Below, in pieces: positions 1 through 64,000 of a stretch of 64,000 bases of DNA (position 1 is its first letter; the number at the start of each line of letters is the position of its first letter). Made by a program: the position numbers and the translations under genes. The notes under the pieces are model-generated. The model saw only the letters and a list, made by a program, of their open reading frames with translations. It ran no database searches and had not been told where the DNA came from. The DNA lies in assembly GCF_900116555.1 (NCBI RefSeq), contig NZ_FPAT01000014.1, positions 62,001-126,000 of the forward strand. The letters run 5' to 3'. The DNA comes from Actinopolyspora lacussalsi subsp. righensis (GTDB lineage: Bacteria > Actinomycetota > Actinomycetes > Mycobacteriales > Pseudonocardiaceae).

Positions 1-403
1 CGTCGACGATCTGGCAGGCGCTACGGTCGAGGACCTGTTGCCTGCCCGCGTCGACGCTGAGTTTGCTGTCTTTGAGTCGGCGGTGCACCGCCCGCACCAG
101 CACCCCGGCGAGGCCGCGGGCTCGTGCCGGGTTGGACCACAGGTCGGGGGGAAACCCGGCGTGTTCGGGGGTGACGCGGACTTCGCAGCGGCTGGCCGGG
201 GCGTAGGGGTCGGGCTGGACCCGCTGTATCTGCAGCGTGAACCCGTCGAAGGACCAGGTGCCGGTCAGCGACTTGTAGCGCCCGTAGCTGGCGCCGTGCA
301 TCGACCTGAGTTGGTCGCGTAGCCCCTGGGCGGTGCGATTGGTCGGTTCGGCCGATTGACCACGCCCACTCGGTCCACGATTGTTACTCGCTCGTTGTGC
401 CAT
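1..403 (-). CDS. ABC-class ATPase (PF09818/COG3044), N-terminal part
   Basis: Only the first 134 codons are inside the window; the ATG is at 403 and the gene runs off the left edge. After a polar Gln/Asn/Gly-rich stretch of about 25 residues, the protein reads LRDQLRSMHGASYGRYKSL and then VQPDPYAPASRCEVRV. This is how the family of large bacterial predicted ATPases of the ABC class begins, ahead of its nucleotide-binding core. The Walker motifs would lie outside the window and cannot be checked. The cellular role of this family is not established. The gene is transcribed away from the muramidase gene on its right. Confidence 0.75.
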   Translation of the reverse strand, partial: MAQRASNNRGPSGRGQSAEPTNRTAQGLRDQLRSMHGASYGRYKSLTGTWSFDGFTLQIQRVQPDPYAPASRCEVRVTPEHAGFPPDLWSNPARARGLAGVLVRAVHRRLKDSKLSVDAGRQQVLDRSACQIVD

Positions 404-573
404 CCCCCGATGGGTACCCGAGCCGTCGGTGAATATCCAATCGAGTTCTCCCCGGCGCGTGTGACAGGGCCTGACGGGGCGCTTTCGGTAGCCTCCCAGC
501 CGGGTCACGGCGACACGGTGCGTGTTTGAACGCGCGGTCGTCACCACCCGAATCATCGAGGAGGATCACCGTC

Positions 574-1368
574 GTGAGCGATGTCAGCTCCGCAGCCAGC
601 CGATCACGTCGACACCCCGGAACGAAACCGCGCCGCGCGGCCCGTCTGGCGAGTGTGCTCGCTGTCACCGTGGTGGGACTGGCCACACCCGCCGCAGCGG
701 CCCCCCACGCCCCCGGCCCTCTCACCTCCGGCGCCACCGTCGCCGGGATGGACGTCAGCGGGCACCAGGGCACGGTGAACTGGAACTCCGCCTGGCGCCG
801 GGGCGCCCGGTTCAGCTACGTCAAAGCCACCGAAGGCACCGGGTTCCGCAGCCCGACCTTCTCGTCGCAGTACGAAGGGGCGCTGCGTGTGGGAATGCTG
901 CGCGGGGCCTACCACTTCGGCCGCCCCGACCTGTCCGGCGCGGCCGAACAGGCCCGGTTCTTCGTCGCCAACGGCGGCGGATGGTCCCCCGACGGGCACA
1001 CCCTTCCGGGAGCGCTGGACATCGAGTACAACCCGTACGGGCCCGACGACTGCTACGGGCTCTCCCCCGCCGCCATGTCCGGCTGGATCGCCGAATTCAG
1101 CGACACCTACCGCGCGTTGACCGGCCGTTTCCCCGCTGTCTACACCACCCGCCACTGGTGGAACACCTGCACCGCGGCCAACCCGGACTTCGCGGGCAAC
1201 AATCCCCTGTGGGTGGCACGGTACGGTCCACGGGTGGGGGAGCTTCCCGCCGGCTGGGGCAGTCACGCGATCTGGCAACACGACAACCGGGGTACGTTTC
1301 CCGGCGACCAGAACCTGTTCAACGGCGACATGGCCGCGCTGAAACGGTTCGCCACCGCGGCTCCGTGA
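574..1368 (+). CDS. Secreted GH25 muramidase (lysozyme)
   Basis: A secreted glycoside hydrolase family 25 enzyme that would cleave the MurNAc-GlcNAc bond of peptidoglycan outside the cell. The GTG at 574 is preferred over an ATG 48 nt earlier because GAGGAG lies ten bases upstream of it. The 264-residue product starts with a basic stretch and a signal peptide ending near PAAAA (about residue 43). The catalytic domain opens with GMDVSGHQG (Asp near 60) and carries the acidic pair DIEYN (Asp149 and Glu151), as expected for GH25. It ends with a Trp-rich C-terminal part (HWWNTC, IWQHD). No separate wall-binding domain is present. The gene converges on the LCP gene, with a hairpin between them. 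Confidence 0.9.
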   Translation: MSDVSSAASRSRRHPGTKPRRAARLASVLAVTVVGLATPAAAAPHAPGPLTSGATVAGMDVSGHQGTVNWNSAWRRGARFSYVKATEGTGFRSPTFSSQYEGALRVGMLRGAYHFGRPDLSGAAEQARFFVANGGGWSPDGHTLPGALDIEYNPYGPDDCYGLSPAAMSGWIAEFSDTYRALTGRFPAVYTTRHWWNTCTAANPDFAGNNPLWVARYGPRVGELPAGWGSHAIWQHDNRGTFPGDQNLFNGDMAALKRFATAAP

Positions 1369-1406
1369 GCCCGCGGCCCCGTCTCCCGCACACCCCGAGT
1401 CCGGAC

Positions 1407-1430
1407 GGGCACCGGCCCCAGCCGGTGCCT
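1407..1430. terminator. Bidirectional hairpin between GH25 and LCP genes
   Basis: GGCACCGG and CCGGTGCC form a perfect 8-bp stem around a 6-nt loop. It lies between two convergent genes and has no U-tract, as is common in high-GC actinobacteria. Confidence 0.6.
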
Positions 1431-1443
1431 CCGGTGGCCGTCG

Positions 1444-2556
1444 CTAGCCCAGCATCCGCTCGGAAACCGCCCGGTCGGCGGCGATGGCCTCGAACAGCCG
1501 CGACGCCCGCTGTGAATCCCACTGCACCACCGACTGGTCGTTGAGCCTGTCGAACCCGGCGATGGGCACCGTGCCGGACAACCCCTCGCCGGAGGAAATG
1601 TCGCCCATCGCTCCCGCCAGCCCCGCCAGGTGCCACGCGTGATCACCGTTGTCGAGCAGGAACGTGTCGCCGGTGGCCGAGATCAACGGAAACATCCGGA
1701 ACGGGTTGAGCAACGTCGTCGGGCTGGTGGTCTTGTCGATCAACGCGCCCAGCAGTTTGCGCTGGTTCTCCACCCGCTGCAGGTCCCCATCGGCGTAGGC
1801 GCGGCTGCGCACGAAGCCCAACGCCTGCGACCCGTCGAGCCGCTGGCAGCCGGCGGAGAGGTTCACCCCCGCCTTGGGGTCGTCCATCGGCTGGTCCAGA
1901 CACATCTCGACCCCGCCGACCGACTCGACCAGATTGGCGAATCCCCCCAGGCCGATCTCGGCGTAGTGATCCATGTGCACCCCGGTGATCGTTTCCACCG
2001 TGCGCACCAGCAGCTGCGGGCCGCCGAACGCGAACGCCGCGTTGAGCTTGTTCCGCCCGTGTCCGGCGATGGGCACCGAGGAATCCCGCGGCAGACTGAC
2101 CAGCACCGGCTTGCCCCCACCGGCGGGAATGTGCATCAGCATCATGGTGTCGGTGCGCCTTCCCCCGGCATCGCCCGCCGAAAGCTCCTCACGCCGCGAC
2201 TCGTCGAGTCCCTCACGGCTGTCGGAACCCACCAACAACCAGTTCGTGCCGGGCGTGTCCTCGACCCGCCCCGGGTAGTCGGCCAACGCGTCGGTGCGCT
2301 GCAGCGAACTGTCGACATAGACCACGAGCCCCACCAGCAGCAGCACCACCAGCAGCAGCGTGACACCGATCCCGCGGCCCCACCGTCGCTTCTTCCCGCG
2401 CTTGGGGGTCGAAGCCGCACCGGAACCAGAATGCCCGCGGGACGACGACCTCCCCCCGCGCGAACCGCCGGCACGGTAGTAGTCGTATCCGCCCCGTTGC
2501 TGCCCGCGGGACGCCGAACCTCGCCCGTCCGGCTGCTTCGCCGACCAATCGCTCAT
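1444..2556 (-). CDS. LCP-family cell-wall glycopolymer transferase
   Basis: LytR-CpsA-Psr family protein, 370 residues. Members transfer undecaprenyl-linked glycopolymers onto peptidoglycan on the outer face of the membrane. The start MSDWSAK at 2556 was chosen because the frame upstream of it is out of character. The first ~60 residues are a Gly/Ser/Arg-rich cytoplasmic tail, followed by one membrane helix (VTLLLVVLLLVGLVVYV) and the extracellular LCP domain. That domain shows LLVGSDSRE, the RTDTMMLMHI motif and SLPRDSSVPI, which hold the arginine and aspartate residues that bind pyrophosphate and magnesium. The YADGDLQRVENQR segment is also typical. No C-terminal LytR_C domain follows. It converges on the muramidase gene; both act on the wall, but shared regulation is not shown. 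Confidence 0.9.
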   Translation of the reverse strand: MSDWSAKQPDGRGSASRGQQRGGYDYYRAGGSRGGRSSSRGHSGSGAASTPKRGKKRRWGRGIGVTLLLVVLLLVGLVVYVDSSLQRTDALADYPGRVEDTPGTNWLLVGSDSREGLDESRREELSAGDAGGRRTDTMMLMHIPAGGGKPVLVSLPRDSSVPIAGHGRNKLNAAFAFGGPQLLVRTVETITGVHMDHYAEIGLGGFANLVESVGGVEMCLDQPMDDPKAGVNLSAGCQRLDGSQALGFVRSRAYADGDLQRVENQRKLLGALIDKTTSPTTLLNPFRMFPLISATGDTFLLDNGDHAWHLAGLAGAMGDISSGEGLSGTVPIAGFDRLNDQSVVQWDSQRASRLFEAIAADRAVSERMLG

Positions 2557-2742
2557 GCCCGGTAATTTATCCGCGCCCCCCACCCTCGCCGAAACGGGCC
2601 ATCACCCGACAGACACCCCGGAATCACCCGACAAGCCCCACAGCCCCACCGGTCACCACACAACACGCCCGAACCGACACCGACCGCCACCATCGGCCCC
2701 GTCGACTGTCCCGCCCCGAACACCGAAAGGCATCATCAAGTC

Positions 2743-4227
2743 ATGAACACCCACGACCAGCCACACCACCCCAGGGAAACCACCGTCCTCGACGCCGTGC
2801 CCCGCGGTCTGCTCATCGACGGAACATGGCAGTCCGCCGCCGCGGAACGCACCTTCGACGTCGAAGACCCCTCCACCAGCACGACCCTGTGCGCCGTGCC
2901 CGACGCCACCGCCGACGACGCGCTGCGCGCGCTCGACGCCGCCGACCGGGCCCAGTCCTCCTGGGCTTCGTACCCGCCCCGCCACCGCGGCGAGATCCTG
3001 CGGCGCGCCTTCGAGACGATCACCAGCAGGCACGAGGACCTGTCCCTGCTGATGACGCTGGAAATGGGCAAACCGCTGGCCGAGTCCCGCGCCGAAGTCA
3101 CCTACGCCGCCGAATTCTTCCGCTGGTTCGCCGAGGAAGCCGTCCGCATCGACGGCGATTACGCCGTCTCCCCCAACGGCAGCGGACGGATGCTGGTCAC
3201 ACGCCAACCGGTCGGACCGTCGCTGATGGTCACCCCCTGGAACTTCCCCATGGCCATGGGCACCCGAAAAATCGGTCCCGCCGTGGCGGCGGGCTGCACC
3301 ATGGTGATCAAACCCGCCCACCAGACACCGCTGACCATGCTGGCCCTGGGCGAGATCCTCACCGAAGCGGGACTGCCCCACGGCGTGCTCAACATCATCA
3401 CCGCCCGGCACGCCGACGAGGTGATGCGCCCGCTGATCACCGACCCCCGCGCCCGCAAACTCACCTTCACCGGCTCCACCCAGGTGGGACGCACCCTGAT
3501 CGAACAATCCGCCCGACAAGTACTCAAAACCTCCATGGAACTCGGCGGCAACGCCCCGTTCCTGGTCTTCGACGACGCCGACGTCGACGCCGCCGTCGAC
3601 GGGGCCATGCTGGCCAAAATGCGCAACATCGGTGAAGCCTGCACCGCGGCCAACCGCTTCTACCTGCACCGCGACATCGCCGAGGAATTCACCGACAAAC
3701 TCACCCGGCGCATGCGAGCACTGCGCCTGGGACGCGGTGTCGGCGACAACGTCGAAGTCGGCCCGCTGATCGACTCCGCCCAACGCGACAAAGTCACCGA
3801 ACTCGTCGACGACGCCGTCGGCCAGGGCGCGCGCGTACTCACCGGCGGCAAAGCCGAAACCGGAACCGGCTACTACTACCCACCCACAGTCCTGACCGAT
3901 GTTCCCCCATCCGCCCGCCTGACCAGCGAAGAAGTGTTCGGGCCCGTAGCGCCGATCAGTACCTTCACCGACGAGGACGAAGCCGTCACCGCCGCCAACA
4001 ACACCGAGTTCGGGCTGGTCAGCTACGCCTACACCCGGGACATGCCACGCGCGCTGCGCGTCAGCGAATCCCTGCAGACCGGCATGGTCGGACTCAACCA
4101 GGGCGTGGTCTCCAACGCCGCCGCACCCTTCGGCGGAGTCAAACAATCCGGCATCGGCCGCGAAGGCGGCAAGATCGGCATCGACGAATACCTGGAAACC
4201 AAATACATCGCCGTCGGCGGGCTGTGA
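2743..4227 (+). CDS. gabD: NAD(P)-dependent succinate-semialdehyde dehydrogenase-like
   Basis: Aldehyde dehydrogenase superfamily enzyme of 494 residues, the usual length for succinate-semialdehyde dehydrogenase, which oxidises succinate semialdehyde to succinate in GABA catabolism. Visible active-site elements are the oxyanion Asn in TPWNFP (Asn167), the cofactor Lys in VIKPA (Lys190), the general base in MELGGNAP (Glu266) and the nucleophile in GEACTAANR (Cys300). The C-terminal FGGVKQSGIGREGG segment is also diagnostic. The GEAC version, rather than GQTC, and the general sequence fit the SSADH branch, but substrate cannot be fixed from sequence. It converges on a GntR/FCD regulator that may control it. 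No GABA transaminase gene is adjacent. Confidence 0.82.
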   Translation: MNTHDQPHHPRETTVLDAVPRGLLIDGTWQSAAAERTFDVEDPSTSTTLCAVPDATADDALRALDAADRAQSSWASYPPRHRGEILRRAFETITSRHEDLSLLMTLEMGKPLAESRAEVTYAAEFFRWFAEEAVRIDGDYAVSPNGSGRMLVTRQPVGPSLMVTPWNFPMAMGTRKIGPAVAAGCTMVIKPAHQTPLTMLALGEILTEAGLPHGVLNIITARHADEVMRPLITDPRARKLTFTGSTQVGRTLIEQSARQVLKTSMELGGNAPFLVFDDADVDAAVDGAMLAKMRNIGEACTAANRFYLHRDIAEEFTDKLTRRMRALRLGRGVGDNVEVGPLIDSAQRDKVTELVDDAVGQGARVLTGGKAETGTGYYYPPTVLTDVPPSARLTSEEVFGPVAPISTFTDEDEAVTAANNTEFGLVSYAYTRDMPRALRVSESLQTGMVGLNQGVVSNAAAPFGGVKQSGIGREGGKIGIDEYLETKYIAVGGL

Positions 4228-4233
4228 CAGGGG

Positions 4234-4296
4234 CGCACTCCCGTATCCGAGCGGCGCCGTCGCCGCCACGACGGGCCGCCCGGATACGCGGGTGCG
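4234..4296. terminator. Long hairpin between gabD and GntR genes
   Basis: CGCAC-CCCGTATCCG on the left pairs with CGGATACG-GGGTGCG on the right, across about 31 nt. The imperfect 16-bp stem occupies nearly the whole convergent gap and should stop transcription from both sides. Confidence 0.65.
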
Positions 4297-4297
4297 T

Positions 4298-4987
4298 CTA
4301 CTGCTCGAGCGAAGCCGTCAACCGCTGCAACGCATCGTTCATGTGCTCCTCCAACCGCGACAGCAACAACCGCTCGTCCCCGGCCTCGATCGCATCCACC
4401 AGCCCCTTGTGCTCATCGACCAACGCCTGCGTGTCCGCCGGATACGTATCAACCAACGCGGCCAGACACATCCGCTTCTCCACCAACAACGTCTGCGCCA
4501 TCCGCTGCAGCCGAGGGCTGCGAGAAGCCGCCACGAGCGTCTCGTGAAACTCCTGATCGGCCTCGGTGAGCCCGTCACGGTCATCCTTGGCCACGGCAGC
4601 GACCATCTTGGCGTGCGCCCCGGTCAGCTCCGCCACCGCGTCCACCCGGTGATGCCGCACGATCTGCTCACACGCGCTGCGCTCGACCGCCAGCCGCGCG
4701 ACATACACATCGTGGACATCCTCGGGCTCCATCGTGGTCACGAACAGACCCCGGTGGGGTTCACTGTGCAGCAGTCCTTCCTGAACGAGGCGCTGCATCG
4801 CCTCCCGCAGCGGCCCACGACTGACACCCAGCTGCGTGGCGAGATCGGCCTCACCCAGCTGACTCCCCGGAGCCAACGAGCCATACATGATCGCCGAACG
4901 CAACTGATCGGCGACGATCGCCGCCGTGGACTTGCGCTGAACCGGTTCCAACTCCCCGGCCTGGTTCTGTTCGTCGACTCCCAACAT
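4298..4987 (-). CDS. GntR-family transcriptional regulator, FCD subfamily
   Basis: A 229-residue regulator of the FadR-C (FCD) class. A winged helix-turn-helix spans about residues 20-85 (SQLGEADLATQLGVSRGPLREAM). An all-helical ligand domain follows, with the metal-site pattern ADQEFHETL, DEHKGLVDAI and EEHMND. Regulators of this type usually repress genes for small carboxylic acids or their precursors. The start at 4987 has GAGAGGG seven bases upstream; a longer reading frame to 5326 has no site and looks non-coding. The gene faces gabD, so the aldehyde dehydrogenase is the obvious candidate target. No clear binding site for it was seen between gabD and its upstream neighbour. Confidence 0.88.
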   Translation of the reverse strand: MLGVDEQNQAGELEPVQRKSTAAIVADQLRSAIMYGSLAPGSQLGEADLATQLGVSRGPLREAMQRLVQEGLLHSEPHRGLFVTTMEPEDVHDVYVARLAVERSACEQIVRHHRVDAVAELTGAHAKMVAAVAKDDRDGLTEADQEFHETLVAASRSPRLQRMAQTLLVEKRMCLAALVDTYPADTQALVDEHKGLVDAIEAGDERLLLSRLEEHMNDALQRLTASLEQ

Positions 4988-5720
4988 CTCGCACCCTCTC
5001 GTCATTCGAGGTCCCCACCCCTGACCGCGGGAGCGGGGCGGCTGCGGCACGTCGACGACGCGCTCCCGGAAACAAGCCCGACCGGCCACCCGGACAGAAC
5101 CGGCCCCCGACCGAACAAGACCCGGTGAACACGCATGACACACCACATCCGCGTCCGAAACAGCGACAGGAACGACACCCGAACGCGGAACACCCCCGCG
5201 CCCGTTTCGCCACCCGCACAGGTCTCGGCACGATCGGCGTCTCGGTGACGGACGATCCTCGCTCGTCACGAGTAGCGGAGGCACGCGTGCCGCCAACAGC
5301 GCATTCGCGCTCGCGGTACGCGCCACCGAGAACTCCCTTCACGTGTGCGCGCCCGAACGGGCACGCACAACGGCGCCCGACCATCACAACTCAAGACGCC
5401 GATTGTTGACAATGCTACCCCCTTGGTCACCGGTGCCCTAACCACGAAGGGCACTCGACACCGACGAAAAAACCGACCGTGACCAGAAACCCACACCCCG
5501 TCATGCGACGCTCCACAACCGGACGCGACAGCCCCACCACCACCGGGTGCCGCAGACCACACCCCGCCGGGCGACAACCACAACGCACCAGGACCGGCCG
5601 GACACCACCGACAATCGAACGGCCACCACCGGCACCCGAAACCGAACGGCCCCGAACGCACGGATTCGCTCTCCGCGCAACACCGATCGGTGCCACACCG
5701 ACCCACACCCGTGACACGGT
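4988..5720. other. 733-bp region without a convincing gene
   Basis: It lies between the GntR start and the F420 oxidoreductase. The leftward frames crossing it are Arg/Cys/Gly-rich, lack ribosome sites and overlap the neighbouring gene, so they are treated as non-coding. The plus strand is strongly A/C-rich. The only distinct site is the short inverted repeat at 5402-5413. Confidence 0.6.
5402..5413. promoter_or_regulatory. Candidate GntR-type operator
   Basis: ATTGTTGACAAT is ATTGT and ACAAT around two bases. Its TTGT-N2-ACAA core resembles operators of FadR/FCD-type GntR proteins. It sits 415 bp upstream of the GntR start and 308 bp upstream of the F420 oxidoreductase, so the controlled gene is unclear. 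It also contains a TTGACA hexamer, without a convincing partner hexamer. Confidence 0.35.
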
Positions 5721-6650
5721 GTGCCCGTGACGGACGAACGGATCGAGATCTCGGTACAGGCCACCCCGGACCAGACGGACACGTGGACACAGCTGGCACG
5801 CCGCTGCGAGCACCTGGGTGTTCGGGCGCTGCTGGCAGCCGACCACCCGGGTGTCGGCGCATCACCGTTCGTGGCCCTGGCCGCGGCGGCAGCCGCCACC
5901 TCGACACTGCGAGTGGGCACCTACGTCCTCAACACCGGCGTGCGGGACCCGCTGCTGATCGCCGCCGACGCGGCCACCCTGGACGTGATCTCCGACGGTC
6001 GCGCCGAAATCGGCCTCGGAGCCGGACACACCCCCGCCGAATGGGAAATGACCGGACACACCCGCCCCTCCCCGGCCGCGCGAGTGCGCAGGCTGCGCAC
6101 GGTGGCCACGGCCGTACGCCAACTGCTCGACGGATCCACCGTTCCCGCCGACGACCTCGCGGCGCTGCGCGAGGTGTCCCTGCAGGCACCCCGACCGATC
6201 CAACAACGAATACCGCTGCTGGTCGGCGGCGCCAACCCGGACCTGCTGCGCTGGGGCGGGGCGCACGCCGACGCCGTCGGGCTGTCCGGACTGGGCCGCA
6301 CGCTGCCCGACGGGCACTCCCACACCGTGTCCTGGTCACCGCAACGCGTGGACGCACACGTCGAGCGGATCCACCGCGGCGCACGGGCCGCGGGCACGAA
6401 CCCACCGACCGTGGAGGCGCTCGTGCAGCAGGTCGTGGTCACCGACGACCGGCACGCCGCTGCCGCGCCCCTCGCCGAGCAGCTCGACACGCCGATCGAG
6501 GACATCCTGGCCGTGCCCTACCTCTGGATCGGCACCACCGACGAAATCATCGAGCAGCTCCACACCGCCCGCCACCGGTGGGGCATCACCCGCTGGGTCG
6601 TCCGCGGCGACGCCCTCGACCACGCCGTGCCCGTCCTCAACCGGCTATGA
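5721..6650 (+). CDS. LLM-class F420-dependent oxidoreductase
   Basis: Bacterial luciferase-like TIM-barrel enzyme of 309 residues. In actinobacteria this family uses reduced coenzyme F420 or FMN for hydride transfer to diverse substrates. Evidence is the ordered set ALLAADHPG near residue 40, LRVGTYVLNTGVRDP near 75, the DVISDGRAEIGLGAGHTPAEW segment near 95, and IPLLVGGANPDLLRWG near 170. The AEIGLGAG element is the family hallmark. It lacks a signal peptide and should be cytoplasmic. The start is a GTG at 5721, with a second GTG two codons later equally possible. The substrate cannot be told. It stands alone between two unrelated genes on the same strand. Confidence 0.83.
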   Translation: MPVTDERIEISVQATPDQTDTWTQLARRCEHLGVRALLAADHPGVGASPFVALAAAAAATSTLRVGTYVLNTGVRDPLLIAADAATLDVISDGRAEIGLGAGHTPAEWEMTGHTRPSPAARVRRLRTVATAVRQLLDGSTVPADDLAALREVSLQAPRPIQQRIPLLVGGANPDLLRWGGAHADAVGLSGLGRTLPDGHSHTVSWSPQRVDAHVERIHRGARAAGTNPPTVEALVQQVVVTDDRHAAAAPLAEQLDTPIEDILAVPYLWIGTTDEIIEQLHTARHRWGITRWVVRGDALDHAVPVLNRL

Positions 6651-6767
6651 ACCACCCACCGACGCTCCCCGCCCGGCGCACATGCGCAGCGCGACGTTCA
6701 GAGGCCGATACGACAACCCGATAAACGGATTGCTCGACCGCACGGCGAACGGCCATCGTGTCAGGAC

Positions 6768-7754
6768 ATGGACCGCGACGCCGGCGTGATCGTGTCACGG
6801 GCTGCTCGTGCGCGCCCCAGGCCCGCGGTCGCCCTGGGTGCGCTCGGTATCGCCACGTCCGGGATTTTCATCGACCTGTCCGGCGCGTCACCGGGCACTG
6901 CCACGTTCTTCCGGTGCGCGCTCGCGTTGCCGTTGCTGTGGCCGCTGGCCCGCGGTGAACGGCGCCGGACGGGTGGGCTGTCGTGGCGCGGCGGTGTCGT
7001 CGCGGCGGCGGCAGGAGCGTTCTTCGCCGGGGACGCGATGTTGTGGACGCAGGCGATCCTCGAGGTCGGCGCCGGGGTGACCGCGGTGCTGGTCAACACG
7101 CAGGTGATCATCGTTCCACTGCTGAGCTCACTCGTCGACCGCGAGCGCCTACCGCGCTCCTTCCCGGTCGTCGTTGGCTGCATGGGCACGGGCATCGTGC
7201 TCACCGGCGGAATCCTCGGCACCGGAGTCTCCGGCGACGCTCCGGCACGAGGAACGGTCCACGCCGTGCTGGCCGCGTTGTGCTACTCGGGATTTTTGTT
7301 CCTGCTGCACCGCGGCGGGCGTACCGAAGGAGTGGTGCAGTCCTACTGTGGCGTGCTCATCTCGGCAGCCGCCGTCTCGATCACCGTTGGAGTGCTGTGG
7401 CAGGGCATCACTGTGACACCCGGCTGGGTGGCGTTGGGATGGTTGGCCCTGACAGCGGTGTGCGGCCAGGTCGGCGGCTGGTTGTTGGTCGCCCTGGCGA
7501 CCTCTCGGCTGAGCAGCACGGTCAGCTCGGCTCTGCTCATGCTGACCCCGGTCGGTGCTCTCCTCCTGGGCGCTCTCGTCCTCGGCGAGCGGCCTACGCT
7601 CCCGCAGCTGCTCGGCTGCGCCCTGATCCTCGCCAGTGCCTACGCCGCGTCCGGCTCGTTCCACCGCCGCTTCACGAACACCGGTGGGAAACCGCGTGAC
7701 AGTGCCTCCTGGACCGATCGGGCTGAGCAGCCGGACCGGAACGGCCTCCCCTGA
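6768..7754 (+). CDS. EamA/DMT-family transporter
   Basis: An inner-membrane protein of 328 residues with about ten hydrophobic helices arranged as two EamA repeats, the layout of drug/metabolite exporters. The first repeat holds GALGIATSGIFIDLSG and FFRCALALPLLW. The second ends with SALLMLTPVGALLLGALVLGE, where the Pro and the closing Glu are typical. A charged tail of about 35 residues follows the last helix. No substrate can be assigned. The start is uncertain: the ATG at 6768 has AGGA very close, and an in-frame GTG six codons on is an alternative. A strong hairpin follows the stop. Confidence 0.82.
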   Translation: MDRDAGVIVSRAARARPRPAVALGALGIATSGIFIDLSGASPGTATFFRCALALPLLWPLARGERRRTGGLSWRGGVVAAAAGAFFAGDAMLWTQAILEVGAGVTAVLVNTQVIIVPLLSSLVDRERLPRSFPVVVGCMGTGIVLTGGILGTGVSGDAPARGTVHAVLAALCYSGFLFLLHRGGRTEGVVQSYCGVLISAAAVSITVGVLWQGITVTPGWVALGWLALTAVCGQVGGWLLVALATSRLSSTVSSALLMLTPVGALLLGALVLGERPTLPQLLGCALILASAYAASGSFHRRFTNTGGKPRDSASWTDRAEQPDRNGLP

Positions 7755-7790
7755 CCGCACCGTGAGGGGTGTTCCGATTCGGGAACGAGA

Positions 7791-7827
7791 GTCCGTCCCG
7801 CGCCGGCGATGTCGGCGCGGGACGGAC
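7791..7827. terminator. Strong bidirectional terminator hairpin
   Basis: A perfect 15-bp stem (7791-7805 with 7813-7827) closes a 7-nt loop between the convergent DMT and pectate lyase genes. Confidence 0.85.
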
Positions 7828-7866
7828 GGCCTCGCCACTGTCGGGATCCGGCAGTGACGAACGACA

Positions 7867-8655
7867 TCATTCGAACGTGATGTCGGACTGGTCGTAGAGG
7901 CAGTTCGCCCCTGGACCGCTGCCGACCTCTTCGGGCTCGCCGGAGTCCTCGATGCCCTCGTACCAGGAGCAGATTCCCATCTCGGAATCACCGACGATCG
8001 TGATGTCGGAGAACTCGGCGGTGTCACCGTAGTTGATATTGACACCGGCCAGCGTGTCGCCGGGAGCGGTGGCGGTCACATTGTCGATGACCACGTGGCG
8101 GTCGACCTGGTCGCTGCAGTTGCCGCAGGAGCGGTACAGCTTGCCGAAGTCCTCGACCCGGAAGTCACTGATCGTCATGGTTCCCGCGCCGTTGGCCTGA
8201 AACACCTTGTCCGCGGCGTACTGGGCACCGCCGCCCCGCACGGTCATCGTGGCCGAGGCGTCGTCGGCGTCGAACGTCGCGGCGTCCTCGCCGACGTCCT
8301 CCCACCACACGTTGCGCAGGGTGCAGGAACCCTCGCAGTGGATCCCGTCGGCGGCCGGGGCGCCGATGATGACGTTTTGCAGCGTGGCCCCGTCGGCGAG
8401 CTCGAAGATCGGTGGCTGCCCCTCGGTCTGGTCACCGCTGCCGAGCTCTCCCTCGCCGTAGTATCGGGTCAGACCACCGTCCATCGTGCCCTCGACAGGG
8501 ATCGTGGCATCCACAGCCTGCTCTCCCCGCGCATCCGGCACGGGCACTTCGGCGTGTCCGTACGGAACCGCCACCACCATTCCCAGCACCGTCATCGTGG
8601 ACAACGTCGCCAGGTACAGACTTTTCCGAATTCGGGACGAAACACCTGTCAACAA
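7867..8655 (-). CDS. Secreted pectate lyase, family PL3
   Basis: Extracellular polysaccharide lyase that would cleave polygalacturonate by beta-elimination with calcium. The mature part follows family PL3 closely: VDATIPVEGTMDGGLTRYYG, PPIFELADGATLQNVIIG, DGIHCEGSCTLRNVWWEDVG, the repeated KVFQANGAGT segment and FGKLYRSCGNCS, ending in a Cys pair. The start is uncertain. A TTG at 8655 with AAGG about nine bases upstream gives a normal signal peptide (RIRKSLYLATLSTMTVLGM ending at GHA), whereas the ATG further in would leave one too short. The gene stands alone, facing away from a methyltransferase, with a possible LacI-type operator directly upstream. Confidence 0.88.
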   Translation of the reverse strand: MLTGVSSRIRKSLYLATLSTMTVLGMVVAVPYGHAEVPVPDARGEQAVDATIPVEGTMDGGLTRYYGEGELGSGDQTEGQPPIFELADGATLQNVIIGAPAADGIHCEGSCTLRNVWWEDVGEDAATFDADDASATMTVRGGGAQYAADKVFQANGAGTMTISDFRVEDFGKLYRSCGNCSDQVDRHVVIDNVTATAPGDTLAGVNINYGDTAEFSDITIVGDSEMGICSWYEGIEDSGEPEEVGSGPGANCLYDQSDITFE

Positions 8656-8676
8656 AGCTCTTACCTTTTCCTGTCG

Positions 8677-8694
8677 GGAAAGAAAACGCTTTCC
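8677..8694. promoter_or_regulatory. Candidate LacI-family operator upstream of pectate lyase
   Basis: GGAAAG and CTTTCC form a perfect inverted repeat around AAAACG. The inner GAAAACGCTTTC resembles operators of LacI-family sugar repressors. It lies 22-39 bases upstream of the proposed start, a position where a repressor would block transcription. No LacI gene is in the window. Confidence 0.45.
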
Positions 8695-8852
8695 AAAACA
8701 GGCTAGGCCGGACCTGCCCCTTGCCCCAGTGCCCGATCTTCCCCGCCGACTGCTCCGAACGCTCCGTGCGCGCTGGTTCGCACGGTCCTCACCCACGCGC
8801 CGGGCAACCATCCCGGACCGCCGAGCCCGCCACCACTGTCACTGTCGAGAAC

Positions 8853-8881
8853 TGGGCAGTCACCGGCAGCGCACGTAGAGT
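8853..8881 (+). promoter_or_regulatory. Candidate promoter for the methyltransferase
   Basis: TGGGCA and TAGAGT are 17 bp apart. The predicted start near 8888 leaves a leader of about 34 nt before the ATG at 8922. Confidence 0.4.
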
Positions 8882-8921
8882 GTGGCCGACAAGATCACCC
8901 GACACCGAACGCGAGCACCCC

Positions 8922-9731
8922 ATGGACGAGAAAACAGCGGAACTCAACGGGGACCGCCCGAACTCAGCCAGGCTCTACGACGTGTTCCTCGGCGGCAACC
9001 ACAACACCGAAGCCGACCGGCAACTGGCCGAACGCATCAAGAAATCAGCGCCCCGCTGGTCGCTGGGAGCGCAACTCAACCGCTCCTTCCTGCGCTGCGC
9101 CGTGCACTACATGGCCGCACAGGGAATCGACCAGTTCCTCGATCTCGGCTCGGGCATCCCCACCGTGGGAAACGTCCACGAAATCGCGGCACAACACAAC
9201 CAGCGAGCGCGAGTCGTCTACGTCGACTACGAAACGATCGCCTACAACACCTCCCGCGCCGAACTGGCCGACAACCCCAACGTCACGATCCTCAACGCCG
9301 ACCTGCGCGACCCCCGGTCCGTCCTCGAGCACCCGGAAACCCGCGAACTGCTGGACTTCTCCCGCCCCGTCGGGCTACTCATCGTCGGTGTCCTGCTGTT
9401 CATCGGCCCACGGGACCGGCCCGGTGACATCATCGCCACCTACCGCCAGCGACTCAGCTCCGGCAGCTACCTGGCGATCTCACAAGCCAGCGACGACGAC
9501 CTGCCCGCCGACCTGCGGGACGAGATCGACCAGGTCGTGGCCTCCTACGAGCACGCCGACGAACAACTGGTGCTGCGCAGCCACGACGAAGTCGCGGGCT
9601 GGTTCTCCGGAACCGAGCTGGTCCCACCCGGACTCGTGCACTACCCCGACTGGAGCCCCGCCCAACAAGCCTTGAGCGAGGAACAGCAAAGCTGCCGATA
9701 CGGCTACGTCGGAGTCGGACGCGTGCCCTGA
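8922..9731 (+). CDS. SAM-dependent methyltransferase (Methyltransf_19, DUF574)
   Basis: A 269-residue protein of an actinobacteria-specific methyltransferase family that is highly duplicated in Streptomyces and relatives. Family marks are the N-terminal NSARLYDVFLGGNHNTEAD and NRSFLRCAVHYMA. The SAM-binding loop is FLDLGSGIPTVGNVHE (near residue 70), and VVYVDYE holds the acidic residue that contacts the ribose. The later LIVGVLLFIGP and LVHYPDW segments also fit. Substrates of the family are mostly unknown. The ATG at 8922 gives a start at the conserved domain edge; a longer reading frame upstream does not look like protein. It ends nine bases from the convergent MFS gene. Confidence 0.88.
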   Translation: MDEKTAELNGDRPNSARLYDVFLGGNHNTEADRQLAERIKKSAPRWSLGAQLNRSFLRCAVHYMAAQGIDQFLDLGSGIPTVGNVHEIAAQHNQRARVVYVDYETIAYNTSRAELADNPNVTILNADLRDPRSVLEHPETRELLDFSRPVGLLIVGVLLFIGPRDRPGDIIATYRQRLSSGSYLAISQASDDDLPADLRDEIDQVVASYEHADEQLVLRSHDEVAGWFSGTELVPPGLVHYPDWSPAQQALSEEQQSCRYGYVGVGRVP

Positions 9732-9739
9732 AACCGACC

Positions 9740-11044
9740 TCACCCCCGGTCAAACCCACGGGCGCGCCGCGACTGCCGAAGCTGGCCGAGCGCGCCCACC
9801 ACGATCACCAGCAACACCGGCACGTAGGCCAACCGGTAGGACGGGCCCGCCGCCAGCCCCTCGGCCACCCGCAGCACCCCGCCAACGGCGAGCTGGATCA
9901 GCACAGCGGCGGTGAAGCCACCCATGTTCGCGGTACCCACCGCCAGCCCCGACCGGTGTGCCGCGTTGACCGTTCTGGCCCCGTCGAAAGCCAGCATCGC
10001 CGCCCCACCACCGATTCCGATCAGCACCAGCAACACCGCCAGCAACGCGACGGGCAGCACGCCGGGCCAGCCGATCACGGTCAGCCACACCACGGCCAGC
10101 AGCAACGACAACACCAGCACGAACCGCTCCCGACGTGCCGGTCGCCCCGCCACGAACTGCCCACACGCCCAAGCCCCCACCAGGAACCCCGCCACACACA
10201 GCAACACCCAGTTCCCCGCCGCCGCGGCACCGTAGCCCTGCGCCCGCATCAACCACGGCGGTCCCCACAGCACCGTCACCGCCACGAACTGCCCCATCAT
10301 CACGAAGTGCACCCAGAACGAGTGCCACGTGCCGGGCGTGGTCACCACAGCCCGCAGCGCCGCCCGCACCGGCTCGACCTCCCGAGCCGACGACGGCCGA
10401 CCGACGGCATCACCGGAGCCCACCACCCGGGGCCGGTCCCGCACCATCTCCCAGGCCGACACCGCCAGTACCGCGGTCAACCCGGCCGCCCCCAGAAACG
10501 TGCCCAGCCACCCCAGCACACGCAGCGAGGTGGCGAGCGGAGCGGTGGCCGCCAACTGGCCCACACCGCCGACCAACCCGGTCAACGCCGCGATCCTGCC
10601 GAACCTCTCGGCCGGGAACCACTGCGCGGCCAGCCGCAGGACGTTGGTGAACAGGAACGCGTCACCGAGACCGATCAACGCACGTCCCGCCAACCCGCCC
10701 ACCAGGGACGCGCTGACCGCGAACACCGCCGAACCCACGGCCAGCGCCAACGTGGCCCCGGTGATCAGTCGTCGCGGGCCGATCCGGTCGGCCAGGACAC
10801 CCGCCGGGATCTGCAACGCCAGGTAGATCCCCAGCTGCAGCGCCGAGAGAACGGACAGCGCGGCAGGACCGGCCGAGAACCGATCCAGCGCCGCATCGGC
10901 GGCCACCGCCAGACTCGCCCGGTGAAACAGCGCCACGAAGTAACACGCCGCCGCCACCGACCACACGAGCCAGGCCCGTCGTGACGTCGCCGTCGGGACG
11001 GGCTCGGTGACCGAGGATTCCGAAGGGTCGATCGTGACGCGCAC
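9740..11044 (-). CDS. MFS transporter
   Basis: Major facilitator superfamily permease of 434 residues with about twelve membrane helices. The loop between helices 2 and 3 reads GVLADRIGPRRLI, the conserved MFS motif. The sequence FALFHRASLAVAAD-type opening and the NVLRLAAQWFP segment recall sugar-phosphate/organic-anion permeases, but the substrate is open. The GTG at 11044 is chosen because GGAGG sits about five bases upstream; an ATG at 11068 lies inside the operator. It is divergent from a GntR/FCD regulator, across a perfect inverted repeat, so control by that regulator is likely. Confidence 0.86.
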   Translation of the reverse strand: MRVTIDPSESSVTEPVPTATSRRAWLVWSVAAACYFVALFHRASLAVAADAALDRFSAGPAALSVLSALQLGIYLALQIPAGVLADRIGPRRLITGATLALAVGSAVFAVSASLVGGLAGRALIGLGDAFLFTNVLRLAAQWFPAERFGRIAALTGLVGGVGQLAATAPLATSLRVLGWLGTFLGAAGLTAVLAVSAWEMVRDRPRVVGSGDAVGRPSSAREVEPVRAALRAVVTTPGTWHSFWVHFVMMGQFVAVTVLWGPPWLMRAQGYGAAAAGNWVLLCVAGFLVGAWACGQFVAGRPARRERFVLVLSLLLAVVWLTVIGWPGVLPVALLAVLLVLIGIGGGAAMLAFDGARTVNAAHRSGLAVGTANMGGFTAAVLIQLAVGGVLRVAEGLAAGPSYRLAYVPVLLVIVVGALGQLRQSRRARGFDRG

Positions 11045-11057
11045 ACCCACCTCCAAA

Positions 11058-11080
11058 CTTGTATGCATCTTAGATACAAG
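11058..11080. promoter_or_regulatory. GntR-type operator between divergent MFS and GntR genes
   Basis: CTTGTAT and ATACAAG form a perfect 7-bp inverted repeat around nine bases. Inside lies a second small palindrome, ATCT-T-AGAT. The TTGTAT/ATACAA arms are typical of FCD-type GntR operators. The site is 14 bases from the MFS start and 24 bases from the regulator start. Confidence 0.7.
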
Positions 11081-11091
11081 CCGGGTGGAAG

Positions 11092-11097
11092 TAGAAT
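11092..11097 (+). promoter_or_regulatory. -10 element, probable leaderless start of the GntR gene
   Basis: TAGAAT ends six bases before the GTG at 11104, so the transcript should begin at or next to the start codon. No ribosome site is present between them. Confidence 0.5.
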
Positions 11098-11103
11098 GAC
11101 GCC

Positions 11104-11811
11104 GTGTCGAACACAACACCCTCGGAGACGGCCCCGCCCCCCTCCGGCGACCGGCAGCGGCAACCCGCCACGGACCGCGCCTACCGGCACGTCAAAGCAG
11201 GGCTGCTGGACGGCAGCCACCCCGACGGACACCTGCTGTCCGAAGGGGAGATCGCCCAAACACTGGGCATGTCCCGCACCCCCGTCCGGGAAGCCTTCCT
11301 GCGGCTGCAGAGCGAGGGATTCCTACGGCTGTACCCCAAACGGGGTGCCCTGGTCGTACCGATCACCCCGGCCGAAGCGCATTCACTGCTGGAAGCCCGT
11401 CTCGCCCTGGAAAGCTTCGCGATCGACAAACTCGCCGCCCTCGGCGAGCAGCACCTCGTCACGGTCGGACGACGACTGCTCGACCACCCCGCCTGCGAAC
11501 CCGGCGAACTCTCCGACTCCGAGATGCACGAGGCCGACCGCGACTTCCACGCACAGCTGGTCGCCGCCGCCGACAGCCCCGTGGTCACCGACCTCTACAG
11601 CGCGCTCCGCGACCGCCAACTGCGCATCACATCAACCGCCCGCACCCACGAAGCATCCCGGCGCACGGCAGTCACCGAGCAGCACAACAGCCTGGCCACC
11701 GCGCTGCACCACGGGGACACGACACTGGCCAAACGCAGACTGCGCGAGCACCTGGCCCACACCATGCGCGCCATCGGTATCAGCGAAGACCTCCCACGCA
11801 CGGAGCAGTGA
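11104..11811 (+). CDS. GntR-family transcriptional regulator, FCD subfamily
   Basis: A 235-residue regulator. The winged helix (about 25-90) reads LLSEGEIAQTLGMSRTPVREAFLRL, followed by an FCD ligand domain with EADRDFHAQLV, VTEQHNSLATAL and REHLAHTM, the Asp and three His that hold a metal in this class. The GTG at 11104 appears to be leaderless. It is divergent from the MFS transporter, and a perfect CTTGTAT/ATACAAG repeat lies between the two. The simplest reading is that the regulator represses both genes and the transporter moves its ligand, probably a small organic acid. Confidence 0.9.
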   Translation: MSNTTPSETAPPPSGDRQRQPATDRAYRHVKAGLLDGSHPDGHLLSEGEIAQTLGMSRTPVREAFLRLQSEGFLRLYPKRGALVVPITPAEAHSLLEARLALESFAIDKLAALGEQHLVTVGRRLLDHPACEPGELSDSEMHEADRDFHAQLVAAADSPVVTDLYSALRDRQLRITSTARTHEASRRTAVTEQHNSLATALHHGDTTLAKRRLREHLAHTMRAIGISEDLPRTEQ

Positions 11812-11946
11812 GCCGCCCGGCGGCTACCGACGCCGGGCACGAGCCGGCAGGCGCGGCGAGCCCGTCGACCGGGAACCGGCAGCTCACGGACCGACCGGTC
11901 GTTCCCGTGCGCACCGGGCTCGGATTCACGTGCCGGGCGGGCCCTC

Positions 11947-11962
11947 GAGTGCGCGGGCACTC
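11947..11962 (-). terminator. Small hairpin after the terC operon
   Basis: GAGTGC and GCACTC pair around GCGG, 13 bases beyond the stop of the micro-protein. The stem is only six bp, so this is a weak call. Confidence 0.35.
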
Positions 11963-11975
11963 CCGGCACGTCGAC

Positions 11976-12149
11976 TCATCCCGCACGTGGTCCACGCGGG
12001 AACAACGGTCTTCCTCCTCGATGGCGCGAGAAACCGGAATCGCGCGAGGACCGCGGCGGTCGTGCCGACAGCAGCACCGCGCAGGTGATCAGCAGCGTCA
12101 CGACCACGAAAATCGTGACACCGATCTCGACGAGAACCCAGATGGGCAT
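11976..12149 (-). CDS. 57-residue single-pass membrane protein coupled to TerC
   Basis: A very small gene directly after terC. The TerC stop and this ATG are separated by two bases, and GGAGGTG, lying within the end of terC, is a good ribosome site. The product begins MPIWVLVEIGVTIFVVVTLL and continues for one hydrophobic helix (about residues 4-28). A short tail rich in Arg, Ser and Pro follows. No family is recognised. The spacing implies translational coupling to TerC and hence control by the upstream riboswitch. A subunit or modulator of the exporter is an inference from position only. Confidence 0.65.
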   Translation of the reverse strand: MPIWVLVEIGVTIFVVVTLLITCAVLLSARPPRSSRDSGFSRHRGGRPLFPRGPRAG

Positions 12150-12151
12150 AG

Positions 12152-13159
12152 TCACCTCCCGTGACTGGCCTCATCCACGGCACGGCTCCTGGCCCGCAGG
12201 CTGGCCACCGTCACCACCACGAGAATGAGCACGATCACCGACAGCGAGACCGGAGTGGCGATCTCGGGAACGGCGGGCCAGATCCCGTGCGCCCAGTGCA
12301 GCATCAGCTTCACACCGATGAACGCCAGGATCAGTGCCAGTCCGTGGTTGAGATACACCAGTTTACTCAGCACCGAACTCAGCACGAAATACAACGCCCG
12401 CAGCCCCAGCAGCGCGAACGCGTTGGTGGTGAACACCAGGTAGGGATCCTCGGTGATGCCGTACACCGCGGGCACGGAATCCACGGCGAAGACCACGTCG
12501 GTGGCGAACACCGCCACCACCACGACGGCCATCGGTGTCAACGCACGACGGCCCGCCTGCCGCACCGTCAGGCTCGCTCCGTGGTACTCCTCCGTGACGG
12601 GCATCAACCGGCGCAGCAACCGCACCGAACGCATCTGCGACACGTCGCGTTCGACGGAATCACCGCCGAGCGCCTCACGCAGAATCTTCACCGCGGTCAC
12701 GAACAGGATCGCCCCGAACACCAGGAAAGCCCAGGTGCCCGCCTGCAGCAGCGCGGCTCCCATCGCGATGAACACGCCCCGCAGCACCAGCGCTCCCACG
12801 ATGCCGTACAGCAGCACACGCTGCACCAGCGCCGTGGGAACGGCGAAAGCGGTCAGCAGCAGCATGAACACGAAGAGGTTGTCCACCGACAGGGACTTCT
12901 CCACCACGAACCCGGCGAAGAACTCCAGGGCCTGATCGGTGCCGAACCACCACCACAGTCCGAGTCCGAACACCAGCGGCAGCGCCAGGTAGAACACCGA
13001 CCAGCCGACCGCCTCCCGCATCGCCACCTCGTGCGGGCGGTGCGTGACAGCGAAATCGGCGATCAGCAGGGCCAACAGCACACCGATACTGATCGCCCAC
13101 AACCACGGCGTGCCCACCGACTGCGGCCCCGCGGCGACCATCAGGGGGGTATCCGACAT
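12152..13159 (-). CDS. TerC-family integral membrane metal exporter
   Basis: A 335-residue membrane protein of the TerC/Alx family, with about eight or nine helices. The two diagnostic acidic motifs are present: FVVEKSLSVDNLFVF near residue 90 and FATDVVFAVDSVPA near 215. These line the presumed cation path. Family members have been linked to manganese export and tellurite resistance. The ATG at 13159 follows GGGAGG. The leader holds a yybP-ykoY element, which fits a manganese efflux role much better than tellurite resistance. A 57-residue membrane protein is coupled downstream. Confidence 0.92.
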   Translation of the reverse strand: MSDTPLMVAAGPQSVGTPWLWAISIGVLLALLIADFAVTHRPHEVAMREAVGWSVFYLALPLVFGLGLWWWFGTDQALEFFAGFVVEKSLSVDNLFVFMLLLTAFAVPTALVQRVLLYGIVGALVLRGVFIAMGAALLQAGTWAFLVFGAILFVTAVKILREALGGDSVERDVSQMRSVRLLRRLMPVTEEYHGASLTVRQAGRRALTPMAVVVVAVFATDVVFAVDSVPAVYGITEDPYLVFTTNAFALLGLRALYFVLSSVLSKLVYLNHGLALILAFIGVKLMLHWAHGIWPAVPEIATPVSLSVIVLILVVVTVASLRARSRAVDEASHGR

Positions 13160-13300
13160 TCGAGACCTCCCGAACAACGTCGTTCGAGGTCTCCTTCACC
13201 CCTGGGCGGGGCCGCTTCCCGGGGACACCGTGTTGATGTCCGTACTGACCGGGTCAACGCGAGGAAGTACTCCCCTCCCGAGGGAGTATAGGAGACGATT
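13160..13300 (-). promoter_or_regulatory. yybP-ykoY (manganese) riboswitch of terC
   Basis: The transcribed strand carries the conserved pieces of this riboswitch class in order: GGGGAGTA (near 13270), GGTCAGTACGG and ATCAACA (near 13240), then GGGTGAAGGAGACC (near 13192). GTCTCC (13291-13296) can pair with GGAGAC (13189-13194) to close the aptamer stem P1. The same 3' strand, GAGACCTC (13186-13193), is perfectly complementary to GAGGTCTC (13162-13169), which contains the terC ribosome site. The two pairings exclude each other. Metal-bound P1 would free the ribosome site, so this reads as a translational ON switch. Confidence 0.85.
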
Positions 13301-13350
13301 CGTCCGCCTCGACAACTCCGTTCCTTTTGTCTGTTTTGCGTCTTTTGGTC

Positions 13351-13380
13351 GTTTTGTTTTGTTCAGTACTGAAACCACAG
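13351..13380. repeat. 30-nt intergenic motif, copy 1 (upstream of terC)
   Basis: This is one of three 30-nt matches in the window (others at 34545 and 45206). The shared pattern is RTTTTRTTTYRYTC at positions 1-14, followed by RRYACTGAAAMNACAG at positions 15-30. In this copy the centre TTCAGTACTGAA is a perfect palindrome. It lies 51 bp upstream of the riboswitch within a very T-rich stretch. Confidence 0.7.
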
Positions 13381-13426
13381 TATTCGGTTACGTACGACAG
13401 CGTTCACCACACGGACCACCGAAAGG

Positions 13427-13762
13427 TCAACCTCGCCGCTGTCGCCGCAGCAGCCACACCAGCGTCGTTCCCGCGACGATGAGGATCCCGGCGCTCGCGG
13501 CCAATTCGCTGTACGGGACCGGGCTGATCGCGACCGGCCCAGCAGGCTCCGCCTCGCGCATGCGTTCTTCGGTCCAGTACTCGCTGGTGGTGTGCTCGCT
13601 GTTGTGCTCGGTGTGCCGCGGCTGGACGCGGTGCGAGATCGTTTCCCCGCTCTCCTCGTCCGAGGAAAGGAGCTTGGGAACCGTGAAGAGCGCCGCGATC
13701 AGCGCGACCGCGACGACGGCGATCCCGGTAACCAGCCAAGTGGTACGTGCCCGTGTCCTCAT
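13427..13762 (-). CDS. Small two-helix membrane protein, unknown function
   Basis: A 111-residue product that is not recognised. It has an N-terminal membrane helix (WLVTGIAVVAVALIAALF), a polar middle of about 45 residues rich in Glu, His and Thr, and a second hydrophobic helix (ELAASAGILIVAGTTLVWLL) ending in RRQRRG. The basic C-terminus should stay in the cytoplasm, leaving the His/Glu-rich middle outside. The ATG has a strong GGGGAGGGGAAG ribosome site. It lies downstream of the hydrolase/MDMPI fusion on the same strand, but 345 bases away. Confidence 0.6.
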   Translation of the reverse strand: MRTRARTTWLVTGIAVVAVALIAALFTVPKLLSSDEESGETISHRVQPRHTEHNSEHTTSEYWTEERMREAEPAGPVAISPVPYSELAASAGILIVAGTTLVWLLRRQRRG

Positions 13763-14107
13763 GAGACTTCCCCTCCCCGGGGATTCCGGAGCGTCCCCGG
13801 GGAGGGGACGTTATCCGCCGCGGTTGTTCCTGTACATGTTGTCGCATCGTGCCGGGAACGCGGGCACCGCATCAGGGGCGCATTCGCCACCGTGAACTCG
13901 TCAACCGCGGCGACGCGGCACCTCAGCGCTGGCGAACCGTCTCAGCCGGAGCCTGGGGAAGATCCGCGACAGATCAAACGCCAATGATTGTCGCAGCTGG
14001 TCACAGACTCGGAAACGAGCGCTCGGCCAGTTCCCACCGAAGACTGAGCCAGCTCGGTGACCAACGACCACGTTCAATCCTTCCCCACTCTTCCGCGGAC
14101 CCCCGGA
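13763..14107. other. 345-bp intergenic region
   Basis: It holds the ribosome site of the small membrane protein at its left end. No further gene, repeat or strong hairpin was seen. Confidence 0.5.
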
Positions 14108-15382
14108 TCACGATGGCCGGCCGGGATCACGGCCGGCAAGTCCGAGCAGGGCATCGAGCGGTGCTGGGTCGGTGCCGGTGTCGACGATCGGCCCGTACAG
14201 TCCCTCGCGACTGTCGGGCGTGGACATCGCGGCGGCGAAGCGCGTGCAGATCGCGACGTCGCGGTCGGTCGCGGTGAAGCTCTGACCGGTGGCGCGGGCG
14301 AGGTCCCAGCCGTGCAGGACGAGTTCGTCGAGCACGACGGTCGCGAGCTCGGTCGAGGGCATGGTGAAACCACCGGCCTCGGCCTCGCCCTGCCATGCAG
14401 ACGGTTCTCGCCAGGCCGCGACGAGCGTGCCGAGGTCACGGTCGAGCTGCTCGCGCCAGTCGTCGGGCAGCTTCGCACCATCGGGTCGCGGCTCGCCCTG
14501 GGGCTCGTGGCGCGCGGTGTGTGTGAACGCCTTGGTCAGCCCGCACACATGGGCAGCGAGGTCACGTACGGTCCAGTCGGCACACGGCGTCGGCGCGTCG
14601 AGCTGGTTGCCTCGGACGTTGGCCGCGACTCGCCGCAGCTCGGCCGCGGCGTCGGCGAGGTCGAAGCCGACCTCGGCCGTACTGCGCTCCTCTGACGAAG
14701 CGCCGACGTCCAGGTATGCGATCAGTCGCTCGGCGAGTTCGAGCGGACGACTCTTGGCCGCCATGTGCCCTCCGGGCATCACGTCGGCCTCGACGCAGAG
14801 CCGATCGCGGGCGACCCGCACCTGGAACTCGGCCGGGAACAGGCGGTCATCAGCGCCGACCAGGACGTGGATCGGGACATCCGGCCACACCTCGAAGGTG
14901 CACGACTGTCCGAACGGTGTCTCGGCCGGCTCGCGATCACCCTCGGCCATGTCGGCCTTCACGCGGTCGGGGACGTCGTGCAGGAAGACGTTCTCGAGAT
15001 CGAACTCGTTCGACCGTCCGGCCGCTTCGTTGGCTGCTCGGCGAGCCTCGCCCGATCCGGTGGTCTCGAACCACTCCCCCGGGGACTCGCCGGGAATCGG
15101 AATCATCGCGTTGAGCAGCACTATGCGGTCGATGGCATCGCTTTTGCTGATCATCGGCGCGATGAAAGCGCCCATCGACTGCGCGACGAGCACGACATCG
15201 CGGTGGTCGCCGATCGCCTGGTCGGTGATGGCCGCGTACTCGTGCAGGCCCAACGCCGGGTCGTCGCCCTCGATCTCGACCGGGATCGCGACATGCCCCC
15301 GCGCTTCGAGTTCGGCCGCGGCCTCGCGCCAGTACACCTCCCCGGCACCACCGGCACCGGGGATCAGGACGAACGTCGCCAT
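14108..15382 (-). CDS. Fusion of alpha/beta hydrolase and MDMPI-like (TIGR03086) domain
   Basis: A 424-residue two-domain protein. Residues 1 to about 230 are a salicylate esterase/EstC-like alpha/beta hydrolase: MATFVLIPGAGGAG at the oxyanion strand, AQSMG with the nucleophile Ser69, and a PGGHM segment for the catalytic His. Residues 245-424 resemble the TIGR03086/mycothiol-dependent maleylpyruvate isomerase fold, a DinB-like metal-binding helical bundle, with WTVRDLAAHVCG and LDELVLHGWDLARATG supplying the expected His residues. These two families normally occur as separate proteins. The reading frame is continuous with no stop or repeat at the join near 235-245. The function is unknown; a mycothiol-linked detoxification role is only a guess. 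Confidence 0.8.
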   Translation of the reverse strand: MATFVLIPGAGGAGEVYWREAAAELEARGHVAIPVEIEGDDPALGLHEYAAITDQAIGDHRDVVLVAQSMGAFIAPMISKSDAIDRIVLLNAMIPIPGESPGEWFETTGSGEARRAANEAAGRSNEFDLENVFLHDVPDRVKADMAEGDREPAETPFGQSCTFEVWPDVPIHVLVGADDRLFPAEFQVRVARDRLCVEADVMPGGHMAAKSRPLELAERLIAYLDVGASSEERSTAEVGFDLADAAAELRRVAANVRGNQLDAPTPCADWTVRDLAAHVCGLTKAFTHTARHEPQGEPRPDGAKLPDDWREQLDRDLGTLVAAWREPSAWQGEAEAGGFTMPSTELATVVLDELVLHGWDLARATGQSFTATDRDVAICTRFAAAMSTPDSREGLYGPIVDTGTDPAPLDALLGLAGRDPGRPS

Positions 15383-15622
15383 CTCCGCTCATCTCCCCGC
15401 AGAAACGTCACTCATCCGGTACCGACTCCGCAACGGGCCCGAACTCATCGCGGTACAGGAAGCTGACCTCTACAGCTTACAGCCGTCTCAGCTGGGGATC
15501 CCCTGTCGGACGGATCCGCCGGTTACGAGTTCCACTCGAGCACACGGCGGACGAACGCCTGCTCATCCGCGATAGCCACCGACACTCAACTCCCCTGGCG
15601 CACGATTCGGAACGAATGTTCC

Positions 15623-15937
15623 TCAAACCCCTTCACACGGTTCGCCGGGGCCTTGTTCGGGGATCTCGTCGGGACGGGCAGCATCGTGGGCGCGGCGCCG
15701 TGCCCACGACACGAGATGCCCGGCCACACACACGTCGGCATCCGGGCGGAAGTACTGCAGCAGCCGCGCGTCGGCGCGGTCCCAAACGACCAGCAGCACG
15801 TCGAGAATGCGCCGGTGTTCGTGGTCGGCCAGCCAAGCCTCGACATCGACGACCGGGTCGGTGGCGCGGTGGTGGTGCCGGGCCAGCTGGCGGGCCACCT
15901 CGTGGAGCTCGGTGCGGCGGTCGGTACGACGGTCCAT
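15623..15937 (-). CDS. Conserved-looking hypothetical protein, 104 aa
   Basis: Not recognised. The product begins MDRRTDRRTELHEVARQLA and is soluble, His/Arg/Asp-rich and mostly helical in appearance. It contains VVDVEAWLADHEHRRILDVL and a central LVVWDRADARLLQYFRPDAD. Third codon positions are strongly G/C, as in the surrounding genes, which supports it being real. The ATG at 15937 is preceded by GGGTGA; a longer frame upstream is out of character. It lies between the UvrA-like gene and the hydrolase fusion on the same strand, with more than 200 bases on each side, so it is probably transcribed alone. Confidence 0.5.
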   Translation of the reverse strand: MDRRTDRRTELHEVARQLARHHHRATDPVVDVEAWLADHEHRRILDVLLVVWDRADARLLQYFRPDADVCVAGHLVSWARRRAHDAARPDEIPEQGPGEPCEGV

Positions 15938-16167
15938 AGAATCACCCGACGCCCAGCACACCGCACCACAGCGCCCCGGCGATACCGATGATCGAGTACC
16001 TCGGACCCGCCGAGCGGGTGACACACCCTGGCCGCGAGCTCTTAGCGTTCGATCTATCCCGCCCCCTGGCCGGCTCGTGCCGCTGTCAGGAACTGACCGG
16101 TGTGCGGAACACCCACCTGAGCCCGAGCCCGCTCCCGTCCTCGTGGGAAGACGGTTGTGGGGCTCGG

Positions 16168-18558
16168 TCAGCCGCCGACGTAGGACGCCAGGTGCCTGCC
16201 GGTGAGGGTGGAACGTGCGGCGACCAGCTCGGCGGGGGTGCCCTCGAACACGATTCGGCCTCCGTCGTGGCCCGCGCCGGGGCCGAGGTCGATGATCCGG
16301 TCGGCGTGAGCCATCACCGCTTGGTGGTGCTCGACGACGATGACCGACTTGCCGGAGTCCACGAGCCGGTCGAGCAGCCCGAGCAGCTGCTCGACGTCGG
16401 CGAGGTGCAGCCCCGTGGTGGGTTCGTCGAGGATGTAGACACCGGCTTTCTCACCCATGTGGGTGGCCAGTTTGAGTCGCTGCCGCTCGCCGCCGGAGAG
16501 CGTGGTCAACGGTTGACCGAGGGTGAGGTAGCCGAGCCCGACGTCGGCCAGCCGCGTCAGGATCCGGTGGGCCGCGGGAGTGCGGGCCTCTCCGGAGCCG
16601 AAGAACTCCTGAGCTCGGCTCACCGGCATCGCCAGTACCTCGCTGATGTCACGGCCACCGAGGTGGTGTTCCAGCACCGAGGCCTGGAACCGATTGCCCT
16701 CGCACTCCTCGCAGGTGGTGGCCACCCCGGCCATCATCGCCAGGTCGGTGTAGACGACACCGGCACCGTTGCAGTTGGGGCAGGCACCTTCGGAATTGGC
16801 GCTGAACAGCGCCGGTTTCACACCGTTCGCCTTGGCGAACGCCTTGCGGATCGGATCGAGCAGTCCGGTGTAGGTCGCCGGGTTGCTCCGGCGTGAGCCG
16901 CGGATCGCCCCCTGGTCGATCGACACCACCCCTTCCCCGGCGGATATCGAGCCGTGCACGAGCGAGCTCTTGCCGGAACCGGCCACACCGGTGACCACGC
17001 AGAGCACCCCCAGCGGCACGTCGACGTCGACCTCGCGCAGATTGTTCGCCGCGGCACCGCGAATCTCCAGCGCACCGGTGGGTTCGCGCACCGCTTCCTT
17101 GAGCCCGGCCCGGTCGTCGAGATGACGTCCGGTGACCGTGCCCGATGCCCGCAGTCCGGCGACGCTGCCCTCGAAGCAGACACTGCCCCCGGACGTTCCC
17201 GCCCCAGGGCCGAGGTCGACGACGTGGTCGGCGATCTCGATCGCCTCCGGCTCGTGCTCCACGACGAGCACCGTGTTGCCCTTGTCCCGCAGCCGCAGCA
17301 ACAGATCGTTCATCCGCCCGATGTCATGCGGATGCAGACCCGTGGTGGGCTCGTCGAAGACGTAGGTGACGTCGGTCAACGAGGAACCGAGATGGCGAAT
17401 CATCTTCACCCGCTGTGCCTCACCACCCGAGAGGGTGCCCGCTGAGCGGTCGAGACCGAGATAGCCCAGTCCGATCTCCACGAACGAGTCGAGCGTGTGC
17501 CGCAGTGTGGCCAGCAACGGCGCCACCGACGGCTCGTCGAGGTCGCGGACCCACTCGGCCAGGTCGCTGAGCTGCATCGCGCAGGCATCGGCGATGCTGA
17601 TGCCCGCGATCTTCGACGAGCGGGCGGCCTCGCTCAGCCGGGTGCCGTCGCACTCCGGGCAAACGGTGAAGGTCACCACCCGCTCCACGAACGCGCGAAT
17701 GTGCGGCTGCATCGCTTCGACGTCCTTGGACAGCATCGACTTGCGGATCTTGGGGATCAGCCCCTCGTAGGTGAGGTTGACATCGTCGACCCTGATCTTG
17801 GTCGGCTCCTTGTACAGCAGCGCGTCGAGCTCTTCCGCGGTGAAGTCGCGGACCGGTTTGTCCGGGTCGAAGAAGCCGCAGCCACGGAAGATGCGACCGT
17901 ACCAACCGTCCATGCTGTAGCCGGGAACCGTGAGAGCACCCTCGTTGAGCGACTTGTCGGCGTCGTAGATCTGTGACAGGTCGAAATCGGTGACCGAGCC
18001 ACGGCCCTCGCAGTGTGGACACATGCCGCCGGTGATGCTGAAGTCGCGACGTTCCTTCACGGTTTTTCCGCCACGCTCGAACGTGACCGCCCCCGCACCG
18101 CTGATCGAGGCCACGTTGAACGAGAACGCCTTCGGTGAACCGATGTGCGGCTGCCCGATCCTGCTGAACAGGACACGCAGCATCGCGTTGACGTCGGTGG
18201 CGGTGCCGACCGTGGAACGCGGATCGGACCCCATCCGCTCCTGGTCGACGATGATGGCCGTGGTCAGCCCGTCGAGCACATCCACCTCGGGGCGAGCCAG
18301 CGTGGGCATGAACCCCTGCAGGAAGGCGCTGTAGGTCTCGTTGATCAGGCGCTGCGACTCCGCGGCGATCGTGTCGAACACCAGCGAGCTCTTTCCCGAG
18401 CCCGACACCCCGGTGAACACCGTCAACCGACGCTTGGGGAGCTCGATGCCGACATCGGCGAGATTGTTCTCCCGCGCGCCGTGCACGCGGATGAGATCAT
18501 GACCGTCGGCAGCGTGCGGAACGGGTGAATGCGGGTGCGTTTCCTCGGTGGTGTTCAT
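16168..18558 (-). CDS. UvrA-like ABC ATPase (drug-resistance type paralogue)
   Basis: A 796-residue tandem ABC ATPase with UvrA architecture. The first half has Walker A GVSGSGKSS and signature LSGGEAQR. The second half has GVAGSGKSS and LSGGERQR, each followed by DEPTTGLH. Zinc-finger Cys pairs are visible as CPHCEGRG, CPECDGTR, CPNCNGAG and CEECEGNR. Housekeeping UvrA is about 950 residues; the missing ~150 residues match loss of the UvrB-binding region, as in paralogues tied to self-resistance against DNA-binding drugs. The ATG at 18558 follows GGGAGG. It sits 191 bases downstream of a VOC protein and an AraC regulator, a set that suggests inducible protection from a DNA-directed compound. 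Confidence 0.88.
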   Translation of the reverse strand: MNTTEETHPHSPVPHAADGHDLIRVHGARENNLADVGIELPKRRLTVFTGVSGSGKSSLVFDTIAAESQRLINETYSAFLQGFMPTLARPEVDVLDGLTTAIIVDQERMGSDPRSTVGTATDVNAMLRVLFSRIGQPHIGSPKAFSFNVASISGAGAVTFERGGKTVKERRDFSITGGMCPHCEGRGSVTDFDLSQIYDADKSLNEGALTVPGYSMDGWYGRIFRGCGFFDPDKPVRDFTAEELDALLYKEPTKIRVDDVNLTYEGLIPKIRKSMLSKDVEAMQPHIRAFVERVVTFTVCPECDGTRLSEAARSSKIAGISIADACAMQLSDLAEWVRDLDEPSVAPLLATLRHTLDSFVEIGLGYLGLDRSAGTLSGGEAQRVKMIRHLGSSLTDVTYVFDEPTTGLHPHDIGRMNDLLLRLRDKGNTVLVVEHEPEAIEIADHVVDLGPGAGTSGGSVCFEGSVAGLRASGTVTGRHLDDRAGLKEAVREPTGALEIRGAAANNLREVDVDVPLGVLCVVTGVAGSGKSSLVHGSISAGEGVVSIDQGAIRGSRRSNPATYTGLLDPIRKAFAKANGVKPALFSANSEGACPNCNGAGVVYTDLAMMAGVATTCEECEGNRFQASVLEHHLGGRDISEVLAMPVSRAQEFFGSGEARTPAAHRILTRLADVGLGYLTLGQPLTTLSGGERQRLKLATHMGEKAGVYILDEPTTGLHLADVEQLLGLLDRLVDSGKSVIVVEHHQAVMAHADRIIDLGPGAGHDGGRIVFEGTPAELVAARSTLTGRHLASYVGG

Positions 18559-18749
18559 CGTGCCTCCCAGTGTTGGGCGCGTCTCCGTCATCGCTGTCCA
18601 CGGCTGTGCTCCCGAACGGATCCGAACAATGTGTCCGATCGCGCACCGTCGACACGACCGGCGAGCACTCGCCGTGGCCCTGCCGGTGACCTCGACGACG
18701 GTGGGGCCGTACCCCGTCGTGCGCTCGGTGTCCGTCCCCGCCGGTCGCG

Positions 18750-19160
18750 TCAGCGCGACTGCTGAATACGGATCAGATTTCCGGCGGGATCGCGGACGGC
18801 GCAGTCACGAACGCCGTAGGGCTGCTCGGCGGGTTCCTGAACGATCTCGGAATCGCCGACTCGCAGCCTGTCGAAGGTGGTGTCGAGGTCGTCGGTGGCC
18901 AGCAGCAGCATGGCGTAGGTTCCCTTCGCCATCATCTCGGTGATGGTGCGGCGCTCCTCGTCGGTGACCCCCGGGTCTGCCACGGGCGGAGCGAGAACCA
19001 CGGACGTGCCGGGCTGCCCGGCGGGGCCGACCGTGATCCAGCGCATCCTGCCGTTGCCTACGTCGTAGCGGACTTCGAATCCCAGCACGTCCCGATAGAA
19101 AGCCAGGGAGGCTTCCGGGTCCTCGTGCGGAAGGAAACTGGAGTGAATGGTGAGGCTCAT
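18750..19160 (-). CDS. VOC-superfamily protein (glyoxalase/bleomycin-resistance fold)
   Basis: A 136-residue VOC protein containing both beta-alpha-beta-beta-beta units. It opens with SLTIHSSFLPHEDPEASLAF, then FYRDVLGFEVRYDVG, and ends with GVRDCAVRDPAGNLIRIQQ, the usual closing strand with a metal-type Glu replaced by Arg-rich surroundings. Members either catalyse metal-dependent reactions or sequester drugs such as bleomycin; which applies here is unclear. The ATG is six bases from the stop of the AraC regulator, so the two are almost certainly in one operon. Confidence 0.88.
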   Translation of the reverse strand: MSLTIHSSFLPHEDPEASLAFYRDVLGFEVRYDVGNGRMRWITVGPAGQPGTSVVLAPPVADPGVTDEERRTITEMMAKGTYAMLLLATDDLDTTFDRLRVGDSEIVQEPAEQPYGVRDCAVRDPAGNLIRIQQSR

Positions 19161-19166
19161 GGCGGT

Positions 19167-19616
19167 TCAGACTAGTTGCGGAGGGGTGACCCGTGCTTCT
19201 CGATTCCTGATCGGTCTGCTCACCCGCTTGGCCACGCACGCGGGCACACCGGCCGTGCTGGGCGTGGCGGTACGCCGGTAAGCACTGGGAGGCATACCGA
19301 CCAGCTCGGTGAACCGCGTGCTGAAGGTGCCCAACGAGCGGCAACCGACCGCGAAACAGACCTCGGTGACGCTGAGATCGCCTCGACGCAACAACGCCAT
19401 CGCGCGCTCGATACGCCGCGTCATCAGGTAGGAGTACAGTGATTCGCCGTAGGCGCGACGGAACGCGCGACTGAGGTGGCCCGCCGACATGTGCACCCCC
19501 AGCGCGAGCGCTGCCACGTCCAGCGGCCGGTCGTACTCCCGGTCGATCCGGTCCCGGACCCGGCGCAACCGGGTGAGTTCGTCCAAATGTCGCGATGCCG
19601 CGCCGCTGCTGGTCAC
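19167..19616 (-). CDS. AraC-family transcriptional regulator (HTH domain only)
   Basis: A 149-residue protein that is little more than the AraC double helix-turn-helix: LDVAALALGVHMSAGHLSRAFRRAYGES and LSVTEVCFAVGCRSLGTFSTRFTELVGMPPSAYR. The GTG at 19616 is preferred; the longer frame upstream is Arg-rich and overlaps the divergent DUF421 gene. There is no ligand domain, as in the short MarA/SoxS-like and related regulators. It is followed after six bases by the VOC gene and then the UvrA-like gene, which are its likely targets. Confidence 0.87.
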   Translation of the reverse strand: MTSSGAASRHLDELTRLRRVRDRIDREYDRPLDVAALALGVHMSAGHLSRAFRRAYGESLYSYLMTRRIERAMALLRRGDLSVTEVCFAVGCRSLGTFSTRFTELVGMPPSAYRRTATPSTAGVPACVAKRVSRPIRNREARVTPPQLV

Positions 19617-19808
19617 CCGATCGATGTTGCCACGCCGCACGCGAATTGCCCGCCGTCCCCGCCGGCGGGAGCGGCGGCCCCTTCCCGCCACGCGACTTTC
19701 GCCGACCGAGCCGCGTGAGAAAACCGGTTGACCTCGGCCGATGGTAGTTTGCGCCGGCAACGTTCGAATCGTTCGCGGAACTTCCCGGCCCGCCCAAGGG
19801 GGCAGCAA

Positions 19809-20432
19809 GTGATCGATGGTTTGCATGTGTCGTGGCAGACACTGGCGCTCGTGGCGCTCTCGACAGTGTCGATCTACATTTCACTGATCGCGTTCTCCCG
19901 GATCGCCGGGCTGCGTTCGTTCTCACAGATGACGAACTTCGACTACGCGGCCACCGTGGCCTTCGGGTCGATCACCGCCACCACCGCGGTCAGTTCCGAG
20001 GTGTCGCTGCTGCAGGGCATGTTCGCGCTGGCGGCGCTGTTCATCACGCAGAGCCTGCTGGCGTACCTGCGCAAGCTCCGCAGGGTCGAACGGGTCACCG
20101 ACAACCGGCCGTTGCTGCTCATGGACGGTTCCCGGGAACTGCGCGAGAACCTGGATCAGGCGCAGATGACCCGCAACGACCTCTACGCGAAACTGCGGCT
20201 GGCCGGGATCACCCGCCTGGAACAGCTCGAGGCGGTCGTGCTGGAGACCACGGGAGAGGTCTCGGTACTGACCGTCGACCCCGAGGGACGTCCCGTGGAC
20301 AGCAGGCTGCTTTCCAGCGTCGACGGGCCGCAACAGCCGGTACGCAGCGGGCTGCCCACCCACACCGCGGACTCCCCCGAGTCCACCGACCCCTCCTCCG
20401 AACCGTCCACCGGCCCGGAAGAGGACCGGTAA
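19809..20432 (+). CDS. DUF421 (YetF-like) membrane protein
   Basis: A 207-residue protein with three N-terminal helices (LALVALSTVSIYISLIAFSR onward). The DUF421 cytoplasmic domain has FSQMTNFDYAATVAFGSI, RPLLLMDGSRELRENLDQAQ, the LYAKLRLAGI helix and VLETTGEVSVL. The last ~45 residues are an acidic Ser/Pro/Glu tail. The function of the family is not settled; YetF-like proteins have been tied to envelope and spore properties. The start is the GTG at 19809 with AAGGGGG upstream. It is divergent from the AraC operon. Confidence 0.87.
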   Translation: MIDGLHVSWQTLALVALSTVSIYISLIAFSRIAGLRSFSQMTNFDYAATVAFGSITATTAVSSEVSLLQGMFALAALFITQSLLAYLRKLRRVERVTDNRPLLLMDGSRELRENLDQAQMTRNDLYAKLRLAGITRLEQLEAVVLETTGEVSVLTVDPEGRPVDSRLLSSVDGPQQPVRSGLPTHTADSPESTDPSSEPSTGPEEDR

Positions 20433-20495
20433 ACCCCGGGGATCAGTGCCACCGATCCGGCACGACCGAGCAGGACCACCGGGGACGACACGCGG

Positions 20496-21473
20496 CTACT
20501 GCATGGCGGTGACGCAGGGATGTCTCCGGTCACGGCCACAGCAGTAGATCTGCAGCGTGTAATCACGTCCGATCCGAACCCCCGGGTGGCTCTCCGGGTC
20601 AGGAACTTCACCGAGCTCAGCGTTGTCCTCGACGGCACGCCAACTGGAGGTGAAGTTCCCTCCTTCCATCATCAACAACGGTTCGACGTCGGCCCCGCAC
20701 TGTTCACAGCCCAGCTGAATCGGATCGCCGAACGTCCACATCGATTCCCAACCGCCCACTTTCCAACCGGGCGGTATCGACAGATCGTCGTCGTAATCCA
20801 TGTGCCGTTCCTGCTCCCACTCGCGGATGCGTTCCGCGAGATTCTGCGGAATCAGATGCGACGGTGGGAATTCGATGATCCGCTCCGGATTGAGCACACA
20901 CGGGTGAGGAACGAACTCTTCATCCACCACCAGGGCCGGTTCCGGAGGTTCCAGCAGCACCTGCTCGATGTCGGCCGCACGGCGCCAATACAACCACACG
21001 TTCGGGGTGTAGTCGTCCTCGTGGTCGAAAGGACACCACAGCACCTGCAGCAGATCGACTCCCGGAGGGCAGACCAGGTCGGGGATCTCGGTGGCGTAGA
21101 GCTGCGCCACGGGCAACAACGGCATCGGGCTGAGCGCGTGCTCGGCTACCGGGACTCCTTCCCTCGAACGCCGCAGCGTTTCCAAATCCGCAGCCGACAG
21201 CGGGCACGGCTCGCCGGTGGCGAGCCCGCGTGCGGCTCGGACCTCGTGCAACGAGGTCAACTCGGGCGCGAAGCGGTACTTGTTGTGGTGACAATCGTGG
21301 CAGTGTGGCCACGGTTCCTCGGTGGGCCACAGCAGTGGCCCACCGATCGAGCTCTGCTCCACGGTGGGGGCGCCGCGTCGGGGGTGGAGCCTGGTGGTGG
21401 TTCTGGTCATCCCGGCCAGTTCCGGAAACACCTCGGCCATGTTCACCGGGCGTGGTGGGGTGGTGCGTGCCAT
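20496..21473 (-). CDS. DUF1963 (YwqG-like) family protein
   Basis: A soluble 325-residue protein. SSIGGPLLWPTEEPWPHC, LLPVAQLYATEIPDLVCPPG, DLLQVLWCPFDHEDDYTP and GWKVGGWESMWTFGDPIQ form the repeated pattern of DUF1963 proteins. Two Cys pairs (HCHDCHH and CEQCG) could bind zinc. The acidic N- and C-terminal halves fit a cytoplasmic protein. The ATG at 21473 was chosen for MARTTPPRPV; GAGGAG lies about ten bases before it. No function is known for the family. The gene converges on DUF421. Confidence 0.7.
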   Translation of the reverse strand: MARTTPPRPVNMAEVFPELAGMTRTTTRLHPRRGAPTVEQSSIGGPLLWPTEEPWPHCHDCHHNKYRFAPELTSLHEVRAARGLATGEPCPLSAADLETLRRSREGVPVAEHALSPMPLLPVAQLYATEIPDLVCPPGVDLLQVLWCPFDHEDDYTPNVWLYWRRAADIEQVLLEPPEPALVVDEEFVPHPCVLNPERIIEFPPSHLIPQNLAERIREWEQERHMDYDDDLSIPPGWKVGGWESMWTFGDPIQLGCEQCGADVEPLLMMEGGNFTSSWRAVEDNAELGEVPDPESHPGVRIGRDYTLQIYCCGRDRRHPCVTAMQ

Positions 21474-21629
21474 AACGGATGGGACTCCTCGTCGTCGGTG
21501 GGCACATCCCACCACGCACCACCGACGTCCTCACCGCACCCACGACTACCCCGCCCCCGTCCGGACGAGCACCGCACCACGTACCGGCCCGGTCGACACG
21601 CCCACGCCGACCGGGCCGGGCGGTGGGAC

Positions 21630-22823
21630 TCAACCGTCGGCGCGCTGCTGCGAGTTTCCCGCTCCCCCGAGGGCCTGCTGATCCGCCGAGCCGCTGGCCC
21701 GTGGTGTGCTGCTCAGGTCGGTGGGAACTTCCTTGCGGGCCACCGCCTCGGCCGCGCGCACCGCCTCGGCCACCTCGGGGTTGGAGGCCATGTCGAACCA
21801 GGAGGACACCGACGGGTCGTCCTGCTCCGGGGGCTCGCTGGGAACTTCCTGCTCGGGCGGTTCGTAGCGGAACACACCCTCCTCGTCGGGGCTGCCGAGC
21901 ATGCGGGCGAAGCCCTCCAGGGACTTGCTGAACTCGCTGGGCACCACCCAGACCTTGTTGGCGTCGCCCTGGGCCATCTCGGGCAGGGTCTGCAGATACT
22001 GGTAGGCCAGCATCTCGGGAGTGGGCTTGGCGCGTTTGACGGCGGCGAAGGTTTTCTCGATCGCCTTGGCCTCACCCTGGGCGGTGAGGTACTTGCTGGC
22101 CCGCTCACCCTGCGAACGCAGAATGTTGGATTGGCGCTCCCCCTCGGCGTTGAGGATCGCGGCCTGCTTGGACCCCTCCGCGGCCAGGATCTGCGACTGT
22201 TTCTGCCCCTCGGCCGTTTTGATGGCGGATTCGCGTTCACCTTCGGCGTTGAGGATCATCGCGCGCTTCTCCCGGTCGGCGCGCATCTGCTTTTCCATCG
22301 AGTCCTGGATCGACGGCGGCGGATCGATCGCCTTGAGTTCGACCCGGGCGACCCTGATCCCCCAACGGCTGGTCTCGCTGTCCAACACCCCGCGCAGCTG
22401 GCTGTTGATCTGGTCCCGCGAGGTCAACGTCTCCTCCAGGCTCATACCACCGACCACGTTCCGCAGCGTGGTGGTGGTCAACTGCTCGACCCCCTCGATG
22501 TAGTTGGAGATCTCGTACACCGCCGAACGGGATTCGGTGACCTGGAAATACACCACGGTGTCGATGGACACGGTGAGGTTGTCCTGAGTGATCACCGACT
22601 GCGGGGGGAACGAAACCACCTGCTCCCGCAGATCGATCTTGGCGCGCACCCGGTCCAGGAACGGAAACAGCATGTTCAGTCCCGGGTGGGCCACGGTGCG
22701 GAACCGTCCCAGACGTTCGATGACAGCGCTGGTGGCCTGCGGCACGACCAGTACGGTCTTGGCCAGCAGCACGATCACCAGCAGTACGACCACCAGCAGC
22801 ACAATCCACACGGCAGGATCCAC
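21630..22823 (-). CDS. SPFH/Band 7 (stomatin-like) membrane protein
   Basis: A 397-residue stomatin-like protein. One N-terminal helix (WIVLLVVVLLVIVLLAKTVLV) leads into the SPFH domain (VIERLGRFRTVAHPGLN, LREQVVSFPPQSVITQDN, DPPPSIQDSMEKQMRADREK). An Ala/Glu/Lys-rich coiled coil of heptad-like AEGERES/AEGQKQS units covers about residues 185-265, and a Pro/Glu acidic tail ends it. Such proteins oligomerise in lipid microdomains. The NfeD partner lies ten bases upstream on the same strand. The order matches Rv1487-Rv1488 of M. tuberculosis, placing both at the end of the moxR-inhA-hemZ block. Confidence 0.93.
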   Translation of the reverse strand: MDPAVWIVLLVVVLLVIVLLAKTVLVVPQATSAVIERLGRFRTVAHPGLNMLFPFLDRVRAKIDLREQVVSFPPQSVITQDNLTVSIDTVVYFQVTESRSAVYEISNYIEGVEQLTTTTLRNVVGGMSLEETLTSRDQINSQLRGVLDSETSRWGIRVARVELKAIDPPPSIQDSMEKQMRADREKRAMILNAEGERESAIKTAEGQKQSQILAAEGSKQAAILNAEGERQSNILRSQGERASKYLTAQGEAKAIEKTFAAVKRAKPTPEMLAYQYLQTLPEMAQGDANKVWVVPSEFSKSLEGFARMLGSPDEEGVFRYEPPEQEVPSEPPEQDDPSVSSWFDMASNPEVAEAVRAAEAVARKEVPTDLSSTPRASGSADQQALGGAGNSQQRADG

Positions 22824-22833
22824 ATCCGCCTCC

Positions 22834-23274
22834 TCACGGTTCGGCCCACACCACGGCGACGGCCCCCGAAATCTCCATGACCATCACCGTGCGCCCCACA
22901 TCCAGCACCTGTGTCTCGTCGAAAGAGCGCGCCGACCACACGTCCCCGCCGATGCGCACCCGGCCGTCGTGGGCATCCACCGTGGATTCCACGGTGGCAC
23001 GTTTGCCGACGAGCGCATCCACGTTCGTGCGCGGTTCGATTCCCTCGGTCGTCTCCCGCAGCAGTCTGCGTTTGACCGCCGGGCGCGCCAGGAACACCAG
23101 TCCACCGGAGAGCGCGGCGAAGATCACCGCGTCCAGCCACAGCGGCGCACCCAGCGCCGCCGCTCCGGCGGTTCCCATCGCGGCGAGCCCGAGCATCAAC
23201 AGCACGAACTCACCTGAAGTGGCTTCGGCGGCCACCAGGAGCACCCCGGCGATCAACCACACCAACGCGGCCAT
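22834..23274 (-). CDS. NfeD-family membrane protein
   Basis: A 146-residue protein with four hydrophobic helices, starting MAALVWLIAGVLLVAAEATSG. A C-terminal OB-fold follows (DALVGKRATVESTVDAHDGRVRIGGDVWSARS). This is the short NfeD form without the ClpP-like protease domain. It is the obligate genomic neighbour of stomatin-like proteins, and here the stomatin gene follows ten bases later. The ATG at 23274 is taken because the upstream codons do not fit the family. Confidence 0.92.
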   Translation of the reverse strand: MAALVWLIAGVLLVAAEATSGEFVLLMLGLAAMGTAGAAALGAPLWLDAVIFAALSGGLVFLARPAVKRRLLRETTEGIEPRTNVDALVGKRATVESTVDAHDGRVRIGGDVWSARSFDETQVLDVGRTVMVMEISGAVAVVWAEP

Positions 23275-23361
23275 ACACCCATGGTGACAGATCGAATTCT
23301 CTTCGTGACCGGTCAAGTAGCCCGCGAGGGGTTGCTGTCGGCGGGCGAAGCGGATGGGCGG

Positions 23362-24195
23362 CTATTCCTCGGAGAGGGTGACGAAGTCGACGAGCCGTTC
23401 CACGGCCCCCAGCAGCGGGGCCCGCAGGTCCCGGAAGTCACCGACCGCGTCGAGGATCCTGCGCCAGCCCTCGGACGGATCGGCCCAGCCCAGTTCGCGG
23501 CACACCCCGGTCTTCCAGTCCTGCCGCCTGTCGATGTCCGGCCACTCGGTGATCCCCACCGCGGCCGGGCGCACCGCCTGCCAGACGTCCACGTAAGGGT
23601 GGCCGGTCACCAGCACGTCGTCGCCGCTGACGCGCTCGGCGATGCGGGTCTCCTTGCTGCCGGTGACGAAGTGGTCGACCAGCACTCCCAGCCTGCGCTC
23701 GGGGCCGGGGGAGAACTCGGTGACGTGGCGCTGCAGCTCGTCCAGCCCGTGCAGCGGTTCCACCACCACACCGGCGACGCGAAGATCGTGTCCCCACACC
23801 CGTTCGAGCAGTTCCGCGTCGTGCAGACCTTCGACCCAGATCCTGCTGGCACGGGCCGTGCGCGCCGGGGCGTCGGAAACCGCCACCGAACCGGAGGCCG
23901 AACGGCTCGCCCCCCGGCCGGCGGTGGAAGCCACGGGCACGAGCGTGACCGGTGTTCCCTCGTGGCGGAACCCTCCGGTTCGCATCGGAAAGGCACGTTG
24001 CCTGCCGTGGCGGTCCTCGAGAATCACGTTGTGCTTGGTGAACTCGCCACGTTCCAGCCGCACGATCGCGCCGCAGAACTCACCGGCGGCGTCCTCGACG
24101 ACCGTGCCGGGCTCGGCGGGCAGTTCGGGAGGGGACCGGTGTCGGCGCCGAGCGGTACCGGTGAGCACGTCGCGGCCGTAGTCGATCGAACGCAC
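23362..24195 (-). CDS. DUF3097-family protein
   Basis: A soluble 277-residue actinobacterial protein of unknown function. Family features are VRSIDYGRDVLTG at the N-terminus, PAEPGTVVEDAAGEFCGAIV and ILEDRHGRQRAFPM, then the C-terminal VEGLHDAELLERVWGHDLR, VEPLHGLDELQ and VLVDHFVTGSKE. The last part has a Toprim-like look (acidic residues in VEGLHDAEL and LVDHF). The GTG at 24195 starts the conserved region and appears leaderless, with TAGGCT seven bases upstream. It is divergent from the Rv1486c-like gene. Confidence 0.8.
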   Translation of the reverse strand: MRSIDYGRDVLTGTARRRHRSPPELPAEPGTVVEDAAGEFCGAIVRLERGEFTKHNVILEDRHGRQRAFPMRTGGFRHEGTPVTLVPVASTAGRGASRSASGSVAVSDAPARTARASRIWVEGLHDAELLERVWGHDLRVAGVVVEPLHGLDELQRHVTEFSPGPERRLGVLVDHFVTGSKETRIAERVSGDDVLVTGHPYVDVWQAVRPAAVGITEWPDIDRRQDWKTGVCRELGWADPSEGWRRILDAVGDFRDLRAPLLGAVERLVDFVTLSEE

Positions 24196-24202
24196 GACGA
24201 TC

Positions 24203-24208
24203 AGCCTA
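24203..24208 (-). promoter_or_regulatory. -10 element of the DUF3097 gene (leaderless)
   Basis: On the minus strand TAGGCT ends seven bases before the GTG at 24195, leaving no room for a ribosome site. Confidence 0.5.
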
Positions 24209-24329
24209 CCCGGCCATGGCCCCACGGTGACGGTGCCGGGCCGAGGTGCCGCTCGGTTCACGGCGCCGCTCGGTTCACGGGGAGCGCGGCGGAGATCGCA
24301 CCCGTTGGCGGCGATCACGCTCACATCGG

Positions 24330-24335
24330 TATCGT
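24330..24335 (+). promoter_or_regulatory. -10 element of the 24344 gene (near-leaderless)
   Basis: TATCGT ends eight bases before the ATG at 24344. There is no ribosome site. Confidence 0.45.
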
Positions 24336-24343
24336 CAGTGGAC

Positions 24344-25138
24344 ATGCCATGTCCGAGCGCAACGATGGTGGTGTGGACGTCCGCGTGGCTGCACGGCGCG
24401 GCCGCGTCGGACGACGTGCTCGATGCCGCGCAGGTGTGGGCCGAGGTTCATCAGGTGTGGGCCGCCGACGAGGCCACGGCGGCGCGGTTGGGACTTCCCG
24501 CTCCCGGCGTGAACGACGCGGGGTTGGCGCTGCTGCTGGCGGCGATACGCAAAGCCGGTGGTGATTCCGGCAGCCTGGCGTTACCGGTGGCAGGTGATGT
24601 TCGCGGTCTCGACGGGGCCTCGGAATTCGCGCGGCACGCGCTGCGGCAGGGCGAGGCCGCCGTGTTCCCGTGGGCTGGGCTTGGGCTGGTGCCGGAACGC
24701 GTCGCCGAAGGAGTGCTGCGCTGGACGGTTCACGAGGTGGGTGAGATCGCCCCCGCCGAGCACACTCCCGTGGGAGAGGCCGAACACGGCATGTCCTCGG
24801 CCATGCGCGAGGCGGCCAGCACGCTGACCGAACTGGACGTCTCACGACGCCGCCCCGGCGTTCGTGGTGAGATCGCCGAAACCGTCTCGGCACGGCCACA
24901 ACCCTCGTGGCCGCAGGGAGTGCCGCAACGTTGCCTTCGCGTGCTGCAACGCAGCACGGAAGTGGAAGCGATCCTGCGAGTGGCCACCGACGACGCCCCG
25001 AGTGGGGCGATGTCCGCCTCGGCGGACAGAGCACGCGGTCAGGCACTGAATCCGCTGTTCGAATCGGTGCGCACCGCTCGTCGGGCAGCGGTGGACGAGA
25101 TGGTGCGGGTGCTGCGGCAGCGGGCCGAGCGGCACTGA
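24344..25138 (+). CDS. Conserved hypothetical protein (Rv1486c-type position)
   Basis: A soluble 264-residue protein, Ala-rich and largely helical, with WTSAWLHGAAASDDVLDAA near the start and VNDAGLALLLAAIRKAGG in the middle. It contains AVFPWAGLGLVPERVAEGVL and a Glu/Arg-rich C-terminal helix. No enzyme motif is seen. It lies opposite-strand between ferrochelatase and the NfeD/stomatin pair, exactly where M. tuberculosis has Rv1486c, and is probably its orthologue. The ATG at 24344 is preferred because a -10-like TATCGT sits eight bases upstream; ATG 24365 is an alternative. Confidence 0.72.
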   Translation: MPCPSATMVVWTSAWLHGAAASDDVLDAAQVWAEVHQVWAADEATAARLGLPAPGVNDAGLALLLAAIRKAGGDSGSLALPVAGDVRGLDGASEFARHALRQGEAAVFPWAGLGLVPERVAEGVLRWTVHEVGEIAPAEHTPVGEAEHGMSSAMREAASTLTELDVSRRRPGVRGEIAETVSARPQPSWPQGVPQRCLRVLQRSTEVEAILRVATDDAPSGAMSASADRARGQALNPLFESVRTARRAAVDEMVRVLRQRAERH

Positions 25139-25162
25139 CACCGCGGCGGACCGGCCCGACAT

Positions 25163-25206
25163 GGTTTCCCGACCGGAACGGGCGGAGTCACCCCGGGCGG
25201 GAAACC
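25163..25206. terminator. Hairpin between the 24344 gene and ferrochelatase
   Basis: GGTTTCCCG pairs perfectly with CGGGAAACC across 26 bases that can fold further. It lies between convergent genes. Confidence 0.6.
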
Positions 25207-25252
25207 ACCGGTAAGCACCTGGCGGCACCGCAGCGCGGCGGCCGATCCATGC

Positions 25253-26293
25253 TCAGCAACACCCCTGCGGCACGCACAACTCACCGTTGACCCCACAGCC
25301 CGCCGTGACCAACGGGGACAACTTGCGGACCCGCTGGTCCTCGACGTGCTCGGAAACCAGTTCGGCGATCATCCGCGCGTAGCGCGGGTCGGTGCCGGCG
25401 GTCTCGGCACGGGCGAAGCCCAACCCGAGTTCGTCGGCCTTCTCCGCGGCCTCGTTGTCCAGATCCCAGACGACCTCGAGATGATCGGAGACGAAACCGA
25501 CCGGACTGGTGACCACGGCGGGCACCCCCCTGGTGGGCAGCTGCTCCAGATGATCGCAGATGTCGGGCTCCAGCCACGGCACACTCGGCGGCCCCGAACG
25601 GGACTGCCACACGAGATCGTAGCCGGTGACCCCCACGGCCTCGGCGACCAGGCGGGCGGCCTCCTGCACCTGCCGCGAGTACCACTGGGGACGACCGTCG
25701 GCGCCGCTTCGCTCCTCCGCGCTCAGCGGGACCGAATGGGCGGTGAACACCAGCCGGGCCTGCGCACGAACGTCTTCCGGCAGCGCGGCGTAGGCCCGTG
25801 TCACCGCGTCGGCGTTGGCGGCCACGAACAGCGGGTGATCGTAGAACTGCCGGAGCTTGACCAGTTCGGGAGCCCGCTGCTCCCCCACGGCCGAACGGGC
25901 GCGTGCGATGTCCTCGTGGTACTGGCGGCACCCCGAATAGCCACCCCAGGCGGAGGTGGCGAACACCAGCGCACGCCGCACCCCGTCAGCGGCCATCCGC
26001 TCGACGGTGTCCTCGACCATCGGATGCCAGTTACGGTTGCCGAAGTACACCGGTAGGTTCAGACCACGCTCGGCGAGCTCACCCTCCAACGAACTCATGA
26101 TCTCACGATTGAGACGGTTGATCGGCGACACTCCGCCGAAGTGGTGGTAATGCTCGGCCACCTCGTCGAGCCGTTCCGGGGGAACGTTGCGACCACGAGT
26201 CACGTTTTCCAGGAAAGGCCGTACCTCCTCATGTCCTTCCGGGCCACCGAAGGAAAGGTACAGCAACGCGTCAACGTTATCCGAGCTGTTCAC
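25253..26293 (-). CDS. cpfC: Coproporphyrin III ferrochelatase
   Basis: A 346-residue ferrochelatase that inserts ferrous iron into the porphyrin ring at the end of haem synthesis. Diagnostic parts are [34 protein letters not shown], the [10 protein letters not shown] segment with the catalytic His, and [17 protein letters not shown] with the catalytic acid. The C-terminus [15 protein letters not shown], together with SGCRQY, supplies Cys residues for the [2Fe-2S] cluster typical of actinobacterial enzymes. These work in the coproporphyrin-dependent route. It follows inhA on the same strand, as in the mycobacterial fabG1-inhA-hemZ order. Confidence 0.95.
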
Positions 26294-26395
26294 GCGACCA
26301 TGATAGGCAGAGGCGACGTCTCGGCCGCACAGGCGGGGTGCGCGGCCGAGCCGGGTGTTCCGCGCGCCGCGGGAAACGACGCGCGCTCGGTAGCC

Positions 26396-27163
26396 TCAGG
26401 CCCCCAACGCGTGGAAACCACCATCGGTCATGATCATCGAACCGGTGGTCTTGGGCAGCCAGTCCGACAACACGGTGCACACGGTGCGACCCACCGGCTC
26501 CGGAGCCTCGACGTCCCACCCCAGCGGGGCACGTTCGCCCCAGGTGTCCTCCAACTGTTGGAAACCGGGGATCGACTTGGCGGCCATGGTCCGCACCGGA
26601 CCGGCACTGACCAGGTTGACCCGAACACCGCGCGGCCCGAGCTCACGTGCCAGATACCGCGAGGTCGACTCCAGCGCCGCCTTAGCCACACCCATCCAGT
26701 CGTAGGCGGGCCAGGCCACCCGGGCGTCGAAATCCATCCCGACCACGGAAGAACCCTCACCCAACAACGGCAGGCACGCCCTGGTCAGGGAGTTCAGCGA
26801 GTACGCCGAGATCTGCAGCGTGTTGGATACGTCCTCCCAGGGAGCGGCCATGAAATCCCCACCCAGGCAGGACTCGGGAGCGTAACCGATCGAGTGCACC
26901 ACACCGTCGAGACCGTCGACGTGCTCGGCGACCGAATCGGCCAGCCCCGCCAACTGCTCCTCGTTGGTGACATCGAGCTCGATCACCGGTGCCTTGTGCG
27001 GCAACCGGCCGGCGATGCGTTCCACCAGCTTGAGCCGACCGAAACCGGTCAACACCACCTGCGCCCCCTGCTCCTGGGCGACCTTGGCGGTGTGAAACGC
27101 GATCGAGGAATCGGTGATCACACCGGTGATCAGGATTCGTTTACCTTCCAGCAGTCCAGTCAC
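26396..27163 (-). CDS. fabI: Enoyl-[acyl-carrier-protein] reductase, InhA type
   Basis: A 255-residue NADH-dependent enoyl-ACP reductase of the last step in fatty-acid elongation. It is closest to Inh[21 protein letters not shown] opens the nucleotide fold, HSIGYAPE lies beside the NADH pocket, and the YDWMGVAK catalytic motif supplies Tyr154 and Lys161 (InhA Tyr158 and Lys165). [15 protein letters not shown] near the end is also characteristic. The GTG at 27163 follows GAGGG. It is 92 bases downstream of fabG, so the FAS-II pair is co-transcribed, with ferrochelatase after it. Confidence 0.94.
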
Positions 27164-27255
27164 TTGCCGTTTTCCCTCTACTGATCGTTGTTTACTCGGT
27201 TCGGAAACCACACACGGACACCCCTTCCGACCCGGCACGACGGGACGAAAGGGCT

Positions 27256-27960
27256 TCAGTGCCCCATGCCGACCCCGCCGTCGACGGGGATGACCGCTCC
27301 GGTGACATAACCGGCGCTGTCCGAGGCCAACCACCGCACGGCCCCCGCGATCTCATCCGGCTCGGCATAGCGCCCCAACGGCACCTGCTCCAGAATCTGC
27401 TTCCTGCGCTCCTCGGACAGCTCCTCGGTCATGTCGGTGGCTACGAACCCCGGCGTGACCACATTGGAGGTGATACCGCGGGAACCGAGCTCCCGCGCCA
27501 ACGACCGGGCGAAACCGATCAGTCCGGCCTTGCTCGCCGCGTAGTTGGCCTGCCCCGGAGCACCGGACAGGGCGACCGTGGACGAGATGAAAATCATCCG
27601 GCCTTTGCGGTTACGCAGCATGCTGCTGGTCGCGCGCTTGGCCACCCGGTAGGCACCGGTGAGGTTGGCCTCCACGACCCGCTGGAACTGCTCCTCACTC
27701 ATCCGCAACAGCAGCCCGTCATCGGTGATGCCCGCATTGGCCACCACTACCTCCACCCGGCCCTGGGCGGCCTCGACCTCGTCGAAAGCAGCCGTCACCT
27801 GGTCGGGATCGGTCACATCGCACTGCACGCCCAACATCCCCTCGGGCGCTCCCGACCCGCGATGGGTGATCGCCACGTTGTCACCGGCAGCCTGAAAGGC
27901 CCTGGCTATGGCCAATCCGATACCCCGATTGCCGCCGGTGACCAACACGGACCGTGTCAC
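27256..27960 (-). CDS. fabG: 3-oxoacyl-[acyl-carrier-protein] reductase
   Basis: A 234-residue short-chain dehydrogenase reducing 3-oxoacyl-ACP with NADPH. It has TGGNRGIG near the N-terminus, [14 protein letters not shown], a catalytic Ser127 in ISSTVALSG, and YAASK (Tyr140 and Lys144). The C-terminal [18 protein letters not shown] segment matches FabG1/MabA. The GTG at 27960 has GGAGGG before it. Position just upstream of the InhA-type reductase confirms the FAS-II role and mirrors M. tuberculosis fabG1-inhA. Confidence 0.94.
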
Positions 27961-28272
27961 TCCCACACTCCCTCCGAAAAACACTGTCAACCGCCGTTCG
28001 TCGTCCAGCGGCGTTGACCGGAACCGCCGCTGAGGCTATCGGCCCGCTGTGTGCGCACCGACATCGGATCGGGGCAGGTAGGACGACGAGACCGGCCCAT
28101 CCCCGGCGGGAAGCACCACCGGAGCAGCCGAGCAACACTGCGGCGGAACAACCAGGCCCGGACGACGGGTAGCATTCCCCGGCAACAGCGTCGATCGAGA
28201 CCACATCGGGCGGCAGCCGCTGACCGGAACGGCGACGGTGGCACACCGCCCCGCTCGGGAGGAGGCCTCGCG

Positions 28273-31173
28273 GTGAGCAGAACGGCCCCCACCGCCGCGG
28301 ACGTCCCGGAATTCGCGTCCCCGCTGCGTTCCACGATCTCGGGACAGGCCCGGTTCGATCCCGGCACCCGAGCCCTCTACGCCACCGACGCCTCCAACTA
28401 CCGCCAGGTACCCGCCGGGGTGGTCTTTCCCCGGCAGGACTCCGATGTGGCCGCCACACTGGCCATCGCACGCGAGTACGGACTGTCGATCACCTCGCGA
28501 GGCGCGGGAACCAGCATCGCGGGCAATGCCATGGGCCCCGGACTGGTACTGGACTTCTCCCGACACATGAACCGGATCGAGCACCTCGACCCCGAGCGCC
28601 GACTCGCACGGGTACAGCCGGGAGTCGTACTGGACACGCTCCGGCAGGCGGCCCAACCACACGGACTGACCTTCGGCCCCGACCCCTCCACACACAGCCG
28701 CTGCACACTCGGAGGCATGATCGGCAACAACTCCTGCGGCACACACTCGGTGGCCTGGGGCAAAACGGTCGACAACATCCGCGAACTGGACGTGCTGCTG
28801 TCCGACGGCACCCGACTGACCCTCGGAGCGACCCCACCGGACACACTGGACACACTGTGCGCACGGGGCGACCGCACCGGAAGACTGTACGGCGAACTGC
28901 GCCGACTGGCCGAGGACTACGAGCCGAACCTGCGCGCGGACATGCCCACACCACGCAGACGCGTCTCCGGCTACAACCTGGACCAGCTGCTGCCCGACAA
29001 CGAGTTCAACCTCGCGCGTGCCCTGGTCGGCTCGGAAGGAACCTGCGCCACCGTTCTGTCGGCCACCGTGGAACTGGTCGAGACCCCCGCCGCCCGCGCG
29101 ATGGTGGTACTGGGATTCGACAACACCTACGACGCCGCCGACGAAGTCACCCACCTGATCGACCGGGACACGCTGGCCATCGAGGGAATCAGCGGTGAAC
29201 TCGTCGACGTCGTCGCTGACCGCAACCCCGACTCCCCCGCGCTGCCCCTGCTGCCCGCCGGGCGAAGTTGGCTACTGGTCGAAACCGGCGGAGCCGACCA
29301 GGACACGGCCCGACACACCGCCGAAACGATCGCGAACGCGTTCGGCGACCGTGCCACCACCGCGGTACACACCGCACCGGAACGGATGGCAGCACTGTGG
29401 AAGATCCGGGAAGAAGGCTCCGGATACGCCACCAGAATGGCCGACGGTTCGGAACGCTGGTCCGGCTGGGAAGACGCCGCCGTCCCCCCACACCGCCTCG
29501 GAACCTACCTGCGCGAGTTCGACACCCTGCTGAATCGCTTCGGGTACCACGGAGTCAGCTACGGACACTACGGCGACGGATGCGTCCACGTGCGCATCGA
29601 CTTCGACCTGATGTCACACGCCGGAGCCGCCGAGTACCGAAACTTCCTGGAATCGGCCGCCGAACTGACCGCTGCCCACGGCGGCTCGCTGTCCGGCGAG
29701 CACGGCGACGGCCGGGCCCGCTCGGAATTGTTGTCCCGAATGTATCCCCAGCCCATCCTGGACGCCTTCGAACGGTTCAAAACCGCGTTCGACCCGGAAG
29801 GACTACACAACCCCGGCATTCTGACCCGACCGTCACCGATAGACAGTGATCTGCGGCTGCTGGTGGCACCACCACGCATCCCCAGCAGAACCACGCTCGC
29901 CCTGGGAACCGACGACGGCGACCTCGCCCCCGCCACTCGCCGATGCGTGGGAATGGGCAAGTGCCTCAACACCTCGGGCGGAGTGATGTGCCCGAGCTAC
30001 CGGGCGACCCGGGACGAGAAACACTCCACCCGCGGCCGAGCTCACCTGCTGTTCGAAATGCTCGCGGGCGAAACGGTGCGGGGCGGGTGGCGCTCCGAGG
30101 AGGTTCACGAGGCACTGGACCTGTGCCTGTCCTGCAAGGGCTGCAAAACCGACTGCCCGGTCGGGGTGGACATGGCCTCCTACAAGGCCGAGTTCCTGCA
30201 CCGGTACCACCACAACCGACCACGCCCCGCCGCGCACTACTCGATGGGCTTCCTGCCACTGTGGCTACACCTGGCGGCACACGCACCGCGGCTGGCCAAC
30301 CGAATCACACGAGGCCGAACCGCACCACTGCTCAAACGACTCGGCGGAATAACCCCCGAGCGAGAGCTACCGAGCATCGCACCGCGGACACTGCGGCAGC
30401 GACACCGCACGCACGGAAACCACGACGGAGAGTCCGAAACGGTGGTGCTGTTCCCCGACACCTTCACCAACTACCTCGAACCGACCATAGGAAGCGACGC
30501 GATCGCCGGGCTACGACACCTGGGACACCAGGTCGAACTCCCCACCGGCTCGATGTGCTGCGGCCTGACCTGGCACTCCACCGGCCAGCTGGGCATCGCC
30601 CGCCGGGTGCTGCGACGCACCGCACGCAACCTGCGCCCCAAGCTGCGAACCGGAACCCCCCTGGTAGGGCTGGAACCCAGCTGCACCGAATTCCTGCGCA
30701 ACGACGCGCTGGAACTGTGCCCCGACGACGAGGACGTGCGCACCGTCGCCGAATCGACGACCACCTTCGCCGAACAGATCGCCCCGTCACGGCACCAATG
30801 GCACCGTGAGACCACCGAGACGGCAGGCGAAGCACTGATGCAGGTGCACTGCCACCAATACGCGGAGTCGGGCGCCGACGCGGACCGAGCCGTACTGGAA
30901 GCCACCGGACTGCGCACCCGAGTACTGGACTCCGGCTGCTGCGGACTGGCGGGCAACTTCGGTTTCGAACGCGGCCACTACGACGTCTCGATGGCCTGCG
31001 CCGAGGACAGCCTACTGCCGGAAGTACGCGCGGCACGAGAAGACACGACGATCCTCGCCGACGGGTTCAGCTGCCGAACGCAGCTTCGCCACGCCACCGA
31101 GGCCGAGCCCGTTCACCTGGCTACCCTGCTCGCCCGCACGCTGGGAGTCGCCACGGACGAATACGACCGGTGA
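28273..31173 (+). CDS. FAD-linked, Fe-S oxidoreductase (D-lactate/2-hydroxyacid dehydrogenase type)
   Basis: A 966-residue fusion. It has an FAD-binding_4 domain (about 45-190, with ITSRGAGTSIAGNAMGPGLV) and an FAD-oxidase C-terminal domain (to ~520, with GHYGDGCVHVRIDFDL and LSGEHGDGRARSELL). Next come a ferredoxin-like region with Cys558 and Cys564 and a CLSCKGCKTDC cluster at 618-628, and two CCG domains (CCGLTW near 762 and CCGLAGNFGFE near 889). This is the layout of membrane-associated Dld-like/GlcD-GlcF fusion enzymes that oxidise 2-hydroxy acids into the quinone pool. The GTG at 28273 follows GGGAGG. It interrupts an otherwise conserved leftward block and is oriented against it. Confidence 0.9.
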   Translation: MSRTAPTAADVPEFASPLRSTISGQARFDPGTRALYATDASNYRQVPAGVVFPRQDSDVAATLAIAREYGLSITSRGAGTSIAGNAMGPGLVLDFSRHMNRIEHLDPERRLARVQPGVVLDTLRQAAQPHGLTFGPDPSTHSRCTLGGMIGNNSCGTHSVAWGKTVDNIRELDVLLSDGTRLTLGATPPDTLDTLCARGDRTGRLYGELRRLAEDYEPNLRADMPTPRRRVSGYNLDQLLPDNEFNLARALVGSEGTCATVLSATVELVETPAARAMVVLGFDNTYDAADEVTHLIDRDTLAIEGISGELVDVVADRNPDSPALPLLPAGRSWLLVETGGADQDTARHTAETIANAFGDRATTAVHTAPERMAALWKIREEGSGYATRMADGSERWSGWEDAAVPPHRLGTYLREFDTLLNRFGYHGVSYGHYGDGCVHVRIDFDLMSHAGAAEYRNFLESAAELTAAHGGSLSGEHGDGRARSELLSRMYPQPILDAFERFKTAFDPEGLHNPGILTRPSPIDSDLRLLVAPPRIPSRTTLALGTDDGDLAPATRRCVGMGKCLNTSGGVMCPSYRATRDEKHSTRGRAHLLFEMLAGETVRGGWRSEEVHEALDLCLSCKGCKTDCPVGVDMASYKAEFLHRYHHNRPRPAAHYSMGFLPLWLHLAAHAPRLANRITRGRTAPLLKRLGGITPERELPSIAPRTLRQRHRTHGNHDGESETVVLFPDTFTNYLEPTIGSDAIAGLRHLGHQVELPTGSMCCGLTWHSTGQLGIARRVLRRTARNLRPKLRTGTPLVGLEPSCTEFLRNDALELCPDDEDVRTVAESTTTFAEQIAPSRHQWHRETTETAGEALMQVHCHQYAESGADADRAVLEATGLRTRVLDSGCCGLAGNFGFERGHYDVSMACAEDSLLPEVRAAREDTTILADGFSCRTQLRHATEAEPVHLATLLARTLGVATDEYDR

Positions 31174-31287
31174 ACGGTCCGTACTCCTCCCACCCGGCAT
31201 CGCTGACACACTCGCGGCACGGTTCGGCCACTCGGCCCCGAAGGTGTGCGGAGCCACCCACGACGGCGGCTCGGAACAACCACCGCT

Positions 31288-32274
31288 TCAGGGCAACCGC
31301 TGCCCCACCAGCAGTGCCACACCCGCTGCCACGATCGCGGCGAGCGTGCCGAGCACGAACCACGGTTTACTCGCGTCGGACCGCTTGATCTCGTAACCGA
31401 TCTGTTCCTGCAGCGTGTCGTAAACCTGCCGCAACTGTTCGGCACTGGCCGCCTTGTAGAAGTCACCACCGGAAAGATCGGCGATATGCCGCATCGCATC
31501 GTCGTCGACCTCCACCGGCTGCCGTTGTCCCTGGATCCGGATACTGCCGTGCTCGGTGCCGAACGAGATGGTGGAGATGGGCACCCCGGCCTGCTTGGCC
31601 GCCTTCGCCTGGGTGTAGGCCCCCCGCGGCGCGTCCAACTCCCGCGGGATGGTCTGCCCACCGTCGGCCATCAGCACGATCCGGGCAGGCGGAGGTCCCT
31701 GCCCACCACCCAGCATCCGCCCGAAGGAATCGATGGCCGACAGGGAAGCCTTGACCCCCTCTCCGGTGGCAGTGGCCTCCGAGAGCTGCAGACTGTCGAT
31801 GGCCTGTTTGACGCTGGGCCGATCGGTGGTGGGCATGACCATCACCGTGGCCGTGCCCGCGAAGGAGACCAGACCGAGGTTGATTCCCGGCGTGAGCTTG
31901 TCGGCGAACTCCTTGGCAGCCTGCTTGGCAGCGCGCAACCGACTGGGGCTGACATCCTGCGCCTTCATGGAAAGCGAGACGTCCATCGTCAGCAGCACGG
32001 TGGCACGGTTGCGCGGGATGCGCTGCTCCGACGTGGGACCGGCCAGCCCGATCGTCAGCAGGATCAACGCCACACCGAGCAGCGCCATCGGCACGTGCTT
32101 GGGCCAGCCCTGACGGCTGGGAGCGACGCGCTCCAGCAGCTCGAGATTGCTGAAACGCATCGTGCTGCGCTTGCGCCTGCGCTGCGTCCACAAGTAACCG
32201 ACGACCAGAACCGCCACCAGGATCAGCAGCAGGAACCACGCGGGATTGGTGAATCCGCTCAGACTGGGCATCAA
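31288..32274 (-). CDS. von Willebrand A-domain membrane protein (BatA-like)
   Basis: A 328-residue protein with two N-terminal helices (near 11-28 and 62-78), a vWA domain and a C-terminal helix (FVLGTLAAIVAAGVALLVG). The metal-ion site DxSxS appears as MDVSLSM (Asp98, Ser100 and Ser102), followed by a Thr in TTDR and the ADGGQT segment. This is the third member of the MoxR-DUF58-vWA set; such systems act as AAA+/vWA chaperones at the envelope. Its start overlaps the end of DUF58. It is the equivalent of Rv1481. Confidence 0.9.
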   Translation of the reverse strand: MMPSLSGFTNPAWFLLLILVAVLVVGYLWTQRRRKRSTMRFSNLELLERVAPSRQGWPKHVPMALLGVALILLTIGLAGPTSEQRIPRNRATVLLTMDVSLSMKAQDVSPSRLRAAKQAAKEFADKLTPGINLGLVSFAGTATVMVMPTTDRPSVKQAIDSLQLSEATATGEGVKASLSAIDSFGRMLGGGQGPPPARIVLMADGGQTIPRELDAPRGAYTQAKAAKQAGVPISTISFGTEHGSIRIQGQRQPVEVDDDAMRHIADLSGGDFYKAASAEQLRQVYDTLQEQIGYEIKRSDASKPWFVLGTLAAIVAAGVALLVGQRLP

Positions 32275-33227
32275 ACCACTCCCCCGGACCAGCCGCGTTT
32301 GCGGGCGACGACGAAGCGGACTATGTCGGCGATCCAGTCCGAGTCGGTACGCAACACCAGGTGGGCCGCCCCGACCCGCCGCAGCTCCGCGGCGACCCGT
32401 TCCCGGTGGGCCGCGGCGGCCGCGGCGAACTCACGTCGTAACAATGGTGTGGTGCTCACCTCACGCTGTTTGCCGGTCTCGGGATCGCTCAGCTGGACGG
32501 TGCCCACGCTCGGGAGCTCGACATCGCGCGGATCGACGACCTCGATCGCGAGCAGGGAGTGCCGGGCCGACAGCCCACGCATCGCTCGTTGCCATTCGAC
32601 CCGTCCGAGAAAGTCGGAGATCACCACGGCCATCCCCCGCCGACGTGGCGGCCTGCGCAGCGCCTCCACCAGCGAGGCCAGGTCTCCGGAGGTCCCTTCG
32701 GGCGGATGCGGCACTTCGGCGGTTCGGCGCAGCAACGCCCTGGCGTAGTCGCTGCCCCCTCTGGCGGGGATCCGGGTGATTTCCTGCCCGTTGGAGACCA
32801 CGGCACCGAGCCGATTACCACCGCCCGCGGTCAGGTGTCCCACCGCGGCCAGCCCCGCTATCGCCAGTTCACGCTTGGTACATCCGGCCGTTCCGAAGTC
32901 CAGGCTCGCGGACAGGTCCACGGCCGCCCAGGTCTCCAGTTCACGGTCGGCCACCGTCTCGCGGATGTGCGGTTCGGTGGTGCGGGCGGTAACGGCCCAG
33001 TCCATCCGCCGCACGTCGTCGCCGGGCTGGTACGTCCGTGCCTCGCCGGGCTCGGTCCCCGGTCCCGGCACGAGCCCCAGATGATTGCCCTGCAGCAGGC
33101 CGTCGAGCCTGCCGCGCACCGTCAGTTCCAGGGAGCGCAGTGCTTCCCGCATACGTCCGGCCTGCAACGCGGGTGGCGCCCATTCGGGGCGGTCACCGCT
33201 GGTCGACACGGCGAATCGACTCCTCAC
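32271..33227 (-). CDS. DUF58 protein of the MoxR system
   Basis: A 318-residue soluble protein with the DUF58 signature EARTYQPGDDVRRMDWAVTAR near residue 65, and a degenerate vWA-like region (AAVDLSASLDFG, AVVISDFLGRVEW). The GTG at 33227 overlaps the MoxR stop by four bases (GTGA), so translation is coupled. A second GTG six codons on, with GAGGAG before it, may be the true start. It lies between MoxR and the vWA protein and should link them. It is the equivalent of Rv1480. Confidence 0.9.
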   Translation of the reverse strand: MRSRFAVSTSGDRPEWAPPALQAGRMREALRSLELTVRGRLDGLLQGNHLGLVPGPGTEPGEARTYQPGDDVRRMDWAVTARTTEPHIRETVADRELETWAAVDLSASLDFGTAGCTKRELAIAGLAAVGHLTAGGGNRLGAVVSNGQEITRIPARGGSDYARALLRRTAEVPHPPEGTSGDLASLVEALRRPPRRRGMAVVISDFLGRVEWQRAMRGLSARHSLLAIEVVDPRDVELPSVGTVQLSDPETGKQREVSTTPLLRREFAAAAAAHRERVAAELRRVGAAHLVLRTDSDWIADIVRFVVARKRGWSGGVV

Positions 33228-34384
33228 TGGTTGGTGATGCCGGGGGACGGCTGCTGGCCGTGGGCGGCTCCCGGCACGGCCGAAGCGCCCGCCTGCGGCG
33301 CACCGTTGTGCTGCCCGGCGCTCTGCTGGGGACGCGCCGATACCTGCGGCAACGGGACGGTCTGCAGCACCCGGTTGACCACGTGGTCCACGGGCACCCC
33401 GTCGGCCACCGCGTCGTAGGAGAGCACGATGCGGTGGCGGAACACGTCCGGGACCACGTCGACTACGTCCTGCGGCAGGACGTAGTCGCGGCCGCGCAGC
33501 AGGGCGAGCGCGCGGGCACCACCGACGACACCGAGGGTGGCGCGTGGTGAGGCACCGTAGGAGACCCAGCCCGCGATGTCGGACAGCCCGTGTTCGTTGG
33601 GCGAGCGGGTGGCCAGTACCAGGCGGACGACGTAGTCGACCAGCGCGTGGTGTACGAACACGTTGGAGGCCACCTGCTGCAACCGGGAGAGCTCACCGGG
33701 GTCGAGCACGGTCTGCGGTTCCGGTGGGGAGACTCCCATCCGGTAGACGATCTCGCGTTCCTCCTCGGCCGTGGGGTACTCCACCAGCAGTTTGAACAGG
33801 AACCGGTCCCGCTGCGCCTCGGGCAGCGGATACACACCCTCGTTCTCGATGGGGTTCTGCGTGGCCAGCACCTGGAAGGGTTGTGGCGTGGGATAGCTGT
33901 GCCCGCCCAGCGAGACGTGCTGTTCGGCCATGACCTCCAGCAGGGCCGACTGGATCTTGGCAGGGGCGCGGTTGACCTCGTCCGCCAGCACGAAGTTGGC
34001 CATGATGGGGCCGAGTTCGACGTCGAAGCGCTCGCTGCCCTGCCGGTAGATCCTGGTTCCCAGCAGATCGGCGGGCACGAGGTCCGGGGTGAACTGCAGG
34101 CGGGAGAAGCTGCCCCCCACCACCGTGGAGAAGGTCTCCACGGCCAGTGTCTTGGCGACGCCCGGGATGCCCTCGAGCAGGATGTGTCCCCCCGCCAACA
34201 GCCCCACCAGGATGCGCTCCACGAGTCGGTCCTGGCCGACGATCACACGTTTGACCTCGAAGACGGTGCGTTCGAGCAGTTGTGCGTCCCTGGCGGGCGT
34301 ACTGGTGTGATCCGGCGAGTGGGCCGGCCCGGCCGCCCCTGTGCCCGCGCCATTGCCGTTACCGCCCTGACCCGGATCGGTCAC
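33224..34384 (-). CDS. MoxR-family AAA+ ATPase
   Basis: A 386-residue AAA+ ATPase. Walker A is GIPGVAKT, Walker B FVLADEVNRAP, sensor ATQNPIENEGVYPLPEAQ and arginine finger DRFLFK. It is flanked by Gly/Asn-rich N-terminal and Gln/Ala/Pro-rich C-terminal tails of low complexity. MoxR ATPases work with DUF58 and vWA partners to mature or assemble other proteins. The GTG at 34384 has GGAGG nine bases upstream. A copy of the 30-nt intergenic motif lies 161 bases upstream of this operon. Confidence 0.93.
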   Translation of the reverse strand: MTDPGQGGNGNGAGTGAAGPAHSPDHTSTPARDAQLLERTVFEVKRVIVGQDRLVERILVGLLAGGHILLEGIPGVAKTLAVETFSTVVGGSFSRLQFTPDLVPADLLGTRIYRQGSERFDVELGPIMANFVLADEVNRAPAKIQSALLEVMAEQHVSLGGHSYPTPQPFQVLATQNPIENEGVYPLPEAQRDRFLFKLLVEYPTAEEEREIVYRMGVSPPEPQTVLDPGELSRLQQVASNVFVHHALVDYVVRLVLATRSPNEHGLSDIAGWVSYGASPRATLGVVGGARALALLRGRDYVLPQDVVDVVPDVFRHRIVLSYDAVADGVPVDHVVNRVLQTVPLPQVSARPQQSAGQHNGAPQAGASAVPGAAHGQQPSPGITNQ

Positions 34385-34544
34385 TGGGAAACCTCCAACT
34401 GAGTGCTCGGCACCCCGTGGGGCGCGGATACCACCACAGGGTGATCGCTGTTGTTGCCGATATTGGCACGTGACCGTACTGATCACGCGTCGGGGCGCGT
34501 TGTTGCTTCTATTTCACCTTGCTGGGCGTATGTGTGTTGTGAAG

Positions 34545-34574
34545 TTTTATTTCATTCAACACTGAAAATACAGA
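34545..34574. repeat. 30-nt intergenic motif, copy 2 (upstream of moxR)
   Basis: It has the same length and orientation as the copies at 13351 and 45206. Positions 11-20 read ATTCAACACT, and the ends are GTTTTATTTC and GAAAATACAG. It is followed by further AT-rich sequence (AAATATTAAAC), unusual in this GC-rich DNA. It lies between MobA and moxR, 161 bp before the moxR start. Confidence 0.7.
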
Positions 34575-34636
34575 AATATTAAACATACCGTGTTGCCGCC
34601 GTCCTCGATGGGAACCACGGGAGACCGCCTAAGTGT

Positions 34637-35218
34637 TCAGCGCGCTCGACGCAGCGTCCGAGCCAGGTCCTCGGGAGTATCCACGTCGATGGTCTCCGCC
34701 TGCTCGGCGGGCACGAACAGCGGGTGCAACGGGGACAGCACACCGCGCAGCGCGACCCCGTGCGGCTGTTCGGGCAAGGCCCGCCCCAGTGCGACCGCTC
34801 GCCAGACCCCGACCAACCACTGCGGCCGGTCGTCCGTGTCGACCAGCACCGCTCCCCCGCTTTCCGGAGCACGGTGCAGCGCGGCCAACAGTCGTGAGAG
34901 CGTGTCGCGGCTCAGCCAAGGGTGATCGGCGGCGAGCACGGCGACCAGTGAGACGCGCGGGGGCAACGCGGCCAGCCCCGCCGACAGGGCCGCCACCGGC
35001 CCTCCTCCGGGCGGTGCCTCCCTGGTCCAGCGGACCGGGCGGCCCGTCGACCGCCGGGGCCCCACCGCCACGATCGGTTCCGCGCCGGAAACCGCATCCA
35101 GGGTGCGGTCCAGCAGGGAAAGCCCGGAAAGTCGGATGGCGGGCTTGTCACGGCCACCCAGCCTGCTGCCGCGGCCACCCGCCAGCACGATCCCGGCGAA
35201 TTCACTCGTCGAGGCCAT
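34637..35218 (-). CDS. MobA-like nucleotidyltransferase
   Basis: A 193-residue NTP-transferase of the MobA family. The nucleotide loop is VLAGGRGSRLGGRDKP and the metal-site acid is in VAVLAADHPWLS. DTPEDL closes the domain. MobA attaches GMP to molybdopterin to make the molybdenum guanine dinucleotide cofactor; related CTP-using enzymes and uncharacterised paralogues share the fold. No other molybdenum-cofactor genes are nearby, so the exact substrate is open. The ATG is at 35218, and the gene lies alone after TauE/SafE on the same strand. Confidence 0.82.
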   Translation of the reverse strand: MASTSEFAGIVLAGGRGSRLGGRDKPAIRLSGLSLLDRTLDAVSGAEPIVAVGPRRSTGRPVRWTREAPPGGGPVAALSAGLAALPPRVSLVAVLAADHPWLSRDTLSRLLAALHRAPESGGAVLVDTDDRPQWLVGVWRAVALGRALPEQPHGVALRGVLSPLHPLFVPAEQAETIDVDTPEDLARTLRRAR

Positions 35219-35367
35219 ACGAGCAGACTACGTGCCACGAACCGCGGACATCGACGAATCGTCCGCCGGGGCATCGGGCAGATCGGGGCGACACCGCGGT
35301 GCCGAACTCCGCTCGAAGTCGTGCGGCACCGAACCCGGGGTCGTCGGGGGCGGGTGTGTCGCCACGA

Positions 35368-36291
35368 TCAGCTCGTCTCGTAGGCGTAGTCGTGCTCATT
35401 CTCCTCGGCGGCGCGCAGTCGCGCTGAACGGCGCTGCAGGACCTCGCTCCGAATCGCCCAGACCAGCCCCGACAACCAGACCAGCCCCAGCACGGTGGTG
35501 AGCAGCACGCCGGGAACCTGGGGCACTCCCACGGTGTCGAGCAACAGGCGCGAATTGCTGAACACGATGAGTCCACCGGCTCCCACGCCCAGCACGCGGA
35601 CCGGCAGGATCCGCACGAGCCACGCGGCCAGCGGAGCGGCGACCACACCACCGATGAGCAATCCGAGAGTCACCGGCCACTTCCAAGCCGAACCGCCGTT
35701 GTGCATCAAGAACCCGGCGGTCGCCCCCAGGGAGACGATCAGTTCGCTGGTGTTGACCGTGCCGACGGTACGCCTGGGCAGGATCCGCCCCGTGCTGAGC
35801 AGGGTCGAAGTGGTGACCGGTCCCCAGCCACCTCCACCAACGGAGTCGACGAATCCACCGACCGCACCGAGCGGAATCAACCAGCGCCGCCCCGCCGGGG
35901 TGAGACCGCTGGATCGCACCGGGGTGGACCACGCCGAGAAGCGCAGTACGACGTAGCTTCCGAGCACCACCAGCAGCAGCGCCATCCAACCGCGGGCCGA
36001 TCCGGCCGCCACCGAGGACAGGGCCGAGGCGCCGAGGAAGCCGCCGAGCCCACCGGGCAGTGCGAGCCAGCCGACCATGCGCCAGTCGACGTTGCGCATC
36101 CGCCAGTGCGCCGCACCGGAGACGACAGCTGTCCCGATCTTGGCCAGGTGCACCGACGCCGAAGCCATCACAGGCGCGGTGCCCACGGCCAACAGGCCGG
36201 TTGTGGCCGTCACGCCGAATCCCATCCCCAGCGAACCGTCGACCAGCTGGGCGAGAAATCCGGCCACCGCCACGAGCAACAGAGTGGGCAC
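35368..36291 (-). CDS. TauE/SafE-family sulfite/anion exporter
   Basis: A 307-residue membrane protein with eight or nine helices in two halves. GFLAQLVDGSLGMGFGV is the first TauE/SafE hallmark and GGFVDSVGGGGWGPV the second. The family exports sulfite, sulfoacetate or related anions. The GTG at 36291 is chosen because GGAGG lies five bases upstream, whereas a TTG 18 codons earlier has no site. Directly upstream on the same strand is an Rrf2 regulator. Twin TTTCCAAC repeats lie in the gap, which suggests sulfur-linked control like that of CymR-type regulators. Confidence 0.88.
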   Translation of the reverse strand: MPTLLLVAVAGFLAQLVDGSLGMGFGVTATTGLLAVGTAPVMASASVHLAKIGTAVVSGAAHWRMRNVDWRMVGWLALPGGLGGFLGASALSSVAAGSARGWMALLLVVLGSYVVLRFSAWSTPVRSSGLTPAGRRWLIPLGAVGGFVDSVGGGGWGPVTTSTLLSTGRILPRRTVGTVNTSELIVSLGATAGFLMHNGGSAWKWPVTLGLLIGGVVAAPLAAWLVRILPVRVLGVGAGGLIVFSNSRLLLDTVGVPQVPGVLLTTVLGLVWLSGLVWAIRSEVLQRRSARLRAAEENEHDYAYETS

Positions 36292-36338
36292 CAATGCCTC
36301 CAGACCGTTTCCGCTCGCGTCCGAAGCGCCGAGCGGCT

Positions 36339-36376
36339 TTTCCAACTAAGTTGATAAAAACGGTACACTTTCCAAC
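36339..36376. promoter_or_regulatory. Direct repeats upstream of the TauE/SafE gene
   Basis: TTTCCAAC occurs at 36339-36346 and 36369-36376, thirty bases apart, or nearly three helical turns. The first copy runs into CAAC-TAA-GTTG, a short inverted repeat. Position between an Rrf2 gene and its likely target suggests a binding site. Confidence 0.4.
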
Positions 36377-36426
36377 GGACCGGTCAACACGGTCCCAGCG
36401 TTCGGGACGACACCCCGTGAGTACGT

Positions 36427-36882
36427 TCAGCGCGACTCCCATACCCCTGTTTCACTGGTGCGCGCCGCGACGTCCGATGGAAGCTCGCCGGAGACGAGTT
36501 GGGCTATGGTGACATTCTCGAGCACTTCGCGCAGGCTGCTGCGCACCGCGATCCAGACCCACTGCAACACGGCGACCGAAGGATCGTACTGCACGTCCTC
36601 GGCTCGTTGGCCGTGTATGCTGACCAGCGGGCCGTCGGTGGCGCGAATCACATCGGCTATCGAGACAGTGCTCGGGTCCCGGGCCAGCACCCAGCCACCG
36701 GCCTGTCCCCGCCTGCTGGCTACGAAACCGGCACGCCGCAGGTCACTGAGCACGGCCTGCAGGAAGTTTCGTGGGATGTCCTGAGCGAGGGCGACGTCCT
36801 CGGCACTGACCGGCCCTGCCTGGGCACGGGCTATCTCAACCAGCGCGCGCAACGCGTAGTCCACCTTGGCCGAAATCCGCAT
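36427..36882 (-). CDS. Rrf2-family regulator without cysteines
   Basis: A 151-residue Rrf2 regulator with the winged helix MRISAKVDYALRALVEIA, PRNFLQAVLSDLRRAGFVAS and RGQAGGWVLARDP. IscR and NsrR carry three Cys residues for an Fe-S cluster; this protein has no Cys anywhere, as in CymR-like members that sense through protein or metabolite partners. The start MRISAKV at 36882 is the usual Rrf2 N-terminus; codons upstream (MNNRA) could also be used. It precedes the TauE/SafE exporter by 135 bases on the same strand and probably controls it. Confidence 0.87.
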   Translation of the reverse strand: MRISAKVDYALRALVEIARAQAGPVSAEDVALAQDIPRNFLQAVLSDLRRAGFVASRRGQAGGWVLARDPSTVSIADVIRATDGPLVSIHGQRAEDVQYDPSVAVLQWVWIAVRSSLREVLENVTIAQLVSGELPSDVAARTSETGVWESR

Positions 36883-37215
36883 GGCTCGATTGTTCATCAC
36901 ATCCGGGTGGAACAGTGCCCCAGCCCTTCGACCGACGTCTCCTCGGGAAGTTCGGTCGAACCTCCCCCACGTGGAACGGGGAACAGGAATCGCGAGCATC
37001 GGCTGTTCCGAAAACGACTCGTATGAGAGGTCGAGGGGTCAACCGCTCCCCTGCCCGGTGCGGGTGCTTCCCGGCGAGACCTGCCGGTAGGACGAGAGCA
37101 CGGGGAGCCGGGCTCGCACGGTTTTCGGGGCCGCCCGCGCATGCGGACGACCCCGAAACCAGTGGTGGCGGCCGGAACGGCTGTCACAACGAACCCGAAG
37201 GGTTCAACCGTGGGT
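36883..37215. other. 333-bp intergenic region after the S1 protease
   Basis: It contains the protease terminator hairpin(s) and the upstream region of the Rrf2 gene. No further gene is seen. Confidence 0.5.
37120..37160 (-). terminator. Terminator hairpin downstream of S1 protease
   Basis: GGTTTTCGGGG and CCCCGAAACC form a ten-bp stem with one bulge, and inner CCGC/GCGG pairs extend it. A smaller GAACCC-GAA-GGGTTC hairpin lies nearer the stop (37191-37205). Confidence 0.6.
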
Positions 37216-38355
37216 TCAGCCGGTCACCAGGCTCACGCCGTAGGCGTTGAGGGCCTCGTTGACCGGCTGGAAGTAGGTGGTCCCACCCGAGGTGCAGTCA
37301 CCCGAACCACCGGAGGTCATGCCCTGGGCCTGACTACCGGAGATGAAGGAACCACCGGAGTCACCGGGCTCGGCGCAGACATCGGTGCGGGTCAGACCGT
37401 AAACGGTACCGCTGGGGTAGCTGACCGTCTGATTCTTGGCCTGGATGGTGCCGCAGTGCCAGCCCGTGGTCTGGCCGGAACGGCACACCGAGGAGCCGAC
37501 CGCCGCCTCCTGCGAACCGCTCACGATGCTGGCGTAGCCGTCGTACTGATCGACCCAGGGGCGCAGCGTGTCGTCGGAACCGGTCCGCACGTAGGAGTAG
37601 TCGTTGCCGGGGAAGGAGGAACCGGCGAACGTACCGCTGGGGCTACTGGTGCTGTCGCCCGTGCTGCCGCAGTGACCCGCCGAGACGAATCCACCGGAGA
37701 CGGAGAATCCGACCGAGCAGATCGTGGAACCGTTGATGGTGTAGCGCTGTCCACCGATCACATCGGCGTAGGTGCGCGGCTGCTCGGCGGACTCGACCAC
37801 GCTCACCGAGCCGCTGTCCACACCGGTGGAAGCGACGAATTCGGCCGCGCGGTCGGCGGTGCCCTTCTCCGTGGTCAACACCACGGAGTTGCTGGTCGTG
37901 TCGACGTACCAACCGGTGACCGATTCCGGAGCCCGCTTCGAGTTCCGGTTCAGCGTGGTGTTGGCGGCACGCAGTTGTGCCTTGCTGTCGTCCACGAGCC
38001 TGGGAACGGCGTCCTCGGCCCGCACCCTGTCGAATTCGGAACGGTCGGTGACACCCACGACCAGCTTCCCGAGGTCGGCGTCGTAGTGGAATCCGCCGAA
38101 ACTACTGCCGAGCTTGTCGGCCATACCGTCGGCGGCCTGCCGCGCCACGGCTTCGGCATCGAGCCGTTGTTCGGCCTGAGCGTGGCTCAGGCCGAGGTCA
38201 CGCTGCATGGCCTGCATCATCGTGCTCGCGTGTCGCGGACTCGGATCCTCGGAAACCTTGGCGCTGTCCGCTGTGGCCGGTGCGGTCATGGCGGTCAGCG
38301 TTCCCGCTGCGAGAATCGCGGACGCCGCGATTCGGCCGGGCATTTTCCGCTGCAT
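37216..38355 (-). CDS. Secreted S1 serine protease (streptogrisin/alpha-lytic type)
   Basis: A 379-residue pre-pro-protease. The signal peptide (1 to ~29, ending PATA) and a pro-region (~30-197) of the alpha-lytic protease prodomain type precede a mature chymotrypsin fold beginning near ADVIGGQRY. The triad is His228 in SAGHCGS, Asp252 in NDYSYV and Ser333 in GDSGGSF. Six Cys (213/229, 291/301 and 327/354) should form the three usual disulfides. The ATG at 38355 follows AGGGAG. It is expected to be cleaved autocatalytically outside the cell. A terminator follows and the gene is alone. Confidence 0.95.
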   Translation of the reverse strand: MQRKMPGRIAASAILAAGTLTAMTAPATADSAKVSEDPSPRHASTMMQAMQRDLGLSHAQAEQRLDAEAVARQAADGMADKLGSSFGGFHYDADLGKLVVGVTDRSEFDRVRAEDAVPRLVDDSKAQLRAANTTLNRNSKRAPESVTGWYVDTTSNSVVLTTEKGTADRAAEFVASTGVDSGSVSVVESAEQPRTYADVIGGQRYTINGSTICSVGFSVSGGFVSAGHCGSTGDSTSSPSGTFAGSSFPGNDYSYVRTGSDDTLRPWVDQYDGYASIVSGSQEAAVGSSVCRSGQTTGWHCGTIQAKNQTVSYPSGTVYGLTRTDVCAEPGDSGGSFISGSQAQGMTSGGSGDCTSGGTTYFQPVNEALNAYGVSLVTG

Positions 38356-38553
38356 CTGTGATCTCCCTGTACGCGAAAACGGTTTTGTCTTCGGTGGCAG
38401 GGAAGTTTCCGAGGAACACGATTCAGCGACAATACTGCGTTTGCAGCAGCACTCGGCAATCGGAGTACGTGCCACCGGAACACGCTCCGTACAAAATCTG
38501 CCCAGGAGACAATCACGGCTTGGCGGAAAAACGACGCGTGAGTCGCGACAGTG

Positions 38554-38582
38554 TTGACAACACCCTTCGCCCTTTTTAAGGT
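38554..38582 (+). promoter_or_regulatory. Orphan sigma-70-type promoter
   Basis: TTGACA and TAAGGT are 17 bp apart. The -35 hexamer is perfect and the -10 fits TAnnnT. It points right, into a stretch with no convincing gene. Confidence 0.55.
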
Positions 38583-38588
38583 CTACGA

Positions 38589-38828
38589 TCCGCTTTTTAC
38601 GGCATAAACGTTTTGACCGGCGATTTCATCGTTGAAAACGGAACAACGAGAACCCGACACCATCTCGAACGACCGGTTCACGCTGTGTATCCGAAAAAAC
38701 GCGACGGCATTCCACTCCACGGAACCGAACGTGTAAAACGGGAACGAAAAAGTATGATCAAATCATCGTGGGACTGCGCCGAACGAGTGAGACGAAGTGG
38801 GGCTGCCCGACGTGGACAGCCCCACTTC
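38589..38828 (+). ncRNA. Candidate small RNA (speculative)
   Basis: The orphan promoter predicts a start near 38589, and a 12-bp terminator-like hairpin ends at 38828. The ~240-nt product would lack a good open frame; the one crossing it from 38613 starts with TTG, has no ribosome site and continues through the hairpin. No known RNA family is recognised. Confidence 0.3.
38794..38828. terminator. Strong hairpin downstream of gltD
   Basis: GAAGTGGGGCTG and CAGCCCCACTTC form a perfect 12-bp stem around 11 bases, five bases past the gltD stop. It can act in both directions. Confidence 0.8.
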
Positions 38829-38833
38829 CGGTG

Positions 38834-44849
<6,016 letters not shown>

Positions 44850-44969
44850 TCGGATCCTCCCGTCGTCAGGCAACGACCTCAGCCACGCGAACAGTGGGGA
44901 CGAGATCGTAGAAACCTCTCCGGAGCTGACAAGAAGGATGCGCCGTTGCACTCTTGGTCAGTTTGCGGA

Positions 44970-44975
44970 ACTATA
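44970..44975 (-). promoter_or_regulatory. -10 element of gltBD
   Basis: On the minus strand the hexamer is TATAGT. The region 17 bp further up (TAGTCG) is a poor -35, which would suit an activator-dependent promoter. The predicted start is near 44963. Confidence 0.45.
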
Positions 44976-45005
44976 CAGATTTCCGAGTTGCACGACTACG
45001 AGTAA

Positions 45006-45019
45006 GTAACACGTGTTAC
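45006..45019. promoter_or_regulatory. Perfect 14-bp palindrome upstream of gltB
   Basis: GTAACACGTGTTAC is identical on both strands. Its centre lies about 50 bases before the predicted gltB transcript start, a usual activator position. The arms resemble GTnAC half sites used by actinobacterial nitrogen and MtrA-type regulators, but the spacing (four) is not that of known GlnR boxes (six). Confidence 0.55.
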
Positions 45020-45205
45020 ACCCGCGGGTCCCGCTCCCGGAGTCTGGGACAGCATGATCGCGAAACGTAGCGGCGCACACACTTCGAGCACCGGACAACG
45101 GGGTCACCGTCGGACCGGAACAACCTCGGAAGAACCACTACGGGGATTGCCCGCCTTCACGATGCTGTGCTTTCACCACGATACCCGGCGACGTCCATAC
45201 GGCCG

Positions 45206-45235
45206 ATTTTATTTCACTCGACACTGAAACGACAG
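45206..45235. repeat. 30-nt intergenic motif, copy 3 (upstream of gltB)
   Basis: It has the same length and orientation as copies at 13351 and 34545. The ends read ATTTTATTTC and GAAACGACAG, with ACTCGACACT between. It lies 357 bp upstream of the gltB start and 333 bp upstream of the rightward 45568 gene. Confidence 0.7.
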
Positions 45236-45567
45236 GGATTACAAACAAATGATGGCGCTGACACGGCCGCACACTGTGAGGAGCGTCTGCAGAGCGGGAC
45301 TGAACTCCCTCCGAGCGGATACCGCCCGGTGACGAGATCGGCTCCCCGGAACGGGGAAGCCGAAAAGTCGACACGCGGTCACCGAAGGCCGCGAAACACC
45401 CGAGGAGGCGGCACCCGCGACCTCAGCAACGGGCAAACCCCGCCGCTGACCGGCGATAACAATTGTGACAACCCTCGCGTGAACGAAGTGAGCCATTTCA
45501 TTGCGCGTTTCCGGACCGAACAGCAGACTGCGCGACGGCCGGCCGGACAGCACGAGAAAGTGATCAG

Positions 45568-45816
45568 ATGAGCGCTGGTGACAATTCCACCGAGCTGGAA
45601 TTCAACATCGATCTCGGCGCGGAAGAGATGCGACGGCGCGCCGAGATCACGCGGGCCCTGGGCGACGACTGGGATCCAGCGGAGCAGCTGCGCGGCGAGC
45701 GCGAGGCCCACGCGCTGCTGTACTCCGGGCTCGACGACTGGCAGCGCGGTGTCTACGAGCAACTGGTTCGGGCGGGTGTGCTTCCCGAGGGCATCGGTGG
45801 CGAGCATGCCGATTGA
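45568..45816 (+). CDS. Small conserved protein, DUF6400-like
   Basis: An 82-residue acidic soluble protein: LEFNIDLGAEEMRRRAEI, RALGDDWDPAEQLRGEREAHALL and YSGLDDWQRGVYEQLVRAGVLP. The pattern of an N-terminal strand, a GDDWDP turn and a Tyr-rich helical end resembles a small actinobacterial family annotated as DUF6400; this is from memory and not certain. The function is unknown. The ATG at 45568 has only a weak site (GAGAAAG). It overlaps the next small gene by 11 bases. Confidence 0.65.
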   Translation: MSAGDNSTELEFNIDLGAEEMRRRAEITRALGDDWDPAEQLRGEREAHALLYSGLDDWQRGVYEQLVRAGVLPEGIGGEHAD

Positions 45817-46030
45817 CCCGTTCGCCGACATCGGCCGCCGGGCCTGGATCGACTGCCCCCACTGCCACCACGGGCAGGACTGCTCGGAATGCCTGCTCGG
45901 ACGTTCCTGCAGCGACCACTGGCAGTACCTGCTGTCCAACTCCGGAACCCTGCTGTATCTGCAGTGCCCCAGCTGCACCCATCTCTGGCAGCACGACACG
46001 CACGGTGGTCGCACCGAGCGGAGCTGCTGA
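45806..46030 (+). CDS. Small Cys/His-rich zinc-ribbon-like protein
   Basis: A 74-residue protein starting MPIDPFADIGRRAWIDCPHC. It has Cys in CPHC, DCSEC, RSCSDHW and QCPSCTHLW, with several His residues, so two zinc-binding knuckles are plausible. The ATG lies inside the last codons of the upstream gene (11-base overlap), so the two should be translated together. No family is recognised. A role in nucleic-acid binding or as a metal-dependent partner of the upstream protein is inference only. Confidence 0.6.
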   Translation: MPIDPFADIGRRAWIDCPHCHHGQDCSECLLGRSCSDHWQYLLSNSGTLLYLQCPSCTHLWQHDTHGGRTERSC

Positions 46031-46197
46031 ACCGCTCGGTCACGCCGGCTACTCGCCCGTGACGTGCCGTAACCGCGAATCCGGAGGCGAGCCCGGCGCA
46101 GCCGAGGCCCGCGGAACGTCCCGTCTCGCTACTAGCTGGCGGTAGCGGTCACTCGCCGCACGGCCTTCACCTCCGTGCAGGGGCGGAGCGGAGCCGT

Positions 46198-47005
46198 TCA
46201 GTCGGACCGGCTGCCTTCGAGCAGCCGATCACCGATGGAGCTGCGCCGGTACAGCACGTGCCGTCCATCACGTATCCGGATGAGCAGTCCCGAGTCGTAC
46301 AACACGCGCAGGTGCTGGGACACGGCACTCGCGGTGATCCTGAGACGCCGGGCGAGTTCGACGGTGGGTGTCGGCTCGTCGAGCAGTGCGAGCAACCTGG
46401 CTCTGGGAGCGCCGAGCAACGGGGTGAGGACGGCCGTGTCAGCAGGGGGCTCGGTGGACCAGAGCGTGGCCACTCCCCTGCTGGGATACACCAGCCAGGG
46501 CGGCTCGTCCGGAGTGACCGGCGGCGCGGGCTTGTGGGCGAATACGGACGGCAGTAGCAACAATCCCCGCCCGGAAGCGGCGACGCTGTGTCCGCTGATC
46601 ATCCTGTCGATGTGCAGCACCCCCTCCCGCCATCGCAGATTCGGGTGCATACCCGCGAACAGCAGGCGAGCGCCTCCCGTGGCCAACTGTCTCGCACGGT
46701 GGGTCATGTCGGCTTCCAGCAACAGCCGCATCCTGGGCCAATTCGGTTCGATGGCCGCTTTCCAGAACCGCCACAGGGCCGCGCAGACGGAATTCCGGCA
46801 ACGTACGTCTCACGGCGACGAGGGAAAGCAGCAGCTCGAGATCGAACGTGTCGAGTTCGGCGAGTGCGGACACGCGCCACGGAAGGTGCAGCGGGGAAAG
46901 CCTCGGATCCTGAAGCACCCGGAGGCTGAGCAGCGTCTCGTGCAGTGGCGAGATGACGAAGCGCGTGTCCGCCAGATCCTCGACCCCCAGTACGAAACTG
47001 ATCAT
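46198..47005 (-). pseudogene. Broken ArsR-family (DUF5937-type) regulator
   Basis: Two pieces of one regulator lie in different frames. The N-terminal piece (47005 to about 46785) reads MISFVLGVEDLADTRF and LHLPWRVSALAEL. The C-terminal piece (from about 46785 to 46198) reads CAALWRFWKAAIEPNWPRM, then LLFAGMHPNLRW, and ends in an ArsR winged helix (VELARRLRITASAVSQHLRVL, DGRHVLYRRSS). Intact relatives, as I recall them, carry about 60 more residues between the two pieces, so this looks like an internal deletion that also changed frame. It is divergent from a broken MFS gene, the usual partner arrangement. Confidence 0.7.
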
Positions 47006-47249
47006 TAAGTCGTAAGCTACATCGCTTCTCCCCGAACGGTCGATACGTTGCACTACCGTGCGTGCCACCCGGAATTCACACGAGCTCCATCGGTTCCACC
47101 GAGCACTGTCTCGGTACGGGCCGGTCAGTTCCAGCCACTCGAACGTCCCGGCCGGAAGACCTTGCCCGCTCCGTCCCGAATAGAACTCGGGAGGCGGAGT
47201 CGCGTGTCCACTCCGCCCGGTCAAGTCACCGACGAACGGTTGGGCCGAG

Positions 47250-48470
47250 ATGAGCAGCCGAATGCTGTTCGTCCTGGCCGTGACCTGTGGCGTGGCCGTG
47301 GGCAACATCTACTTCCCGCAGGCGCTCGTCCCACTGATCGCCACCGGACTGCGCACCTCGTCGGACGGGGCGACGCTGGCTGTGTCGGCCACACAGATCG
47401 GCTACGCGGGTGGGATCTTCCTGCTGGTCCCGTTGGGGACCGCCTTCCGCACCGGCGGCTTCTGCTCGCTCTGCTCGGTCTCACGGGGTTCGGCCTGCTA
47501 CTCGCTGGATGCGCCCGAAACCTGTCGCTGCTGGTCGCTGGCAGTGTGCTGGTAGGACTCACCACGGTAGGGGCACAGGTGATCGGTCCACTGGCAGCGG
47601 GGCTGGTGGAGGACCAACGCCGGGCGGCTGTGCTCGGCACCCTGTTGAGCGGCTCGGTCGGCGGCATGATCCTGGCCCGTGCTTTCAGCGGCACGCTCGG
47701 CGAATGGTTCGGATGGCGAGTTCCGTACCTGGCGGCTGCCGTGCTGGTATTCGTCCTGCTGGCCGTTCTCTCACGGATGCTGCCGTACACGTCCGCAGTC
47801 GCGAGAGCGCTACCCCTCACTGTTGGCGGAATCGCTGCGCCTGCTGTTCACCGAACCGGAGCTGCGTCGCTCCTGCCTCTACCAAGCAGCCGTGTTCGCC
47901 GGCTTCTCGGCAGTGTGGACCACTCTGGCGATCCTGCTGACGAGACCGGTCTACGGGTTGGGGACTTCGGCGGTAGGGCTGTTCGCGCTGGTCGGCGGTG
48001 TCACCGCATGTTGCACGCCGCTCGCCGGAGGTTGGGTGGATCGACGGGGTCCCGGTCCGGTCAACCTCGTTTGCATGTTCGGCGTACTCGTCTCGGCCGC
48101 GGTCCTCGCCGGAGGCACCCACGGCGACAGGAGTGGTCTGATCACTCTGATCATCGGCACGTTACTGCTCGACGTGGCGATGCAGTGCGGCATGGTCGCG
48201 AACCAGGCCCGGGTATACACGCTGCGTCCCGAGCGACGGAGCAGGCTCAACACCGCCTACATGACGTGCGCTTATCTGGGCGGCAGCGCCGGATCGTGGA
48301 TCGGGTCGCACGTATACGAGCTGTTCGGCTGGTCCGGGGTGTGTGGGTTCGTGGTCGTGCTCACCACGCCGGTCCTGCTCCGCCACCTGCTGACAACCCC
48401 TGCTCAAAAACGGGGCCGGGATCGCTCCTCGGCGGTGGGAGGCTCGGGAGCGTGCCGACCGCCACAGTGA
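47250..48470 (+). pseudogene. MFS transporter with two compensating frameshifts
   Basis: The first 60 codons (MLFVLAVTCGVAVGNIYFPQ onward) are in one frame. From about 47438 the homology continues in another (LPHRRLLLALLGLTGFGLLL through VLSRMLPYTSAVARALP). At about 47815 it returns to the first frame (LLAESLRLLFTEPELRR to the end). The first slip is at GGGG 47435-47438, where one G appears missing. The second is at CCCC 47813-47816, where one C appears extra. Read through, it is a normal twelve-helix MFS permease. As sequenced, translation stops at 47555. Either the gene is dead or both indels are sequencing errors. Confidence 0.75.
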
Positions 48471-49318
48471 ACATCCGTCCGGCGCGGATGCACGACGCTC
48501 ACGTGCTCGGGGAGATCCACGTGGCCTCGTGGCGGGTCGCCTACGCGGGGCTGCTCCCCGTCGAGTCCCTGGAACGGTTGTCCGTGACCGATCGACGACG
48601 CATCTGGAGCGAACGGCTGCGGGCACGGCCGGATGGAGTCACGGCACTGGTCGCCGGAGCCACCCGCAGCGCGGGCAGAGCGATCGCGGTGGAGCTGGGA
48701 ACCGCCGGAGCCACGGTGTACGTCACGGGGCGCAGCACTCGTGAGCGGCGTTCGGAGTACGACCGCCCGGAGACGATCGAGGAGACCGCCGAACTGGTCA
48801 CTCGGTCCGGTGGTCACGGCATCGCCGTCCAAGTCGACCACCTGGACGAGCGACAGGTCAGGGCACTGACCGAGCGGATCGATCGTGAGTATGGGCGGCT
48901 CGATGTGCTGGTCAACGACGTTTGGGGTGGCGAGAAGCTGTTCGAGTGGAACACGACGCTGTGGCAGCAATCCTTCCTCTACACCGAGCTGGGGTACCGG
49001 GTGGTCGCGTTCTCACGACCCGGTTACGGCCGCACCGCTGTCGGCGATCTCACCGCCGCGGAGTTCGTACCCGCGGTTGCCGAGGCGTGCGCGGGAGTTG
49101 GGATCACAGCCGCGACCGCGACCGTGGGCATGAGCTTCGGCGGGCTGCAGGCCGTGCACGTGGCATCACGGCTGCCGCACCTCGCTCCGCGGCTCGTGCT
49201 GCACAGCTGCGCACCGTCCTCGCTGCCCTATCCGGACGGTCTTGCGGAACACCTCGTCGCTCCCCTGGCGTTCGCCCCCGGACACAACGGTTCACCTGGC
49301 GCGTTGTGCGCGTTCTGA
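48452..49318 (+). pseudogene. Chimeric open frame: GNAT + SDR + alpha/beta-hydrolase fragments
   Basis: A single 288-codon open frame, starting at GTG 48452 with GGGAGG and GGGAG upstream. Residues 1-59 are the N-terminal third of a GNAT acetyltransferase (VNIRPARMHDAHVLGEIHVA). Residues 60-171 are the first half of a short-chain dehydrogenase (VTALVAGATRSAGRAIAVEL, LDVLVNDVWGGEKLFEWNTT) and stop before its catalytic Tyr. Residues 172-276 are the middle of an alpha/beta hydrolase (GYRVVAFSRPGYGRT, VGMSFGGLQAV with the nucleophile Ser228). Each piece lacks the rest of its fold, so successive in-frame deletions are more likely than a working enzyme. It overlaps the end of the MFS gene by 19 bases. 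Confidence 0.75.
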
Positions 49319-49563
49319 CCACTTCGGACCGTCGCGTTCGAGCACGCCGAGGACTTCGGGCGCACTGTGCCGCGGGTACCGAGGACCACCGGACACCACC
49401 GCATACGACAATATGAGATCTCCGTGCCACTTACGACCGGACCGGCACCGTCTCCGTTCCGAATCACCGTCGACAACTGTCGTGGACACCTCGCGAGCAC
49501 GGTGAGTCCCGACCGGCCTCCGGTTCGTGAGAAGAATTCCGGGCCGTCTATCTTTCGAAAGTA

Positions 49564-50928
49564 ATGACCGAGTTGAACCAGTCACCGTCGACGGAGCACG
49601 TACGTCCTTCCTGGCGTGCACTGCTCTCACCGCTCAGCGATCTACTGGTGATCCTGGGCGGGGCACTGTTGGTATGGCGCGCCTGGGTGGTCGGCGAACG
49701 GCTGCTGGCGCGTGGGGTCGACATCTACCTGGACCTGCCGCCGTTGTTCGCCAGCTGGGCTCCGCACACCGGCCCCGGAACGGTGCCCGCGATCCTGCTC
49801 GCGCTGCTGGTGATCATCGCGGGGCCGACCGTGGCAGCACGGCTGCGCTGGGGACCACTGCTGGCGGTCACCTACCCGGTCACGTTGGGCTGGATGTTCA
49901 GCCTGACCATGATCGAGGGCTGGGACTTCGGTGTCGTGACCAAGCTGTCCAACCCCAAGAACTACCTCGCCGAGATCGACCGGGTGGATACGGTCTCGTC
50001 GATGCTGAGCGGGTTCACCGAACGAATCCTGCTCGAGCCCGGCTCATGGGCGGTGCACGTGTCCGGACACCCGCCGGGTGCGCTGATGGTGTTCGTGTGG
50101 ATGGACCGGATCGGCCTCGGCGGTGGAATCGCGGCATCCGTGATGTGCATGCTCGTCGGCTCCACGACCGTGCTGTCCATCGCGAGCACGCTGCGCGCAC
50201 TGGGCGAGGAACACGTCGCCCGGGCGATGCTGCCCTTCGGCGTACTGCTGCCCGGCATGGTGTGGATGGGCGTCAGCGCCGACGCGATGTTCGCCGGGGT
50301 CGCGGCGTGCGGGATCGCGTTGCTCGCGGTGGGGACCACACGGGGCGACAGACTGGGTGATCTGGTGGCGTTGACGAGCGGTCTGCTGCTCGGGTTCACG
50401 CTTTACTTGTCGTACGGGCTCGTGCTGGCCGGACTGTTCGCACTGGTGGTGCTGGCCCTGACGCGCAGACTGCGGCCGATCCTGTTCGCGGTCGCGGGCT
50501 TCGTGGTGGTAGTGGTGCTGTTCACCGTGCACGGCTTCTGGTGGCTGGAGGGATACGAACTCGTCCGGATCCGCTACTACCAGGGCATCGCCGACACCCG
50601 ACCGTACAGCTACTTCGTGTGGGCCAACCTTGCCTGCGTCGTACTCGTCGCGGGCCCCGCCGTTCTGGCGAGCCTGCGGAGACTGGCGACGGCACCACGT
50701 CGTCTGGAGCTCGGGGCGCGGTTGCTCACGGTCGCGGCGCTGGTGGCGATAGCCGCCGCGGATCTGTCCGGGATGAGCAAGGCGGAGGTGGAGCGGATCT
50801 GGCTACCGTTCACCATGTGGCTCGCGGTGCCCTGCGCGGTGCTGCCACGGGGACAGCACCGCTGGTGGCTGACAGCGCAGGCAGTGCTGGCGCTGCTGAT
50901 CAACCACCTGGTGATCACACGTTGGTGA
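49564..50928 (+). CDS. Polytopic membrane protein (possible GT-C-type glycosyltransferase)
   Basis: A 454-residue integral membrane protein with about eleven or twelve helices. Helix 1 is LLVILGGALLVWRAWVV. A large extracytoplasmic loop follows helix 3, with MIEGWDFGVVTKLSNPKNYL and the conserved-looking VHVSGHPPGALMVFVW. The last helix is preceded by SKAEVERIWLPFTMWLA, a segment seen in actinobacterial membrane mannosyltransferase-like proteins. The arrangement recalls GT-C polyprenyl-phosphate sugar transferases, but the first-loop Asp motif is not clear. Function is therefore open. TATCTT nine bases before the ATG suggests a very short leader. A strong hairpin follows. Confidence 0.75.
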   Translation: MTELNQSPSTEHVRPSWRALLSPLSDLLVILGGALLVWRAWVVGERLLARGVDIYLDLPPLFASWAPHTGPGTVPAILLALLVIIAGPTVAARLRWGPLLAVTYPVTLGWMFSLTMIEGWDFGVVTKLSNPKNYLAEIDRVDTVSSMLSGFTERILLEPGSWAVHVSGHPPGALMVFVWMDRIGLGGGIAASVMCMLVGSTTVLSIASTLRALGEEHVARAMLPFGVLLPGMVWMGVSADAMFAGVAACGIALLAVGTTRGDRLGDLVALTSGLLLGFTLYLSYGLVLAGLFALVVLALTRRLRPILFAVAGFVVVVVLFTVHGFWWLEGYELVRIRYYQGIADTRPYSYFVWANLACVVLVAGPAVLASLRRLATAPRRLELGARLLTVAALVAIAAADLSGMSKAEVERIWLPFTMWLAVPCAVLPRGQHRWWLTAQAVLALLINHLVITRW

Positions 50929-50958
50929 AACAGGGGCCGAGGCCGCCCTCCGGAGTAC

Positions 50959-50988
50959 GGTCGGGCCCCGCACGCTCGGGGCCCGACC
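50959..50988. terminator. Bidirectional terminator hairpin
   Basis: GGTCGGGCCCCG and CGGGGCCCGACC form a perfect 12-bp stem around CACGCT, between convergent genes. Confidence 0.85.
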
Positions 50989-51052
50989 GACCCGGGTCGG
51001 CGGTCATCGGAGTGGTTCGTTCGGAATCGTTCGTGCGGCCTGATCCAGGGGA

Positions 51053-51346
51053 TCAGGAATCCCGGTGCAGCGACTCGATCCGTTCGGCCATCGTCAGGTC
51101 GTTCTCGGTCACCCCACCAGCCGAATGGGTGGTGATCCGCACGGTCAGTCGGTTGTAGTCGTGCACGGACAGATCCGGGTGGTGGTCGGCTTCATTGGCG
51201 AGATGGGCGATCGCGTTGGCGAAGGTGACCGCGGTGAGAAACCCCTTGAGCTTCCAGGTCTTGTGCACCGCCGAGTCCCGGTACTGCCAGTCCCCGAGTT
51301 CGGCGAGCCTGTTCTCGATCGTGTCCTGCGACAACAGTTCGGGCAT
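51053..51346 (-). CDS. Pterin-4a-carbinolamine dehydratase
   Basis: A 97-residue enzyme dehydrating 4a-hydroxytetrahydrobiopterin. The catalytic region reads ADHHPDLSVHDYNRLTVRI and TTHSAGGVTENDL, where the tandem His and the later Thr-His are the hallmark residues. The ATG at 51346 follows GAGGAGG. No aromatic amino acid hydroxylase is in the window, so its physiological pterin partner is not shown. It stands alone, converging on the polytopic membrane protein. Confidence 0.92.
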   Translation of the reverse strand: MPELLSQDTIENRLAELGDWQYRDSAVHKTWKLKGFLTAVTFANAIAHLANEADHHPDLSVHDYNRLTVRITTHSAGGVTENDLTMAERIESLHRDS

Positions 51347-51527
51347 CGAGCCCTCCTCAACGCTGCTCGTCAACGGTCACCGGGTGTCGTGCCCGTGCGG
51401 GAGTTGTACCAGAAGGATCATCTCCCGACTGATCACCCCGGCCGGGACCACCCCTGTCGATCGTTCCGGCGTGGCGCGCCGAAGCGAAACGCGGCTCCTA
51501 CTCGGCGTGCCGGGTGGAGCGGACGGC

Positions 51528-51743
51528 TCATCTCCCGGGCGTCTCCTGTTCCGGACGTTGCGGGACACTTCGCTCCACCTCGTCGCTGTTCCCGTAGGTG
51601 CCGTCCGGCAGCGCCCGCAACGCGCGCAGCGTGCGGGGGTCGGCCTCCCGGTCCTCGGCGTATCGGATCAGCTCGGCCTTGTCCGCCGGGAACTCCAATC
51701 CCTGCAACGCCTTGTTCACCCGACGTTCGTCGGCATCGGTCAT
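51528..51743 (-). CDS. DUF2795 small protein
   Basis: A 71-residue protein. NKALQGLEFPADKAELIRYA followed by LRALRALPDGTYGNSDEVERSV is the standard DUF2795 pattern, a small helical domain that is frequent in actinobacteria and of unknown function. The ATG at 51743 has GAGAGG before it. It is divergent from cutA. Confidence 0.85.
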   Translation of the reverse strand: MTDADERRVNKALQGLEFPADKAELIRYAEDREADPRTLRALRALPDGTYGNSDEVERSVPQRPEQETPGR

Positions 51744-51917
51744 GACGATCCTCTCGTGACTCGCGGGGTGTCCGGGGAGCACGGCGCTCCCGTACCGCCC
51801 CGCACGACTGTTCCGCCGTACGGCTACCCAGTCGGACGGAAGCCGACACCCGCCGGTCGGATCCGTAACCGTGCCGAGCACTTCGACGGGTGGGATCATC
51901 CGTGGGAAGCCACTCGC

Positions 51918-51923
51918 TAACCT
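51918..51923 (+). promoter_or_regulatory. -10 element of cutA (leaderless)
   Basis: TAACCT ends six bases before the ATG at 51930. No ribosome site is present. Confidence 0.5.
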
Positions 51924-51929
51924 GACGGC

Positions 51930-52247
51930 ATGACCGAATACGTGCAGGTTGTCACCACCACCGACTCCGAACACGCCGCCGCCGAGCTGGCTCGTGGTGT
52001 GGTCGGGGCCCGACTCGGTGCGTGCGTACAGGTCGTGCCGATCCGCAGCTTCTTCCGCTGGCAAGGAGGTGTGCAGGACGAGCAGGAATGGCAGTTGCAG
52101 ATCAAAACCACCCGGGAGCGGGTGACCGAGCTGCGTGAACACCTGGGAACACGGCACAACTACGACGTGCCCGAGATCATCGTCACGCCGATCGTCACGG
52201 GTGACGAGCAGTACCTGTCCTGGGTCGAGGAGGAGACCAATCCTTGA
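51930..52247 (+). CDS. cutA: Divalent-cation tolerance protein CutA
   Basis: A 105-residue protein of the CutA1 family, which forms very stable trimers. VQVVTTTDSEHAAAELAR, GARLGACVQVVPIRSFFRW and EEWQLQIKTT-type strands are followed by YDVPEIIVTPIVTG and YLSWVEEET. In Escherichia coli it is linked to copper tolerance; the true role is debated. The ATG is apparently leaderless. Confidence 0.94.
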   Translation: MTEYVQVVTTTDSEHAAAELARGVVGARLGACVQVVPIRSFFRWQGGVQDEQEWQLQIKTTRERVTELREHLGTRHNYDVPEIIVTPIVTGDEQYLSWVEEETNP

Positions 52248-52468
52248 TCACGACGGGCGCCGCACCCGAGAGTTCGACGTGCGGGCTTCCGTCACCGGCG
52301 ACGAGCAGCGGTGATCACGCCCGAGAATTCCGTTCAGGGCCGTCGTAGACTCTCTCGGCAAGCATTTCCACCGCCCCGGTACCGGTTCCCGAAGGAGCGC
52401 GAGAACGGGAATGGATCGGACCGGCAGCAACACGCGTCGCGACCGCGGCGAGGCAAGGACCCAGCCGG

Positions 52469-52786
52469 ATGAAGAAGCCCACCATCACCCGCAACGACAT
52501 CTACATCACGGCGGCAGGCCCCGCCGTGGGGCTGCTCGTGGCGATGTTCACGCTGCACTGGGACTGGTTGTTCGCCGGGATACTGATATCCGCCGCCGGC
52601 CTGGTGTGGCTCCGGTTACGACGTGCCGCTGTGGACTGGTCGGTACGGACGGGGCTGCTCGCCCTGCTGCTCGGGCTGCTGCTGTGGCTGTGGCTCGATG
52701 ACGCGCGTTGGGCGATTCTGGGGTTGTTTCCGCTGGTGTTCGTGTTCATTCGCAAGTTGGCCGCCACCGTCGATCAGCATCGCTGA
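52469..52786 (+). CDS. Small membrane protein, three or four helices
   Basis: A 105-residue protein, not recognised. MKKPTITRNDIYITAAGPAV leads into a first pair of helices (AVGLLVAMFTLHWDWLFAGI, LISAAGLVWLRLR). A strongly Leu-rich third (TGLLALLLGLLLWLWL) and a fourth (AILGLFPLVFVFIRKL) follow. Positive residues at loop ends suggest cytoplasmic N- and C-termini. AAGGA lies about ten bases before the ATG. It may share a transcript with cutA, 221 bases upstream. Confidence 0.65.
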   Translation: MKKPTITRNDIYITAAGPAVGLLVAMFTLHWDWLFAGILISAAGLVWLRLRRAAVDWSVRTGLLALLLGLLLWLWLDDARWAILGLFPLVFVFIRKLAATVDQHR

Positions 52787-53181
52787 GCCGGTCGGGGCAG
52801 TCCGAGTCCGTACCCGGCCCGGAAGGGGCACGCTTCCCCTCTCCGGTCACTGCCCGGCTGGGGCCGCGTCCCCGTGGGCGGACCGCACCCGCGTGTCGGA
52901 AGGTCAGCGCCCCGACCTCGGCGATGATCACTTCAGACAGCGGCACCGGCGGGCACGGCTGTGAGCGGGTAAAGCCCGGAGCCCGAACTTCCGTTCGGCA
53001 CCCCGAAGTGGTTTCCGTCGAGCGGAAGAGTTCGTTTCCAGGGAGAAACGAAGTGGTTCCGGGGCTGTCGCGGTGATCAGTGGCATGCCAATATTCGGCG
53101 ACCAAATTATTCGTGGCGTCGCCGGTTCCGGTCCGCGCAGGGCGAGAAACCGCCGAGCGGACCGAACGGTGTGAAAGGACG
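52787..53181 (+). other. 395-bp structured leader region of nupC
   Basis: No gene is supported. It has CGAAGTGGTTTCCG at 53004 repeated as CGAAGTGGTTCCG at 53049. A perfect TTCGTTTC/GAAACGAA hairpin spans 53031-53052, and a second, CGGCGAC/GTCGCCG, spans 53096-53124. The repeats overlap the first hairpin. The pattern suggests an RNA or DNA control element, but no known riboswitch was recognised. Confidence 0.45.
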
Positions 53182-54516
53182 ATGCTCGTGCACGTGCTAT
53201 GGGGTATTGGCGGCATGGTGGTGCTGCTGCTGATCGCGGTGGCCCTGTCGACCAGCCCACGTTCGATCCGGCCCCGCACGGTACTGGGAGCACTGGCGAT
53301 CCAGGTGATTTTCGCCGTTCTCGTGCTGCGCTGGGAGACAGGAGAGCGGGCGCTGGAGGCGGTCGCCGCGGGTGTGGGCAAGGTGATCGACTCCGCCAAC
53401 GAGGGCATCAACTTCATGGTGGGGCCGCTGATCGGTCTGCTGGATGAGGGCAGCACGCTGTTCGCCTTCCAGGTGTTGCCGATCATCGTGTTCATCGCCT
53501 CGCTGAGCGCGGTGCTCTACCACTGGCACATCCTGCAGTGGGTGGTACGCATCATCGGTGGCGGACTGCAGAAACTGCTGGGGACCACGAAGGCGGAATC
53601 GCTCAACGCCACGGCCAACATCTTCGTGGGGCAGACCGAGGCACCGCTGGTGATCCGGCCGTACCTGGCCAGGATGACCCGCTCGGAGTTCTTCGCGGTG
53701 ATGGCGGGCGGCCTGTCCACGGTGGCCGGAACGGTGCTCGTCGGCTACTCGCTGCTGGGAGCGTCACTGGAGTACCTGATCGCGGCCAGTTTCATGGCGG
53801 CACCGGCCGGTCTCCTGATGGCCAAGATCATCGTTCCCGAGACCGAGAAGCCCCACAGCGACGAGGCCGTGGCCGCCACGACGACGGGAACCGGCACGGA
53901 CTCCGGCGCAGCTTCCTCCGGTTCGGATACGGAGTCCGACGACGGTGAACGTACCGAGGGTGCGGACACCGCGCACGAGGAGGAGCCGGAAAAGCCGCGC
54001 AACGTCATCGACGCCGCGGCGGTCGGAGCCTCCGACGGTCTCAAGCTCGCCCTCAACGTCGGAGCGATGCTGTTCGCGTTCATCTCGCTGATCGCGCTGC
54101 TCAACCTGATCATCGGCGGGCTCGGTGGCCTGTTCGGCCTGGAGAACCTGACCTTCCAGCAGATTCTCGGGTATGTCTTCTCGCCCGTCATGGTCGCCAT
54201 CGGGATCCCGCTCAACGAAGCCGTCGAGGCCGGGACCTTCCTGGGGCAGAAGCTGGTCCTCAACGAGTTCGTCGCCTTCGCCGACTTCGGCCCCATGGCG
54301 GAGTCCGGCGCGTTCACCGAACGCACCGCCGTGATCATCACCTTCGCCCTGACCGGATTCGCCAACTTCAGCTCGCTGGGAATCCTGCTGGGCGGACTCG
54401 GCGGGCTGGTTCCCAGTCGCAGACCGCTGATCGCCCAACTCGGCATTCGAGCCGTGCTGGCGGGAACGCTGGCGAACCTCATGAGTGCCACCATCGCGGG
54501 GATGGTGATCGGTTGA
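53182..54516 (+). CDS. nupC: Concentrative nucleoside transporter
   Basis: A 444-residue CNT-family importer of nucleosides, driven by protons or sodium. The core motifs are [28 protein letters not shown]-like (residues near 150, starting [13 protein letters not shown]), [12 protein letters not shown], and near the C-terminus [12 protein letters not shown] and [14 protein letters not shown]. About 45 residues rich in Asp, Glu, Ser and Thr are inserted between the central helices (near residues 222-272), longer than in typical 400-residue members. The ATG at 53182 follows AAAGGA. A 20-bp hairpin ends the transcript. Confidence 0.94.
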
Positions 54517-54521
54517 CCGCG

Positions 54522-54563
54522 GCACCGTTGTGGCGATGCGTGGACGCATCGCCACAACGGTGC
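54522..54563 (+). terminator. Perfect 20-bp hairpin after nupC
   Basis: 54522-54541 is perfectly complementary to 54544-54563, leaving only two bases at the tip. It begins five bases past the nupC stop. Confidence 0.85.
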
Positions 54564-54634
54564 ACAACCGAACACGGGCGGTCGTCGGTGGACCACCCGG
54601 TCACGCACTCGAACACCTTTGACAAGCTGCGGGC

Positions 54635-56764
54635 ATGACCGCAGCCGATACGTTCCCTCGTCACAGCGCCCGGACCCAGGGGTTCAGTCTGGGCGCCCCA
54701 CGAAATTTCACCGTCGCACCGGACGGGCAACGGGTGCTGTTCCTGCGGTCGTCGAGCGGTACCGACCGGAGCAACGCACTGTGGATGTTGGACACCGGCG
54801 CCGGCGCGGAGCACCGGGTGGCCGATCCCGCACAGCTCGACGACACCGGGACCACCTCGGCGGCGGAGCTGGCCCGCCGGGAACGCCTCCGGGAGCGGGC
54901 CTCGGGGATCACGGCTTACGCGGTGGACGACAGTGCCCGCCGGGTGGCCTTCACCCTCTCCGGTGAGCTGTTCGTGGCCGAACCGGAGAGCGGGTTGCTC
55001 CGCAGGCTGCCCGCCCGCTACCCCGCCGCGGATCCCAGGCCGGACGGCACCGGCACGCGCGTGGCCTACACCTCGCAGGGCGGGCTGCGTGTGATCGGAT
55101 TCGACGGTTCCGGTGACCGGGCGCTGGTCGAGCCCGAACACGAGCGGGTCCAGTGGGGCTGCGCCGAGTTCATCGCGGCGGAGGAGATGAGCCGGAGCCG
55201 CGGCTACTGGTGGGCGCCCGACGGTACGACGATCCTGGCGGCCCGGGTGGACGAGTCGGGAGTGGCGCAGTGGAACCTCGCGGACCCCACCGATCCGGCA
55301 CGGCCCCCCAGAACGATGCCGTATCCCGCCGCCGGGGAGGCCAACGCCGCGGTCACCCTGGAGCTGTTGCGGGTAGACGACGCGAAGTTCGGACAACGGA
55401 CTCCCGTACGCTGGGACAGCGACGCCCATCCCTACCTGGTGGCGGCTCACTGGTCCGAACACGGCCGACCACTGCTGGCGGTGCAGAGCCGTGACCAGCG
55501 CAGCCAACTGGTGCTGGCGGTGGATCCCGACACCGGGAAAACCACGGAGCTGCATCGCGAGACCGATCCGCACTGGATCGAGATCAAGACCGGCTGGCCC
55601 GCCTGGACCCCGGGCGGCGGCCTGGCACGGATCAGCGCGATCGACGGCGCCTACCGGCTCCTGGTCGACGGCGACGACTGGACCGGCCCCGCGCTGCAGG
55701 TCCGCGCGATTCTGGACATCGGCCCCACCGACGTCCTGGTGTCGGCATCGGCGGAGGATCCCACCCAGGTGCACGTCTACCGGGTGACCGAAGCGGGCGC
55801 GCGGCGGGTCTCCGAGCAGGACGGGGTGCACAGTGCCACCCGTGGCGGCCCGGTGACCGTGCTGTCCTCCAGCGGCGTGGAGCGGCTGCACGGCACCGTG
55901 CGGGTATTCCGCGAAGAGGAACCGATCGCCGAGATCACCTCGCTTGCCGAGACGAGCACGATCACGCCGCGCGTCGAACTACTGCGACTCGGTGCCCGCG
56001 AGCTGTGCTCCGCGCTGCTGCTGCCGCACGGACATCGCCCGGAACACGGCAGGCTGCCGGTACTGCTGGACCCCTACGGGGGTCCGCAGGCACAGCGGGT
56101 ACTGCGACGACAGCAGGGATACCTGACGCCGCAGTGGTTCGCTGAGCAGGGATTCGCCGTGCTCGTCACGGACGGCCGGGGCACCGGGGGACGCGGTCCG
56201 GACTGGGACCGGGCGGTGGCCGGGGATCTGGCCGGACCACCGCTGCAGGACCAGGTGGACGCGCTGCACGCGTGTGCCGCCGAGCGCACCGATCTGGATC
56301 TCGATCGGGTGGGGATCCGGGGATGGTCGTTCGGGGGCTATCTGGCGGCGCTGGCGGTGTTGCGCCGCCCCGACGTGTTCCACGCGGCGGTGGCGGGCGC
56401 ACCGGTCTGCGACTGGCGGCTCTACGACACGCACTACACCGAGCGCTACCTCGGCGACCCGAACCGCGATCCCGAGACGTACACGGCGAACTCGCTGCTG
56501 CGGATGGCTCCCGAGTTGCGCAGGGAGCTGCTGCTGGTGCACGGCACCGTCGACGACAACGTGGTGTTCGCGCACTCGCTGCGGCTGTCGGAAGCGCTGA
56601 CCTCGGCGGGCAGACCGCACACCCTGTTGCCACTGCCCGGCGTGACCCACATGCCGACATCGGAGAGCAAGAGCGAGAACCTGCTGTTGCTGCAGCTGGA
56701 CTTCCTGCGCCGTGCTCTCGGGCTGCCCACGGCTTCTTCGGAGGCTGCCGCTCCGGTCGAGTGA
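54635..56764 (+). CDS. S9 family (dipeptidyl peptidase IV-like) peptidase
   Basis: A 709-residue prolyl oligopeptidase-family enzyme without a signal peptide, probably cytoplasmic. An N-terminal beta-propeller (to ~430) carries the DPP-IV Glu motif in FIAAEEMSRSRGYWW. The C-terminal alpha/beta hydrolase holds Ser565 in GWSFGGY, Asp in GTVDDNVVF and His in GVTHMP. LLDPYGGPQAQRV and VTDGRGTGGRG lead into the hydrolase. This predicts removal of Xaa-Pro dipeptides from peptides. The gene is followed by a long hairpin. Confidence 0.92.
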   Translation: MTAADTFPRHSARTQGFSLGAPRNFTVAPDGQRVLFLRSSSGTDRSNALWMLDTGAGAEHRVADPAQLDDTGTTSAAELARRERLRERASGITAYAVDDSARRVAFTLSGELFVAEPESGLLRRLPARYPAADPRPDGTGTRVAYTSQGGLRVIGFDGSGDRALVEPEHERVQWGCAEFIAAEEMSRSRGYWWAPDGTTILAARVDESGVAQWNLADPTDPARPPRTMPYPAAGEANAAVTLELLRVDDAKFGQRTPVRWDSDAHPYLVAAHWSEHGRPLLAVQSRDQRSQLVLAVDPDTGKTTELHRETDPHWIEIKTGWPAWTPGGGLARISAIDGAYRLLVDGDDWTGPALQVRAILDIGPTDVLVSASAEDPTQVHVYRVTEAGARRVSEQDGVHSATRGGPVTVLSSSGVERLHGTVRVFREEEPIAEITSLAETSTITPRVELLRLGARELCSALLLPHGHRPEHGRLPVLLDPYGGPQAQRVLRRQQGYLTPQWFAEQGFAVLVTDGRGTGGRGPDWDRAVAGDLAGPPLQDQVDALHACAAERTDLDLDRVGIRGWSFGGYLAALAVLRRPDVFHAAVAGAPVCDWRLYDTHYTERYLGDPNRDPETYTANSLLRMAPELRRELLLVHGTVDDNVVFAHSLRLSEALTSAGRPHTLLPLPGVTHMPTSESKSENLLLLQLDFLRRALGLPTASSEAAAPVE

Positions 56765-56797
56765 CGGCCCACTCGCCGCGGCGAGCGCTCGGCGGTA

Positions 56798-56846
56798 CCC
56801 CGTCGGGGGCACGCGGCCGGTGAGCGGCTACGTGCCCCCGACGGGG
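56798..56846. terminator. Bidirectional terminator hairpin
   Basis: A perfect 16-bp stem (56798-56813 with 56831-56846) with a 17-nt loop, between the convergent peptidase and aldo/keto reductase genes. Confidence 0.8.
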
Positions 56847-56947
56847 GATCCGGTGCTTCCGGTGGCGGCGCCTCGGGTCATTCGCGGAGCAGCGCGCCGA
56901 ACCGCCTCGTCACGCGAACCGGGAAAGCGCGAACCGGTAAAACTCCG

Positions 56948-57781
56948 TCAGAGTATCTCCAGCGGTGTCGGACCACCGGGTGGCGGGAACCGCTCGTCGA
57001 GTCGGGCCAACTCCTCGTCCGAAAGCGAGAGCTCGACCGCCGCCCGGTTGTGGTCGACGTGTTCGACGGTCGCCGCTTTCGGGATCGCGCACATCCCGTC
57101 CTGCCGCAGCACCCACGCCAGCGCCAGCTGCGCGGGGGTGACACCGCGCTCGGCGGCCAGCTCGCCGAGCACCGGGTCGTCGAGCAACCTGCCCTGTTCG
57201 ATCGGGGAATAAGCCATCACCGGCAGGTTCCGTTGTCGGCACCAGGGCAACAGGTCGAACTCGGGGCCACGGCGGGTGAGGTTGTACAGCACCTGATCGG
57301 TGGACACCCGGCGGCCTGCCTCGGTCACGAAGAGCTCGCTCATGTCGGCCGGATCGAAATTGCTCACCCCGAAATAGCGGATCTTGCCGCTGCGCTGGAG
57401 CGACTCGAACGCCGCCATGGTCTCCTCCAGCGGCGTGGCACCCCGCCAGTGCAGCAGGTACAGGTCCAGCCGGTCCGTTCCCAGCCGCCGCAGACTGCGC
57501 TCGCAGGCCGCCACGGTACCGCCGCGGTCGGCGTTGTGCGGAAACACCTTGGAAACCACGAAGGCCTCGTCCCGCCTGCCCCGCAGCGCGGTACCCACGA
57601 CCTGTTCGGCACCGCCACCGCCGTACATCTCGGCGGTGTCGATCAGCCGGATCCCCGAGTCGAGCCCGTGGCGCAACGCGTCGACCTCGGCAGCACGTCG
57701 CGCGTCGCGCTCTCCCATACCCCAGGTCCCCTGCCCGAGCACGGGCAGCTCGCCCCCTTCGGGCAACGGCAGACTACGCAT
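56948..57781 (-). CDS. Aldo/keto reductase
   Basis: A 277-residue NADPH-dependent TIM-barrel reductase with the full catalytic tetrad: Asp48 and Tyr53 in LIDTAEMYG, Lys78 in VVSKVF and His111 in LLHWRG. YFGVSNF and the C-terminal IPKAATVEHVDHN cofactor segment are typical. The closest pattern is that of plain bacterial AKRs with broad aldehyde substrates. The ATG at 57781 has AAGGTG before it. It follows der on the same strand, 91 bases away. Confidence 0.92.
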   Translation of the reverse strand: MRSLPLPEGGELPVLGQGTWGMGERDARRAAEVDALRHGLDSGIRLIDTAEMYGGGGAEQVVGTALRGRRDEAFVVSKVFPHNADRGGTVAACERSLRRLGTDRLDLYLLHWRGATPLEETMAAFESLQRSGKIRYFGVSNFDPADMSELFVTEAGRRVSTDQVLYNLTRRGPEFDLLPWCRQRNLPVMAYSPIEQGRLLDDPVLGELAAERGVTPAQLALAWVLRQDGMCAIPKAATVEHVDHNRAAVELSLSDEELARLDERFPPPGGPTPLEIL

Positions 57782-57872
57782 ATCTCGCACCTTGTCGTTC
57801 GGAGAACTCGGACAGGGTGCCGGGCTTTCGGGGAGGCTACCCGATACCGATCCCGGCCGAAGCGGACGGTGC

Positions 57873-59318
57873 TCAGCGGGAGCTCTTGCGTTCCTTGATC
57901 CGTACGACCACGCGAACCGGGCTGCCCGCGAAACCGAACGCCTCGCGGAACTTGCGCTCCAGGAACCGGCGATAGCCCGCCTCCAGGAAGCCCGAACTGA
58001 ACAACACCAGTGTCGGTGGCCGGGCGTGCGCCTGGGTGGCGAACATGATCTTGGGTTGCTTGCCGCCCCGGACCGGCGGTGGATGAGCCGCGACGATGTC
58101 CGACAACCACGAGTTGATCTGGCCGGTGGAGACGCGCTGGTCCCAGGATTCGAGCGCTGTCCGCAGCGTGGGTGCCAGCTTGGCGACCGCACGGCCGGTC
58201 TGGGCCGACACGTTCACCCGCTCGGCCCAGCGTACTCGGACGAGATCGCGGTCGATCTCCTTCTCCAGGCTCCGCCTGCGGTCGTCGTCGACCATGTCCC
58301 ACTTGTTGTAGGCGATCACCAGCGCCCGACCGGACTCGATGACCATGCTGATGATGCGCAGGTCCTGCTCGGTCAGCGGCTCGGAACCGTCGATGAGCAC
58401 GATGGCAACCTCGGCCGCCTCGATGGCCGCCTTGGTGCGCAGCGAGGCGTAGTACTCCGTGCCGTCGGCGGTCTTGACCCGCTTGCGCAGCCCGGCGGTG
58501 TCCACGAACCGCCACACCTCGTCGTCGAGCTCGACCAGCGAGTCCACGGGATCGACGGTGGTACCGGCCACCTCGTCGACCACGGCACGCTGCTCACCGA
58601 CGAGACGGTTGAGCATGCTGGACTTGCCGACGTTGGGCTTGCCCACCAGCGCCACCCGTCGCGGTCCCGCCGCGCCCCCCAGCTGTTCCCGCGGGGTTTC
58701 GGGCAGCACGCGCAGCACTTCGTCGAGCAGATCACCAGACCCGCGACCGTGCAGCGCGCTCACCGGGTGCGGCTCCCCCAGCCCGAGGGACCACAGCTCG
58801 GCCGTACCCGCCACCGCCACCTGGTCGTCGACCTTGTTGGCGACCACGATCACCGGCCGCCGGGACCGGCGCAGCACCTTCGCGGCGGCCTCGTCGGTGC
58901 CGCTGACCCCCACGTTGGCGTCGACCACGAACAGGATCGCGTCGGCTGCCGACATGGCCATCTCCGCCTGTGAAGTGACACTGGCGTACATGCCGTCGGC
59001 ATCGGGGTCCCATCCACCGGTGTCGACGACGCTGAACGCGCGCCCGCTCCACACGGCGTCGTAGGTAACCCGGTCCCGCGTGACCCCCGGAGTGTCCTTG
59101 ACCACGGCCTGCCTGCTGCCGAGCAACCGGTTCACCAGGGTGGACTTACCGACGTTGGGCCTGCCCACAACCGCCAGGACGGGACGGCCGGGTTCGGTTC
59201 CCGAATCCTCGTCGAGTTCGTCGAACAGGTGATCGTAGTCGGCCCAGTCCGTCTCGTCGGACCAGGTGCCGTCGAGGCCGGCACCCTCGGCGGCGTCGGC
59301 AAACGGCTCTTCGCTCAC
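57873..59318 (-). CDS. der: Ribosome-assembly GTPase Der
   Basis: A 481-residue tandem GTPase required for 50S subunit assembly. The first G domain has [18 protein letters not shown] and DTGGWD; the second has [19 protein letters not shown] and [12 protein letters not shown] and a C-terminal KH-like domain ([18 protein letters not shown]) complete it. The first ~45 residues are an acidic extension, longer than in E. coli but common in actinobacteria. The GTG overlaps the PlsC stop by four bases. Confidence 0.97.
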
Positions 59319-60028
59319 GCTTCGTTCCCTCTCACATCATCGTCTGGTTCGTCGGAGTCGGTCGTTCGGCCGTCCAGTTCGGCGAGCAACTCGACCAACT
59401 CGGTACGCACGCGTTCGGTCGCCGCGGCCAGCCCCGCTCTGCCCTGCTGCTCCGGCAGGCGGACGGGTCTGCCGACGAGAACGTCCACCCTCGGTCGGAA
59501 CCGGAACCGTCGCCCGCTCTCACGAGCGGTACCCCGGCACGCGACCGGCAGCAGCGGCGCCCCCGCCGATCGGGCCAACCACGCCGCGCCGTGCCGCGCC
59601 TCGGCCACGCTTCCGCCTCGAGTGCCCTCGGGAAACACCCCGATCACCCCGCCGGAACGAAGTATCCGCACCGCGGCCGACAACGCCGCGCGATCGGGAG
59701 CATCACGACGAACCGGAAGATGACCCAGTTTACACAGTGTCCAGCCGAGCGGGCCGCGGAACAGTTCCCGCTTGATCAGGAACACCGCACCACGTGGCAG
59801 CGTCCCGAACAACACCGGACCGTCCGCGAGGGAGCTGTGATTGGCGACGAGAACCACGGGGCCGGTCGTGGGGACCCGCTCACCGTGTCGAACGCGGATT
59901 CGATACGACATCCGCAGCACGACCCGGCCGAGGCACCGGCCGAACCGGCGCAAACCGGGTGAGCTGCCCTCCGGCAGCATACCCGTAGTGGGGTGGTCAC
60001 GCTGCGAGTGACTCCCGCCGGCCCTCAT
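59315..60028 (-). CDS. 1-acyl-glycerol-3-phosphate acyltransferase (PlsC-like)
   Basis: A 237-residue membrane-associated acyltransferase. The catalytic HX4D motif is NHSSLAD (His64 and Asp69), and the glycerol-phosphate motif is FPEGTRG near 131. The chemistry is acyl transfer to lysophosphatidate, or to a related lipid. It overlaps cmk by four bases (ATGA) and der by four bases (GTGA), so all three form one coupled operon. M. tuberculosis lacks this gene between cmk and engA, so its placement here is an insertion relative to that order. Confidence 0.9.
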
Positions 60029-60750
60029 CGTCCGGCTCGCTCGTTGGTGACCAGCAGCCCGCGGGCGGCTGCCAACTCGTGCAACCGCCGCAGCACCTGT
60101 TCCAGCGAGAGCTCGGTCGTATCCAGCGAAACCGCGTCCTCGGCCATTCGAAGCGGCGCGACGGACCTGTTGGAGTCGAGCGTGTCCCTGCGTCGCACGT
60201 CGGCGTGCACCAGGTCGCGGTCCGCCGGGCGTCCCTCGGCCGCGTCCTGGGCGGTGCGGCGGTGGGCCCGGGCGTCCGCCGAGGCGGTCAGGTACACCTT
60301 CAGACCCGCCTCGGGCACTACGACGGTGCCCACGTCACGTCCCTCGACCACGATTCCCCCGCTGGGACGTGTCGCGGTGTCGATCAGCGCGCGCTGCCGC
60401 CGCACCAGAAGCTCCCGGACCTCGGGAACCGCCGAGACGGCGGAAACCGCCTTGGTGACTTCCTGCTCGCGGATCTCCCCCCGTACGTCGGCTCCGTCCA
60501 GCGACACTCCGGGAGAGTCGGGGTCGGTGCGCATCACCAGATGCGCGTCACGGGCGACGCGGGTGAGTTCCGCGGCGTCGTCCAGCGGCGCCCCGGCGCG
60601 CAGCACGGCCAGTGTCACCGCTCGATACATCGCGCCGGTATCCAGGTAAGCAGCGCCGAGCGCGTGGGCGAGTCCACGAGCCGCCGTGGACTTGCCCGTT
60701 CCGGACGGCCCGTCCACCGCCACGATTCCGTTGAGCTCGGGCTGGGACAC
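60025..60750 (-). CDS. cmk: Cytidylate kinase
   Basis: A 241-residue kinase phosphorylating CMP and dCMP. It shows the P-loop GPSGTGKST, LDTGAMYRAVTL in the CMP-binding part, EGRDVGTVV and the LID region RRRDTLDSNR. The GTG at 60750 has GAGGAGG nine bases upstream; longer frames add no conserved sequence. It leads the cmk-plsC-der operon. Confidence 0.95.
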   Translation of the reverse strand: MSQPELNGIVAVDGPSGTGKSTAARGLAHALGAAYLDTGAMYRAVTLAVLRAGAPLDDAAELTRVARDAHLVMRTDPDSPGVSLDGADVRGEIREQEVTKAVSAVSAVPEVRELLVRRQRALIDTATRPSGGIVVEGRDVGTVVVPEAGLKVYLTASADARAHRRTAQDAAEGRPADRDLVHADVRRRDTLDSNRSVAPLRMAEDAVSLDTTELSLEQVLRRLHELAAARGLLVTNERAGR

Positions 60751-60895
60751 CTCGACTGACCTCCTCGACAACGAATGACCACGTCGCTCGCTCGGGCTAA
60801 CCGACAATGTTTCATTCTGCCTGTCCGCGACCGCGGTGACTCAATCGAGTCCCGCACGACCGATCGGCCGACTACTGCGAAGCCGCGAGACGTTT

Positions 60896-60901
60896 TAAGA
60901 T
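60896..60901 (+). promoter_or_regulatory. -10 element of the khtT-like gene (leaderless)
   Basis: TAAGAT ends seven bases before the GTG at 60909, and no ribosome site lies between. Confidence 0.5.
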
Positions 60902-60908
60902 CGGTCGT

Positions 60909-61391
60909 GTGGACGTCACCGTGACCCCGCTGCCGGGGCTGGGCACGCAACAGGAATTCACGACCGAGTCCGGGCGCCGCATCGGAGTGATCACCTACCG
61001 GGACGGCCGGATGGAGCTGATCGTCTCCGATGCCAGGGACCCGGACAAGATCTGTGCGGCTACCGATCTCACCGGGGAGGAAACCAGCACGCTGGCGAAC
61101 CTGCTCGGAGCTCCCCAACTGGTGCGGCAGCTCAGCGAGCAGCAGCGCGAAGTGACCGGCGTGACCACCTGGCAACTGCCGCTGGCGCCCGACTCACCGT
61201 TCGACGGGCGCCCGCTCGGCGAGACCGAGATGCGCACCCGGACCTCGGTTTCGATAGTGGCGGTGATAAGGGACGGGTCGGTGCTGCCCTCCCCTCGCCC
61301 GGATTTCGTCTTCGCGGGCGGCGACCTTGTGGTCGTCGTCGGTACCGCCGAAGGTCTGCGCGCAGCCGGCGAGATCATGGAACACGGCTGA
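60909..61391 (+). CDS. KhtT-like regulatory subunit of a cation/proton antiporter
   Basis: A 160-residue soluble protein. The N-terminal half (MDVTVTPLPGLGTQQEFTTE, GRRIGVITYRDGRMEL) matches KhtT-type proteins. The C-terminal half is a TrkA_C domain (DGRPLGETEMRTRTSVSIVA, DFVFAGGDLVVVVGTAEGL), which binds cyclic di-AMP or nucleotides in characterised members. The antiporter follows 104 bases later on the same strand. The pair would gate potassium or ammonium efflux. Confidence 0.87.
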   Translation: MDVTVTPLPGLGTQQEFTTESGRRIGVITYRDGRMELIVSDARDPDKICAATDLTGEETSTLANLLGAPQLVRQLSEQQREVTGVTTWQLPLAPDSPFDGRPLGETEMRTRTSVSIVAVIRDGSVLPSPRPDFVFAGGDLVVVVGTAEGLRAAGEIMEHG

Positions 61392-61495
61392 TTCGACTCG
61401 AACCGGCCGTTCCCGCCGGGATGCTCGGGCGGCGCCCCACGGATTCCGGAGGTTGAACGGATCTGGTCGACGTCCGCGCGGGCGAGAGGAACCAG

Positions 61496-62671
61496 GTGCA
61501 ACACACTGCGATCACACTGATCGAACTGGGAGCTGTCTTCTTCGGTCTGGGGGTGCTCGGGCGACTCGCCTGGCGCATCGGTATATCGCCGATCCCGCTG
61601 TATCTGCTCGGCGGGTTGGCCTTCGGGCAGGGCGGGCTGATCCCGCTGGGCGGCATCGAACCGTTCACCGAGATCGCCTCGGAGATCGGGGTCGTCCTGC
61701 TGTTGCTGCTGCTGGGGTTGGAGTACTCGGCGAGTGAGCTGGTCACGGGGTTGCGCCGTTCCTGGATGGCGGGGCTCGTCGACGTCGTTCTCAACGCTTC
61801 GCCGGGCGCCGCCGTGGCCCTGCTGCTGGGATGGGGCCCGATCGCGGCGATCGTACTGGCCGGTGTCACCTACATCTCCTCGTCGGGGATCGTGGCGAAG
61901 GTCCTGGGGGACCTGGGCAGGCTGGGCAACCGTGAGACACCGGTGGTGCTGTCGATACTGGTGTTCGAGGACCTGGCCATGGCCATCTATCTGCCGATCC
62001 TGACCGCCCTGCTCGCCGGGGTGGGGTTTCTGGGAGGTCTCGGTGCGGTCGGTGTGTCCGTCCTGGTGATCACTCTGGTGCTGGTGCTGGCGCTGCGTTA
62101 CGGACGCTACGTCTCGGCGTTGGTGGACAGCCCGGATCCCGAGGTGTTCCTGCTCCGATTGCTCGGGGCGGCGCTGCTCGTGGCCGGCTTGGCGGCCCAG
62201 CTGCAGGTTTCGGCGGCGGTGGGCGCCTTCCTGCTGGGCATCGCCATATCCGGGTCTACCGCGGCCAACGCCACCCGAACACTGGCCCCGCTGCGCGACC
62301 TGTTCGCGGCGGTGTTCTTCGTCGTGTTCGGCCTCAACACCGATCCGTCCGCGATTCCGCCGGTGCTGCCGTTCGCGCTGTTGCTGGCACTGCTGACCAC
62401 GATCACGAAACTCGCCACGGGATGGTTCGCCGCGGGTTCGCAGGGCATCAGGCGGATGGGGCGGGCCCGTGCGGGGGCCGCCCTGGTGGCCCGCGGCGAA
62501 TTCTCCATAGTCATCGCGGGCCTGGCAGTGGGTTCCGGAGCGGTCACCGGTGAGCTGGCAGCGTTCTCCACCGCTTATGTGCTGCTGATGGCAGTCCTCG
62601 GCCCGGTGGCGGCCCGTGTGGTGGAACCGGTGGCGCAGCGGCTGGTGACGCTACGGCAGGCGCGGCGATGA
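61496..62671 (+). CDS. CPA2-family cation/proton antiporter (KhtU-like)
   Basis: A 391-residue membrane protein with twelve or so helices. LLLLLLGLEYSASELV, SSSGIVAKVLGDL with the family polar motif, LSILVFEDLAMAIYL carrying the ion-pathway acidic residue, and ARGEFSIVIAGLA are typical of Na+/H+ and K+/H+ exchangers of the KefB/KhtU branch. No C-terminal RCK domain is present; the preceding KhtT-like protein takes that place. The GTG at 61496 follows GAGAGG. Confidence 0.9.
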   Translation: MQHTAITLIELGAVFFGLGVLGRLAWRIGISPIPLYLLGGLAFGQGGLIPLGGIEPFTEIASEIGVVLLLLLLGLEYSASELVTGLRRSWMAGLVDVVLNASPGAAVALLLGWGPIAAIVLAGVTYISSSGIVAKVLGDLGRLGNRETPVVLSILVFEDLAMAIYLPILTALLAGVGFLGGLGAVGVSVLVITLVLVLALRYGRYVSALVDSPDPEVFLLRLLGAALLVAGLAAQLQVSAAVGAFLLGIAISGSTAANATRTLAPLRDLFAAVFFVVFGLNTDPSAIPPVLPFALLLALLTTITKLATGWFAAGSQGIRRMGRARAGAALVARGEFSIVIAGLAVGSGAVTGELAAFSTAYVLLMAVLGPVAARVVEPVAQRLVTLRQARR

Positions 62672-62736
62672 GAGGGGCGGGCGACGCCTACCGAACGGGC
62701 ACCGCACTGATCCGGTCACAGGCACCCCGGTCCTGG

Positions 62737-63510
62737 TCACAGGCCGACCGCACGGTAGAGCGAGCCGAGTTCCTTGTTGTCCAGCGGCCGGATCGCCCCC
62801 GGGCGTTCATTGGTCAGCCGCACTTCGCCGACACCGGTCCGGACCAGTCGCTGCACCGGGTAGCCCGCGGCCTTGAACAGTCTGCGGACGATTCGTTTGC
62901 GTCCCTCGTGCAGCACCACCTGTGCCAACACCCGGGTTCCCTTCTGGTTCGTGTCGACGAAGCGGAAGGAATCGACGCTGGCGAGCCCGTCCTCGAGTTC
63001 CAGACCGGCCTTGACGGTGCGTCCCAGATCCTTGGGAACGGGCCCCTGCAACTCGACGAGATAGGTCTTGGGAACCCGGTAGGAGGGATGCATCAGTCGA
63101 TTGGCGAGATCACCGTCGTTGCTGATCAGCAGCAACCCTTCGGTGTTGAAGTCCAGCCGCCCGATGTGGAAGAGTTTGCCCTCCCGCTTCGGCAGGTAGT
63201 CACCGATGCAGGGCCGCCCCTGGTCGTCAGACATGCTGCACAGAATGCCCGTGGGCTTGTTCAGCAACAGATGGGTGGCTTCGTTGTCGACCACGACCCT
63301 GCTGCCGTCCACGTGGATGACCGAGGTGGCCGGATCCACCCTGGCGCCGAGTGTGGTGACCGGAGCACCGTCGACCTCCACACGGCCCTCGACGATCATC
63401 TCCTCAGCGGCGCGGCGTGAGGCGACGCCAGCCTTGGAAAGCACTTTCTGCAGCCGGACACCTTCCGTGTCCCGGCTGTTCCGGCTCGTCGGGTCGTGCG
63501 GTTCAGACAT
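62737..63510 (-). CDS. rluB: 23S rRNA pseudouridine synthase (RluB/RsuA type)
   Basis: A 257-residue RNA-modifying enzyme. An S4 domain (VRLQKVLSKAGVASRRAAEE) is followed by the synthase domain with the catalytic Asp in HIGRLDFNTEGLLL, LLNKPTG and RMLIDNK-like KIVRRLFKAAG region (read as RKRIVRRLFKAAGYPV). It should convert a 23S rRNA uridine to pseudouridine. The ATG at 63510 overlaps the scpB stop by eight bases, matching the scpB-rluB order of M. tuberculosis. Confidence 0.93.
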   Translation of the reverse strand: MSEPHDPTSRNSRDTEGVRLQKVLSKAGVASRRAAEEMIVEGRVEVDGAPVTTLGARVDPATSVIHVDGSRVVVDNEATHLLLNKPTGILCSMSDDQGRPCIGDYLPKREGKLFHIGRLDFNTEGLLLISNDGDLANRLMHPSYRVPKTYLVELQGPVPKDLGRTVKAGLELEDGLASVDSFRFVDTNQKGTRVLAQVVLHEGRKRIVRRLFKAAGYPVQRLVRTGVGEVRLTNERPGAIRPLDNKELGSLYRAVGL

Positions 63511-64000
63511 CGTCGATCGCATCCACTTCGGGCAACAGGGGGGCCAGTGGCGGCAGTTCCCGCAACGAGGACAGGCCGAGCCGTTCCAGGAACAACTCGG
63601 TCGTGCAGTAGGAAGTGCCGCCCGATTCCGGGTCGGTACCGGCTTCGTGGATCAGTCCACGCGCCAGCAGGGTACGTACGACCCCGTCCACGTTAACACC
63701 GCGCACCGCGGCCACCTTCGAGCGAGTCACCGGTTGCCGATAGGCGATGACGGCGAGCGTCTCCAGCGCGGCCTTGGTGAGCTTGGCCCGCTGCCCGTCG
63801 AGGAGGTATCGCTCGACGACGGGAGCGTACACATCGCGGGTGTAGAACCGCCAGCCATCCGCCACCCTGCGCAGCTCGATACCACTTCCCGCCGCGGTGT
63901 AGCCCTCGGCCAGCCGACTCAGGGCTGTGGTGACCCGATCCACGGGCTGATCGAGGACCTCGGCCAGCAGCTCCTCACCGGCAGGGGCATCGACCACCAG
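63503..64000 (-). CDS. scpB: Segregation and condensation protein B (partial)
   Basis: The right edge cuts the gene; about 165 codons are visible, starting inside the first winged helix (VVDAPAGEELLAEVL). LTKAALETLAVIAYRQPVTR and GTSYCTTELFLERLGL are the two most conserved stretches of ScpB. The protein pairs with ScpA and SMC in chromosome organisation. It overlaps rluB and presumably follows scpA beyond the edge. Confidence 0.93.
   Translation of the reverse strand: MVVDAPAGEELLAEVLDQPVDRVTTALSRLAEGYTAAGSGIELRRVADGWRFYTRDVYAPVVERYLLDGQRAKLTKAALETLAVIAYRQPVTRSKVAAVRGVNVDGVVRTLLARGLIHEAGTDPESGGTSYCTTELFLERLGLSSLRELPPLAPLLPEVDAIDDV

Follow-up and report, generated by a model that had tools for sequence, protein, structure and literature searches.

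Two unrelated replication-fork traps, Tus-Ter and RTP-Ter, have been described in bacteria, and PMC6549158 confines the tus and rtp genes to four clades. Each of these genes adjoins a ter site within its own promoter (PMC10331603), and the precise function of fork traps is called enigmatic (PMC4999828). According to PMC3317982, another mechanism of termination near dif may operate in bacteria without Tus and RTP. Among the papers listed in the literature searched, none described a comparable site or trap from actinobacteria, with preprints and most subscription papers outside the scope of the search.

The window analysed here is a stretch of 64,000 nucleotides of the Actinopolyspora lacussalsi subsp. 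righensis genome (positions 62001-126000 of contig C13, in an assembly of 22 contigs), in which a first-pass annotation had pointed out three copies of a 30-nt AT-rich motif. We consider it quite likely that these repeats act as Ter-like sites in a replication-fork trap not described before, fork arrest being what we infer to take place at them. On the best reading, the hosts of this putative trap are Actinopolyspora, Saccharopolyspora, Lentzea and their kin.

The repeat and its anatomy

Each of the three copies fits the originally proposed 30-nt pattern with zero mismatches and, as described, is non-coding and lies upstream of leftward genes, the flanking families being TerC, MoxR-type AAA, MobA-like NTP transferase and glutamate synthase. 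The positions first given for copies 1 and 3 were exact, whereas copy 2 begins one base earlier than annotated (table 1). A degenerate look-alike that had been placed near 27186 could not be upheld, its best profile score being −15.2 as compared with the values listed for the three copies.

Table 1. Coordinates, in window positions, of the three putative Ter-like sites, with their surroundings and profile scores.
Site	Span	Strand	Core	Location	Profile score	Remarks
Copy 1	13351..13390	+	13351-13380, with an A-rich extension	between TerC and a short gene	48.9	exact to the pattern; most diverged of the three
Copy 2	34544..34583	+	34544-34573	between MobA-like gene and moxR	69.2	site present in this gap in three genera
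Copy 3	45206..45245	+	45206-45235	upstream of gltB	55.6	same gene adjoined by G191:915467

At up to three mismatches the window holds three matches, against 0.00 expected from 100 dinucleotide shuffles, and the whole 4.92-Mb genome holds six, of which three are exact, against none for a reversed control pattern that also gave no match in 61 genomes. The further copies are three on contig C22, each with one or two mismatches, while a shorter pattern detected in the same genome a copy on C8 at one mismatch and, on C22, a weak copy at three. In G191, a one-contig genome that carries the label of the window's species, the sites at 926185 and 946161 probably correspond, judging by their spacing, to copies 2 and 1, respectively. 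Pairs of sites in the same orientation and 1-3 kb apart were also observed (G000:C22:58866/61178; G007:C22:139635/141247; G002:C1:1232091/1233347).

The consensus across genera spans approximately 28 bp and is asymmetric (approx. TTnATTTCRnTCRACACTGAARnnAYAG), with 11 invariant columns that include ACTGAA. Its middle is an imperfect dyad, TTTCA...TGAAA, in which 3-7 of 9 positions are symmetric. Next to its ACAG side the site has about 10 bp of A-rich sequence, and T/G-rich sequence lies on the other. The site is oriented with its TTTATTTC face toward dif and its ACAG face toward the origin.

Chromosomal polarity and the terminus

A sequence-only model of 39 nt (R1), built from 33 gap-free sites, returned at E≤0.02 a total of 96 sites in 22 one- or two-contig genomes, with one to nine copies per chromosome; site lists may be incomplete because only part of the first-look candidates was scored (150 of 238 in G191). 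The first test of polarity covered 19 single-contig genomes and G005. A single minus-to-plus switch was found in all 20 (83 sites), 15 of them informative, the remaining five (G118, G021, G116, G106 and G157) holding sites of one orientation only. Within 10% of the antipode of dnaA lay 66 of the 83 sites, and the 17 farther ones all keep the polarity of their own arm; 12 of the 66 near sites lie across the antipode itself because the switch does not coincide precisely with 0.50. The probability of such an order, given the strand counts, was calculated to be 1.5e-15 by assuming independent sites; shared ancestry makes the true probability less extreme. In G191 the minus sites occupy 0.423-0.470 of the chromosome and the plus sites begin at 0.494.

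A second model (R2), derived from 43 sites, was run on 16 single-contig genomes outside the first test, for which the training sites came from other species, some of them congeneric, so that the test is independent at the level of the genome but not in every case at that of the genus. All 62 sites fitted one switch per genome in 11 of 11 genomes, each of which carries both orientations, and 46 of the 62 were within 10% of the antipode; G090 had already contributed four sites to the order-level sample discussed below. The other five genomes comprise four without a match and G142, with one weak match and no dnaA position. Overall, in 31 of 31 chromosomes placed by dnaA (145 sites), every minus copy comes before the first plus copy, and the single switch falls close to the antipode of dnaA. 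This set consists of 30 of the 34 single-contig genomes with an R1 match (G030, G142, G173 and G184 being left out) together with the two-contig G005; 26 of the 31 hold both orientations and are informative, and genome lengths were rounded to 0.1 Mb throughout the polarity tests. For G030, three of its 12 sites, checked with dnaA, are compatible with one switch. One switch is also seen by eye in the two-contig genomes G002 (seven sites, dnaA on the other contig) and G187 (six sites), which stand outside the 20-genome count.

Several genomes also carry outer sites, roughly 0.30-0.37 and 0.63-0.69 of the way round the chromosome, which keep the same polarity rule. Outlying sites are the best-scoring copies in some genomes, and no common neighbour gene is found beside them.

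Seven terminus regions from five genera were read (G000, from the assembly, G003, G083, G029, G248, G130 and G164), that of the window's genome at the join of C13 and C22, in an order taken from G191. All seven contain one dif-like sequence inside the innermost pair of opposed sites, a pair separated by approximately 86 to 167 kb, and this sequence agrees with the dif that PMC3025954 proposes for Frankia alni. GC skew is positive to the left and negative to the right of the sites in every region, some of the outer flanks so assessed being only 7-10 kb long. Inside the bracket, the left half of the interval in G029 has a slightly negative rather than a positive skew. The dif-like site and the skew switch, which are independent markers, therefore indicate the same terminus bracket.

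Homologues of a protein that reads, by its sequence, as tyrosine-recombinase-like (G000_101573_102970) were also observed within the bracket in 7/7 regions, with 30-90% identity. This protein could be an element of a terminus hot spot, or else a recombinase that has been domesticated.

Distribution, gene context and alternative explanations

At up to two mismatches the pattern was found in 13 of 61 genomes including the window's own, namely in all eight congeners examined and in four other genera of the family. R1 at E≤1, with stricter filters applied, had matches in 110 of the 249 genomes of the family and in 28 of its 46 genera, a tally that includes chance matches. At E≤0.01, 8 of 200 genomes of an order-level sample were matched, all eight from the window's own family, the share of other families in that sample not being recorded. 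An exact degenerate pattern found 28 stretches in 84,980 species genomes: 12 in Actinopolyspora, 10 in Saccharopolyspora, four in Lentzea and two in others, with the lone stretches from Flavobacterium and from a Syntrophomonas MAG taken as chance. The family as searched groups at least Actinopolyspora and Saccharopolyspora, whereas NCBI places the former in Actinopolysporaceae, and the latter, with Lentzea, in Pseudonocardiaceae. Several genera of the family gave no site, as seen for G115, G122, G035 and G011 in the R2 search; the site-bearing genera include g1, g13, g22, g26 and g68, and the site-lacking ones g4, g16 and g28. Loci identical to those of named records indicate that the window comes from Actinopolyspora and that g26 is Saccharopolyspora.

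The expectation that the motif would be conserved beside the same orthologues in relatives was borne out, above all for moxR. Between the mobA-like gene and moxR, the site is present in Actinopolyspora and genus g68 as well as in Saccharopolyspora (rhizosphaerae, dendranthemae, rectivirgula, spinosa and G157). When ten such loci are aligned, which amount to nine independent rows because L056 and L115 are identical and probably represent one genome, no block other than the site is well conserved, and its surroundings diverge. Actinopolyspora, g13 and G248 share a second kept site, at a distance of 82-89 nt from a TetR gene. The sites are also intergenic, as anticipated: taking the best site from each of 91 loci, none of the 72 that are distinct after removal of duplicates falls in coding sequence, defined as a frame whose composition is coding to either side of the site.

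The early description of a real, intergenic, oriented site of a protein-binding type stands, but not its tie to the promoters of leftward operons, since 91 distinct sites comprise 18 in divergent, 20 in convergent and 53 in tandem contexts (21 and 32 in the two directions), and the genes next to the first eight copies already pointed various ways. Site orientation follows the replichore, not the gene. A promoter-element reading was thus rejected, with neighbours pointing every way and polarity set by the replichore. Operators of a global transcription regulator would similarly be intergenic and could be kept near moxR, and the three window copies do lie upstream of leftward genes; however, no fixed relation to promoters or to gene direction emerges over the 91 sites, and the dependence of orientation on the replichore makes this explanation most improbable. 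Among the three guesses offered in the first-pass annotation, that of a nucleoid-protein site came closest, whereas a global regulator or a mobile repeat leaves clustering and polarity unexplained. The mobile repeat, in the form of remnants or ends of a small element inserted with a replication-strand bias, would agree with short, AT-rich sequences present in several copies on a GC-rich background. Nevertheless, sequence and position are kept across genera while the flanks have diverged, and viral contigs contain no exact pattern, with weak or partial matches in 7 plasmid and 58 phage records; none of the plasmid and phage matches listed (20 of the 58 for phages) belongs to actinobacteria or their phages, four phage records being uninformatively named. 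We therefore give such an origin hardly any credence.

Two further proposals take the terminus into account. If the polar sites served to steer or unload a DNA translocase of the FtsK or SMC type, segregation rather than replication would be directed to dif, and both the polarity toward dif and the location at the terminus would suit such a role as well. FtsK-orienting sequences (KOPS) are likewise polar toward dif, but they are short and abundant along both arms, whereas the present sites are long and few; furthermore, comparison of the site with the Frankia dif, used as a proxy for Xer arms, revealed no likeness beyond that of shuffles. The translocase explanation thus appears unlikely, albeit less so than the others. 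For sites binding a terminus-organizing protein of the MatP/matS kind, with an incidental polarity, clustering at the terminus and a partly symmetric core can be invoked. However, matS is palindromic and non-polar, and the present sites share with it the association with the terminus while being only partly symmetric and strictly polar in 26 of 26 informative chromosomes, so that this possibility seems very unlikely.

The putative fork trap and the known systems

A fork trap is favoured by the small number of copies, the long asymmetric site, its polarity, the presence of a dif-like site inside the bracket, the change of skew across the sites, the footprint in the moxR gap and the lack of any of the 72 distinct sites in coding sequence. 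Against it stand the terminator gene not found beside the sites, the siteless genera within the family and the partly dyad-symmetric core. In the proposed mechanism, a putative DNA-binding protein would occupy the site in a single orientation. A fork arriving from oriC along its own arm would meet the ACAG face and pass, while one that has travelled past the terminus would meet the TTTATTTC face and stop. Forks would thus be admitted to the terminus and barred from leaving it, and fusion is therefore proposed to take place near dif; with the opposite polarity, neither fork could reach the region between the innermost sites. On the window's contig, the terminus would lie to the left of the window, placing all three copies on one arm.

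No recurrent DNA-binding gene was found beside the sites, nor was a terminator protein found among the conserved terminus genes. TetR, GntR and ArsR regulators and the tyrosine recombinase, found at the terminus or next to sites, were considered, and each looks like an ordinary neighbour.

If the proposal is true, a third independent origin of a fork trap would be a strong argument for convergence, and a new polar roadblock would be available for study and use. The sites would also provide simple terminus markers for these actinobacteria, many of which are antibiotic producers, with chromosomes of about 4-12 Mb.

Like Tus-Ter of E. coli and its relatives, the present system consists of few non-palindromic sites arranged in two opposed groups around dif, some of them far out on the arms. 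It differs in phylum, and the site is no nearer AGNATGTTGTAAYKAA than shuffles are: by taking the E. coli Ter consensus, 43 sites agreed at a mean of 8.3 of 15 positions, as compared with 9.0 for shuffles. No tus homologue (PF05472) was detected in ten genomes, in a search that was positive for the E. coli control. With RTP-Ter of Bacillus subtilis, the system shares polar sites that are about 30 bp long, have a partly symmetric half and flank the terminus; in this case too the site resembles the B. subtilis consensus no more than shuffles do (mean, 13.1 of 25 positions versus 13.3), both consensuses being those quoted in PMC3317982. An rtp homologue (PF02334) exceeded the cut-off in none of ten genomes, and did so in the B. 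subtilis control.

Sub-threshold RTP matches of 16-17 bits were noticed in two g13 genomes (G083:C1:196644-196802 and G020:C1:201092-201247; L180 and L181). They lie approximately 200 kb from dnaA, and none was seen in Actinopolyspora.

The layout of the sites is like that of Tus-Ter and of RTP-Ter, but the system is a member of neither. It is probably a third, independently evolved bacterial fork trap, belonging to Actinomycetota, whose site is related to neither the Tus-Ter nor the RTP-Ter sites and whose terminator protein would be of an unrecognized class.
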